Of a stretch of DNA of 64,000 nucleotides, positions 1 through 64,000 are shown in pieces. Location of the stretch: the NCBI RefSeq assembly GCF_963675165.1, contig NC_087385.1, positions 330,501 through 394,500 of the forward strand, read 5' to 3'. The notes beneath the pieces were generated by a model that worked only from the letters and a program-made list of their open reading frames with translations, did no database searches and was not told the DNA's origin. Source of the DNA: Halichondria panicea. Its lineage: Eukaryota; Porifera; Demospongiae; Suberitida; Halichondriidae. A program made the position numbers and the translations under genes. How positions within the stretch are numbered: position 1 is the first letter of the stretch; each line of letters begins with the position of its first letter.

Positions 1-276
1 GGTGTGTTGATGTGCCTGCAAGGATCTGCGGGTATTTCAATGTTGTACCAACAATCACATACTCACTAACTGTATGCCTGAGCACGTCATGACCAGCTAA
101 AGCAATACACAGCTATACAAGTGTGTGTCCAGGTGCATGTACACTGCTCCTAATGGATGGCACATTGTCTGCACTCCAGTTATCAACTTGACTCACTTGT
201 CAGTTGACTAGACTAATAGTTAACAGTATTCTCAGTCCAATGCTTATAATACTATATTTATTCGCCCTGTGTCTAG

Positions 277-441
277 GTGCTGAAGGATTTGCGACTCCTC
301 TACGTGATGGCTGTGAATCACCCTGCTCTCTCATTCAACCAGCGTCAGCTACTCATGTACACATACCTGCAACGAATGGACCTGCTCTTTATAGAGAAGT
401 CAAAGTACTCCTTCTCTGGAAGCTTCTCAGGATCTATGGAG
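277..441 (+). pseudogene. Orphan copy of exon 2 of the ZCCHC14-type gene
   Basis: This 165-nt exon has an intact acceptor (ctag before 277) and donor (gtaggg after 441). It encodes the segment starting VLKDLRLLYVMAVNHPALSF. It is nearly identical to coding exon 2 of the complete ZCCHC14-type gene (48263-48427) and of the truncated copy (36457-36621). The flanking DNA from base 1 corresponds to about 36188 onward. Similarity to the other copies stops near 600, so exons 3-5 (PX region) are missing here and an Atg8/LC3-type fragment follows. The start of this copy lies outside the window. It is most likely a non-functional remnant of the same duplication that produced the other copies, but an upstream exon 1 could exist beyond the edge. 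Confidence 0.8.
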
Positions 442-868
442 GTAGGGAATAATATGGTTGTGAGTATATGAGTCCACCTCTCTCTAGAGTGTTCCCATGT
501 CCATCTTGATTCCTCTATAATGCCTCACTGTAGCCACTCATTAGTGCTAGTATGTCTGTGAGTATTGTAGAGAGCTTTATCACATGTGTAGCATCAATAC
601 AGCTGCTCTGTGTCATATCTTACCTCCCTCATAATTCCTGTCATTCATTGGATGGATATTGATGAGCCTCTCGTTATGGGGACCAACCCTCGAGATGGTT
701 TTATTCAATCGCCATGTACTGGCTCTACCGTTAGTTTTGCAATGGCCTGAAATCTGATAAATAATTCTGTATAATTATAGTATATCATTATTAGGGAGAT
801 CGAATGTGTTGTATTGTATTGTGAGGTGGTGTGACTTGTGTTGTTATTTGTTGCCTCCCTCCCTCCAG

Positions 869-1474
869 TGGCCCAGTTCATGCACGTGCTGAGACAGAGG
901 ATCCAGCTGGGGGCCACTGAGTCCATCTACCTCATGGTCAATGGCCTCACTCCCACCACCAGGTACACACATGCCAGGGGAATGCTATCTAGTGATCACA
1001 CTAGTTGTGTAATGCATTGAAGCTTGTGTATACAATGTAGTTATTGGACACTTTATTAAAGGTTGTGTAATGAAGGCCTATATAGATGTAGCCATTCTTG
1101 CAGCTTTGTTTACTAGGCTAGTAAAGCTTGAGACTATATTGAACCCTGTCAACATGTAAGAGGTCGTGTACAGCATCATTGTAGGCACTGTCTCAAGTAC
1201 CTATGGTAGAATATACACTGCACTCCGTTCACTGTGGTACTGCATGTATACACACAACTTAGCCATTATTAAATGTCCCCTAATGACTGTGTACTTTGAC
1301 CCCCTGCATGTGTTCCCACTAATGACTGTGTACTTTGACCCCCTGCATGTGTCCACACTAATGACTGTCCTCCTCCCTCCCTCCAGCTCGAGCATGTCTG
1401 TGATCTACCAGGAGCACAAGGATGAGGACGGGTTCGCGTACATGGCCTACAGTGGAGAGAACAGTATGGGCTGA
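869..1474 (+). pseudogene. C-terminal half of an Atg8/LC3-GABARAP-type ubiquitin-like protein (copy A, two exons)
   Basis: Two exons, 869-962 and 1387-1474, join in frame (phase 2). Together they encode about 60 residues, including AQFMHVLRQRIQLGATESIY, LMVNG and [19 protein letters not shown]. This matches the second half of Atg8/LC3 proteins, whose typical hallmarks are RRRLQL, LVNG and a YxxxKDEDGFLYMVY block. The chain ends directly on Gly, the residue that is lipidated in Atg8 proteins, with no propeptide after it. The N-terminal half (normally about 55-60 residues) is absent upstream. The first exon needs a phase-1 donor before it, while the orphan exon at 277-441 ends in phase 0, so a simple splice between them would be out of frame. 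A near-identical copy lies at 40701-41540. I read it as a duplicated gene fragment; expression with an exon beyond the window is not excluded. Confidence 0.75.
1270..1386 (+). repeat. Short tandem repeat (about 39-40 bp unit) in the Atg8-like intron
   Basis: Direct repeats of a unit containing taatgactgtgtactttgac and ccctgcatgtgtccacac lie just before the acceptor of the second Atg8-like exon. About three units are visible here. The paralogous intron at 41305-41450 has about four, with small length differences, so the array varies between the copies. Confidence 0.8.
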
Positions 1475-1537
1475 ACTCTAGAGACACTATGAACACTGTA
1501 TAGCAATGTACTCTACCCCCCCCCCCCCCCCCCCCAC

Positions 1538-1602
1538 TAGCCTCGTTCCCAAGAGTCGACCTAGCGTTCAATTGGAGACGGATCGGCCTGGGATCGAGGC
1601 TA
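1538..1602. repeat. Small inverted-repeat element remnant (TAGCCTCG ends)
   Basis: The segment starts tagcctcgttccca and ends ctgggatcgaggcta, which are near-perfect inverted copies enclosing about 35 bp. A sequence with the same gcctgggatcgaggcta end recurs near 60785-60801. It is probably a tiny MITE or an end fragment of a larger element inserted between the Atg8-like fragment and the stray DNAJA exon. Confidence 0.5.
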
Positions 1603-1636
1603 CCCCCCACACACACACACACACGCGCACACACAG

Positions 1637-1828
1637 GAGTTGAAGTGTTTCCTGCCCACAGGACCTGACCCACCAGCACTGGACCCAGAGGCAGAGGAAG
1701 TGGATATGATAGAGAGTGAGGGGACGAGGGTAGTGGGCGGGGCACAAGGGGGTGGAGCCATATACGATGAAGATGAGGAGGATGAAGGAGTGGGCAGGGC
1801 ACAGAGGGTGGGCTGCTCTCAACAGTGA
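1637..1828 (+). pseudogene. Stray last exon of a DNAJA-type (type I Hsp40) gene, copy 0
   Basis: This 192-nt exon follows a poly-C and CA-rich acceptor tract and encodes 63 residues. It begins ELKCFLPTGPDPPALDPEAE, continues with an acidic stretch (YDEDEEDEG) and ends GCSQQ before the stop. The layout is that of the DNAJA1/DNAJA2 C-terminus: leucine-rich start, Pro-rich linker, acidic Ser/Gly tail, then a C-terminal CaaX box, here CSQQ, compatible with farnesylation. The exon is open, but none of the other DNAJA exons precedes it; the Atg8-like fragment ends 160 bp upstream. Related copies close the three DNAJA remnants downstream (10743, 20326, 29528). It is interpreted as a fragment left at a duplication breakpoint. 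Confidence 0.8.
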
Positions 1829-2126
1829 CACTCTTAGGAACTCTATATATTCACCGCTTTGATTGTATTTATGGACTGGTTTTGTGGTTACTGCTATTGT
1901 TCTAATTATGTGAATAACGTTTGCCCATACCACTCATCATAATTATTGTGAACGGTAATATTGATTAGCATGAGACTGAGATAAAGTCAATAGTAATCAT
2001 CATAATAGGAGAGTGCAAACACACACTACAAAAGCCAAAGCTATAAAAATATTATAAAGTAATTAAAAAATCAATAATTAAGAAAAAGACATGTACTAGA
2101 TAGATAAGTGTTCACATTGTTCATAG
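1829..2126. other. AT-rich spacer between convergent genes
   Basis: About 300 bp of AT-rich sequence separates the DNAJA last exon from the stop codon of the minus-strand Kelch-kinase. The same spacer recurs at 10935-11228, 20519-20812 and 29720-30133. It must hold the 3' UTRs of both genes. I see no further gene in it. Confidence 0.6.
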
Positions 2127-5100
2127 TTAAAAGGGTGCTATTTTGTTCAGTTCCACCATCACCTGTGCCATGCTGGGTCGATGGCTGGGCTCTCTCTTAG
2201 TGCAGTGGAGTATCAGCTCGTACACTGCAGGATGCTGCCTCTGTACTTGGAGAATCATGTCTCGATAATGTTCAGCACTTGGGAATCTACTAGCGGTCAC
2301 CTCACAGAGGACAATGCCGTAGCTGTACACATCGATCTTGACAGACTGTCTCAGAGGTGGAGTGAGAGGATCAAAGGCTTGAGGGATGACTTCAGGAGGG
2401 GAGTAGATTATGGCCCCCTCTCCCATCGTATGAGCATGCTGCAGGAAGTTGGCTGAGCCGAGGTCAGAGACCTTCCCCTTCCACTGGTGGTTGGGCATTC
2501 GCTGGAGGAGGACGTTGGGAGCACTCACATCACGGTGGATGATGGGATCGTAGCGCTGGTGCAGGTAGTTCAGAGCGAGGGCAATGTCCATGAAGATCGA
2601 AAGGCGGTTTCCTGGGTCCAGTTGATTCCTCTCGTACGCTTGTCGGAGATTCATGTCCAGAAGCTCGGTGATGATGAGAGGAGGGGACTGGTCAAACACT
2701 GCCCCAATGAACTGCACCAGGTTGGGGTGTCGTACTTCAGCCAAGAGCCTCATTTCTCTCTGGAGTCTCTCTAGATTGCGTGGGTTGACAATGGCAGCAA
2801 AGAGTCGCTTGACGGCCACCGTCACTGTTCCCTCCAGCACCTCCCCCCATCCTCCAGTGCCAATCGTTCTCATCGTGATCACTCTGTTAGCCGGAATCCT
2901 CCACACCTCTGTGTTGTGTGCTGCCAACTCTTTCGTCTTGCCTTCTAACTCCCTCTCTAGAGCTGTGATTCGAGCAGACAGGTCAGCTTCTCTTCTGTTG
3001 GCCTCAGCCAATTCTCGACCTTTCACTTGTAAAAGTAATTGTGTAGCTTGCTCTCTTTGCTCTGCCAGCTGTGCTCTTTCCTCCGCATCTCCATGACGAC
3101 AATTGGCCTCGGTCAATTCTCTAGCTTGTGTAGCTAATTCTCGATCTTTCTCTTGCAACTGTAGTTGGTGGTGACGTTGAGTGTCGTGCTCTCTCTGCTC
3201 TGCTGCTCGTAGCTGTTGTTCCAGAGCCCTCACCCGGTCTCGAGAGGAGTGGTCGCTGGTCTCACTGACTGATGAGGCACGAGCAGTTGCTTGTCTGATC
3301 CTCTTCTCACTCAATCGCTGGGCGGAGCCTCTAGTGTCGTTGTGGACCACATCCACGAGAGTCCACTTCCCAGCCAAGGGTCCAGCAACAGACGCTGAGG
3401 GTCCAGTCAACTCTGTAGGGGGGATTAAGGAACAAATGTAACAGTATATGCATTCAGAGTCATTGACACATGTATTGTGTGTACTTGTCTATCAGACAAT
3501 AGTTGCCATGGCTACATGTACTAGTAGCTGCTCACCAAATCTCAGTATGGTGGTCTCAGCAACTATCTCATTATTCTCTGAAATGCCTCCAAACACGAGG
3601 ACCTCAGTGAGTCCTGGTCCCAGACTGGTGGCAGTGATGGAGTGGTAGGAACGTGGTGTCATTGACTCAGGAGGTGTCACCTGGAGGCACAAAAAATAAT
3701 GCTCTGATAAATAAATGTTGAGTGTACAGTAGTACTGTGTATTCTGAACAGATCATCAGATAATCCATGTACTGTATGAAATAAATATAACATTACAACA
3801 CGAGGAATCTCAAGGCTATGTGTTTTATATTACAGTGACCCTTTACCAAATTATGCCTCGAGGCTACGCGACCGTGTATGGAAGGGACTGTATGACTTTT
3901 ATTACACGCTTGTAACCTTGACAACGTGACATAATACAGTAAAGGTGTGTGTACATAGCACAAGTATTTAACATCCTCCTAGACTTCAAAGTTATTTACT
4001 CTTGTAAATGAACGTCTCGTATCTCTTTATTACGTCCATTTATTACACGTACACTAACAGTTCATAATAAGACAAGACTCACCTCTGTCCACTTGACAGC
4101 GTCAACATTAAGTGTCCACATGTCCCCCAGTGTCTCTTTGCCTTTATCCAGTCCTCCGTACACCAGTAGTTGAGGGTGGTCCTGGCCATAGTTGAGACAA
4201 CAGGCAGCATGGCATGCCCTCTCCACTGGCCATGGCTCTCCCTGTACTGGCTTCACCTTAGTGACCTCCTACACACAGTGAACACACAGTATTGTGCATT
4301 TCAATGTGGCAGTACTAATTCCAACTCACCATGGTATTGAAATTAAACAGGTAGACTTCATTGAGCCTACCACGACGACCAGATTGGATCCCTCCAAAGA
4401 GGACTGCCCTGTGCTGGTCCACCATGGTGAAGGTGAAGTGGGAACAGGGAGGAGGTCTCTCTCCTCTGAGCTCAGGGGACGACCAGACACCTGGAAGTGG
4501 GGGTGGGGCAATTTAGAGAATGGTACAATGTTACATCATCCTTATAACATTGATTGATATGAAAGTGAACATGGTTTCCTATGTGAGTGAGGGTGGGACT
4601 CCGCCCACCAGTAGCTAGATACCCTATAAGTGTATGTAATGAAAACATACAGCGAATGTGCACGTTGACAAAAGTTACCATTTTGTGTGTCAAAGAAATG
4701 GAACTCGTTTGTCCGTCCACTTCCATCAGACCGTCCAGTCTTGGTGAATGCTGATCCTGGTTGTGTGGTGCCCTCAATACCGTATCCTCCAAAGCAGCAC
4801 AGAGTTCTCTCATTCACACGAACAAGTCCACAGAAAGCCTTTTTCATAGGCTGACTACCAGAGGTTTGAACTTTGGTCCACTGGAGAGTGTCCAGATCAA
4901 GCTTGCTCATGTCATTAAAATAAGAAGACCGGTCCTTACCACCAAAGGTGTACAGGCAACGACCTACACAAACAGAACAACCACCATACTTTCCAGGGGG
5001 TAGAGGTCCAGTGGTGGGCAAGAGGCTCCACAGCTCAGTGCTTGGATCATACACAGCAATGATGTTAGACCCCTTCAGTCCTGGACCAGCCCCTCTCCAC

Positions 5101-5189
5101 CTGTAATGGTGTCCGTCAACTGCAGAGAATTGACCAAAACGAGGTGATGGTTCAACTGGAGCATCCATTACCTGCACAGGAGTGATCAT
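2127..5189 (-). CDS. Kelch-coiled-coil-protein kinase, unit I (intact)
   Basis: Five coding exons on the minus strand: 5189-4679, 4490-4330, 4268-4083, 3680-3536 and 3412-2127. All junctions are GT-AG and phases are consistent, giving 762 aa from ATG 5189. Acceptor-like sequence at 5172 leaves open an upstream exon. Residues about 10-335 form six Kelch blades, each with a Gly-Gly ending such as YTFGG, CCFGG, LFGG, VYGG or VFGG. Residues about 393-500 are a Gln/Glu/Arg-rich coiled coil. Residues about 513-760 are a kinase domain of RAF/TKL type with Gly loop GTGGWGEV, VAVK lysine 536, catalytic HRDVSAPN, DLG in place of DFG, and PPE in place of APE. No signal peptide or membrane segment is seen, so it should be intracellular. 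Kelch propellers bind protein ligands, so a scaffold or sensor coupled to a kinase output is a reasonable inference. This architecture matches no named animal kinase family I know. Confidence 0.9.
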
Positions 5190-5351
5190 GAGACAGTGTT
5201 TATGCCATCACACACACACACAATCATTGGTTGAGCCTGGACTAAGATTATGCATGCTAGCTATAGGACCTAACCAGATCAACAACCATCACATGACTGA
5301 CATGAACTCTGTATATCTATAGCAGCAATGAGACACAGCATTTCAACTTAC

Positions 5352-5428
5352 AAGTCATGGACAGTAGAACACTCCCTCAGAGATATCAGAGAGCTGCTAT
5401 TGTTGTTGGAGTTCTGTTGATCTTGCAT
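5352..5428 (-). other. Possible 5' exon of Kelch-kinase unit I
   Basis: On the minus strand an ATG at 5428 opens a short Asn/Ser-rich peptide beginning MQDQQNSNNNSSS and runs into a good donor (gtaagt) at 5351. The same sequence is present in units II and III. The phase does not fit the next Kelch exon (phase 2 against phase 0), so it may be 5' UTR with an upstream ORF, or the start of an alternative transcript. Confidence 0.3.
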
Positions 5429-5850
5429 AACAGCCACGCCCCCACTATTGCAAAGGTTATGAGGAGCCCACTCCCAAATTGCAAAATGGGTGGAGGAGGT
5501 GTAGAGATCTGAAGGTTGTCTAGCGCTGCAGCGCAGGAGTACTAGGAATATTGCACATACAGCTTATACCCATAGGCCTGTCAATGGGCAATATTATAGG
5601 TCTAGGTCTAGTCTAGTTGCAGAGCATGTCCTACAATGTGTAAAGATTGCTCATGACAGTGTGTGTATTTATCATTGTGTAGAGGAGATGTGTTTGTTGA
5701 GTGGGAGCATCCTCCGTCACCACCACTCTCCAGTATCCATGGAGATGACACTATCCTCTTTGAGCTCCTGAGAACTAAATAACATTCAACAGTTGACGAC
5801 ATCGACAATCGACGATGCAATTACGTTAGAATCCAGCCATGGATGACATG

Positions 5851-6012
5851 TGCACAGACTGTGGGGGGTCTGGTATCAAGGTGACCCACCGCCCACTCAG
5901 CCCTGTCATGATGCAGCAGATACAGAGCGTGTGCACAGACTGTGGGGGGTCTGGTATCAAGGTGACCCACCGTCCACTCGGCCCCGGCATGATGCAGCAG
6001 ATACATAGCGTG
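5851..6012 (+). repeat. 81-bp in-frame tandem repeat encoding DNAJA zinc-finger motifs
   Basis: Units start at 5851 and 5932, and the next motif starts at 6013, exactly 81 bp (27 codons) apart. Each encodes CTDCGGSGIKVTHRPL, then a Met-Met-Gln-Gln segment. Unit II carries one full unit (16356 on) and unit III carries three (24546, 24627, 24712; 85 bp between the second and third), so copy number varies by whole zinc-finger modules. Confidence 0.9.
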
Positions 6013-6324
6013 TGCACAGACTGTGGGGGGTCTGATGATTACATAAGAGACAAGGACAAGTGCAAGAAATGTAAAGGAAAGTGTCTCGTGGAAATCAACC
6101 ACAAACAAGCGGTATGAGAATAATTAGAGCACTGCTGTTAGTGAGTCTATGCCAGCCACAATCACTTAGAGACACTTTCCACTGGAATAATTAATATGGG
6201 CTATAATTTATGGACAGTCATGAAATGTGGTCCCAAGTGCCAATTTTTGATAAGCCCAATTAATTTATTTCTGGTTACCTACTTTCAGTGACTTTGTGGT
6301 ATCCTTACTCTTTCAGTTGGTACG

Positions 6325-7323
6325 TTCAACCATTGATAGTAGAGGGAGAGTGATTGGAAACTCCTGCGATTACAGTAAACAACCGCATTGCGCTTGCTCC
6401 GTAAATTATCGTACAACACTACACTCACAATAAATAACAAGTGGCGGTCAAAGCAGTTAGAGCAGCTATTAGCAGCTATTCTGGAGGATGAGGAGTTCCT
6501 ATAGTCTTCCTATTGGACACTCCAAGGTTGAAAGATGGAAAGAAACTGAGGAGAAGATGAAGGACGATATAGATACTATAGTTTAGCTGTGTTTATGTGC
6601 AATGTGTTTATACAATGTTTTAATCATCAATATTCAGTTCATACTTCACATACATGTAAATCATCGTCATAAATGATATGACCAACAGATATATAAACTG
6701 AAAATTAATCTATCTAGTGTCTTGGGTGAGATCAAAAAGGGGTTTTCTGTCTTCGTTCTTACTTAATCTTCGAGGTCGAAACTTCACGGCATCTACACAT
6801 GTACAAAAAGGAAGTTGAGATGGTGGAAAGTAGTTGAAGCCATGCACAATATGAACCCTAGGTAATGATTACCACTAACAATTAAATGCACATATTCATC
6901 CAACACCATGAAATAATTACACAAAATGTGCGCATAAATCGTAACAAAAGATACATTAGGTAAATTTCCTCCATCAATAACCAATAACACAACCTAATAC
7001 ATTGTTCAAGCCATTCAGATGAATGAGTAGGCCTAGAATTAGCTTAACTTGGTCTGAGGAAAGATTCATGAAAGCCTGAAAAATTACACAAAGTGATTTT
7101 TTAACAACAGTAGTAAATTTTTTTTGTCTATTAATTTATTCCTTACTTTTACTGCATCTTCATCACCAGTAAGTATCACTTCCTACTTGCTACGACTTAG
7201 ATATGGCTACTGTGTCGACTAAGCATAAGAAGTGTACTGTTCACTTTCTTTGTTTATCAACAATATTGGCAGTACACATGGTTCAGCGGAAGTGACGTTT
7301 TTACTACTATCAATGGTTCAACC
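6325..7323. mobile_element. TIR element A in the DNAJA intron, unit I
   Basis: The left end reads gttcaaccattgatagtaga and the right end reads tactatcaatggttcaacc, which are inverted copies. The orthologous element in unit III (25137-26169) has longer matching ends, including the ggagagggattggaaac block, so the right end here is partly deleted. Unit II lacks the element. I see no transposase ORF, so it is non-autonomous. Confidence 0.7.
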
Positions 7324-8060
7324 ATAGATTGAACAGTAGGAGGGATTGGAAACGACCATGCAGGCCCCTCTGTGTAAACCGGTGAAACACTCCGCGTTAT
7401 GATTTTGCGCTCGCTTAGTTTTTACTGTACTCTAGTTGTATATTTCAACTGTTTCTAGCTCTCCTATCCACTAGCGATCACTCAGAGGCTGGGAGGTACT
7501 CTAGAGAAGTAAATTTACACCACTGACTAAGTAAATTGTCTTTTACTCCGTTTTTGAGTTTAGCCCATGTCAACTTTTCTCTTTCCCTCCTGTGAAGATG
7601 AAACAGCAAAGACATTGCTTGACTTGGTTATTATGTATCTCAGTGCTATATAGCATGGTTTCATGCTATGGATAAGCTGTACTGTTTATAAACATTTGCG
7701 GTATATAGTCTTGCTTTAGTGTACTTTTAGACACACCACGGGCCTTGACCTCTCACGACTTCATAGTAATAAGGGCTATTCCTTCTTGTATAGCATTTAT
7801 TTGTTTAGTGATAGTGGCTGAGTTGCTTAGTCGACATTTAGAGCTACATTCTCTTTAATTTTTAGAATAATCGTGATCATTAAAAGTGATCAATTTCACC
7901 ATTTCTATGTACAGCACATTGTATGGCAGCAAGACAGGTAATGAGCATGCTGACTATATATATAATCCTTTGTAGTTTTAGCCACGCCCTATAACGCGGA
8001 GTGTTTCACGCAAACATGTTCCTTTCCAATCCTTCCTACTGTTCTATCTATGGTTCAACC
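7315..8060. mobile_element. TIR element B in the DNAJA intron, unit I
   Basis: It begins ggttcaaccatagattgaac followed by agtaggagggattggaaacg, and ends with the inverted copy (cctactgttc, then tatctatggttcaacc). A second inner inverted block, gtgaaacactccgcgttat, is present at both ends. Copies occur at 16746-17989 and 26161-26912. Elements A and B share their outermost GGTTCAACCAT bases, so the right end of A is also the left end of B. No coding capacity is seen. Confidence 0.75.
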
Positions 8061-9378
8061 ATTTTTTCACCTATTTTCGATAACCAAAGATGGTACTAGT
8101 CACGTGATGTTAGCCTATAATTATAATATGTTTCCTACGTGTTACATTATTATTTAACCTCTGAACTCTAAACACTTTATGTCTTGTCTCTTCAGAACAC
8201 TGCTGGTGACGACCAAAGTGACAAGGTAAGTACAACTACTCACAAATGTGTGGTAATCTACTCTCTAGACTGCAAGCACTGTAGAATGGCAGCTCTATCC
8301 ACACATTGTAAGACCTGTGTACCCTGTAATGTTATCATCACCTAATCTCAGCATTACTAAATTGTTGCGATCATATTCAATTAAACGTGAGGGGGGTTGT
8401 AGTTGAACATCTTTTAACAGCCATAACTTTCCTACCGTTGATCCAATGTCAAAAATTATAATTTTCTGAAAGCTTAGAAAGAGACCTTTCAAATGATGTG
8501 TTTCAATCCAAAATTTAGATGGGGCCATAATTTGTCATTTTTCTAATATCCATGGTGTGGCCAAATTGGCAAATAGTTTTATCACTCAAATATAAACTTA
8601 GATGATATCATTTTAAAGATATCTTTCTATATAAGATCAGAATATCAGGAAATCGTTGAAATTTGACTATTGTAACACAAGTTATGGCCACTCAAAGATG
8701 CGCACTACAAAGACACATTAAATACTGTTGCTACCATTAATGTTCATGTCTGACCAGGTTCCAGTGAGTATGGGAATGAGACACGAGAGCAAAAGATTCC
8801 GAGGCATGGCTGATGAGATGCCAGATAGAGAACCTGGGGACATGAACGTCGTCTTGCAGCAGCTGGATCACACCGACTACAGGAGAGTCGACTGTGACCT
8901 GTTTGTGGAGAAGAGCATCAGTTTAAGGGAGGCCTTGTGTGGCTTCACTTGCACTCTGTACCCCCTGGACGGGAGGAACATGGGTGTGTCCAGGTCACCA
9001 GGAGCAGTGCTGTCACCAGGTGAGTAGGTGGCTGGTAGGAGGAGGATTGTGTATAGGGCTGCCTTTGAGAGGAGTGTACATACAAGCTATTATAGTGTGT
9101 CCCAGCCTTACAAGCTGAGGGGACATGTGTTAGGGTTAGGTACCTTAGGACTGTTGATCTGGCAGCTTTAACAAGACTTAGGCTATTTATTATCAAGGGC
9201 GTATACACCCTTGTTATTATCCATGAGAACCAAAGCAACTGAATTGAAAGTGATAGCTAAGAGTACCAGTGTGAAGGAGAGAGGTTCATTGAGGTGTACT
9301 GGCATGGCTGTCTTATATATAGTGACATCCTTCTTGTTCTTCAATACACTGTAGAGGTGGTGTGGCCAAATTGGCAAA

Positions 9379-9577
9379 TACCGTGTAGCGGATATTTCGA
9401 GGGTATAAATGTTTGTGGTTTTTGCTGATCAAGCATCTACCGCGAACATTTATTCCCACGAATTTAATATCGCACACATACACGCTGCAGAAAGACTGCT
9501 ATTCTGAATTCCTGAAAACCTTTCTAACAGTCAATCCGCAAAAGTGTATACCCTCGAAATATACCCGCTATACGGTA
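9379..9577. mobile_element. MITE of the TACCGTATAGCGG family, unit I
   Basis: The ends taccgtgtagcggatatttc and gaaatatacccgctatacgg(ta) are inverted repeats around about 150 bp with further internal symmetry. The same element is in the equivalent introns of units II (19071-19269) and III (27990-28188). Related elements with the same tip are at 58502-58708 and 63642-63871. Confidence 0.75.
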
Positions 9578-9906
9578 GTTTTATCACTCAAATATGAAAT
9601 TTGATGATATCATTTTAGAGAAGAAGCTCTTTCAGATGCTTAATTCCCAAATTTGGAACGGGTCATAATTAGGGTTAGGTATAGGACTTTTGATCTTTAT
9701 TTCCTCACTTCATGTGTATGTATTTATAGTCTTGTGGTCATGTGCAATACTAACAGTGGTTGTGTTGTGTGGGCAGTATTGTACGTAGGTACATGTACAG
9801 TTGCTAAAAAGCTACGAAAACTCTGCCAATCTAATTACAACATACTGAAAGTAGTATCAATTGAGTTTACAATGTGTGTGTACATGTACAGTACAGTACA
9901 GTACAG

Positions 9907-10552
<646 letters not shown>

Positions 10553-10630
10553 TCATGTGATATGTGTGTGCAGTGTAGGCAGCCTCTCAATACACAGGCC
10601 TCCACTGTATAGCAATGTACTTTACCCCCC

Positions 10631-10666
10631 CCCCACACACACCCACACACACACACACACACACGT

Positions 10667-10716
<50 letters not shown>

Positions 10717-10742
10717 ACACACACACCCCCACACACACACAG
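10631..10742. repeat. CA-rich tract before the DNAJA last exon, unit I
   Basis: A poly-C run and an imperfect CA array form the pyrimidine-poor acceptor region of the DNAJA last exon. Equivalent tracts of different length are at about 1506-1636, 20021-20325 and 29431-29527. Confidence 0.85.
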
Positions 10743-13205
10743 GTGTTGGAGTGTCTCCTGCCCACAGGACCTGACCCACCAGCACTGGACCCAGAGGCAG
10801 AGGAAGTGGATATGATAGAGAGTGAGGGGACGAGGGGAGTGGGCGGGGCACAAAGGGGTGGAGCCATATACGATGAAGATGAGGAGGATGAAGGAGTGGG
10901 CGGGGCACAGAGGGTGGGCTGCTCTCAACAGTGACACTCTTAGGAACTCTATATTCACCGCTTTGATTGTATTTATAGACTGGTTTTGTGGTTATTGCTA
11001 TTGTTCTAAATATGTGAATAACGTTTGCCCATACCACTCATCATAATTATTGTGAACGGTAATATTGATTAGCATGAGACTGAGATAAAGTCAATAGTAA
11101 TCATCATAATAGGAGAGTGCAAACACACACTACAAAAGCCAATGCTAAAATAAAAATCATAAAGTTATTAAAATCAATATTCAATACAAAGACGCTGCTA
11201 GATAGATAAGTGTTCACATTGTTCATAGTTAAAAGGGTGCTATTTTGTTCAGTTCCACCATCACCTGTGCCATGCTGGGTCGATGGCTGGGCTCTCTCCT
11301 AGTGCAGTGGAGTATCAGCTCGTACACTGCAGGACGCTGCCTCTGTACTTGGAGAATCATGTCTCGATAATGTTCAGCACTTGGGAATCGACTAGCGGTC
11401 ACCTCACAGAGGACAATACCGTAGCTGTACACATCGATCTTGACAGACTGTCTCAGAGGTGGAGTGAGAGGATCAAAGGCTTGAGGGATAACTTCAGGAG
11501 GGGAGTAGATTATGGCCCCCTCTCCCATCGTATGAGCATGCTGCAGGAAGTTGGCTGAGCCCAGGTCAGAGACCTTCCCCTTCCACTGGTGGTTGGGCAT
11601 TCGCTGGAGGAAGACGTTGGGAGCACTCACATCACGGTGGATGATGGGATCGTAGCGCTGGTGCAGGTAGTCCAGAGCGAGGGCAATGTCCTTGAAGATC
11701 GAGAGGCGGTTTCTTGGGTCCAGTTGATTCCTCTCGTACGCTTGTCGGAGATTCATATCCAAAAGCTCGGTGATGATGAGAGGAGGGGACTGGTCAAACA
11801 CTGCCCCAATGAACTGCACCAGGTTGGGGTGTCGTACTTCAGCCAAGAACCTCATTTCTCTCTGAAGTCTCTCTAGATTGCGTGGGTTGACAATGGCAGC
11901 AAAGAGTCGCTTGACGGCCACCGTCACTGTTCCCTCCAGTACCTCCCCCCATCCTCCAGTGCCAATCGTTCTCATCGTGATCACTCTGTTGGCCGGAATC
12001 CTCCACACCTCTGTGTTGTGTGCTGACAACTCTTTCGTCTTGCCTTCTAACTCTCTCTCTAGAGCTGTGATTCGAGCAGACAGGTCAGCTTCTCTTCTGT
12101 TGGCCTCAGCCAATTCTCGATCTTTCACTTGTAAAAGTAATTGTGTAGCTTGCTCTCTTTGCTCTGCCAGCTGTGCTCTTTCCTCCGCATCTCCATGACA
12201 ACGGTTGGCCTCGGTCAATTCTCTAGCTTGTGTAGCTAATTCTCGATCTTTCTCTTGCAACTGTAGTTGGTGGTGACGTTGAGTGTCGTGCTCTCTCTGC
12301 TCTGCTGCTCGTAGCTGTTGTTCCAGAGCCCTCACCCGGTCTTGAGAGGAGTGGTCGCTGGTCTCACTGACTGATGAGGCACGAGCAGTTGCTTGTCTGA
12401 TCCTCTTCTCTCTCAGTCGCTGGGCGGAGCCTCTAGTGTCGTTGTGGGCCACATCCACGAGAGCCCACTTCCCAGCCGAGGGTCCAGCAACAGACGCTGA
12501 GGGTCCAGTCAACTCTGTAGGGGGGATTAAGGAACAAATGTAACAGTATATGCATTCAGAGTCATTGACACATGTATTGTGTGTACTTGTCTATCAGACA
12601 ATAGTTGCCATGGCTACATGTACTAGTAGCTGCTCACCAAATCTCAGTATGGTGGTCTTTGCATAGGGTACAATGACAGAACGGCCTCCAAACACGAGGA
12701 CCTCAGTGAGTCCTGGTCCCAGACTGGTGGCAGTGATGGAGTGGAGGCAACGTGGTGTCATTGACTCAGGAGGTGTCACCTGGAGGCATAAAATAATGCT
12801 CTGATAAATAAATGTTGAGTGTACAGTAGTACTGTGTATTCTGAACAGATCATCAGATAATCCATGTACTGTATGAAATAAATATAACATTACAACACGA
12901 GGAATCTCAAGGATCTGTGTTTTATATTACAGTGACCCTTTACCAAATTATGCCTCGAGGCTACGCGAACGTGTACGGAAGGGACTGTATGACTTTTATT
13001 ACACGCTTGTAACCTTGACAACGTGATATAATACAGTGAAGGTGTATGTACATAGCACAAGTATTTAACATCCTCCTAGACTTCAAAGTTATTTACTCTT
13101 GTAAATGAACGTCTCGTATCTCTTTATTACGTCCATTTATTACACGTACACTAACAGTTCATAATAAGACAAGACTCACCTCTGTCCACTGGACAGTGTC
13201 TACAT

Positions 13206-13757
13206 CCGACTAGAAAAACATTTGCAATGTGAAAAATTGCTAGGATTGGCCAGGGGAACCACAAAAAAGCGTGGGAACAAGAAATCAGACGAGAGCATAA
13301 CTCCAATCCGTTACAACGTCAATCACATGTATACTGGTAGTTTTCCCATGTTTTCCCAGCCAATATGCCACGCAATTTTTACTGGTGGAGTGATGACCAA
13401 TCCCTATATATATTTATTATACATCCATTTTAGAATGTGGGGCACATAATCATGATGATTTGTGATGAATTGATGTTCCTAATACATGCAGTGTAGAGCA
13501 CAGGTACACACAGTCCATCCATGCGTAGTAACATGCACGGACCGTACTGGTGACTGCATGGAATGATGTGGTGGATGGAAGCTGATAGGTGGATCTGGAA
13601 CACAGTCTATTATTTAATATACTATGTATTGTACATGTTCATGACGTTGTAACGGATTGGAGATATGCTCTCGTCTGATTTCTTGTTCCCACGCTTTTTT
13701 GTGGTTCCCCTGGCCAATCCTAGCAATTTTTCACATTGCAAATGTTTTTCTAGTCGG
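13206..13757. mobile_element. MITE with 116-bp terminal inverted repeats in the unit II Kelch exon
   Basis: Bases 13206-13321 and 13642-13757 are inverted copies with essentially one mismatch in the stretch compared (cataactcc against catatctcc). The outer end reads ccgactagaaaaacatttgc. The 320-bp centre has no convincing ORF. The near identity of the arms points to a recent insertion. Confidence 0.88.
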
Positions 13758-14313
13758 ATTCCCTTTCTTTTTCAGTACAGTTTACGTATCATGACATGCA
13801 TAAGTGGAACGTCAAGAGGCAGTACAAGAAGAGAAGACAGGACTAATCAGATATCTTCTCGAATATCTCTGGACTAATAATTATAGTATAATGAGTAATA
13901 ATTTATTGCTTGATAATTATGTTGAATTTGCGAATCATTATTAAATGACAGCCATTTTAAGAGCATGATATCTAGCCAGTGCATATAGCATGCCTGTCAG
14001 AGAAAGGGAGCTAGAGCTGAACAGTGTGAAGAAAAGGAGCACCTCAGGCTCTGGAAAAGCACTGCTGCACTGATTTTAGGCGCACGGTTTATTAGCCACG
14101 CCTATCTATTATTATTGGCCACAACGCAATTGCTGAGTCATTAAAGATGGCGGAATTGTCTAGGTGAGAGAAATAGAGACTGAGAGGTCATCTGCCTCGT
14201 GGAAGCAATCGCAAATCTGAAGAAGCGCTTTGTAATCCAGGTTGTAGTCGTTTGGAAACCCTGTGCAGAATGTCCTGGAGATGGCTGTACTTGGAGTAAA
14301 TGCTGGGCAAGAA

Positions 14314-14354
<41 letters not shown>

Positions 14355-14617
14355 GTCAGTCAGACAAAGAGCGGTGAAACGTCGAAATAGTGCAATTTTT
14401 AAAATGAAAATATTCATTCATTAAAATGTTTATGGATTATGAAATGAGAGATACAAAGAGAGAAAAGGCTAAATAAACTATCTGTTCAGCCAGTTTCTTG
14501 ATGTGGCCTTTCCCTGCAGAGATAGAACAGTTTGAACATGAGTCAAAATAATTGAAATATTGCTAAACACGGGCAAACCCACTGCCAATCCTATGTAAAA
14601 CCTACTGGTTTTACTAA
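13758..14617. other. Remainder of the insertion in the unit II Kelch exon
   Basis: This stretch lies between the MITE and the resumption of Kelch sequence and is absent from the other five Kelch copies. It contains a (TTAC)n run and no recognisable gene. A short open stretch near 14199 has no family I recognise. It may be part of a composite or second mobile element. Confidence 0.5.
14307..14354. repeat. (TTAC)n microsatellite
   Basis: About twelve consecutive ttac tetranucleotides lie inside the insertion that splits the unit II Kelch exon. Confidence 0.9.
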
Positions 14618-16745
14618 TTAAGTGTCCACATGTCCCCCAGAGCCGTGACGTCATTATCCTGCCCTCCGTACACCAGTAGTTGAGGGTGGTCCTGGCCATA
14701 GTTGAGACAACAGGCAGCATGGACTGACCTCTCCACTGGCCATGGCTCTCCCTGTACTGGCTTCACCTTAGTGACCTCCTACACACAGTGAACACACAGT
14801 ATTGTGCATTTCAATGTGGCAGTACTAATTACAACTCACCATGGTCCTGAAGTCAAACAAGTACACTTCATTGACTCTACCACTGCCAGATTGGTTCCCT
14901 CCAAAGAGGACTGCCCTGTGCTGGTCCACCATGGTGAAGGTGAAGTGGGAACAGGGAGGAGGTCTCTCTCCTCTGAGCTCAGGGGACGACCAGACACCTG
15001 GAAGTGGGGGTGGGGCAATTTACAGAATAGTACAATGTTACATCATCCTTATAACATTGATTGATATGAAAGTGAACATGGTTTCCTATGTGAGTGAGGG
15101 TGGGACTCCGCCCATCAGTAGCTAGATACCCTATAAGTGTATGCAATGAAAACATACAGCGAATGTGCACGTTGACAAAAGTTACCATTTTGTGTGTCAA
15201 AGAAATGGAATTCGTTTGTACATCCTGCACTTCCATCAGACAATCTAGTCTTGGTGAATGTTGATCCTGGTTGTGTGGTGCCCTCAATACCGTGTCCTCC
15301 AAAGCAGCACAGAGTTCTCTCATTCACACGGACAAGTCCACAGAAAGCCTTTTTCATAGGCTGACTACCAGAGGTTTGAACTTTGGTCCACTGGAGAGTG
15401 TCCAGATCAAGCTTGCTCATGTCATTGACGTAAGAAGACCCATCATGACCACCAAAGGTGTACAGACAACGACCTACACAAACAGAGCAACCACCCCCCT
15501 CTCCAGGGGGTAGAGGTCCAGTGGTGGGCAAGAGGCTCCACAGCTCAGTGCTTGGATCATACACAGCAATGATGTTAGACCCCAGTCCTGGATCAACCCC
15601 CCTCCACAGATAATGGCGTCCGTCAACTGCAGAGAATTGGCCATAACGAGGTGATGGTTCAACTGGAGCATCCATTACCTGCACAGGAGTGATCATGAGA
15701 CAGTGTTTATGCCATCACACACACACACAATCATTGGTTGAGCCTGGACTGAGATTATGCTAGCTATATAGGACCTAACCAGATCAACAACCATCACATG
15801 ACTGACATGAACTCTGTATATCTATAGCAGCAATGAGACACAGCATTTCAACTTACAAGTCATGGACAGTAGAACACTCCCTCAGAGATATCAGAGAGCT
15901 GCTATTGTTGTTGGAGTTCTGTTGATCTTGCATACCAGCCACGCCCCCACTATTGCAAAGGTTATGAGGAGCCCACTCCCAAAATGGCTGGAGGAGGTGT
16001 AGAGATCTGAAGGTTGTCTAGCGCTGCAGGAGTAGGTGAGTGTAACTAGGAATACTAGGAATATTGCACATACAGCTTATACCCATAGGCCTGTCAATGG
16101 GCAATATTATAGGTCTAGGTCTAGTCTAGTTGCAGAGCATGTCCTACAATGTGTAAAGATTGCTCATGACAGTGTGTGTATTTATCATTGTGTAGAGGAG
16201 ATGTGTTTGTTGAGTGGGAGCATCCTCCGTCACCACCACTCTCCAGTATCCATGGAGATGACACTATCCTCTTTGAGCTCCTGAGAACTAAACAACATTC
16301 AACAGTTGACGACAATCGACGATGCAATTACGTTAGAATCCAGCCATGCATGACATGTGCACAGACTGTGGGGGGTCTGGTATCAAGGTGACCCACCGCC
16401 CACTTGGCCCCGGCATGATGCAGCAGATACAGAGCGTGTGCACAGACTGTGGGGGGTCTGGTGATTACATAAGAGACAAGGACAAGTGCAAGAAATGCAA
16501 ATGCAAAGGAAAGTGTCTCGTGGAAATCAACCACAAACAAGAGGTATGAGAATAATTAGAGCACTGCCAGCCACAATCACTTAGAGACACTCTCCACTGG
16601 AATAATTAATATGAGCTATAATTCATGGTCATTAATTTGTTGAAATGTGGTCCCAAGTGCCAATTTTTGAAAGGCCCAATTAATTTATTTCTGGTTACCT
16701 ACTTTCAGTGACTTTGTGGTATCCTGAAAGCTTAAAGATGGTACG

Positions 16746-17989
16746 TTCAACCATAGATTGAACAGTAGGAGGGATTGGAAACGACCATGCAGGCTGCACT
16801 GTGTAAACCGGTGAAACACTCCGCGTTATGATATTGCGCTCGCTTAGTTTTACCGTACTCCGGTTGTATTTCACTGTTTCTAGCTCTCCTATCCACTAGC
16901 GATCACTCAGGGGCTGGGAGGTACTCTAGAGAAGTAAGTTTACACCACTGACTAAGTCCGTTGTCTTTTACTCCGTTTTTAATTTTTGTTGAGTTTAGCT
17001 TACTCCATGTCAACTTTTCTCTTTCCTTGCTGTGAAGCCGAAACTTGACTTGGTTATTATGTATCTAAGTGCTATATAGAATGGCTTCATGCTATGGATA
17101 AGCTGTACTGTTCATAAACGTTTGCGGTATATAGTCTTTCAAACTGCTTTAGTATACTTTTAGACACACCACGGGCCTTGACTTCCCACGACTTCATAGT
17201 AGTAAGGGCTATTCCTTCTTGTATAGCATTTACTATGCCTCGGTGCGCATGCGCAAGCGAGGGATACGGTATAGTGTGTTTGTGTGTCTGTCTGTGTAGA
17301 CTGCTACAGCTGCTCAAGGATCAATGAAGTGCAAGTAAGAGTTTCTATAGGCTTCTAGTCATGTTTTCAATTTGTGAATTTTGCAAAATAATGCTTCGTT
17401 CTAGAGTTATGCCTAGTTTTGCTTACTTGGAATGCCATTGCAGCCTTTTCAGAAGAGCACGTAGCCAAACTTGTTTACCGAGTGTTGCTACTCTACTTAG
17501 TAGTTAGCTCTGCACTAGAACGCTAGCTATTGGTAGCTGCAAGAGTGAGAAGAGAGCTGCAAGGCTCTGCTGATGGCAGCCATTAATTTAGACTTGAACT
17601 TTTGACATCAATCGTTTTTAACAACAATCATGGTCAATCATTACCCACTCTTGCAGCAAATTTATTACGCAAAAATGTTCATCATGACTGTGTATAAATA
17701 AGCTATTAGTAGCTTTATGTTATGTAGCTTTGGCATCTCCACCGAGGCATCAGCACCCGTGGTGCTTTAGTGATAGTGGCTGAGTTGCTTAGTCGACCTT
17801 TTAGAGCTAGATTTTCTTTACTTTTTAGAATAATCGTGATCAATTTCACCATTTCTATGTACAGCACGTTGTATGGCAGTCAAGACAGGATTAATTTTTT
17901 GTAGTCTTAGCCACGCCCTATAACACGGAGTGTTTCACGCAAACATTTTCGTTTCCAATCCCTCCTACTGTTCTATCTATGGTTCAACC
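16746..17989. mobile_element. TIR element B, unit II, with a nested insertion
   Basis: It has the same ends as at 7315-8060 (ttcaaccatagattgaacag and its inverse) but is about 500 bp longer. The extra DNA, about 17233-17762, begins near actatgcctcggtgcgcatg and ends near ccgaggcatcagcacccgtg, so it has TGCCTCGG/CCGAGGCA inverted tips of its own. The other units read straight through this site, which makes it a nested younger insertion. Confidence 0.7.
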
Positions 17990-19070
17990 CATTTTCGACT
18001 AATACCGTGATTAAACCAAAGATGGTACTAGTCACGTGATGTTAGCCTATAATTATAATATGTTTCCTACGTGTTACATTATTATTTAACCTCTGAACTC
18101 GTGTGAACTAAACACTTTATGTCTTGTCTCTTCAGAACAGTGCTGGTGACGACCATAGTGACAAGGTAAGTACAACTACTCACAAATGTGTGGTAATCTA
18201 CTCTCTAGACTGCAAGCACTGTAGAATGGCAGCTCTATCCACACATTGTAAGACCTGTGTACCCTGTAATGTTATCATCACCTAATCTCAGCATTACTAA
18301 ATTGTTTTGCCATCATATTCAATTAAACGTGAGGGGGGTTGTAGTTGAACATCTTTTAACAGCCATTACTTTCCTACCGTTGATCCAATGTCAAAATTTT
18401 ATGATTTTCTGAAAGCTTAGAAAGAGACCTTTTAAATGATCAATCCAGCATTTGGATAGGGCCATAATGTCATTTTTCGGCCTTGGACTATGGGCTATTA
18501 TCCATGGTGTGGTCAAATTGGCAAATACTTTTATCTTCACATCTTGCAGCAGCTGGATCACACCGACTACAGGAGAGTCGACTGTGACCTGTTCGTAGAA
18601 GAGCATCAGTTTAAGGGAGGCCTTGTCTGGCTTCACTTGCACTCTGTACCCCCTGGACGGGAGGAACGTGAGTGTGTCCAGGTCACCAGGAGCAGTGTTG
18701 TCACCAGGTGAGTAGGTGGCTGGTAGGAGGAGGATTGTGTATAGGGCTGCCTTTGAGAGGAGTGTACATACAAGCTATTATAGTGTGTCCCAGCCTTACA
18801 AGCTGAGGGGACATGTGTTAGGGTTAGGTACCTTAGGACTGTTCATCTGGCAGCTTTAACAAGACTTAGGCTATTTATTATCAAGGGCGTATACACCCTT
18901 GTTATTATCCATGAGAACCAAAGCAAATAACTGAATTGAAAGTGATAGCTAAGAGTACCAGTGTGAAGGAGGGAGGTTCATTGAGGTGTACTGGCATGGC
19001 TGTCTTATATATAGTGACATCCTTCTTGTTCTTCAATAGACTGTAGAGGAGGTGTGGCCAAATTGGCAAA

Positions 19071-19269
19071 TACCATATAGCGGATATTTCGAGGGTATAA
19101 ATGTTCGTGGTTTTCGCTGATTAAGCATCTACCGCGAACATTTATACCCACGAATTTAATATCGCACGCATACAAGCTGCAGAAAGACTGCTATTCTGAA
19201 TTCCCGAAAATCTTTTTAACGGTCAATCCGCGAAAGTGTATACCCTCGAAATATACCCGCTATACGGTA
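19071..19269. mobile_element. MITE of the TACCGTATAGCGG family, unit II
   Basis: This is the paralogue of the element at 9379-9577, in the same intron position of the DNAJA remnant, with ends taccatatagcgg and ccgctatacggta. Confidence 0.75.
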
Positions 19270-19566
19270 GTTTTATCACTCAAATATGAACTTTTACGAT
19301 ATCATTAGAGAAGAAGCTCTTTCAGATGCTTAATTCCCGAATTTGGAACGGGTCATAATTAGGGTTAGGTATAGGACTTTTGATCTTGTTATTTCTATTT
19401 TCACTTCATGTGTATGTATTTATAGTCTTGTGGTCATGTGCAATACTAACAGTGGTTGTGTTGTGTGGGCAGTATTGTACGTAGGTACATGTACAGTTGC
19501 TAAAAAGCTACGAAAACTCTGCCAATCTAATTACAACATACTGAAAGTAGTATCAATTGAGTTTAC

Positions 19567-19703
<137 letters not shown>

Positions 19704-20020
19704 TCCAGGGTCTGGAGGGTGAGGGGATGCCAGTGTTCAGGAGGCCTCATGTCAAGGGCAACCTCTATGTTCAGTTCACCATCCAATTCCCTGACTCTGG
19801 TTTCCTGGAGGAGAGTCAACTAAAGGTATGCAGTGGCTATAATCATGTGATATGTGTGTGCAGTGTAGGCAGCCTCTCAATACACAGGCCTCCACTGTAT
19901 ACATGCAATATCTTTATGCTGTACCACCTTGTCTTCTATAATTAAGGTGTCTTTGTGAAGTAATTGGTATACTGATCCAATACACAGGCCCGGCCCACTG
20001 CATAGCAATGTACTCTACCC

Positions 20021-20108
20021 CCCCCCCCACACACACACACACACACACACACCACCCACCCACACACACACACACACACCACCCACACACACACACACAC
20101 ACCACACA

Positions 20109-20153
<45 letters not shown>

Positions 20154-20325
20154 ACACACACACACACCACCCACACACACACACACACACACCACACACA
20201 CACACACTCACACACACACCCACACACACACACACACACACACCCACACACACACACACACACCCACACCACACACACACACACACACACACCCACACAC
20301 ACACACACCACCCACACACACACAG
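20021..20325. repeat. Poly-C and CA-rich tract, unit II
   Basis: An imperfect CA array with many CCA interruptions forms the long acceptor region of the last DNAJA exon at 20326. Confidence 0.9.
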
Positions 20326-20812
20326 GAGTTGAAGTGTTTCCTGCCCACAGGACCTGGCCCCACCAGCACTGGACCCAGAGGCAGAGGAAGTGGATATGAT
20401 AGAGAGTGAGGGGACGAGGGGAGTGGGCGGGGCACAAGGGGGTGGAGCTATATACGATGAAGATGAGGAGGATGAAGGAGTGGGCGGGACACAGAGGGTG
20501 GGTTGCTCTCAACAGTGACACTCTTAGGAACTCTATATTCACCGCTTTGTTTGTATTTATGGACTGGTTTTGTGGTTACTGCTATTGTTCTAATTATGGG
20601 AATAACGTTTGCCCATACCACTCATAATTATTGTGAACGGTAATATTGATTAGCATGAGACTGAGATAAAGTCAATAGTAATCATCATAATAGGAGAGTG
20701 CAAACACACACTACAAAAGCCAAAGCTAAAAATAAAAATAAAAAAAAGTTATTAAAATCAATATTCAATACAAAGACGGTACTAGATAGATAAGTGTTCA
20801 CATTGTTCATAG

Positions 20813-23800
20813 TTAAAAGGGTGCTATTTTGTTCAGTTCCACCATCACCTGTGCCATGCTGGGTCGATGGCTGGGCTCTCTCTTAGTGCAGTGGAGTATC
20901 AGCTCGTACACTGCAGGATGCTGCCTCTGTACTTGGAGAATCATGTCTCGATAATGTTCAGCACTTGGGAATCTACTAGCGGTCACCTCACAGAGGACAA
21001 TGCCGTAGCTGTACACATCGATCTTGACAGACTGTCTCAGAGGTGGAGTGAGAGGATCAAAGGCTTGAGGGATGACTTCAGGAGGGGAGTAGATTATGGC
21101 CCCCTCTCCCATCGTATGAGCATGCTGCAGGAAGTTGGCTGAGCCGAGGTCAGAGACCTTCCCCTTCCACTGGTGGTTGGGCATTCGCTGGAGGAGGACG
21201 TTGGGAGCACTCACATCACGGTGGATGATGGAATCGTAGCGCTGGTGCAGGTAGTTCAGAGCGAGGGCAATGTCCATGAAGATCGAAAGGCGGTTTCCTG
21301 GGTCCAGTTGATTCCTCTCGTACGCTTGTCGGAGATTCATGTCCAGAAGCTCGGTGATGATGAGAGGAGGGGACTGGTCAAACACTGCCCCAATGAACTG
21401 CACCAGGTTGGGGTGTCGTACTTCAGCCAAGAGCCTCATTTCTCTCTGGAGTCTCTCTAGATTGCGTGGGTTGACAATGGCAGCAAAGAGTCGCTTGACG
21501 GCCACCGTCATTGTTCCCTCCAGCACCTCCCCCCATCCTCCAGTGCCAATTGTTCTCATCGTGATCACTCTGTTAGCCGGAATCCTCCACACCTCTGTGT
21601 TGTGTGCTGCCAACTCTTTCGTCTTGCCTTCTAACTCCCTCTCTAGAGCTGTGATTCGAGCAGACAGGTCAGCTTCTCTTCTGTTGGCCTCAGCCAATTC
21701 TCGACCTTTCACTTGTAAAAGTAATTGTGTAGCTTGCTCTCTTTGCTCTGCCAGCTGTGCTCTTTCCTCCGCATCTCCATGACGATGATTGGCCTCGGTC
21801 AATTCTCTAGCTTGTGTAGCTAATTCTCGATCTTTCTCTTGCAACTGTAGTTGGTGGTGACGTTGAGTGTCGTGCTCTCTCTGCTCTGCTGCTCGTAGCT
21901 GTTGTTCCAGAGCCCTCACCCGGTCTCGAGAGGAGTGGTCGCTGGTCTCACTGACTGATGAGGCACGAGCAGTTGCTTGTCTGATCCTCTTCTCACTCAA
22001 TTGCTGGGCGGAGCCTCTAGTGTCGTTGTGGACCACATCCACGAGAGTCCACTTCCCAGCCAAGGGTCCAGCAACAGACGCTGAGGGTCCAGTCAACTCT
22101 GTAGGGGGGATTAAGGAACAAATGTAACAGTATATGCATTCAGAGTCATTGACACATGTATTGTGTGTACTTGTCTATCAGACAATAGTTGCCATGGCTA
22201 CATGTACTAGTAGCTGCTCACCAAATCTCAGTATGGTGGTCTCAGCAACTATCTCATTATTCTCTGAAATGCCTCCAAACACGAGGACCTCAGTGAGTCC
22301 TGGTCCCAGACTGGTGGCAGTGATGGAGTGGAGGCAACGTGGTGTCATTGACTCAGGAGGTGTCACCTGGAGGCACAAAAAATAATGCTCTGATAAATAA
22401 ATGTTGAGTGTACAGTAGTACTGTGTATTCTGAACAGATCATCAGATAATCCATGTACTGTATGAAATAAATATAACATTACAACACGAGGAATCTCAAG
22501 GCTATGTGTTTTATATTACAGTGACCCTTTACCAAATTATGCCTCGAGGCTACGCGACCGTGTACGGAAGGGACTGTATGACTTTTATTACACGCTTGTA
22601 ACCTTGACAACGTGATATAATACAGTAAAGGTGTGTGTACATAGCACAAGTATTTAACATCCTCCTAGACTTCAAAGTTATTTACTCTTGTAAATGAACG
22701 TCTCGTATCTCTTTATTACGTCCATTTATTACACGTACACTAACAGTTCATAATAAGACAAGACTCACCTCTGTCCACTTGACAGCGTCAACATTAAGTG
22801 TCCACATGTCCCCCAGTGTCTCTTTGCCTTTATCCAGTCCTCCGTACACCAGTAGTTGAGGGTGGTCCTGGCCATAGTTGAGACAACAGGCAGCATGGCA
22901 TGCCCTCTCCACTGGCCATGGCTCTCCCTGTACTGGCTTCACCTTAGTGACCTCCTACACACAGTGAACACACAGTATTGTGCATTTCAATGTGGCAGTA
23001 CTAATTCCAACTCACCATGGTATTGAAATTAAACAGGTAGACTTCATTGAGCCTACCACGACGACCAGATTGGATCCCTCCAAAGAGGACTGCCCTGTGC
23101 TGGTCCACCATGGTGAAGGTGAAGTGGGAACAGGGAGGAGGTCTCTCTCCTCTGAGCTCAGGGGACGACCAGACACCTGGAAGTGGGGGTGGGGCAATTT
23201 AGAGAATGGTACAATGTTACATCATCCTTATAACATTGATTGATATGAAAGTGAACATGGTTTCCTATGTGAGTGAGGGTGGGACTCTGCCCACCAGTAG
23301 CTAGATACCCTATAAGTGTATGTAATGAAAACATACAGCGAATGTGCACATTGACAAAAGTTACCATTTTGTGTGTCAAAGAAATGGAACTCGTTTGTCC
23401 TTCCACTTCCATCAGACCGTCCAGTCTTGGTGAATGTTGATCCTGGTTGTGTGGTGCCCTCAATACCTTCTCCTCCAAAGCAGCACAGAGTTCTCTCATT
23501 CACACGGACAAGTCCACTGAAAGCTTTTTTCATAGAATGACTACCAGAGGTTTGAACTTTGGTCCACTGGAGAGTGTCCAGATCAAGCTTGCTCATGTCA
23601 TTGAAGTAAGAAGACCCATACTGACCACCAAAGGTGTACAGGCAACGACCTACACAAACAGAGCAACCACCCTGCTTTCCAGGGGGTAGAGGTCCAGTGG
23701 TGGGCAAGAGGCTCCACAGCTCAGTGCTTGGATCATACACAGCAATGATGTTAGACCCCTTCAGTCCTGGACCAGCCCCTCTCCACATGTAATGGTGTCC

Positions 23801-23875
23801 GTCAACTGCAGAGAATTGACCAAAACGAGGTGATGGTTCAACTGGAGCATCCATTACCTGCACAGGAGTGATCAT
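20813..23875 (-). CDS. Kelch-coiled-coil-protein kinase, unit III (intact)
   Basis: Exons are 23875-23365, 23176-23016, 22954-22769, 22366-22222 and 22098-20813, the same lengths as unit I, giving 762 aa from ATG 23875. The frame also stays open upstream to 23971. Six Kelch blades, a coiled coil and a kinase domain are all uninterrupted, with VAVK, HRDVSAPN, DLG and PPE as in unit I. The kinase exon differs from unit I at only a handful of codons. The Kelch exons differ mainly in blade-tip residues: QYG instead of KDR after blade-2 Gly-Gly, E instead of Y after blade-3 Gly-Gly, KQ instead of KY in PPGxxGG, and RCLH instead of RSYH in blade 6. This is the clearest pair for testing selection. 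It is convergent with DNAJA remnant II and divergent from DNAJA remnant III. Confidence 0.9.
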
Positions 23876-25136
23876 GAGACAGTGTTTATGCCATATCACA
23901 CACACACAATCATTGGTTGAGCCTGGACTGAGATTATGCATGCTAGCTATAGGACCTAACCAGATCAACAACCATCACATGACTGACATGAACTCTGTAT
24001 ATCTATAGCAGCAATGAGACACAGCATTTCAACTTACAAGTCATGGACAGTAGAACACTCCCTCAGAGATATCAGAGAGCTGCTATTGTTGTTGGAGTTC
24101 TGTTGATCTTGCATAACAGCCACGCCCCCACTATTGCAAAGGTTATGAGGAGCCCACTCCCAAATTGCAAAATGGGTGGAGGAGGTATAGAGATCTGAAG
24201 GTTGTCTAGCGCTGCAGGAGTAGGTGAGTGTAACTAGGAATACTAGGAATATTGCACATACAGCTTATACCCATAGGCCTGTCAATGGGCAATATTATAG
24301 GTCTAGGTCTAGTCTAGTTGCAGAGCATGTCGTACAATGTGTAAAGATTGCTCATGACAGTGTGTGTATTTATCATTGTGTAGAGGAGATGTATTTGTTG
24401 AGTGGGAGCATCCTCCGTCACCACCACTCTCCAGTATCCATGGAGATGACACTATCCTCTTTGAGCTCCTGAGAACTAAACAACATTCAACAGTTGACGA
24501 CAATCGACGATGCAATTACGTTAGAATCCAGCCATGCATGACATGTGCACAGACTGTGGGGGGTCTGGTATCAAGGTGACCCACCGCCCACTCGGCCCTG
24601 GCATGATGCAGCAGATACAGAGCGTGTGCACAGACTGTGGGGGGTCTGGTAACAAGGTGACCCATGCACCACCCACTCGGCCCCGGCATGATGCAGCAGA
24701 TACAGAGCGTGTGGACAGACTGTGGGGGGTCTGGTATCAAGGTGACCCACTGCCCACTCGGCCCCGGCATGATGCAGCAGATACAGAGCGTGTGCACACA
24801 CTGTGGGGGGTCCGGTGATTACATAAGATACAAGGACAAGTCCAAGAAATGCAAAGGAAAGCGTCTCGTGGAAATCAACCACAAACAAGAGGTATGAGAA
24901 TAATTAGAGCACTGCTGTTAGTGAGTCTATGCCAGCCACAATCACTTAGAGACACTTTCCACTGGAATAATTAATATGGGCTATAATTCATGGTCGGTCA
25001 TTTGTTGAAATTTGGTCCCTTAAGTGCCAAATCTGAACTTTTTAAACGGCCATAATTATTTTTAGTTCTGGTTACCTACTTTCAGTGACTTTGCGGTATC
25101 CTGAAAACTTAAAAGATGCTCTTTCAGTTGGTACGT

Positions 25137-26169
25137 TCAACCATTGATAGTAGAGGGAGAGTAATTGGAAACTCCTGTGATTACAGTAAACAACCGCATT
25201 GCTCTTGCTCTGTAAATTATCGTACAACACTACACTCACAATAAATAACAAGTGGCAGTCAAAGCAGTTAGAGCAGCTATTAGCAGCTATTCTGGAGGAT
25301 GAGGAGTTCCTATAGTCTTCCTATTGGACACTCCAAGGTTGAAGAAACTGAGGAGAAGATGAAGACGATATAGATACTATAGTTTAGCTGTGTTTATGTG
25401 CAATGTGTTTATACAATGTTTTAATCATCAATATTCAGTTCACACTTCACATACATGTAAATCATCGTCATAATGATATGACCAACAGATATATAAACTG
25501 AAAATAAATCTATCTAGAGTCTTGGGTGAGATCAAGAAGGGGTTTTCTGTCTTCGTTCTTACTTAATCTTCGAGGTCGAAACTTCGCGGCATCTACACAT
25601 GTACAAAAAGGAAGTTGAGATGGTGGAAAGTAGTTGAAGCCATGCACATATGAACCCTAGGTAATGAGTACCACTAACAATTAAATGCACATATTCATCC
25701 AACACCATGAAATAATTACACAAAATATGCGCATAAATCATAAAAAAAAAGATACATTAGGTACATTTTCTCCATCAATAACCAATAACACAACCTAATA
25801 CATTGTTCAAGCCATTCAGATGAATGAGTAGGCCTAGAATTAGCTTAACTTGGTCTGAGGAAAGATTCATAAGCCTGGAAAATTACACAAAGTGATTTTT
25901 TTAACAATAAAAGTAAAAAAATTTTTGTCTATTAATTTATTCCTTACTTTTACTGCATCTTCATCACCAGTATCACTTCCTACTTGCTATGACTTAGATA
26001 TGGCTACTGTGTCGACTAAGCAGAGTTTCACTAAGAAGTGTACTGTTCACTTTCTTTGTTTATCAACAATATTGGCAGTACACATGCATGGTTCAGCGGA
26101 AGTGACGTTTTTACTAGCAATCATGTAAGCGTTTCCAATCCCTCTCCCTCTACTATCAATGGTTCAACC
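25137..26169. mobile_element. TIR element A, unit III (complete ends)
   Basis: The left end ttcaaccattgatagtagag continues ggagagtaattggaaac. The right end reads gtttccaatccctctccctc followed by tactatcaatggttcaacc. The inverted repeats are about 40 bp. The interior has no transposase-like ORF. Confidence 0.78.
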
Positions 26170-26912
26170 ATAGATTGAACAGTAGGAGGGATTGGAAACG
26201 ACCATGCAGGCCCCTCTGTGTAAACCGGTGAAACACTCTATGTTATGATTTTGCGCTCGCTTATAGTTTTTACCGTACTCTAGTTGTATATTTCAACTGT
26301 TTCTAGCTCTCCTATCCACTAGCGATCACTCAGGGGCTGGGAGGTACTCTAGAGATGTAAGTTTACACCACTGACTAAGTAAATTGTCTTTTACTTCGTT
26401 TTTGAGTTTAGCCCATGTCAACTTTTCTCTTTCCCTGCTGTGAAGCCGAAACAGAACTAGGACATTGCTTGACTTGGTTATTATGTGTCTCAGTGCTATA
26501 TAGAATGGCTTCATGCTATGGATAAGCTGTACTGTTCATAAACGTTTGCAGTATAGTCTTTCAAACTGCTTTAGTATACTTTTAGAGACACCACGGGCCT
26601 TGACCTCCCACGACTTCATAGTAAGAGCTATTCCTTCTTGTATAGCATTTATTAGTTTAGTGATAGTGGCTGAGTTGCTTAGTCGACATTTAGAGCTAGA
26701 TTCTCTTTACTTTTTAGAATAATCGTGATCATTAAAAGTGATCAATTTCACTGTTTCTATGTACAGCACATTGTATGGCAGCAAGACAGGTAATGAGCAT
26801 GCTGACTATAAATATAATCCTTTGTAGTTTTAGCCACGCCCTATAACGCGGAGTGTTTCACGCAAACATTTTCGTTTCCAATCCCTCCTACTGTTCTATC
26901 TATGGTTCAACC
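26161..26912. mobile_element. TIR element B, unit III
   Basis: Same structure as 7315-8060, with outer inverted repeats of about 40 bp and an inner gtgaaacactc block. It abuts element A and shares the terminal ggttcaacc with it. Confidence 0.75.
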
Positions 26913-27989
26913 CATTTTCGACCAATACCATGATTAAACCAAAGATGGTACTAGTCATGTGATGTTAGCCTATAATTATAATATGTTTCCTACGTGTTAC
27001 ATTATTATTTAACCTCTGAACTCGTGTGAACTAAACACTTTATGTCTTGTCTCTTCAGAACACTGCTGGTGACGACCATAGTGACAAGGTAAGTACAACT
27101 ACTCACAAATGTGTGGTAATCTACTCTCTAGACTGCAAGCACTGTAGAATGGCAGCTCTATCCGCACATTGTAAGACCTGTGTACCCTGTAATGTTATCA
27201 TCACCTAATCTCAGCATTAATAAATCGTTTTGCCATCATAATTATTAAATTAAACGTGAGGGGGGTTGTAGTTGAACATCTTTTAACAGTCATAACTTTC
27301 CTACCGTTGATCCAATGTCAAAATTTTATGATTTTCTGAAAGCTTAGAAAGAGGCCTTTTAAATGATCAATCCAGCATTTGGATTAGGCCATAATGTCAT
27401 TTTTCGGCCTTGGACTACGGGCTATTATCCATGGTGTGGTCAAATTGGCAAATACTTTTATCTTCACATCTTGCAGCAGCTGGATCACACCGACTACAGG
27501 AGAGTCGACTGTGACCTGTTCGTAGAAGAGCATCAGTTTAAGGGAGGCCTTGTGTGGCTTCACTTGCACTCTGTACCCCCTGGACGGGAGGAACGTGGGT
27601 GTGTCCAGGTCACCAGGAGCAGTGCTGTCACCAGGTGAGTAGGTGGCTGGTAGGAGAAGGATTGTGTATAGGGCTGCCTTTGAGAGGAGTGTACATACAA
27701 GCTATTATAGTGTGTCCCAGCCTTACAAGCTGAGGGGACATGTGTTAGGGTTAGGTACCTTAGGACTTTTCATCTGGCGGCTTTAACAAGACTTGGGCTA
27801 TTTATAATCAAGGCGACACCCTTGTTATTATCCATGAGAACCAAAGCAACTGAATTGAAAGTGATAGCTAAGAATACCAGTGTGAAGGAGGGAGGTTCAT
27901 TGAGGTGTACTGGCATGGCTGTCTTATATATAGTGACATCCTTCTTGTTCTTCAATACACTGTAGAGGTGGTGTGGCCAAATTGGCAAA

Positions 27990-28188
27990 TACCGTATAGC
28001 GGATATTTCGAGGGTATAAATGTTCGTGGTTTTTGCTGATCAAGCATCTACCGCGAACATTTATTCCCACGAATTTAATATCGCACGCATACACGCTGCA
28101 GAAAGACTGCTATTCTGAATTCCCGAAAACCTTTCTAACGGTCAATCCGCAAAAGTGTATACCCTCGAAATATACCCGCTATACGGTA
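27990..28188. mobile_element. MITE of the TACCGTATAGCGG family, unit III
   Basis: The ends taccgtatagcggatatttc and ccgctatacggta are inverted. It occupies the same intron position as in units I and II. Confidence 0.75.
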
Positions 28189-28510
28189 GTTTTATCACTC
28201 AAATATTAAATTTGATGATGTCATTTTAGAGAAGAAGCTCTTTCAGATGCTTAATTCCCGAATTTGGAACGGGTCATAATTAGGGTTAGGTATAGGACTT
28301 TTGATCTTGTTATTTCTATTTTCACTTCATGTGTATGTATTTATAGTCTTGTGGTCATGTGCAATACTAACAGTGGTTGTGTTGTGTGGGCAGTATTGTA
28401 CGTAGGTACATGTACAGTTGCTAAAAAGCTACGAAAACTCTGCCAATCTAATTACAACATACTGAAAGTAGTATCAATTGAGTTTACAATGTGTGTGCAT
28501 GTACAGTACT

Positions 28511-29118
<608 letters not shown>

Positions 29119-30133
29119 CCAGGGTCTGGAGGGTGAGGGGATGCCAGTGTTCAGGAGGCCTCATGTCAAGGGCAACCTCTATGTTCAGTTCACCATCCAA
29201 TTCCCTGACTCTGGTTTCCTGGAGGAGAGTCAACTAAAGGTATGCAGTGGCTATAATCATGTGATATGTGTGTGCAGTGTAGGCAGCCTCTCAATACACA
29301 GGCCTCCACTGTATAAATGCAATATCTTTATGCTGTACCACCTTGTCTTCTATAATTAAGGTGTCTTTGTGAAGTAGTTGGTATACTGATCCAATACACA
29401 GGCCCCCACTGTATAGCAATGTACTCTACCCCCCCCCCACACACACACACATACCACCCACACACACTCACCCACACACACACACACTCACACACACACA
29501 CACACACACACACCCACACACACACAGGAGTTGGAGTGTCTCTTGCCCACAGGACCTGACCCACCAGCACTGGACCCAGAGGCAGAGGAAGTGGATATGA
29601 TAGAGAGTGAGGGGACGAGGGTAGTGGGCGGGGCACAAAGGGGTGGAGCTATATACGATGAAGATGAGGAGGATAAAGGAGTGGGCGGGGCACAGAGGGT
29701 GGGCTGCTCTCAACAATGACACTCTTAGGAACTCTATATTCACCGCTTTGATTGTATTTATGGACTGGTTTTGTGGTTACTGCTATTGTTCTAATTATGT
29801 GAATAACGTTTGCCCATACCACTCATCATAATTATTGTGAACGGTAATATTGATTAGCATGAGACTGAGATAAAGTCAATAGTAATCATCATAATAGGAG
29901 AGTGCAAACACACACTACAAAAGCCAAAGCTAAAAATAAAATTCTAGTAATTCAAAATCAATATTAATTCAAGAAGCTAGCTACTAGATAATTATAAGTG
30001 TTGACATTGTTCAAACAATTAGTGTGTCGTATAACACACAGTCCCACAATGGGTATTAATTATCAACTACAACCTAAACTAAAAAGGAAGCTATACTATA
30101 GATAAGTGTTCACCATATATACATTGTTCATAG

Positions 30134-33100
30134 TTAAAAGGGTGCTATTTTGTTGAGTTCCACCATCACCTGTGCCATGCTGGGTCGATGGCTGGGCTCT
30201 CTCTTAGTGCAGTGGAGTATCAGCTCGTACACTGCAGGACGCTGCCTCTGTACTTGGAGAATCATGTCTCGATAATGTTCAGCACTTGGGAATCGACTAG
30301 CGGTCACCTCACAGAGGACAATACCATAGCTGTACACATCGATCTTGACAGACTGTCTTGGAGGTGGATTAAACGGATCTGCGGCTTGAGGGATGACTTC
30401 AGGAGGGGAGTAGATTATGGCCCCCTCTCCCATTGTATGAGCATGCTGCAGGAAGTTGGCTGACCCGAGGTCAGAGACCTTCCCCTTCCACTGGTGGTTG
30501 GGCATTCGCTGGAGGAGGACGTTTGGAGCACTCACATCACGGTGGATGATGGGATCGTAGCGCTGGTGCAGGTAGTTCAGAGCTAGGGCAATGTCCATGA
30601 AGATCGAGAGGCGGTTTCCTGGGTCCAGTTGATTCCTCTCGTACGCTTGTCAGAGATTCATGTCCAGAAGCTCGGTGATGATGAGAGGAGGGGATCGATT
30701 GGCTTGGTTTTGCTCATCAAAAATAGCACCAATGAATTGCACAAGGTTTGGGTGTCGCACTTCAGCCAATAGTCTCATTTCTCTCTCCATTTTCTCAATG
30801 TAGATTGGGAGAGCAATTTCTTCGTGTAGTCGCTTGACGGCCACGCTCACTGTTCCCTCCAGCACCTCCCCCCACCCTCCTTTGCCAATCCTCCTGCCAA
30901 TGATCACTCTGTTGGCCGGAATCCTCCACACCTCTGTGTTGTGTGCTGCCAACTCTTTCGTCTTGCCTTCTAACTCCCTCTCTAGAGCTGTGATTCGAGC
31001 AGACAGGTCAGCTTCTCTTCTGTTGGCCTCAGCCAATTCTCGATCTTTCACTTGTAAAAGTAATTGTGTAGCTTGCTCTCTTTGCTCTGCCAACTGTGCT
31101 CTTTCCTCCGCATCTCCATGGCGACGGTTGGCCTCGGTCAATTCTCTAGCTTGTGTAGCTAATTCTCGATCTTTCTCTTGCAACTGTAGTTGGTGGTGAC
31201 GTTGAGTGTCGTGCTCTCTCTGCTCTGCTCGTAACTGTTGTTCCAGAGCCCTCACCCGGTCTTGAGAGGAGTGGTCGCTGGTCTCACTGACTGATGAGGC
31301 ACGAGCAGTTGCTTGTCTGATCTTCTTCTCACTCAGTCGCTGGGCGGAGCCTCTAGTGTCGTTGTGGGCCACATCCACGAGAGCCCACTTCCCAGCCGAG
31401 GGTCCAGCAACAGAAGCTGAGGGTCCAGTCAACTCTGTAGGGGGGATTAAAGAACAAATGTAACAGTATATGCATTCAGAGTCATTTACACATGTATTGT
31501 GTGTACTTGTCTAACAGACAATAGTTGCCATGGCTACATGTACTAGTAGCTGCTCACCAAATCTCAGTATGGTGGTCTCAGCAATGGGATCTCGCCCCCA
31601 CTTCTGCTGGCCTCCAAACACGAGGACCTCAGTGAGTCCTGGTCCCAGACTGGTGGCAGTGATGGAGTGGTTGTAACATGGTGTCATTGACTCAGGAGGT
31701 GTCACCTGGAGGCATAAAAAATAATGCTCTGATAAATAAATGTTGAGTGTACAGTAGTACTGTGTATTCTGAACAGATCATCAGATAATCCATGTACTGT
31801 ATGAAATAAATATAACATTACAACACGAGGAATCTCAAGGCTATGTGTTTTATATTACAGTGACCCTTTACCAAATTATGCCTCGAGGCTATGTGACCGT
31901 GTACGGAAGGGACTGTATGACTTTCATTACATGCTTGTAACCTTGACAACGTGATATAATACAGTAAAGGTGTGTGTACATAGCACAAGTATTTAACATC
32001 CTCCTAGACTTCAAAGTTATTTACTCTTGTAAATGAACGTCTCGTATCTCTTTATTACGTCCATTTATTACACGTACACTAACAGTTCATAATAAGACAA
32101 GACTCACCTCTGTCCACTGGACAGTGTCTACATCCAGTATCCACATGTCCCCCAGTGTCTTCCTGCCATTATCCACTCCTCCGTACACCAGTAGTTGAGG
32201 GTGGTCCTGGCCATAGTTGAGACAACAGGCAGCATGGGATGACCTCTCCACTGGCCATGGTTTTCCCTGTACTGGCTTCACCTTAGTGACCTCCTACACA
32301 CAGTGAACACACAGTATTGTGCATTTCAATGTGGCAGTACTAATTCCAACTCACCATGGTGCTGAAATTGAACTGGTAGACATCATTGACCCTACTACTG
32401 CCAGGTTGGTAGCCTCCAAAGAGGACTGCCCTGTGCTGGTCTACCATGGTGAAGGTGAAGGTACTACAGGGAGAAGGTCTCTCTCCTCTGAGCTCAGGGG
32501 ACGACCAGACACCTGGAAGTTGGGGTGGAGCAATTTAGAGAATGGTACAATGTTACATCATCCTTATAACATTGATTGATATGAAAGTGAACATGGTTTC
32601 CTATGTGAGTGAGGGTGGGACTCCGCCCACCAGTAGCTAGATACCCTATAAGTGTATGCTATGAAAACATACAGCGAATGTGCACGTTGACAAAAGTTAC
32701 CATTTTGTGTGTCAAAGAAATGGAACTCGTTTGTCCATCCCCTTCCATCAGACAGTCCAGTCTTGGTGAATGTTGATCCTGGTTGTGTGGTGCCCTTAAT
32801 ACCTCCTCCTCCAAAGCAGCACAGAGTTCTCTCATTCACACGGACAAGTCCACAACCACCCTTTTTCATAGGCTTACTACCAGAAGTTTGAACTTTAGTC
32901 CACTGGAGAGTGTCCAGATCAAGCTTGCTCATGTCATTGAAGAAAGAAGACCCACCCCAACCACCAAAGGTGTACAGGCAACGACCTACACAAACAGAGC
33001 AACCATCATACTCTCCAGGGGGTAGAGGTCCAGTGGTGGGCAAGAGGCTCCACAGCTCAGTGTTTGGATCATACACAGCAATGATGTTAGACCCTCGTCC

Positions 33101-33214
33101 TGGACCAGCCCCCCTCCACAGGTAATGGTGTCCGTCAACTGCAGAGAATTGACCCCAACGAGGTGATGGTTCAACTGGTAGTCGACCAAGAAAGGAGCGA
33201 ACAGCTTTCAACAT
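30134..33214 (-). pseudogene. Kelch-coiled-coil-kinase, unit IV, stop codon in the kinase domain
   Basis: Exons are 33214-32701, 32512-32355, 32293-32108, 31705-31558 and 31434-30134, and they would give 768 aa. The first exon starts with acceptor ctgcag, then acaATG, and reads MLKAVRSFLGR; units V and VI share this start region, whereas I-III begin MITPVQ. At 30652-30650 the conserved Leu-Arg-Gln of LLDMNLRQAYE is interrupted: CGA has become TGA. Translation would end just after the kinase N-lobe, leaving Kelch, coiled coil and a third of the kinase. The rest of the C-lobe, including HRDVSAPN and DLG, stays open. The N-lobe patch (IGKGGWGEV, DEQNQANRSPP) resembles unit V, whereas flanking coiled coil and C-lobe resemble I-III. 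The product could be a Kelch adaptor without kinase activity, or the stop could mark recent inactivation. Confidence 0.85.
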
Positions 33215-33346
33215 TGTCTGCAGGAGTAAGGACAGTGAGCAATATACACACACACATTGGCTATCTAGACACTGATATACAGATCACATGTATCATACAC
33301 ACTTCTCTTATGTACACACTTCTCTAGCTAGTATCTCTGAACTCAC

Positions 33347-33412
33347 CTCATGGAAGACACTTCCTGTAATGTCAGCAGCCCCACCCACTTTCACAAACAA
33401 AATTTATTGATA
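33347..33412 (-). other. Possible non-coding 5' exon of Kelch-kinase unit IV, overlapping the ZFAND1 3' end
   Basis: On the minus strand, sequence ending cttccatgag is followed by a donor, gtgagttc. A splice to the first coding exon would put its ATG out of frame, so it fits a 5' UTR exon. The same arrangement is present in unit V near 45107-45180. Confidence 0.35.
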
Positions 33413-35010
33413 TCATTTGCATTCATATTCTAGTGTAAGTGTAGTTCCCATGGTGATGACAGTGTGTATAAGGTCCTGTAGCTTATCAGACATGCCCAGT
33501 ACTGCACCCTCACAATACAGACACAGCTTCTGTAGAGGAGCCACTCAAACAGTTAGTGTATTAGTGGTCTCACTTACTTGAGCATGTGCTTTGTGACTGT
33601 CGTTCTTTAGTTTGAATCTCTGAGCAATATAATCAACCGTCCGTCCAACACACCACTCCTATTCATTGTGTGTATTAGGTTCATGTACTTTGTTATGACA
33701 TGTAATATAATAATCGTATAATACAGTGGAACTTAACAACCATCCTGCAGAAAGACCAACAGCAGATATAAATAAAAGGTCAAGTACCCAGTACAAAACA
33801 ACCCCTCAACAAAGGACACCTCTGTATAATGGCCAATATCTTATCCCCCAATGTTACAGGGTTCCACTGTATGGTATGGTATGCATTATACACTCCAGTG
33901 CATAAAGTGTTTCCCTGGGCGGTCACCTTGGAGACAAACATGGAGGTGTTAGGGAGTCCACTAGTCCTTGGCAGCTCCACTTCAAAATACACTCTTTCCA
34001 CCTACAAAAGGGAGCACAATTCTCCAGTGAATACTGAGCATAATGCAGTAGTGAATAAGCAGCCACTAAACAGGACGATGGTCCAAGCTCTAGCTAACCT
34101 CCCCAGCAACCACTCCACTGCATACCTGTGGTATGGAGTCCAGACCAACTGCTCTCATTTTTAACTTCATCAAAGCTACTTTTCCACTCGTGTGTTTGGA
34201 TGAACTGCCACCTTTCACCCCACCTGGCCAGTCAAAGAGTGCACACACATTGTTCAATAGTACACAGAATGTAGACATCCTATGAAGTGTGTACAAGTAG
34301 ACTCAACAGTTAAAGTAGCTGAGATTAAGAGTGGTAGGGAACTAGAATAAAGAATGGAGTACTAAATTGCTCATTATTACAGGCTCAGTGTTGAGTACAC
34401 CACACTGTTTGCATGCTCACTTGTTCCAGTTGCTTTGGCAGGTTGTCCCAGTGGCCTCCCCCTCACGGTCCTAGTAGAGTGTTGCTCGGCTACTATCAGT
34501 GCAGGGCAGCTGTGGTCCTCCTGGTGTCTGTGCTGGATGCAATACGACTGCTCACAAGACTCACACAGCACACTAGTCACATGACGCTTCTTGCACGAGG
34601 GGAGGGAACAGTGGAAGAGAAACTATGGACACACGTTCAGTGCATGCCGGGGAGGGAGATGTATAATTACATTATTATGAGTTAGTCATCTAATTGTGTA
34701 AATGATTACCTCTTGTTTCTCAGGCAATGTGGATATAATATTTGTGTCGATGTGCTCACAGTTGTGAGAGGAGGGGACTCGATGATATTTACTGTGGCAA
34801 AACCAACAAATATGTAAATCATAAAATGGTAGCTAGATCTCTACTTACCAAAATGTTTGATGACAGAGGTCGCACACAAATGGAAGGAAATCTGAAAATG
34901 AGTAGTTAATTTATACACAAAAAAACATTATTAATTTGCATACCTAATCTGTTGCATTGAGGGAAAAAACAGTGTTCCCCAACATCAACAGTCTCTTGGT
35001 GTGACGTCAT
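33413..35010 (-). CDS. ZFAND1: AN1-type zinc finger protein, ZFAND1 homologue, copy 1
   Basis: Eight exons, all GT-AG and in phase: 35010-34944, 34891-34849, 34791-34710, 34622-34421, 34223-34126, 34001-33927, 33658-33578 and 33529-33413, giving 254 aa (human ZFAND1 has 268). Two AN1 zinc fingers lie in the N-terminal half. The first includes DFLPFVCDLCHQTFC then KYHRVPSSHNC; the second includes HCSLPSC, CESCEQSYC and QHRHQEDHSCP. Then comes the family signature GKVALMKLKM and a ubiquitin-like C-terminal domain (VYFEVELP, a Trp-Cys-Val-Gly turn, TLTLEYE). In vertebrates ZFAND1 recruits p97/VCP and the 26S proteasome to stress granules for their clearance in the cytoplasm; the same role here is inferred from homology. 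An AATAAA lies just past the stop. It is divergent from the ZCCHC14-type gene, with about 0.5 kb between them. Confidence 0.93.
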
Positions 35011-35543
35011 CTGCAACAGGCAATCTTAGCTCCACCCACACAATTTGTGAGTCATGAAGAAACCTTTGATCTCTGCAAAGCGATAAACAGTTCATGAATT
35101 TTGTGCCTCAAGAGTCTTCTACCCAAATAGGGCTGTCTGGTCAAGCTAGCTCTGAGACTATCTGCCTGTTTAGGTAACAATAATAAACTATTAACAGTTA
35201 TAACAAGTGTACAACCAGCTAGCTACGTGTGTTCACCTACTGTGCAGAATTGTGTGTTGTGCATGAGAGCCTTGTATCTAGATACTATAGCCTCAACTAT
35301 ACAGTTACTATAGAGCTGCACACACAACATGAATCAAGAGTCTATTGCTATTAAGTACAGATAACTAGGTCTCCCAAAGATGATGAATTGTTGAGACTGT
35401 GTGTTGTGGTTAAATTCCAAGGCAAGTGTTAGTCCTAGATTGTACACAGCTAGTCTTGATAGCTCCACTGCACAATATAGCCGTACTGTTGTGTGTCCTA
35501 TATATAAACTGCATTGACGTATATACCGTTGTCTCTATTACAG
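35011..35543. promoter_or_regulatory. Intergenic region between divergent ZFAND1 copy 1 and the truncated ZCCHC14-type gene
   Basis: About 530 bp separates the two start regions. A splice acceptor (ttacag) at 35543 indicates that the ZCCHC14-type transcript has an upstream non-coding exon here. The region is well conserved in copy 2 (46765-47351). A shared bidirectional promoter is inferred; I recognise no specific binding sites. Confidence 0.4.
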
Positions 35544-35567
35544 GCCTAGTGGCTGACGTATACAGAT

Positions 35568-38500
35568 ATGAAGCTATCAGAGATATTGCAAGCGTTTCAT
35601 GGCCTCGAGGCGTGCGATCGTGTGGACCTCATCTGTCGAATGCTACGTCACTGTCTGGCATTTGAATCTCGATTCCTCGGTACCGTATTATTAGACGCCT
35701 CTAAAGAGCATTACAAATCGCAAGTGAATAAAATTGAGATACATGCCAACAGAGTGAGCTACTACAAGCCCTTCCAAGAGTCAGGCCTCTCTCACCAAGT
35801 ATGTCTCAAACTGTGCAGTTCTCTGTCTGTTGTGCATTCGGATAATCGACCTGTGGCTGAGGTCGTATTCCAATTACTCAACGATAAGAAAGTATTGACG
35901 TTTTTTGAGGATTGCAATGAGCTCAAAGTAAGAATGGACACTGTCAGTGTTTCAGTATAATCTCTAACTCCATTTGCATGAGGTGTTCATATTCATTATT
36001 AGCTAGTGTGGTGGGTATTGCTTCTATAGTGGTTGTTATGTATTACCTAGGATCACTCATGCCACCTACTCATTTGCTAAAAGCTCTTACTGTATAGCAA
36101 GTTGTGGCAGATGTTTCTGGCCAAGCCACAATATTTGCTGTTTTAGTGGGTTTCAGAATAGCCATGCAGAGTGGTGACCTGGATTAGGGTGTGTTGATGT
36201 GCCTGCAAGGATCTGCGGGTATTTCAATGTTGTACCAACAATCACATACTCACTAACTGTATGCCTGAGCACGTCATGACCAGCTAAAGCAATACACAGC
36301 TATACAAGTGTGTGTCCAGGTGCATGTACACTGCTCCTAATGGATGGCACATTGTCTGCACTCCAGTCATCAACTTGACTCAGTTGACTAGACTAATAGT
36401 TAACAGTGTTCTCAGTCCAATGCTTATAATACTATATCTATTCGCCCTGTGTCTAGGTGCTGAAGGATTTCCGACTCCTCTACGTGATGGCTGTGAATCA
36501 CCCTGCTCTCTCATTCAACCAGCGTCAGCTACTCATGTACACATACCTGCAACGAATGGACCTGCTGTTTATAGAGAAGTCAAAGTACTCCTTCTCTGGA
36601 AGCTTCTCAGGATCTGTGGAGGTAGGGAATAGTATGGTTGTGAGTATATGAGTCTATCTCTCTCTAGAGTGTTCCCATGTCCCTCTTGATTCCTCTATAA
36701 TGCCTCACTGTAGCCACTCGTTAGTGTGTCTGTGAGTATTGTAGAGAGCTTTATCACATGTGTACATGTATGTAGCATCAAGAGTGCATTAAGAACTTTT
36801 CCACTGGAGAATATATAGTGAGCGTTGATTGTCTCAGTTTTGATTTCTGTCATTCCCATAATATGTACACACGTCCTTAGATCCATTGTGCACCTGATTG
36901 TTTTCTATTGACTATACTTTATCACTTCAATGCCATCTAGACATTGTGAAAATTTTCTCTTAGAAAGCGTTTTTTAACGGATTATGAAATGAAAAGCAAG
37001 TGTCTGTTGTGATACGTATAGTGTCAGTTTGTGCCCAATTCCACTGTTTCAGTAGAAAGTTGATTTTATGTACTATTCTTTCAGATGACACTCAGCCAGT
37101 CAGCATACCTGTGTTGTCTTGCGTTACCCCACACCTCTCATTATTATAGTAGCATGAGGACCAACCTTGTTAAGTATATTGTGGCTAGGGGGGCAGGCAA
37201 ATGCATTGGACCCTGTAAATTATACTGATAACTATATGAAATGGCACTGTCTCTTTCTATCTGCAAGGAACAATTAACGCTTGAAGCATAAATCTAGTAA
37301 ACATTATTGCGTTTTTGATTGTGAGGCCTGGTCAGTAGTTGTGCTCACCTCCTCTGATTGTGTGTAGTCTGCTAGCAATGGATAATGGTGGGTGTGATTG
37401 AATTAGCTACATGAGAACAGTGTCAGTATATGTGTCTCTGTAGACTCACTTTCATTAATAATTGGTTTCAAAACTAGATATCCTGAATTCCTATAAGTAT
37501 ATATCCACTTTGTTGCCTTGATTACTAGTAATAGTATGCAAACAGTAATAGCATATAAACGTTTACTGTATACCATTCTTGAGATGGTCTTTCATTGCTA
37601 GGAGTTGCTTGTTAGGGTCTTAGTTACCTTGTCAAAGCTGCTCCACTCATACCCACATAGCATGGCTCTAACAAGCAGTGCATGCGTGGCTCTGTGTTCT
37701 GTGTCACTAATTATGTCTCTTTAGATGGTTGGCATTTGTCCAATGACCTAGCCTGATTGTGCGACCTTGTGGCTCTCCTCTTGTCTCTTGAGAGGCTGAC
37801 AAAACTTTATTGCCCAATCCATAGCGTCTACATTCCTCACATAGTTGGAGAATCATCCTGAGGTTGCACACAATATACATAATTACATTAATTGAATCAT
37901 CCCACACTAGCTCCTGGTTGGGCAAGCAAAAGCTCAACAACAACTAGAGCCTTAGTATACATACAGCATATGATTTATACATGTGACTACGTATTACTGG
38001 TAGTAGCTAGTGCATAGCACAGTGTTTACATCCGTTGCTGCATGGTCACTCTTTTAATCAAATCCCCTCAATTAGTTGCTTCCCCTGACTAGCTGTTTTG
38101 AGGCCTGTCAAGAGTCCCACAGAATCCTTACTCTACCACCAGCAGTGAATCCCCTTCTTGTATGGAAGTATCATAACTTAATAATAATCTAGCCTGTGTA
38201 GTACCAGTACCACGTCATTATTTATTGGTATGGGCGCGTGTTAGTTGGGGGGTGTCCTCCGTGTTAGTTGGGGGGTGTCCTCCATGTTAGTTTATACCAT
38301 TCTCAATGTTATTACAAGTCCCAGTCGAGTGTACTGATCCTCTCACCTTCACATTCAGATATATATAGGTGTGATATACAAGTAATGAGGAGGAGGGGGG
38401 TCAGTATTAATCATCATATCAAACACAAAGTGGTGGTTTTGTAAATGATTATTCGATCTCTCCCTAAAACTAGAAAGGTCCCACGGGATAATGATTTTAA

Positions 38501-39839
38501 TTCTATCAAAAAATCGCCTGCCCCTTTCTAACCAGGTACAACAATATTCATAGCTCTAGCTCTAATAATAGTACCTCTGGACCATTGTTCAGTGGAATTT
38601 GTTTGGAATGCTGTGCCACTAGTTAGTACAATGTGTGATATTGGTGTGGTGCTGGTGGGGTCATCTAGGGCCTTGTATAGTCTGAGGGTGGTGAGGGCTG
38701 GGTCAGACTGTCCAAGTTTGTTCTTTTGTGGTGGGTTGTATTTGGGGAAGGAATCTCTTGCCAGCTATAGCTTCCAGACCTTGTGTCGGTCCCTCACTTT
38801 CTGTTTGTCTTTCAGTGACCTTTCCTCTAACAACATTCACTGGTAAAAAATCACCTCTCCACAGAAATCTTTGACTGGTGATCCAGAAAGCTCGAGATAT
38901 CCACCGGAGATGCAGTTCAGCTCTCCTGCTCCCGATGGTACATATAATGCACCCATTGTTACTGTATAACCTGTGTACTTAATTATGAGAGACCATTGTA
39001 CAATACATACAACCATGTAGACACTATGCTGATTGTTGTGGGCTATAGATCATCAGCTTGAAATGTAGCATGCATTGTAAGTACACTATATGCCAGCTAG
39101 CACTTTAAACCATTAATAATAATTATCAGTTGTTAGCTTAAACTGTACTATGTACTCGTGTGAATGTCTTCACCCCCACTCACTCCTGTTGCACTCTGAC
39201 CCCTGCAGCCTACATCACTCGGTGTGACGTGCACAGTGTGTATCGAAGGTCAGGGGACAAACACTACGTATACATGGTCCAGGTGGAGTGGTCGGATGGA
39301 GCTACCTACACTGTGAGGAGGACCTATGGAGACTTCTTCTCATTCCAGACAAAAGTGAGCTAGACCAGCTTTGTGTGTACTAGTAGCTAGGTCAGTTACT
39401 CTCAGTCTGTATAGTGTACTCCCAGCCTCATCATATCCTCCAGTCTGTCTCTCTGTGTTTCTGTATAGTGGTGGTATAGTGATTAGCTTCACCACTGCCT
39501 TTGTTTCTGTTTCTATTTGTGAAAGTTTACTATATCATTCCTTCGCATCCCTTAGCTATGAGGTTGCTTTTAGCCCAGTAGATAGTCACCTAATTAAATT
39601 AATGTCTCAGTATACATCTTCTAGCTGAGATTGCACCATTCCCTAGCTCGTACTGTACCTGTATACCAGACTAACCTCTCCCCCCTTTAGTTACTGGACT
39701 TGTTCCCAGAGGAGGGTGGTCAGAAGGGCAAGAAGCATCCTCGCATGATCCCCTTTCTCCCTGGCAAGAACTATCAGCGCTTCCTCAAGGGCAGAGAAAC
39801 AGCCGAGAAGAGGCTACCAGAGCTGCACAGATACTCAAA
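35568..39839 (+). pseudogene. Truncated ZCCHC14-type gene (exons 1-5 only), copy B
   Basis: Coding exons are 35568-35927, 36457-36621, 38865-38937, 39209-39354 and 39691-39839, matching the first five exons of the complete gene at 47376 in length and phase. They encode the N-terminal helical region and the first two thirds of the PX domain (AYITRCDVHSVYRR, FFSFQTK, then the PGKNYQRFLKGRE block). No exon 6 follows. Beyond about 40638 the sequence departs from the complete copy and enters the Atg8-like fragment. The reading frame is undamaged, so a short protein of about 300 aa ending in intron sequence is possible, but SAM and zinc-knuckle domains are missing. Exon 5 ends in phase 2 and the Atg8-like exon needs phase 1, so no in-frame fusion is expected. 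It is the product of an incomplete segmental duplication. Confidence 0.85.
36622..38864 (+). other. Long intron 2 of the truncated ZCCHC14-type gene
   Basis: About 2.2 kb of intron matches 48428-50519 in the complete gene apart from small indels. It contains a 27-nt open stretch with splice-like borders (tttcag before, gtaaaa after, ending near 38845), but it starts with TGA in the required phase and so is not a coding exon. A 22-bp duplication, gtgttagttggggggtgtcc, occurs near 38240-38281 in this copy only. I see no other gene. Confidence 0.6.
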
Positions 39840-40163
39840 GTGAGTGGCTGTTAATCACAGGCTAGGGGCATACCCATATTGATGGGTGTACTGGCAATAC
39901 AACTAATGATTATACATGGTTGGTTATATGGTCATATGGTTGTTGCCTCTAATATTGTAGCTAGTTACAGGAGGTAGTAGCATTAAATTTGCTGTAGCTG
40001 GTACGTTGCTTTCTACAATCTACTCGTTTGCTTATAATTTATGTCCCCATTCTGTAGGTATGTGTTTGGTCTGTCCTAATCATTGTGCATGTGTGTAATG
40101 TACAAAGTGTGCAGGCTGTATGTCATTGGTTAGTGTTGCCAGGATACACACTGGGAATTAATA

Positions 40164-40370
40164 CCTTAAGGTGACATATTTTCGCGTGTATTAATTTCTG
40201 CTATTTCTGCGAATGAGAGTAAAATCACAAAAATTAGTACTCGCAAATAATTGGCCGCCCTCTTGTTTAATGTATCCAGATCGACATTCGCAAACAATTA
40301 TACCAGCAAAATGTACAAAACTGTAAAAACGCAAACAAATCTACCTGTGAAAATATGTCACCTTAAGGTA
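40164..40370. mobile_element. MITE with CCTTAAGGTGACATATTTTC ends and a TA target duplication
   Basis: The left end ccttaaggtgacatattttc and right end gaaaatatgtcaccttaagg are perfect inverted repeats. The complete ZCCHC14-type gene has the empty site (gaattaatatgtttactcac near 51820-51840). Comparison leaves a TA duplicated at the insertion, as in Tc1/mariner-type elements. It is non-autonomous, about 207 bp. Confidence 0.9.
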
Positions 40371-40923
40371 TATTTACTCACTTAATTAGGAGGTTAGTCT
40401 TTGTAGTGTAACTGCTAGCAGAGCATGTTTAGCCTCTTACTGCATCTCTAGGTCTTTATTCAATTAGGGTGGCTTGCACAGCTTCAGTAGACTGTTAGAA
40501 TGTGTATGTACTAATAATTTGTGGCCAGTTGAAATGACATTACCAGCTTATTTGGGCAATGATGGTGGCAGTGGTCTATAGCAGTAAACATTTGGGGGTA
40601 ATCTAGTTAGCCCTATTAGAGAAACAGGGGCTACTAATTAATGTTTTGTATTGTGAGATAGTGTGACTTGTGTTGTTATTTGTTGCCTCCCTCCCTCCAG
40701 TGGCCCAGTTCATGCACGTGCTGAGACAGAGGATCCAGCTGGGGGCCACTGAGTCCATCTACCTCATGGTCAATGGCCTCACTCCCACCACCAGGTACAC
40801 ACATGCCAGGGGAATGCTATCTAGTGATCACACTAGTTGTGTAATGCATTGAAGCTGGTGTATACAATGTAGTTATTGGACACTTTATTAAAGGTTGTGT
40901 AATGAAGGCCTATATACATGTCA

Positions 40924-41109
40924 GGGTGTCATACAGGATTTTGAAGTAGAGGGGGGAAATGAGAAAAGTAACCAGAAAATGTTGCTAAAAAAAGGTCAAC
41001 TGTTATTTCAATACCCAGCTATGGACACTCAGTTATAATTGAAAGGGGGGGGGGAAATTGGAGCTAGGGGGGGATATCCCCCCTTCCCCCCCCCCTGTAT
41101 GACACCCTG
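40924..41109. mobile_element. MITE with CAGGGTGTCATACAGG ends
   Basis: The ends cagggtgtcatacagg and cctgtatgacaccctg are perfect inverted repeats, flanked on both sides by catgt. Copy A has the empty site (tatatagatgtagcc near 1080-1095). The interior contains poly-G and poly-C stretches and no ORF. CAGGG tips with a short target duplication resemble known non-autonomous DNA elements, but I cannot assign a superfamily with certainty. Confidence 0.88.
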
Positions 41110-41304
41110 CATGTAGCCATTCTTGCAGCTTTGTTTACTAGGCTAGTAAAGCTTGAGACTATATTGAACCCTGTCAACATGTAAGAGGTCGTGTACAGCA
41201 TCATTGTAGGCACTGTCTCAAGTACCTATGGTAGAATATACACTGCACTCCGTTCACTGTGGTACTGCATGTATACACACAACTTAGCCATTATTAAATG
41301 TCCC

Positions 41305-41452
41305 CTAATGACTGTGTACTTTAACCCCCTACATGTGTCCACAATAATGACTGTGTACTTTGACCCCCTGCATGTGTGTCCACACTAATGACTGTGTACT
41401 TTGACCCCCTGCATGTGTCCACACTAATGACTGTCCTCCTCCCTCCCTCCAG
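41305..41452 (+). repeat. Short tandem repeat in the Atg8-like intron, copy B
   Basis: About four units containing taatgactgtgtacttt and ccccctgcatgtgtccac, one more than at 1270-1386. They end at the acceptor of the second Atg8-like exon. Confidence 0.8.
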
Positions 41453-41991
41453 CTCGAGCATGTCTGTGATATACCAGGAGCACAAGGATGAGGACGGGTT
41501 CGTGTACATGGCCTACAGTGGAGAGAACAGTATGGGCTGAACTCAAGAGACACTATGAACTTGTTCCCCCTAACCCTGTGTGTGTGTGTGTGTCCACCTA
41601 TTACATGTACAATGTGCACTGCTTATATTGACAAGAGTTGTTATAATTTTATTATATACAAGTCTATGCATTGTTTTATTGTTTATTGAACAATGACATT
41701 TTATTGGCAAGATAAGTAAATTTGAGGCTTTACTGCAGTGTACATTACAAGAGGGGCTTTCCCTTCTATTGTTTTTATATATAGCAGATAGTGTTCATAT
41801 CACAACTGAAATTGTACACATGATATAAAGCATAAAGAATCGAATCTAGCTTCTTACATCATCAATAACATCATAATTACGTGCAGAAAAAAGTTATGGT
41901 TTCGCAATAAAGCATGTAAGTAGAAACAATCGTGCAACAAACTAAGGAATGTTCATACACTCTTACAAAACAATAAGTTCTAACTAAATTT

Positions 41992-44972
41992 TTAGGATTT
42001 GTCGTCTTCTAACATGTTCAGGACTTGAGCCATAGTTGGTCGGTTGTCGGGGCTCTCTTGAGTGCAGTTAGTAATCAGATCGTGGAATTGTGGATAGTCT
42101 TTTTCGACTTCTTTAAGCATGCCCAAGTAATTCTTTTCTGATGGAAATGTGCTAGTGATGACCTCGCATAACAAAACACCGTAGCTGTACACATCAATCT
42201 TAGTTGTTTGTGGAATTGGCTCTCCTCTTGGATTGTAAGCTCGAGGTATCACTTCAGGGGCTGAATAAAGAATACATCCTTCACCACTTGTGTGAGCATG
42301 CTGCAGGAAGTTGGCTGAGCCGAGGTCAGAGACCTTCCCCTTCAACTGGTGGTTGGGCATTCGCTGGAGGAGGACGTTGGGAGCACTCACATCACGATGG
42401 ATGATGGGATCGTAGCGCTGGTGCAGGTAGTTCAGAGCTAGGGCAATGTCCATGAAGATCGAGAGGCGGTTTCTTGGGTCCAGTTGATTCCTCTCGTACG
42501 CTTGTCGGAGATTCATGTCCAGAAGCTCGGTGACGAGGGTAGGAGGGGATTCATTGTCTTGCTCATCAAAAATAGCACCAATGAATTGCACAAGGTTTGG
42601 GTGTCGCACTTCAGCCAATAACTTCATTTCTCTCTCCATTTTCTCGATAAAAATTGGGTATTCAATTTCTTCGTGTAGTCGCTTGACGGCCACGCTCACT
42701 GTTCCCTCCAGCACCTCCCCCCACCCTCCTTTGCCAATCCTCCTGCCAATGATCACTCTGTTGGCCGGAATCCTCCACACCTCTGTGTTGTGTGCTGCCA
42801 ACTCTTTCGTCTTGCCTTCTAACTCCTTCTCTAGAGCTGTGATTCGAGCAGACAGGTCAGCTTCTCTTCTGTTGGCCTCAGTAATTTCACGATCTTTTGT
42901 AGCCAAATCTCTAGCTTGTGTAGCTAATTCAAGGTCTTTAATAGCCAATTCACGATCCTTCTCTTGTAAAATTAATTGGGTAGCCTGGTTCGCATCTTGA
43001 TAATGACGGTTGGCCTCAGACAATTCACGGTTGTTAGTGACTAATTCTCTAGCTTGTGTAGCCAATTCACGATCCTTCTCTTGCAACTGTAGTCGGAGGT
43101 GATATTCTCTCTTCTCACTCAGTCGCTGGGCAGAGCCTCTAGTGTCGTTGTGGGCCACATCCACGAGAGCCCACTTCTCAGCCGAGGGTCCAGCAACAGA
43201 AGCTGAGGGTCCAGTCAACTCTGTAGGGGGGATTAAGGAACAAATGTAACAGTATATGCATTCAGAGTCATTGACACATGTATTGTGTGTACTTGTCTAT
43301 CAGACAATAGTTGCCATGGCTACATGTACTAGTAGCTGCTCACCAAATCTCAGTATGGTGGTCTCAGCAATGGTATCTCCCTCCCACTTCCGACAACCTC
43401 CAAACACGAGGACCTCAGTGAGTCCTGGTCCCAGACTGGTGGCAGTGATGGAGTGGTACCAACGTGGTGTCATTGACTCAGGAGGTGTCACCTGGAGGCA
43501 CAAAAAATAATGCTCTGATAAATAAATGTTGAGTGTACAGTAGTACTGTGTATTCTGAACAGATCATCAGATAATCCATGTACTGTATGAAATAAATATA
43601 ACATTACAACACGAGGAATCTCAAGGCTATGTGTTTTATATTACAGTGACCCTTTACCAAATTATGCCTCGAGGCTACGCAACCGTGTACGGAAGGGACT
43701 GTATGACTTTTATTACACGCTTGTAACCTTGACAACACAGTAAAGGTGTGTGTACATAGCACAAGTATTTAACATCCTCCTAGACTTCAAAGTTATTTAC
43801 TCTTGTAAATGAACGTCTCGTATCTCTTTATTACGTCCATTTATTACACGTACACTAACAGTTCATAATAAGACAAGACTCACCTCTGTCCACTGGACAG
43901 TGTCTACATCCAGCATCCACATGTCCTCCAGTGTCTTGTTGCCATTATCGATTCCTCCGTACACCAGTAGTTGAGGGTGGTCCTGGCCATAGTTGAGACA
44001 ACAGGCAACATGGCCTGACCTCTCCACTGGCCATGGCTCTCCCTGTACTGGCTTCACCTTAGTGACCTCCTACACACAGTGAACACACAGTATTGTGCAT
44101 TTCAATGTGGCAGTACTAATTCCAACTCACCATGGTCCTAAAATCGAATAGGTAGACTTCATTCACTCTACGACGGCCAGGTTGGACCCCTCCAAAGAGG
44201 ACTGCCCTGTGCTGGTCCACCATGGTGAAGGTGAAGGCACTACAGGGAGAAGGTCTCTTTCCTCTGAGTTCAGGGGACGACCAGACACCTGGAAGTGGGG
44301 GTGGGGCAATTTAGAGAATGGTACAATGTTACATCATCCTTATAACATTGATTGATATGAAAGTGAACATGGTTTCCTATGTGAGTGAGGGTGGGACTCC
44401 GCCCACCAGTAGCTAGATACCCTATAAGTGTATGCAACGAAAACATACAGTGAATGTGCACATCGACAAAAGTTACCATTTTGTGTGTCAAAGAAATGGA
44501 ACTCGTTTGTCCATCCCCTGGTGAATGTTGATCCTGGTTGTGTGGTGCCCTCAATACCGAGTCCTCCAAAGCAGCACAGAGTTCTCTCATTCACACGGAC
44601 AAGTCCACAGCCAGCCTTTTTCATAGGCTGACTACCAGAGGTTTGAACGTTGGTCCACTGGAGAGTGTCCAGATCAAGCTTGCTCATGTCATTAGAGTAA
44701 GAAGACCCATCCCAACCACCAAAGGTGTACAGGCAACGACCTACACAAACAGAGCGACCACTCCACTCTCCAGGGGGTAGAGGTCCAGTGGTGGGCAAGA
44801 GGCTCCACAGCTCAGTGCTTGGATCATACACAGCAATGATGTTAGACCCTCGTCCTGGACCATACCCCCTCCACATGTAATGGTGTCCGTCAACTGCAGA
44901 GAATTGACAATAACGAGGTGATGGTTCAACTGGTGGTGGACGACCAAGAAAGGAGCGAACAGCTTTCAACAT
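41992..44972 (-). CDS. Kelch-coiled-coil-protein kinase, unit V (intact, most divergent)
   Basis: Exons are 44972-44477, 44288-44131, 44069-43884, 43491-43344 and 43220-41992, all in phase, giving 738 aa. The start is the ATG shared with unit IV (MLKAVRSFLGR), right after a ctgcag acceptor. It has six Kelch blades, then a coiled coil rearranged relative to I-IV (extra RELATQARELVTNNRELSEA type heptads and shorter overall), then the kinase. The kinase has IGKGGWGEV, VAVKRL, HRDVSAPN and DLG, but carries the canonical APE (YSAPEV) where I-IV have PPE, and its last 80 residues are clearly different (TSTFPSEKNYLGMLKEVEKD and a shorter tail ending EDDKS). The middle of the kinase is nearly identical to I-III at DNA level, giving a mosaic. 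The gene is convergent with Atg8-like fragment B and upstream of ZFAND1 copy 2, on the same strand. Confidence 0.9.
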
Positions 44973-45185
44973 TGTCTGCAGGAATAAGGACAGTGAGCAA
45001 TATACATACACACATTGGCTATCTAGACACTGATATACAGATGACATGTATCATACACACTTCTCTTATGTACACACTTCTCTAGCTAGTATCTCTGAAC
45101 TCACCTCATGGAAGACACTTCCTGTAATGTCAGCAGCCCCACCCACTTTCACAAACTTCACATAATAAAAATTTATTGGATATCA

Positions 45186-46764
45186 TTAGCATTCATATTC
45201 TAGTGTAAGTGTAGTTCCCATGGTGATGACAGTGTGTATAAGGTCCTGTAGCTTATGAGACATGCCCAGTACTGCACCCTCACAATACAGACACAGCTTC
45301 TGTAGAGGAGCCACTCAAACAGTTAGTGTATTAGTGGTCTCACTTACTTGAGCATGTGCTTTGTGATTGTCGTTCTTTAGTTTGAATCTCTGAGCAATAT
45401 AATCGACCGTCCGTCCAACACACCACTCCTATTCATTGTGTGTATTAGGTTCATGTACTTTGTTATGACATGTAATATAATAATCGTATAATACAGTGGA
45501 ACTTAACAACCATCCTGCAGAAAGACCAACAGCAGATATAAATAAAAGGTCAAGTACCCAGTACAAAACAACCCCTCAACAAAGGACACCTCTGTATAAT
45601 GGCCAATATCTTATCCCCCAATGTTACAGGGTTCCACTGTATGGTATGGTATGCATTATACACTCCAGTGCATAAAGTGTTTCCCCGGGCAGTCACCTTG
45701 GAGACAAACATGGAGGTGTTAGGGAGTCCACTAGTCCTTGGCAGCTCCACTTCAAAATACACTCTTTCCACCTACAAAAGGGAGCACAATTTTCCAGTGA
45801 ATACTGAGCATAATGCAGTAGTGAATAAGCAGCCACTTAACAGGACGATGGTCCAAGCTCTAGCTAACCTCCCCAGCAACCACTCCACTGCATACCTGTG
45901 GTATGGAGTCCAGACCAACTGCTCTCATTTTTAACTTCATCAAAGCAACTTTTCCACTCGTGTGTTTGGATGAACTGCCACCTTTCACCCCACCTGGCCA
46001 GTCAAAGAGTGCACACACATTGTTCAATAGTACACAGAATGTAGACATCCTATGAAGCGTGTACAAGTAGACTCAACAGTTAAAGTAGCTGAGATTAAGA
46101 GTGGTAGGGAACTAGAATAAAGAATGGAGTACTAAATTGCTCATTATTACAGGCTCAGTGTTGAGTACACCACACTGTTTGCATGCTCACTTGTTCCAGT
46201 TGCTTTGGCAGGTTGTCCCAGTGGCCTCCCCCTCACGGTCCTAGTAGAGTGTTGCTCGGCTACTATCAGTGCAGGGCAGCTGTGGTCCTCCTGGTGTCTG
46301 TGCTGGATGCAATACGACTGCTCACAAGACTCACACAGCACACTAGTCACATGACGCTTCTTGCACGAGGGGAGGGAACAGTGGAAGAGAAACTATGGAC
46401 ACACGTTCAGTGCATGCCGGGGAGGGAGATGTATAATTACATTATTATGAGTTTGTCATCTAATTGTGTAAATGATTACCTCTTGTTTCTCAGGCAATGT
46501 GGATATAATATTTGTGTCGATGTGCTCACAGTTGTGAGAGGAGGGGACTCGATGATATTTACTGTGGCAAAACCAACAAAATAATATGTAAATCGTAAAA
46601 TGGTAGCTAGATCTCTACTTACCAAAATGTTTGATGACAGAGGTCGCACACAAATGGAAGGAAATCTGAAAATGAGTAGTTAATTTATACACAAAAATAT
46701 TAATTTGCATACCTAATCTGTTGCATTGAGGGAAAAAACAGTGTTCCCCAACATCAACTTCCAT
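45186..46764 (-). CDS. ZFAND1: AN1-type zinc finger protein, ZFAND1 homologue, copy 2
   Basis: Eight exons: 46764-46713, 46665-46623, 46561-46480, 46392-46191, 45993-45896, 45771-45697, 45428-45348 and 45299-45186, giving 248 aa. The two AN1 fingers and the C-terminal ubiquitin-like domain are essentially identical to copy 1. Two ends differ. The N-terminus begins MEVDVGEHC, where copy 1 has a longer, unrelated leader (MTSHQETVDVGEHC). The final Lys codon is a stop, so it ends LEYEC. Human ZFAND1 also has a short leader before its first finger, which favours copy 2 as closer to the ancestral form. Both copies appear functional. It sits about 0.6 kb from, and divergent to, the complete ZCCHC14-type gene. 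Confidence 0.93.
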
Positions 46765-47351
46765 TCTTCTTCTTAGTGTGACATCATAAACGTCATCAGC
46801 CGCATATTTTTAATGGGCAATCTTAGCTCCACCCACACAATTTGTGAGTCATGATAAGCTAATGAAGAAACCTTTGATCTCTGCAAAGTGATAAACAGTT
46901 CATGAATTTTGTGCCTCAAGAGTTGTCTACCCAAATAGGGCTGTCTGGTCAAGCTAGCTCTGAGACTATCTGCCTGTTTAGGTAACAATAATAAACTATT
47001 AACAGTTATAACAAGTGTACAACCAGCTAGCTACGTGTGTTCACCTACTGTGCAGAATTGTGTGTTGTGCATGAGAGCCTTGTATCTAGATACTATAGCC
47101 TCAACTATACAGTTACTATAGAGCTGCACACACGACATGAATCAAGAGTCTATTGCTATTAAGTACAGATAACTAGGTCTCCCAAAGATGATGAATTGTT
47201 GAGACTGTGTGTTGTGGTTAAATTCCAAGGCAAGTGTTAGTCCTAGATTGTACACAGCTAGTCTTGATAGCTCCACTGCACAATATAGCCGTACTGTTGT
47301 GTGTCCTATATATAAACGGCATTAACGTATATACCGTTGTCTCTATTACAG
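46765..47351. promoter_or_regulatory. Intergenic region between divergent ZFAND1 copy 2 and the complete ZCCHC14-type gene
   Basis: A segment of 587 bp ends in a ttacag acceptor just before the first coding exon of the ZCCHC14-type gene. It is highly similar to 35011-35543 except for an insertion around the ZFAND1 start. It probably contains the promoters of both genes and a non-coding first exon; no defined motif is claimed. Confidence 0.4.
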
Positions 47352-47375
47352 GCCTAGTGGCTGACGTATACAGAT

Positions 47376-50300
47376 ATGAAGCTATCAGAGATATTGCAAG
47401 CGTTTCATGGCCTCGAGGCGTGCGATCGTGTGGACCTCATCTGTCGAATGCTACGTCACTGTCTGGCATTTGAATCTCGATTCCTCGGTACCGTATTATT
47501 AGACGCCTCTAAAGAGCATTACAAATCGCAAGTGAATAAAATTGAGATACATGCCAACAGAGTGAGCTACTACAAGCCCTTCCAAGAGTCAGGCCTCTCT
47601 CACCAAGTATGTCTCAAACTGTGCAGTTCTCTGTCTGTTGTGCATTCGGATAATCGACCTGTGGCTGAGGTCGTATTCCAACTACTCAACGATAAGAAAG
47701 TGCTGACGTTTTTTGAGGAATGCAATGAGCTCAAAGTAAGAATGGACACTGTCAGTGTTTATAGATTCAATAACTCCATTTGCATGAGGTGTTCATATTC
47801 ATTATTAGCTGGTGTGGTGGGTATTGCTTCTATAGTGGTTGTTATGTATTACCTAGGATCACTCATGCCACCTACTCATTTGCTAAAAGCTCTTACTGTA
47901 TAGCAGGTTGTGGCAGATGTTTCTGGCCAAGCCACAATATTTGCTGTTTTAGTGGGTTTCAGAATAGCCATGCAGAGTGGTGACCTGGATTAGGGTGTGT
48001 TGATGTGCCTGCAAGGATCTGCGGGTATTTCAATGTTGTACCAACAATCACATACTCACTAACTGTATGCCTGAGCATGTCATGACCAGCTAAAGCAATA
48101 CACAGCTATACAAGTGTGTGTCCAGGTGCATGTACACTGCTCCTAATGAATGGCACATTGTCTGCACTCCAGTTATCAACTTGACTCAGTTGACTAGACT
48201 AATAGTTAACAGTATTCTCAGTCCAATGCTTATAATACTATATCTATTCGCCCTGTGTCTAGGTGCTGAAGGATTTCCGACTCCTCTACGTGATGGCTGT
48301 GAATCACCCTGCTCTCTCATTCAACCAGCGTCAGCTACTCATGTACACATACCTGCAACGAATGGACCTGCTCTTTATAGAGAAGTCAAAGTACTCCTTC
48401 TCTGGAAGCTTCTCAGGATCTGTGGAGGTAGGGAATAATATGGTTGTGAGTATATGAGTCCATCTCTCTCTAGAGTGTTCCCATGTGCATCTTGATTCCT
48501 CTATACACGTCCTTAGATCCATTGTGCACCTCATTGTTTTCTATTGACTATACTTTATCACTGCAATGCCATCTAGACATTGTGAAAATTCTCTCTAAGA
48601 AAGCGTTTTTTAATGGATTATGAAATGAAAAGCAAGTGTCTGTTGTGATACGTATAGTATCAGTTTGTGCCCAATTCCACTGTTTCAGTAGAAAGTTGAT
48701 TTTATGTACTATTCTTTCAGATGACACTCAGCCAGTCAGCATACCTGTGTTGTCTTGCGTTACCCCACACCTCTCATTATAGTAGCCATGAGGACCAACC
48801 TTGTTAAGTATATTGTGGCTAGGGGGGCAGGCAAATGCATTGGACCCTGTAAATTATACTGATAACTATATGAAATGGCACTGTCTCTTACTATCTGCAA
48901 GGAACAATTAACGCTTGAAGCTAGTAAACATTATTGCATTTTTGATTGTGAGGCCTGATCAGTGGTTGTGCTCACCTCCTCTGATTGTGTGTAGTCTGCT
49001 AGCAATGGATAATGGTGGGTGTGATTGAATTAGCTACATGAGAACAGTGTCAGTATGTGTCTCTGTAGACTCACTTCATGAATAATTGGTTTCTAAACTA
49101 GATATCCTGAATTCCTATAAGTATAATTATATCCACTTTGTTGCCTTGATTACTAGTAATAGTATACAAACAGTAATAGCATATAAACGTTTACTGTATA
49201 CCATTCTTGAGATGGTCTTTCATTGCTAGGAGTTGCTTGTTAGGGTCTTAGTTACCTTGTCAAAGCTGCTCCACTCATACCCACATAGCATGGCTCTAAC
49301 AAGCAGTGCATGCGTGGCTCTGTGTTCTGTGTCACTAATTATGTCTCTTTAGATGGTTGGCATTTGTCCAATGACCTAGCCTGATTGTGCGACCTTGTGG
49401 CTCTCCTCTTGTCTCTTGAGAGGCTGACAAAACTTTATTGCCCAATCCATAGCGTCTACATTCCTCACATAGTTGGAGAATCATCCTGAGGTTGCACACA
49501 ATATCTAATTTGTATTATCCACACTTACTCAATACCTAATTACATTAATTGAATCATCCCACACTAGCTCCTGGTTGGGCAAGCAAAGCTCAACAACAAC
49601 TAGAGCCTTAGTATACATACAGCATATGATTTATACATGTGACTACGTATTACTGGTAGTAGCTAGTGCATAGCACAGTGTTTACATCCGTTGCTGCATG
49701 GTCACTCTTTTAATCAAATCCCCTCAATTAGTTGCTTCCCCTGACTAGCTGTTTTGAGGCCTGTTAAGAGTCCCACAGAATCCTTACTCTACCACCAGCA
49801 GTGAATCCCCTTCTTGTATGGAAGTATCATAACTTAATAATAATCTAGCCTGTGTAGTACCAGTACCACGTCATTATTTATTGGTATGGGCGCGTGTTAG
49901 TTGGGGGTGTCCTCCATGTTAGTTTATACCATTCTCAATGTTATTACAAGTCCCAGTCGAGTGTACTGATCCTCTCACCTTCACATTCAGATATATATAG
50001 GTGTGATATACAAATAATGAGGAGGAGGGGGGTCAGTATTAATCATCATATCAAACACAAAGTGGTGGTTTTGTAAATGATTATTCGATCTCTCCCTAAA
50101 ACTAGAAAGGTCCCACGGGATAATGATTTTAATTCTATCAAAAAATCGCCTGCCCCTTTCTAACCAGGTACAACAATATTCATAGCTCTAGCTCTAATAA
50201 TAGTAGCATGGCCTGCAGAGATTTCCTACCTCTGGACCATTGTTCAGTGGAATTTGTTTGGAATGCTGTGCCACTAGTTAGTACAATGTGTGATATTGGT

Positions 50301-53300
50301 GTGGTGCTGGTGGGGTCATCTAGGGCCTTGTATAGTCTGAGGGTGGTGATGGCTGGGTCAGACTGTCCAAGTTTGTTCTTTTGTGGTGGGTTGTATTTGG
50401 GGAAGGAATCTCTTGCCAGCTATAGCTTCCAGACCTTGTGTCGGTCCCTCACTTTCTGTTTGTCTTTCAGTGACCTTTCCTCTAACAACATTCACTGGTA
50501 AAAAATCACCTCTCCACAGAAATCTTTGACTGGTGATCCAGAAAGCTCGAGATATCCACCGGAGATGCAGTTCAGCTCTCCTGCTCCCGATGGTGAGCTC
50601 TTACATATAATGCACCCATTGTTACTGTATAACCTGTGTACTTAATTATGAGAGACCATTGTACAATACATACAACCATGTAGACACTATGCTGATTGTT
50701 GTGGGCTATAGATCATCAGCTTGAAATGTAGCATGCATTGTAAGTACACTATATGCCAGCTAGCACTTTAAACCATTAATAATAATTATCAGTTGTTAGC
50801 TTAAACTGTACTATGTACTCGTGTGAATGTCTTCACCCCCACCCACTCCTGTTGCACTCTGATCCCTGCAGCCTACATCACTCGGTGTGACGTGCACAGT
50901 GTGTATCGAAGGTCAGGGGACAAACGCTACGTATACATGGTCCAGGTGGAGTGGTCGGATGGAGCTACCTACACTGTCAGGAGAACCTATGGAGACTTCT
51001 TCTCATTCCAGACAAAAGTGAGCTAGACCAGCTTTGTGTGTACTAGTAGCTAGGTCAGTTACTCTCAGTCTGTATAGTGTACTCCCAGCCTCATCATATC
51101 CTCCAGTCTGTCTCTCTGTGTTTCTGTATAGTGGTGGTATAGTGATTAGCTTCACCACTGCCTTTGTTTCTGTTCCTATTTGTGAAAGTTTACTATATCA
51201 TTCCTTCCTGCTACAAATTCTGCATCCCTTAGCTGTGAGGTTGCCTTTAGCCCAGTAGATAGTCACCTAATTAAATTAATGTCTCAGTATACATCTTCTA
51301 GCTAAGATTGCAACCATTCCCTAGCTCGTACTGTACCTGTATACCAGACTAACCTCCTCCCCCCCTTTAGTTACTGGACTTGTTCCCTGAGGAGGGTGGT
51401 CAGAAGGGCAAGAAGCATCCTCGCATGATCCCCTATCTCCCTGGCAAGAACTATCAGCGCTTCCTCAAGGGCAGAGAAACAGCTGAGAAGAGGCTACCAG
51501 AGCTACACAGATACTCAAAGTGAGTGGCTCTTAATCACAGGCTAGGGGCATACCCACATTGATGGGTGTACTGGTAATACAACTAATGATTATACATGGT
51601 TGGTCATATGGTTGTTGCCTCTAATATTGTAGCCAGTTACAGCAAGTAGTATAGCATTAAATTTGCTGTAGCTGGTTGCTTTCTACAATCTACTTGTTTG
51701 CAATTATGTCCCCATTCTGTAGGTATGTGTTTGGTCTGTCCTAATCATTGTACATGTGTGTAATGTACAAAGTGTGCAGACTGTATGTCATTGGTTAGTG
51801 TTGCTAGGACACACACTGGGAATTAATATGTTTACTCACTTAATTAGGAGGTTAGTCTTTGTAGTGTCACTGCTAGCGGAGCATGTTTAGCCTCTTACTG
51901 CATCTCTAGGTCTTTATTCAATTAGGGTGACTTGCACAGCTTCAGTAGACTGTTAGAATGTGTATGTACTAATAATTTGTGGCCAGTTGAAATGACATTA
52001 CCAGCTTATTTGGGCAATGATGGTGGCAGTCTATAGCAGTAAACATTTGGGGTAATCTAGTTAGCCCTATTAGAGAAACAGGGGCTACTAAATAGGGCAG
52101 CTCTGTTCACAGGAAAACCATTGAGTTGGTCCCTTCACTGGCAGGTCTGGGTGCCAAACGCCTATAATTGAATTACTGTTGATAATAGCACTGTCATACC
52201 TACCCAGTATTCTGACTCTATTGCACAACACTCATTGTAGTCATGTAACCTCATGACTTGTGCTACGTGCTGTTACTGTAGTACTAATTGCTTTTATTAT
52301 GTTGTACATACGCTATGAATATTTTCACAGCGAAATGTTAGTATAGTGTGCCTCTGTGTATAATTATTTTAACGGTTATATTATTACGATCTTCTCCATG
52401 TCATGCAGAGAGCTGATCTCACTGCCTGAGCATATCCATCGCTCTCATCATGTGCTGGAGTTCTTCAGACCACGCCTCTCGGACAAGACGGAGGAGTACC
52501 CACCTCTGCACAAGATCACCACCCTCTACGGTGAGTGGGCGGTATGATGGGTAATGTGATCTAGTGGCAGCCATGCCTGCAAAAATTCTTGATATTGATT
52601 AGTCTACTTTTCTTTCTTGAACACTGAGCGATTGTAACCTGAATGCACTAGACACAGCTACTAGCCTTGCTCCCTGCATTCCTACAGTGGATGCACTCAC
52701 ACACACACCATGGTCAGCTGAGCATTCATACTATCATTATAGTGTGTTGTGTGTATCCCCCACACTGCTGGAATTACACCTCATAGCTCTCTAGCAACTA
52801 TGTCTACTGTGTATAATAATAGTGCATCCATGTCAATATTATGCATAAAGATAGCTAATTGTAATTCCAGGTCATTGTAACTTGTCTGTGTGTACTCAGC
52901 CTACCAGTTCTACTAATGACTACCCTCTACACACACACACACACACACATGTACACCCACACCACCCACACACCACACCACACCACACCACCCACACACA
53001 CAGACCTCCTAGAGTCTGGCAAGGTTCGCTCCCGTGTCTTCTCTGAGCCTCTCAACGGTTCCCCCACCCACTCACCCATCACACACTCACGCGGCCTACC
53101 ACCACAGCGAGCAGCACTCTCCTCCAGCACAGAACTCACGTCCTCACGAGTCTCACAAACCCTCCCCCCTCCCGCCCACACACCCCTCGAGGAGAGCATT
53201 GAGGCTGGGACCAGTGTGATACCTCGACGGCCTACCTACCCCCTCAACCGGAAGAGTGCATTCAACCCTGTCCCTCCATTAGGGAGGTCTGGCCTGAGTG

Positions 53301-56300
53301 AGGATGATCTAGCATCTACTGCTACACTGGTGTCTGAGGCCTCCACTGTCGGTGAGTGGGTGTGGCTAGTGGGGGAGGCCCCTCTCATTAGGCACCACTT
53401 TAAAAACGTGTCTTTTCTCCATAATTAATATGGTAATTCAATCGTTTTTCTCTCTTTTTATTCTCCAGGTGGTATGTCTTCTGATTGTCTCACGCCCACA
53501 AGTCATCTCTCCTCGTCCTCCACAAGCCTCACAGCTCACACGCCCACGCAGCAGGTGTCTTCGACTACTCACACACCTCGTGCATCCATCACTGATCCCA
53601 CTCCACCCGTCATAGCCTCGATATCCCCTCAGAGAGTGACCAGTACGCAGGACAGATTAACAAACGTTATTTCAACACAACAAAGCTACATGTCAGAGTC
53701 CCCCCTTCCTAGACACCCGGTGGCCGTGTTACAACACTCACAGGGACCTAGTGGAGTGCCTCTAATGTCTGGGACTAACACTGTACTAGTACCTATGCAG
53801 CAACCTCCTGTCTTTGTATCCACTTCTCCCCACCATGCATCACATGATGCTCGACAGGGTCAGGTCGTGTACAGTCAAGGTGGTATCACGCTACTCAATG
53901 CTAGAGATGTCATTGTATCTCCAACCAGCCCAACATCGATGGTGTCTAACTCCTCCCCCACACTGATGTGTCCAAACACTACCCACGGTAGTTACATCAT
54001 GGGGCCGGCCAATCAGATTATCGGAGTGGCCCCGCCGTATTCACCTATTCCCACGTACCCATTCTCTCCGTCAGCTTCTCCCGTTCTGAGTCCAAAGATG
54101 CCCAAGATGTACGGCAGCTATAACGCAGTTAACCATCCTCCCACTGAACAGGACAGTCTCATTCAATGGCTCAAGAGCCTGCGATTGCACAAGTACTATA
54201 AGAAGTTTGAGAATGTCACTTTTGATGAGGTGAGTGTCTGTGTGTGTGGCATATTAAAGTTAGTAATGACATGGCAGTTGGTTTTGGTTAGCGTCTTTGA
54301 TCTCAAAGCTAAGGCGTTGTTTGTTATCATATTTCATGTTGAAACGAGCAATATATCCATTTCACACAACTTGGTTTTCTCCCATTCCACAAAAGAGTTC
54401 TCCAAATTTGTCCTTCTATTGAATTGTGGCTAGTCTGCTAGTGCCTTTATTTGAGCATGCTTTCGAGTGATTTAGCAGTCCATTAGTTTCAATAATGTGC
54501 GTCATGTGTTCAACTTAGTGTCTTACCATAACCGTGTCTGTGTTTACAACCATACTACTCTAGTAACTATATATCACATGCCTTAGAGAGGTTTTCTATT
54601 GTGTTAACCGGGAGTCTTGGTATTTCACTAAACCGTAAATGGTCCTGAAGTTTGCCTCTTTATTGAGCTCAAAGCATTTCTTAAAAGCTATCTGTGTGTG
54701 TGTGTGTGTGTAGAGATACATTGATTCCGTGTAAAGAGCTCTGCACTAGTGCTATTAACTAGCAATGTTGCATATGGGTAGGTACTCAGCATTCTGTAGA
54801 TGGTGTGATGTGTGGGCTGGTGTTGGCAATGTGTGGCCATGTTGTCAGTGTTAATGCACTTGAGAGAGGACCATTAGCCTCTCTGCCAATAGTTATAAGA
54901 ACTGCTAACTGGGGAAAAATGGGTGCTGACTGAAGTGGTCAGTTTTTGGTCAGAATCCTTACGATTTGATCAGGAACAGTTGTTGAGGTGAAACTTGACT
55001 TGTTGACATCCTGCTCTCCTTTGTAAAACTATGTATGATTCTGAGGCTTCACCCCTTAGCCATACAAAACATGATTATGCGTTATAGACACGGCTATTAT
55101 AATTATAGTGGCAAGTTATGTTTCTACGTTGGGGTACCTAGCAAGTTTTTAATCTGTCTGTTGACCTTTGCCCCTCCCCTCTGTAGATGTGTTCCATGAG
55201 TTTGGAGCAGATGGAGACACGGGGAATGACCTCAGGGGCAGCCAAGAAACTGCACAAGAAACTTGAGGAGCTACAGTAAGTGGAAATAGTGTATACAGTA
55301 AGTGGATGCCGTGTCATACATATCCTAGAGATCCTCCAAATGCACCTATAAGCTAACATACGTATTATAGTAGTACAATAACTGGCTAGGTTGACAAGTA
55401 ATTAAGAAATTAATTACAGAATGTGTACATAAGTACACGTAGTCTGATCTGTGCCTAATTAATGCAACTATGCGTACACTGCTTATAGTTCAGTACTGTA
55501 TGTATGACACTGTGTACACACACATGTGCAGGGGCAGGAACTTTGGTGGATTCAGGGACATGCCATTGGCCGCTGGAATGACCCGGAAACCGTCCACCTG
55601 CAGTCTACCTGCTTCTCTCCTCATGGAACGTGGTTTAACACCATCCTCAAGTTTCGAAGGATTCAGCCCGACTGGAAGCACTTGCTCCCTCGACAAGTTT
55701 GGCAGTGTTGGCCGTATGCCCACCCCCTCTCAACACTCGTACCGTTACCCTGGAGAGCATCACGAGAGGCAACACAGTAGAAGCTCTTGTAGCAGTGCTG
55801 TCATCGAGGAATCAGATGCAGCCATTTTAAGAGCCGTTCCGTTCAACTCTTCTCTGCTAGGTCGATCAGATCCCTGTGCTCATAGTGATCCGAGTGTCTT
55901 TACTGAGAATATGCCCTCTTCTAGTCCTAAAACACCAACACTACTGACAGCGAGAAAAAACATGAAAACAGTTACCCCAGTACCAACCCCGAAATCTAAT
56001 CACACTTCTGGCAGCGCTCGTTCTCCTGGAGGTCCCGGTTCAGTATCGGAATCAAGTACAAGTTGGGCTGATCAGTCGGGTTCCAATGAGAACAGCAGTG
56101 TGTTACCGGATTGGGCCATTATGCCAGCCAATGGAGAAGTCAAACACAATGGACACAAACACATACAGTCCAAGATCTCAGGGGGAATGGCCGATTCCCA
56201 TCACATCATTCCTATACGAACGAACTCTGAACAAAGTAAACCCTTCCAACAGTACAACTCGCAGGAGCGCGTCCATTCTCCTAATAAATCTCCGCATACA

Positions 56301-57018
56301 CCGTCGAGATCCAGACACACTCCAGTGAATAAGCGGAATTCGTTTGAAGGCTACATCTCGAGTCCCACCCCTCTCATAGAAGCCTCGCCCGTCAGACAAC
56401 ACAAACCACCTGTCATTGTGGGGAATAGGACTGACTGGGCCCCAGGCAGACACGATATGTTGCAGTCCACTCTTACGGTCGTGAGAACACATCCCAACCA
56501 TCAGCAGACTATTGTACACAGAGTACCACCGCAGTATATCAATGGAGCTGCTTTAAAACCTGTTGGTGGTCACCATGGAAGCGTGGGTCATAGTAGCGTG
56601 TTGCTAAATTATGGAGCAGGGGGACGATTGGTCAACCACAGAGCTGACCCAGGGCCAGTCACGTGCTTCAACTGTGGGAAGAGAGGCCATCTTGGGATGA
56701 CTTGCCCTGCCAATACCATGGAGACCAATGACCCTGACAGTGAGTGTGTATATACTAGCTAACCGTAATAAATCACTATTACTAAAATATTTTGCTGGTG
56801 AAAAACCTTGTGCCAAATTGCCAGAAAAATTGACTTGTATTTACCAGCCATTTTATTTTGATAACCCTTGCAAAGTTTGCATATTTGATGCTTGATCGCA
56901 AAAAACATTTAACATGTGTAGCTTGTGCAGTATTTTATGCATTTTTCATCCCCATGCAGCATTTCACAAGAAGCTTGAGAGCCTAGTTCACACTGCGAGC
57001 AAATCCCCAGTCTTATAG
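47376..57018 (+). CDS. PX-SAM-CCHC zinc-knuckle protein, ZCCHC14/ZCCHC2 family (complete)
   Basis: Eleven coding exons: 47376-47735, 48263-48427, 50520-50592, 50872-51017, 51371-51519, 52409-52530, 53004-53351, 53469-54229, 55187-55275, 55532-56739 and 56960-57018. All are GT-AG and in phase, giving 1159 aa. Domains: N-terminal helical region (1-175; FHGLEACDRVDLICRMLRHC); PX domain (about 200-330); Ser/Pro/Thr-rich linker; SAM domain (about 680-738; LIQWLKSLRLHKYYKKFENV into exon 9); a second low-complexity region; and a CCHC knuckle near 1116-1129 (CFNCGKRGHLGMTC, spacing C-x2-C-x4-H-x4-C). Vertebrate ZCCHC14 binds stem-loop RNA through its SAM domain and recruits TENT4 poly(A) polymerases to stabilise mRNAs; the PX region may contact phosphoinositides. 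The function here is inferred from that family. I cannot separate ZCCHC14 from ZCCHC2 ancestry, so no symbol is assigned. Confidence 0.93.
48428..50519 (+). other. Long intron 2 of the ZCCHC14-type gene
   Basis: About 2.1 kb of intron, nearly identical to 36622-38864. I see no additional exon that keeps phase and no RNA gene. Confidence 0.6.
52925..53003 (+). repeat. CA/CCA-rich tract at the acceptor of ZCCHC14-type exon 7
   Basis: A run of ca and cca repeats ends in cacacag directly before exon 7. It is the same CA-rich style of acceptor as in the DNAJA last exons. Confidence 0.85.
54230..55186 (+). other. Intron 8 of the ZCCHC14-type gene, inside the SAM domain
   Basis: A 957-bp intron splits the SAM domain after FENVTFDE. 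It contains a short GT run near 54694. I see no gene or mobile element. Confidence 0.6.
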
Positions 57019-57689
57019 CACTAGCTAGTAGTACCCTCCCTCATCATCTAAGATCATCACTGTATTTCTCTATTGAACACTTGTGATTCCTTGTGCTTAT
57101 TTTTCATGCTTGTAAATTCAATCACCCATAATAATTTTGATATTGATTGTGATGAGATTCTCTGCAATAATTCAATTCTGTGTTGACGATCTTAACCTAT
57201 ATACAAATGTGGAAATCGCTGCGGCCATATCTCGAACAACAAACAATTTTATTGGAATGTATGACGTCATTGAAATATGAAGGATTATAATTATGACGTA
57301 ATATGCATGACACAAATAAATATTGAAACCAATCCTTGCGCAGGCGCAGGCGTAGCTGGTCCTGCAAGGATGGCCACTGGGCTACAGTGAAGCTAAACTG
57401 TTTTATATAGCTCTGAGCTGAGCTTCAAGTACATGCTAGAGAAGATTCAAGAGTCTTCAAGTCTACTTTTGTGAGCTGCAAACCAGCCCCACCCCCTTTC
57501 TTCTACCCTCGAAGCCAGCTAATAAATGTCGTCAGTTGGATTGCCTAACATCCTTGCAACACATGGCCGGCTGGTTGACTTTATAGCTCCTAAAAGCTCT
57601 GCAACAGATCTAATATCTACGCTCGAGCTCCTTGAAGACATCTATAGACACACCGAGAGAGAGAGATCAGTCTGCAATAAAAAGAAGCA
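57019..57689. other. Spacer between the ZCCHC14-type gene and eIF6
   Basis: About 670 bp lies between the stop of the ZCCHC14-type gene and the ATG of eIF6, both on the plus strand. It should hold the 3' UTR of the former and the promoter and 5' UTR of the latter. A GC-rich patch (gcgcaggcgcaggcgtagc) near 57338 is the likeliest promoter-proximal feature. Confidence 0.4.
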
Positions 57690-59884
57690 ATGGCTACACG
57701 TGTGCAGTTTGAGGGAAACAATGAAATAGGGGTCTTCTCTAAGCTGACTAATGCCTATTGTCTGGTGGCCATTGGGGGATCAGCCAACTTCTACAGGTAA
57801 GCTAAGTGGCTACCTGCATTGCATCACAGGGACATACATTAATTTTATCAATTGACCACAAATAAATGGTTGAAAGATCTGCAACTATGATTAATATTGA
57901 TGCTTTGTGTGCAGTGTATTTGAGGGAGAGCTCTCTGATGTTATCCCAGTGGTGTACGCATCGATAGGAGACTGCAGAATCATTGGTAGACTTACTGTCG
58001 GTAAGTACTTACAGCGCTATATATATTTTAGCTCTTCCACACACTAGTTCCTTCATGTACATTTTTCAATCTGCTGATGAATGTAAACACACGTACACAC
58101 ACACACACAGACACACACACATACACACCCACACACCTCTTGTATTAAATCCCTGGCAGTCTGTTTAATTTACCCCCCCCCCCCCCCCCCTCCTCTCCCA
58201 GGCAATCGTCACGGTCTACTGGTGCCCAATACGACAACAGATCAAGAGTTGCAACATCTTAGAAATTCTCTTCCGAATAGCGTTAAAATTCAGAGGGTGG
58301 AGGAGAGGCTCTCTGCGCTAGGCAATGTCATCTCCTGTAACGACTATGTGGCCCTCGTGCACCCTGACCTGGACAAGGTGGGTGATGCCTATAATATAGA
58401 ATGTGATTATCCTCTAACTTTGGTTTGGAGCGTCCAGTAAAAATTGAATTCTATAGCTTGTAGTGAGATCTGTTATGGTGTGTTTAGATAAGAGATTTGT
58501 ATCGTATAGCGGGTAATTTTCGTGGGGTAAAATATTCGTTATTTTCGTGGGCAGGCTGACCTCCACGAAATTTTATCGTAGGCGTGGCTTATCTGAACGT
58601 AGGAATGCCGTGCAGCCACGAGACTAAACGAAATTTTTACTCACGAAAACTACCGTTTCTCGAGTTGAACGAATTTTTTACCCCACGAAACTTACCCGCT
58701 ATACGGTATTCATTATTTTTCAAGGGACCTTTCCTCTTGTAGGAGACTGAGGAGATGCTGGCGGACACTCTGAATGTGGAGGTGTTTAGACAGACAGTGG
58801 CTGGCAATGAACTGGTGGGGACCTATTGCTGCTTCAGTAACAAGGGCGGACTGGTGAGCCTTGTGTGTGGGGTGTGTGGATGTGAGGGTCATATATTTTA
58901 TTATTGTGGGCTTTGCTAACTAAGATGAAGCCTACATGTAATTTTTTTATATGCTCATTCTGTAATCGTAGTTTTTATGATTTTCAGCTTCACCCCAAGA
59001 CTAAGATAGAGCATCAGGAGGAGCTATCATCATTGCTGCAAGTACCCATGGTGGTGAGTCAACCTATCCCTCCCATAGAGCCTTAGACTCCCCCCCCCCC
59101 CCCCCCCGCTTACAGCAACATACTCTCTTGAACCTATAGAATACGCGAAAATTGCTAAGAAGCTACAAAAGTTGTGCCAATCCCACAATTTATAACAAAC
59201 ATTCCTGTAATACACATACAATGTATAATAGAACGTGTTATTTTGCTAGGACGAAAAGTATACAGGATAGCTCTAACCCCCCCCCCCCACACACACACAC
59301 ACACACCCTCCCTCCAGGCAGGTACGGTGAACCGAGGTAGTGATGTCATCGGAGGTGGACTGGTGGTGAATGATTGGACGGCATTCTGTGGCCTGGACAC
59401 AACGAGCACTGAGCTATCAGTTGTTGAGAGTATCTTTAAACTGACTGACCGACAGCAATCGGCCATTGCCACTGAGCTAAGAGCACCACTGGTGGACAGG
59501 TGAGCTACTCTAGTCTGTGCTGTGTAGAGTGTGTGTGTGTGTGTGTAGAGTCAAGGCTTTAGGCGCATAATTGTACGTCTAGTGAATTACAGGCTACAGA
59601 TCAGGGGGAGCTAATGTGATAGTGTGTATGCCCAGAGGAGGTGACGTGTGCCTCGATTTAGCAATTAGCCTCTGCAATAAAGTTGAGTGTGAGCGTCTAG
59701 TTATCTGCCCACGCCTGCAGAGGCTAATTGCTAAATCGAGCACGCGTGTCGTACCTCCTCTGGTGTATAACTGTGTTTGTATTGCTAGGTGCGTGGTTCA
59801 TCATACTGTGATTGTATTACTGGCTAAGCTTATTATATACGTCACTTGACCACACCCTCTCTACCCTCCTGCAGTTTGACGTAA
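57690..59884 (+). CDS. EIF6: Eukaryotic translation initiation factor 6
   Basis: Seven exons: 57690-57796, 57915-58000, 58202-58377, 58743-58853, 58988-59053, 59318-59499 and 59875-59884. All phases fit, giving exactly 245 aa, the length of human eIF6. It begins [20 protein letters not shown] and contains [34 protein letters not shown], a [17 protein letters not shown] block and the family C-terminus PLVDSLT. The final exon is only 10 nt and supplies the last codons and stop. eIF6 binds nascent 60S ribosomal subunits in the nucleolus and cytoplasm, is needed for 60S biogenesis, blocks premature joining with 40S, and is released by SBDS/EFL1. The five pseudo-symmetric repeats of the fold appear complete. 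Introns hold a MITE (58502) and an imperfect foldback (59632). Confidence 0.97.
58502..58708. mobile_element. MITE of the TACCGTATAGCGG family in eIF6 intron 3
   Basis: The ends cgtatagcgggtaattttcg and cttacccgctatacggta are inverted, followed inward by tggggta and taccccac copies. It lies wholly within an intron. Confidence 0.75.
59632..59763. repeat. Foldback (hairpin) sequence in the last eIF6 intron
   Basis: Arms 59632-59676 and 59716-59763 pair over about 45 bp: an 11-bp outer stem (ccagaggaggt), a small imperfect bulge, and a 25-bp perfect stem containing ctcgatttagcaattagcct. The loop is 39 nt. It could be a MITE or a small-RNA precursor. Confidence 0.7.
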
Positions 59885-60845
59885 TCAAGTGCTCACCTTA
59901 TATAACAAGCTCTGTCTCTACAATCAATAACTTTGGGCTAACCTTGTATGCATAATTGTATGAAATTAATATGACTTTGAGTTTGTAAAAGTGGGTGGAG
60001 CTGCTGACTAGACTGTGCTGAAAGTAGTCTGTGAAGTTTGACAGTGTACATGTACAGGTGGGGGCCAGACCTTTTCTCAGAGAGGGGGGAGGGGGAAGAG
60101 AGAAAGAGGTCTGGAAGGCAAATTAGGGAGGAGACTGTGATAGGAGGTTATGAAGAAGGAGTAGATGTAGCAATGCTCAGTCATTGTATCCAAATTCCAC
60201 ATACAGACCTCAAATGTTGTAAGACAGGAAGTGCTACAAGTTGCCTCATGAATATATTAATGAAACAAAGGTTTTTAGAGCTATCTAAGTTGAAATATTG
60301 TAATAAGAAGACAGTTTAACATAATAATAATAAAACTTTAAATTATGAATTTGGGTCAAACTAGCATGAAGTTGTGTTAAATGATTGCAGAAAGTTCGAA
60401 TTTTTGAGCAAGCTGTTCACCATCGACGTAGCAAGCTAAAACTTGGTTGAGCAATTAAGAAGGATCTGAATAACAACATATTCAAGGCAAATGCCATACA
60501 AATGAATGGTGTTTGCAAAGCAGTTACACAAACTTTGACATAAATACACAACTTGGCAACACATCATGAATGACTTCAAGCCTTCTAGCTTGCTGCTAAG
60601 CGCATGCACATGCATCAGATGCACTAATTGATACTTTAGGCAGTCACTGGTTCCTTTCACATCTGGAGATATGCAGCCATGAGTTCAGAATGAGCTATCT
60701 TTGAATTTTTGCACAAGCTGTTCACACTATATATATCTCAATCTAGTCCAAACTTGCTGAGTCAATACTAGCCTCCTTAGTGCGGCCTGGGATCGAGGCT
60801 AAGTCAATACTAATTTGTCTCCTAGTAAAACAAGTTCTTCAGTAA
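59885..60845. other. Repeat-bearing region after eIF6
   Basis: No gene is recognised. The stretch around 60058-60200 (gggggccagaccttttctca, then gaggtctgg and gtagatgtagcaat) is a one-sided relative of the TIR element at 60846-61224, probably a truncated copy. Confidence 0.5.
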
Positions 60846-61224
60846 TAGTCTGGGGGCCAGACCTTTTTCTCAGAGGGGGGGGGAAGAGAGAAAGAAGGTC
60901 TGGAGGCTCTTGCAGCACTTCCGTGTGCTCTTGGAATGTCAATAGGGGAGGAGACTGTGATATTGGAGGTTATAAAGAAGGAGTAGATGTAGCAATACTC
61001 TCATTTCATTGGCTGTATCTAAATTCCATTGGCTGTAATCCAAATTCCACAAAGGCAATACTCGCATTTCATTGGGTTAAAAAATCACATGACATAGGAT
61101 ATGCATTTCATTGGCTCTGGCCACATTCCGCTAGAGCACACGGAAATGCTGCAAGAGTCTCCAGACCTAATCCTAGCGCTCTTGATTTTTTGCCCCCGAG
61201 CTATTAGGTCTGGCCCCCAGACTA
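60846..61224. mobile_element. MITE with TAGTCTGGGGGCCAGACC ends
   Basis: The first 18 bases (tagtctgggggccagacc) and the last 18 are perfect inverted repeats. A second inverted pair, ctcttgcagcacttccgtgt and acggaaatgctgcaagag, lies inside. The interior has no transposase. Confidence 0.85.
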
Positions 61225-61477
61225 GTTCAGTAAATGGTCTGTGTTATGAGCTTTGGAAATTCAGATTCCAGGCGTAGGGAAAAAGCGCTGTTGAAGTAGT
61301 CTGGCCACGCCCTCCCATACTTCGTATATGGTCGGGTGAACTTGCAATGAACAGTTCGTGCAGACACCCCAAGATTTTCTTGGGGTGTGAAACCGCTTGT
61401 CAAGTGCCTTGTGGGCCGTTGTGGCCTGTTGTGTAAACTGTTACGTAAGCTATTGCATCACGAAAAAGTAGCTAGAT

Positions 61478-61786
61478 ATGGGCCTCTACTGCTGTTTGTG
61501 TGCGAATGAGTCTCTGGACAACCGAAGGCGAAAGAAGCTCAATGGTCATAGCTGTTCTGAAGCAAGAGAAGTACTTGTGCAGCTCCTTCCAGTACCTCTG
61601 CATTGCATCCCTGAAACTAGTGCTAGTGACAGTATATTGTGTCACCAGTGCGAGAAACAACTGAAGAATGTCCATGCTCAACAAGAAAAGCTATGCAAGG
61701 TAAAGAAGGAAGCAACAGAGCTAATAAATGGTCTGCTTTCAAGACATGCAGAAGATAACTTAACCACCACCGCCAAAAAGAAGTAG
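61478..61786 (+). CDS. Small Cys-motif protein or exon, unknown function
   Basis: An open frame of 102 aa starts MGLYCCLCANESLDNRRRKK and ends AKKK. It has two Cys pairs, CCLC near residue 5 and CHQC near residue 51, separated by a Cys/His-containing stretch (NGHSC, LHC), followed by a basic Lys-rich helix. This spacing resembles treble-clef or ZAD-like N-terminal zinc modules found before transposase or zinc-finger domains, but I cannot place it in a named family. It lies between a MITE and a RecQ-like remnant, so it may be a first exon of a mobile-element gene. The stop is followed by a short imperfect repeat (accattccaccagtgtcag) near 61837-61895. It could also be spurious, although the Cys pairs argue against chance. 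Confidence 0.45.
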   Translation: MGLYCCLCANESLDNRRRKKLNGHSCSEAREVLVQLLPVPLHCIPETSASDSILCHQCEKQLKNVHAQQEKLCKVKKEATELINGLLSRHAEDNLTTTAKKK

Positions 61787-61904
61787 AGTTATGCAGGAAC
61801 CCCCCACACCACCCATTCCATTATCTGTTTCAGTACCAACCATTCCACCAGTGTCAGCAGCAACCATTCCACCGGTGTACGTGTCAGCAGCAACCATTAA
61901 AATA

Positions 61905-62630
61905 AGAACCATAAGAAATATTGTCTCGGAAAGGAGGGGAGGCAATTAAAGTAGGATCGTCTATACATAACCTTCTACTGACAATGTAAAATGTTTCTGT
62001 TGTAGAGGTAGCAGTAAGTGCGTGAACACCGACATTGTCTGGAATGAGGCTCCTTAAATCTCCAATCTCGCGACTCGAAAATCATCTCCCCAGGTTTTAA
62101 CACAATGGGCTTCATCAACTACTACTGCAACGAGATTCTTTATATACGGTGGTGACAGAAGCGTATTTCGAAAAATACCCTTCGCTAATATGCTCTCTGG
62201 GGAGATGAACACCAACTGAGCTTCTCCTTTCAGTACTCTAGCTGTTAATAGCACTACGGTCTGTCTGAGCTTCTCCAACGTATTCCACTGTCAATCCTCC
62301 AGCTGCATACTTTTTTTGTTGATCCATCATCAGCGAAGTGAGAGGACTAATACAAAGTACAATGCTTCCAGATGTTCCTGCAAAACAGAAAAAGGCGTAT
62401 ATATAGGTACACTCATACAGCAATTTTAGTTCACCTTTCAATTGGTCAAAGGCCATAGGTAATGCAGCAAAGATTACTGACTTTCCATAGCCGGTTGGCA
62501 GTGACACAAATGTGTCCTTTCCTCCAATGATTGAATACATTGCTTTCATTTGCTCTGGCTTTAAATAATGGATCCCAATTGCTCTAGCACTCTCAATTAT
62601 CACGTCTTGCATCTTCATGTGTCTTTCCAT
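61905..62630 (-). pseudogene. RecQ-like DNA helicase remnant, frameshifted
   Basis: On the minus strand ATG 62630 opens MERHMKMQDVIIESARAIGI and continues through helicase motif I (LPTGYGKSVIF). An intron of about 55 bp (gtgaac to ttgcag, near 62436-62381) leads to CISPLTSLMMDQQ (motif Ia), then VFISPES and the DEAH box (VVVDEAHCVKTWGDDFR) and an ALTATST motif III. These are RecQ-family hallmarks. The frame is broken at least twice: an extra base near 62250, between VGEAQTD and RVLKGEAQLVF, and another near 62065, between GDDFRVA and EIGDLRSLIPDN. No helicase C-terminal domain is found. RecQ-like helicases unwind DNA in repair. Such truncated copies can be dispersed with mobile elements, which the repeat-rich setting supports; that origin is an inference. 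Confidence 0.82.
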
Positions 62631-63057
62631 AGTCTTGCACTATAATTATGTACTAAATCTTGAAAGTCATAAACTAAATGTTCCACACTGATTTTTGACC
62701 ACACCTGTACCCATTCAGTGATTGCATGAATTTCACCACACAGTGGGTAACACCCACCACTACACCTACACTATTTGGTTAACACCCAATTATCACTACT
62801 AGGTTATCTAACCGCGGCACTTAGGGCCTGACACAAGTGGTGATAGTGAAGTTCACCAGACTCTTGCAAAGAGGCTGGAAATCGAGACTACTGTTGAAGG
62901 GGGCAGTCGAGGCTAGTACGTGTGGTGAGTTTTATCACCTCTACTATCTATGGTTTTATAGACTATATATACTAGCCAGAAGTTTGTATGATATTTGTGA
63001 TCTGGATAGCTAAAATGTGTGTATGTATATTGCTCACTGTCCTTTAATATACTGCAG
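62631..63057. other. Spacer before the inverted Kelch copy
   Basis: About 430 bp without a recognised gene. It contains short inverted fragments (aatcgagactactgttgaag, cagtcgaggctagtacg) that resemble the ends of the small element at 1538. The last part, from about 63000, matches the 5' flank of Kelch-kinases IV and V in inverted orientation. Confidence 0.45.
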
Positions 63058-64000
63058 ACAATGTTGAAAGCTGTCTACCACCAGTTGAACCACCACCTCG
63101 TTATGGTCCGTTCTCTACTGCAGCTGACGGATGCCATTACGTGTTGATGGGGAAAGGTCCAGACGTGAGGTCTAACATTATTGCTGTGTGTGATCCAAGC
63201 ACTGAGCTGTGGAGCCTCTTGCCCACCACTGGACCTCTACCCTATGGAGAGCATAGTGGTTGCTCTGTTTGTGTAGGTCGTTGCCTGTACACCTTTGGTG
63301 GTGACGATGGGTCTACTTACTTGAGCAAGCTTGATGGGTCTTCTTACGTCAATGACTTGAGCAAGCTTGATCTGGACACTCTCCAGTGGACCAAAGTTCA
63401 ATCTTGTGGTAGTCAGCCTATGAAAAAGGTTTTCTGTGGACTTGTCAGTGTGAATGAGAGAACTCTGTGCTGCTTTGGAGGACTCTGTATTGAGGGCTCC
63501 ACACAACCAGGATCAACATTCACCAGTCCATGGTCTGATGGACGTGGATTGACGAACGAGTTCCATTTCTTTGATATACAAAATGGTAACTTTTGTCCTT
63601 TGCTGTATGTCTTCATTGCTTACACTTGTAGGATATCTAGCTACCGTATAGCGGGAAATTTTCGTGAAGTGCAACATTTCATGTTTTTCGAGGCAGAGCA
63701 GTTAACATGAATTAAAAACTGGGGTAAACTCCTACGCACCGGGTAGTTCACATGCAGAGCTATTGGTGGGTGTGGTTTCCTGTCATTGAACCTCAAATAT
63801 TAGAACCCACGAAAATTTCTGCTGAGGGCTCTCAAGCCAAATAGCGAAATTTTCGCGGGTTCTATACGGTACTGGTGGAATCTCACCCTCACTCACATAG
63901 GAAACTATGTTTACTTTCTTTCACCATTCTCTAAATTGCCGAACCCCCACTTCCAGGTGTCTGGTCGTCCCCTGAGCTCAGAGGAGAGAGACCTCCTCCC
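63058..64000 (+). pseudogene. Kelch copy VI, plus strand, cut by the window edge
   Basis: The first Kelch exon is 63058-63585 and the second starts at 63957 and runs off the window. Blades 1-3 are recognisable (ELWSLLPTTGPLPYGEHSG, YTFGGDDG, CCFGGLCIEG). Relative to units IV/V a deletion of about 16 bp after the codons for MLKAV puts that ATG out of frame with the propeller. A small in-frame duplication in blade 2 repeats LSKLDGSSYVND-type sequence. Beyond the frame problem the exon is open, so an alternative upstream start (phase 1) would rescue it; hence its status is uncertain. The orientation is opposite to the other five copies. Whether a kinase follows lies outside the window. Confidence 0.7.
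63642..63871. mobile_element. MITE of the TACCGTATAGCGG family in Kelch VI intron 1
   Basis: The ends taccgtatagcgggaaattt and gggttctatacggta are inverted, with inner ttttcg and cgaaaat copies. The matching intron of the other Kelch copies lacks it, so it inserted after duplication. Confidence 0.75.

Follow-up and report, generated by a model that had tools for sequence, protein, structure and literature searches.

The Kelch-kinase genes in the window analysed here, a stretch of 64,000 nucleotides from the sponge Halichondria panicea, are best read, with a probability of roughly 0.7, as coding for soluble intracellular receptors. Each would carry a KLHDC2-like Kelch propeller at the N terminus and a kinase at the C terminus, with a coiled coil between them, and together the receptors would form a recognition repertoire signalling via the kinase. 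Judged from aligned sequences, selection acts mainly on the propeller's presumed binding face, while introns, kinase and most other propeller positions are nearly constant.

Gene architecture and genomic family

The genes comprise five exons, of which A to D encode a six-blade Kelch propeller and E a presumed coiled coil and a protein kinase. In unit I, on the minus strand, blades 1-3 are encoded by exon A (4679..5171, ATG at 5168, Pfam Kelch match), blade 4 by exon B (4330..4490, with GT/AG splice sites), and blades 5 and 6 by exons C (4083..4268) and D (3536..3680), both delimited by the family alignment and splice sites. Exon E (2127..3412) matched the Pfam kinase PK_Tyr_Ser-Thr at 1.2e-32 (PF07714, 113.7 bits vs a cut-off of 23.1), and the exon A frame matched PF24681, the Kelch of the KLHDC2/KLHL20 group, with 77.4 bits (cut-off 50). 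The putative coiled coil is placed from heptad leaning only: in the linker between propeller and kinase, the best of seven heptad registers had a hydrophobic fraction of 0.53 at a/d positions vs 0.23 elsewhere, and the best Pfam coiled-coil match reached only E 0.29 (unit I). A PDB search with exon E gave no match at 1e-25. The spliced unit I protein showed no membrane span (peak 19-residue hydropathy 1.27, inside the kinase). Pfam searches of its exons A, D and E found no match to NACHT or NB-ARC, for which exons B and C are too short, nor to BTB, BACK, death domain or leucine-rich repeats.

The other minus-strand copies are unit II (11229..15675; A 15187-15675, B 14840-14995, C 14593-14778, D 12639-12779, E 11229-12512), unit III (20813..23854; A 23366-23854, B 23016-23174, C 22769-22954, D 22223-22366, E 20813-22096), unit IV (30134..33187; A 32702-33187, B 32355-32510, C 32108-32293, D 31559-31705, E 30134-31432) and unit V (41992..44942; A 44478-44942, B 44131-44286, C 43884-44069, D 43345-43491, E 41992-43218). 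Unit VI (63072..64000) lies on the plus strand, with exon A at 63072-63584 and exon B starting at 63959 and leaving the window. In unit II the end of exon C is disturbed and about 1.4 kb of additional DNA separates exons C and D; its Kelch exons are identical to those of the genome copy at C9:317742. Exon E of unit IV contains an in-frame stop, and that of unit V encodes a diverged kinase.

The genome is sponge-like and of an animal, with Wnt and NF-kB present. A genome search with exon A, the first Kelch exon, returned 80 matches, and 60 of the best 70 lie within 1.3 Mb of a single contig. We read 52 of these best 70 (207 bits or more), obtaining 40 distinct copies with open exons A-D and 3 exact duplicates; of the 9 excluded copies, 6 had in-frame stops and 3 had exons that were broken or could not be located in the DNA examined. 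The unit II type was kept among the 40 after cutting off the disturbed end of exon C. Across these 40 copies GT donors were present at 157/160 sites and AG acceptors at 149/151. In two neighbouring blocks, four of five compared locus pairs were letter-identical, possibly an assembly duplicate. Eight copies outside the window keep the start of exon E and continue into a different kinase, 38-43% identical.

Variable positions and selection in the propeller

The Kelch alignment of the 40 copies spans 324 columns, of which 101 are invariant and 21 have an entropy above 2 bits (hereafter hot). Thirteen hot columns fall within the 30 positions set by a rule based on Pro-Arg and Gly-Gly; the other 8 lie farther past a double glycine, in what would be longer b-c loops. 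No two copies share the same combination of hot residues. All residues listed in the first-pass annotation for units I-V, whether following Pro-Arg (or an equivalent) or Gly-Gly, appear in the alignment, and the hypervariability it described at matching blade positions extends beyond the window to the 40 distinct copies, far above chance.

Selection was tested with our own FUBAR-like script, not HyPhy or PAML, and codons with P above 0.95 were called selected. On the minus strand of unit I, the blade 1 d-a loop contains variable codons for F and G (5133..5138; columns 12 and 13, P 0.54 and 0.99), the first of which was not called selected, and the b-c loop a hypervariable codon for A (5088..5090, column 29). 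The corresponding hypervariable codons of blade 2 are Y (4986..4988, column 69, with 13 residue types in 40 copies) and K (4935..4937, column 95). Blade 3 has variable d-a codons for A and F (4833..4838; columns 136 and 137, P 0.98 and 0.20), the F aligned with KLHDC2 K147, a hypervariable b-c codon for Y (4782..4784, column 155) aligned with Y163, and a long b-c loop with S, G and R (4713..4721; columns 179 and 182, P 0.998 and 0.93), whose outer two residues align with R189 and W191. In blade 4 the hypervariable codons are H in the d-a loop (4438..4440, column 210) and I in the b-c loop (4387..4389, column 227, aligned with R236). Those of blade 5 are A and C (4212..4217; columns 266 and 267, aligned with S269 and W270) and L (4149..4151, column 288), and those of blade 6 are S and Y (3645..3650; columns 321 and 322) and I (3582..3584, column 343), in each blade the pair in the d-a loop and the single codon in the b-c loop.

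In the 40 copies, 37 of the 324 Kelch codons were under diversifying selection, and they were concentrated at the blade-top positions (19/30 vs 18/294 others, p 2e-13). Besides these 19 at rule positions, 14 follow a double glycine, in presumed b-c loops, and four (columns 9, 264, 300 and 306) lie in neither loop class counted. Omega above 1, which had been expected in the top-face loops alone, is thus concentrated there but not confined to them. With a separate tree per exon, 40 codons were selected, 18 of them in the face (p 3e-11), columns 155 and 182 losing their call under the exon A trees; leaving out the window copies gave 49 selected codons, 19 in the face (p 1e-10).

The nearest solved relative of the spliced propeller was KLHDC2 (2.7e-30; chains up to 108.9 bits), which is closer than the KEAP1 that the first-pass annotation had used as template for the binding face; KLHL12 was also among the nearest. 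The residues of the KLHDC2 ligand (degron) pocket were taken from extracts of PMC11377542, and R189 from an extract of PMC12169847. Eight pocket residues align with variable columns, and seven of these columns belong to the 21 hot ones among the 324 (p 1e-8). Five of the eight were called selected, and the columns of K147, R241 (P 0.07) and W191 are variable but uncalled.

As a control, exon E was examined in 22 copies, chosen as best matches to unit I with swapped kinases left out. None of its 424 codons was selected and 140 were conserved under purifying selection, in a test of less power than that of the Kelch exons (tree 0.80 vs 4.82). The catalytic Lys, HRD and DLG were kept in all 22. 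The constant coiled-coil-kinase chassis proposed from the window holds only in part, given the insertion and exon C damage of unit II, the stop in unit IV, the diverged kinase of unit V and the eight copies with another kinase. Pseudogene decay or assembly error within the repeat array might be suspected from the 9 of 52 copies that are broken or incomplete and from the letter-identical pairs. Nevertheless, this explanation has a negligible probability in view of the 40 distinct open propellers, the purifying selection on the kinase codons and the concentration of differences in loop codons; sequencing error in particular is unlikely because frames are open and splice sites conserved.

Neutral yardsticks and the pattern of mutation

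In the 27 copies with standard introns, introns A-B, B-C and C-D differed by 2.3-3.1% and fourfold cold sites by 4.2%, whereas the 21 hot residues, which were chosen by entropy, differed by 78%. Across comparisons, the differences were 2-9% in introns and 4-6% at fourfold cold sites, and therefore drift is exceeded. It could be argued that constraint is simply relaxed, the loop residues drifting while the remainder is conserved, since loops tolerate substitution and the changes sit in them. However, free drift cannot pass the neutral rate, and pN was 0.56 in hot codons vs 0.037 elsewhere, whereas introns gave 0.02-0.09 per site and fourfold sites 0.06. Relaxed constraint is thus refuted, barring strong constraint on introns and fourfold sites or their constant homogenisation, and we consider it extremely improbable. 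Neutral decay, named in the first-pass annotation as a possible refutation, likewise falls short of the change seen at hot residues.

Among copy pairs whose introns are only 0.5-1% apart, 22 of 23 have different residues at no fewer than 11 of the 21 hot positions, the average difference being 68%. This bears on the proposal that the propeller assigns each kinase a separate endogenous substrate or partner, through subfunctionalisation after duplication as in Kelch ubiquitin-ligase adaptors. The kinases are intact, and KLHDC2 and KLHL12 are substrate receptors, both of which favour that proposal. Nevertheless, at such a pace, and with 40 distinct combinations, an arms race is a better fit than specialisation on 40 fixed partners, and we regard endogenous partners as rather unlikely.

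Hot codons show more silent change as well, at fourfold sites (0.117 vs 0.058), in pS (0.338 vs 0.089) and in the mean posterior synonymous rate (2.3 vs 0.73), and in several of them positions 1 and 2 vary while the third base is nearly constant. Both observations would be consistent with targeted mutation of hot codons by a dedicated process, comparable to that of diversity-generating retroelements or to hypermutation driven by deaminases, selection then playing a secondary part. Because the rise in pS exceeds the twofold rise at fourfold sites, we weighed this explanation slightly up and the receptor reading slightly down. Against it, the third base also varies in other hot codons (T21 G17 A2 in column 69), position 1 of the 26 hot selected codons is occupied about equally often by each of the four bases, fourfold sites 1-6 codons from hot codons are little or not raised (0.053-0.070 vs 0.051-0.058 further off), and the non-synonymous rise is far greater. 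We consider targeted mutation improbable. Two specific forms were rejected: a local mutation hotspot around hot codons, as silent change is raised in them but little raised beside them, and strict template-type mutagenesis limited to two codon positions, as some hot codons vary at position 3.

With respect to exchange between copies, a recombination test on 29 silent sites gave no signal (equally low values in 159-182 of 500 permutations). When all 113 sites were used, the result was notable at the widest window size only (3/500; narrower ones 60/500 and 191/500). Association among hot sites was weak past 15 columns.

Proposed function and comparison with known systems

Under the receptor reading, each propeller would recognise a different target, either a short peptide or the surface of a protein; the kinases would be brought together by ligand binding and by assembly of the coiled coils, and may then phosphorylate in trans and feed a common output. 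Variants would arise by tandem duplication and exchange between copies, selection keeping new binding faces. The selecting force is most likely non-self recognition, directed at microbial or viral proteins or serving allorecognition; the role would then be immune or one of self-recognition. Near-identical genes that change mainly at a presumed binding face are the usual look of recognition receptor families. Sponges harbour dense resident microbes and reject grafts, and how animals without adaptive immunity discriminate friend from foe is the question on which these genes may bear. If some two dozen loop residues set the specificity of an otherwise constant frame, that specificity would be open to reading, prediction and testing: a likely site for the ligand is suggested by the KLHDC2 pocket, the propellers should be soluble and the kinase offers an assay.

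A second family (C1), with at least 128 scored genome matches, is larger than the first and has its domains in reverse, with the kinase first, then the coiled coil and last the Kelch part; its Kelch shows no close kinship to that of the first. Three C1 copies vary at positions equivalent to those of the first family, 6/6 post-Gly-Gly and 10/11 d-a, with 39 non-synonymous vs 0 synonymous codon differences at these positions. We give even odds to the broader proposal that an early-branching animal built germline intracellular Kelch-kinase repertoires twice, in opposite domain orders (about 70 and at least 128 matches) and with fast-diversifying faces, as a class of animal immune or self-recognition receptor. 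Titles and abstract openings of the literature on sponge Kelch, kinase or hypervariable families describe no such family.

Among known systems, KLHDC2 is a single adaptor of a ubiquitin ligase for one kind of degron, whereas here dozens of genes join the propeller to a coiled coil and kinase. Plant receptor-like kinases and animal IRAK and RIPK combine a recognition or adaptor domain with a kinase in immune signalling; in contrast, unit I has no membrane span, and its scanned exons have no death domain or leucine-rich repeats. Two Kelch genes change in sponges exposed to microbial patterns, according to an extract of PMC6208332. Large expansions of nematode and plant F-box and BTB-MATH genes have been proposed to recognise foreign proteins (Thomas 2006, cited in the part of PMC4063957 consulted), but these are ubiquitin ligase adaptors without a kinase. 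In working, the family resembles the fungal HNWD genes (het-e, het-d and het-r of Podospora; NACHT-WD40), which, in the consulted part of PMC1805685, are intracellular propeller receptors with near-identical family copies, positively selected codons in the upper-face d-a loop and b-c turn, and homogenisation elsewhere. Positive selection would thus fall on upper-face propeller codons in both, the face being placed here by alignment, and they would work alike without being kin. HNWD proteins carry WD40 instead of Kelch and NACHT instead of a kinase, and their near-identical repeats are exchanged within and between genes, whereas the Kelch-kinase propeller has six unlike blades and varies between genes. 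If the two sponge architectures and the fungal propellers have converged on the same loops, this would reveal a general route to recognition repertoires.

Architecture and extent of the Kelch-kinase family

The window represents 64 kb of contig C9 in a genome of 131 Mb, whose content (10 matched pieces of Wnt and one NF-kB locus in 3 pieces) marks it as that of an animal and is compatible with a sponge. A search for the Cys-loop ligand-binding domain gave no match in this genome, an absence of little weight because the same search was also empty in every control genome. Each Kelch-kinase unit consisted of exons A to D, which together encode a Kelch propeller of six blades, and of exon E, which encodes a kinase preceded by a presumed coiled coil. 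The latter is proposed from a heptad tendency in the best-fitting of seven registers, with no supporting family match. Among the splice sites checked in 40 aligned copies, 157 of 160 donors were GT and 149 of 151 acceptors were AG. The most likely translation start is in exon A, directly past an acceptor site, and the first stretch comes in two alternative forms. The spliced protein of unit I was 755 residues long, and no part of it was sufficiently hydrophobic to span a membrane. A very long GT/AC microsatellite adjoins this unit (window positions 9850-10560), and a GC-skew peak at 28-30 kb suggests a second one.

The exon A query revealed 80 matches in the genome. The best 70 scored at least 207 bits with 64-100% identity, and the remaining 10 were pieces, partial copies or distant relatives. 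Sixty of the best 70 sit on C9, between 42 and 1336 kb. Of the 70, 52 were read at the DNA level and yielded 40 distinct copies in which exons A to D are open (one used after trimming the end of exon C), three exact duplicates and nine excluded copies (six with stops, three with exons broken or not found in the DNA read). Two neighbouring blocks spaced about 28 kb apart, C9:298488-317742 and C9:326659-345684 (window units I and II), were letter-identical in four of five compared locus pairs; the fifth differed at 702 of 4281 places in an ungapped comparison, probably through an indel. They reflect either tandem duplication in the very recent past or duplication by the assembly.

In eight copies (C9:177046-178413, 734020-735411, 748334-749707, 817286-818659, 1113814-1114932, 1128540-1129922, 1153032-1154183 and 1327395-1328798) exon E starts as in the window (71-90% identical) and then continues into a different kinase, only 38-43% identical; sensor and kinase have thus been recombined, by kinase exchange within the family. 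Exon E also matched clusters on contig C3 at 36-44% identity, where the genome search found no exon A match. Related coiled-coil kinase clusters lacking a matching exon A, 36-66% identical to exon E, were located at C3:95-117 kb, 453-501 kb and 570-629 kb and at C9:532-615 kb, and possibly combine the same chassis with another sensor.

Diversifying selection on the propeller loops

In the 324-column Kelch codon alignment of the 40 copies, 101 columns were invariant and the median entropy was 0.29 bits, while 21 columns exceeded 2 bits and carried as many as 13 residue types. The first-pass annotation had placed the variable residues after Pro-Arg or its equivalent (here the d-a anchor) and after Gly-Gly in the propeller blades. 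Taken as two residues past the anchor and three past the double glycine in six blades, this rule defines 30 positions, and it was borne out: their mean entropy was 1.84 versus 0.41 elsewhere, and they held 13 of the 21 columns above 2 bits. Every one of the 40 copies had a distinct combination at the 26 hot (high-entropy) selected sites.

A self-written, FUBAR-like test (codon model, HKY tree, and a grid of synonymous and non-synonymous rates) indicated diversifying selection with P > 0.95 at 37 of the 324 codons; the ten first-listed had expected non-synonymous rates of 8-20 and synonymous rates of 0.2-1.4. The expected restriction to the top-face positions held only in part, with 19 selected codons within the 30 and 18 outside, 14 of them past a double glycine in presumed b-c loops and four elsewhere (columns 9, 264, 300 and 306). 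Per-exon trees, which allow exchange between exons, gave 40 selected codons, 18 within the 30. In the coiled-coil/kinase exon, none of 424 codons was selected and 140 were under purifying selection in 22 copies (26 of 30 kinase loci, near-complete C9 copies, minus two identical and two with stops), a control of less power because it comprised the closest matches to unit I and its tree was shorter (0.80 vs 4.82). In the 27 copies with standard introns, divergence was 2.3-3.1% in the three introns and 4.2% at fourfold cold sites, and the 21 hot residues, picked by entropy, were different in 78% of comparisons. The Kelch hypervariability is the result of selection, not drift.

Since the rule had been drawn from window copies, two further checks were needed. 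After removal of the six window sequences, the remaining 34 copies, still relatives of those in the window, gave 49 selected codons, 19 within the 30 positions. The second check used KLHDC2, a Kelch substrate receptor and the nearest solved relative of the propeller. The parts of the sources consulted place K147, Y163, W191, R236, R241, S269 and W270 (PMC11377542), as well as R189 (PMC12169847), in its pocket. These were put on the alignment by hand, and a single offset (chain number equal to residue number minus 21) fitted all eight residue letters. They corresponded to columns 137 (K147, entropy rank 18 of 324), 155 (Y163, rank 7), 182 (W191, rank 12), 227 (R236, rank 4), 235 (R241, rank 19), 266 (S269, rank 35), 267 (W270, rank 3) and 179 (R189, rank 15). 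Thus, seven of the eight pocket residues named there fell within the top 21 by entropy, and five were called selected. We give selection on a binding face a probability of about 0.9.

Origin of the diversity

Non-synonymous change rose from 0.037 to 0.56 in hot codons, far beyond the synonymous rise, which argues for ordinary mutation under strong selection. Some targeted mutation may also contribute at hot codons, as synonymous change is elevated there too: fourfold change was 0.117 vs 0.058 in the rest, and pS was 0.338 vs 0.089 in low-entropy codons, pS being possibly inflated by path averaging of multi-base changes. However, silent sites beside hot codons were barely elevated (fourfold 0.070 adjoining a hot codon vs 0.051-0.059 further off). 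Hot sites were almost independent at distances above about 15 columns. Exchange between copies would give the pattern of units I and III, whose proteins are identical in blades 4 and 5 and different in the other four, but a formal test for recombination gave no significant signal at silent sites. The divergence of silent exon sites, somewhat beyond that of introns in the same copies (4.2% vs 2.3-3.1%), would be expected if old variants were retained near selected codons.

A second family and comparison with known receptors

The genome search for Kelch motifs revealed a larger array on three other contigs (C1:15.48-17.39 Mb and 10.99-11.03 Mb, C6:0.48-0.80 Mb, and C28), with at least 128 matches at least 82% identical to a single-copy query (128 scored of 467 candidates). 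Its propeller was nearest to KLHL12 and hardly alignable with that of the window (24% over 108 residues). Upstream of the one copy read, a kinase piece was followed by charged coiled-coil-like frames; therefore, the order there is kinase, coiled coil, Kelch, the reverse of the window family. In the three copies read, the residue past the double glycine was variable in all six blades, a rule free of choice, and 10 of 11 d-a positions were variable (one more was gapped) versus 48 of 293 elsewhere, the d-a anchors having been picked after inspecting the three sequences. The 17 loop positions had 39 non-synonymous and no synonymous codon differences, compared with 99 and 53 elsewhere. Although the copies are few, this family repeats the window pattern in an apparently separate Kelch lineage.

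A variable propeller face, a presumed oligomerising stalk, a conserved enzyme and a clustered family would together form an intracellular recognition repertoire signalling via kinase clustering. It is likely that the window genes have such a role, with non-self most likely driving their diversification. They have another propeller and another effector than HNWD, the fungal NACHT-WD40 propeller receptors, and are not members of that family; no NACHT was present in the Kelch-kinase exons scanned. Nevertheless, the design would work like that of HNWD, in which, according to the part of the source consulted, selected codons lie likewise in the d-a loop and b-c turn of the WD40 blades (PMC1805685).
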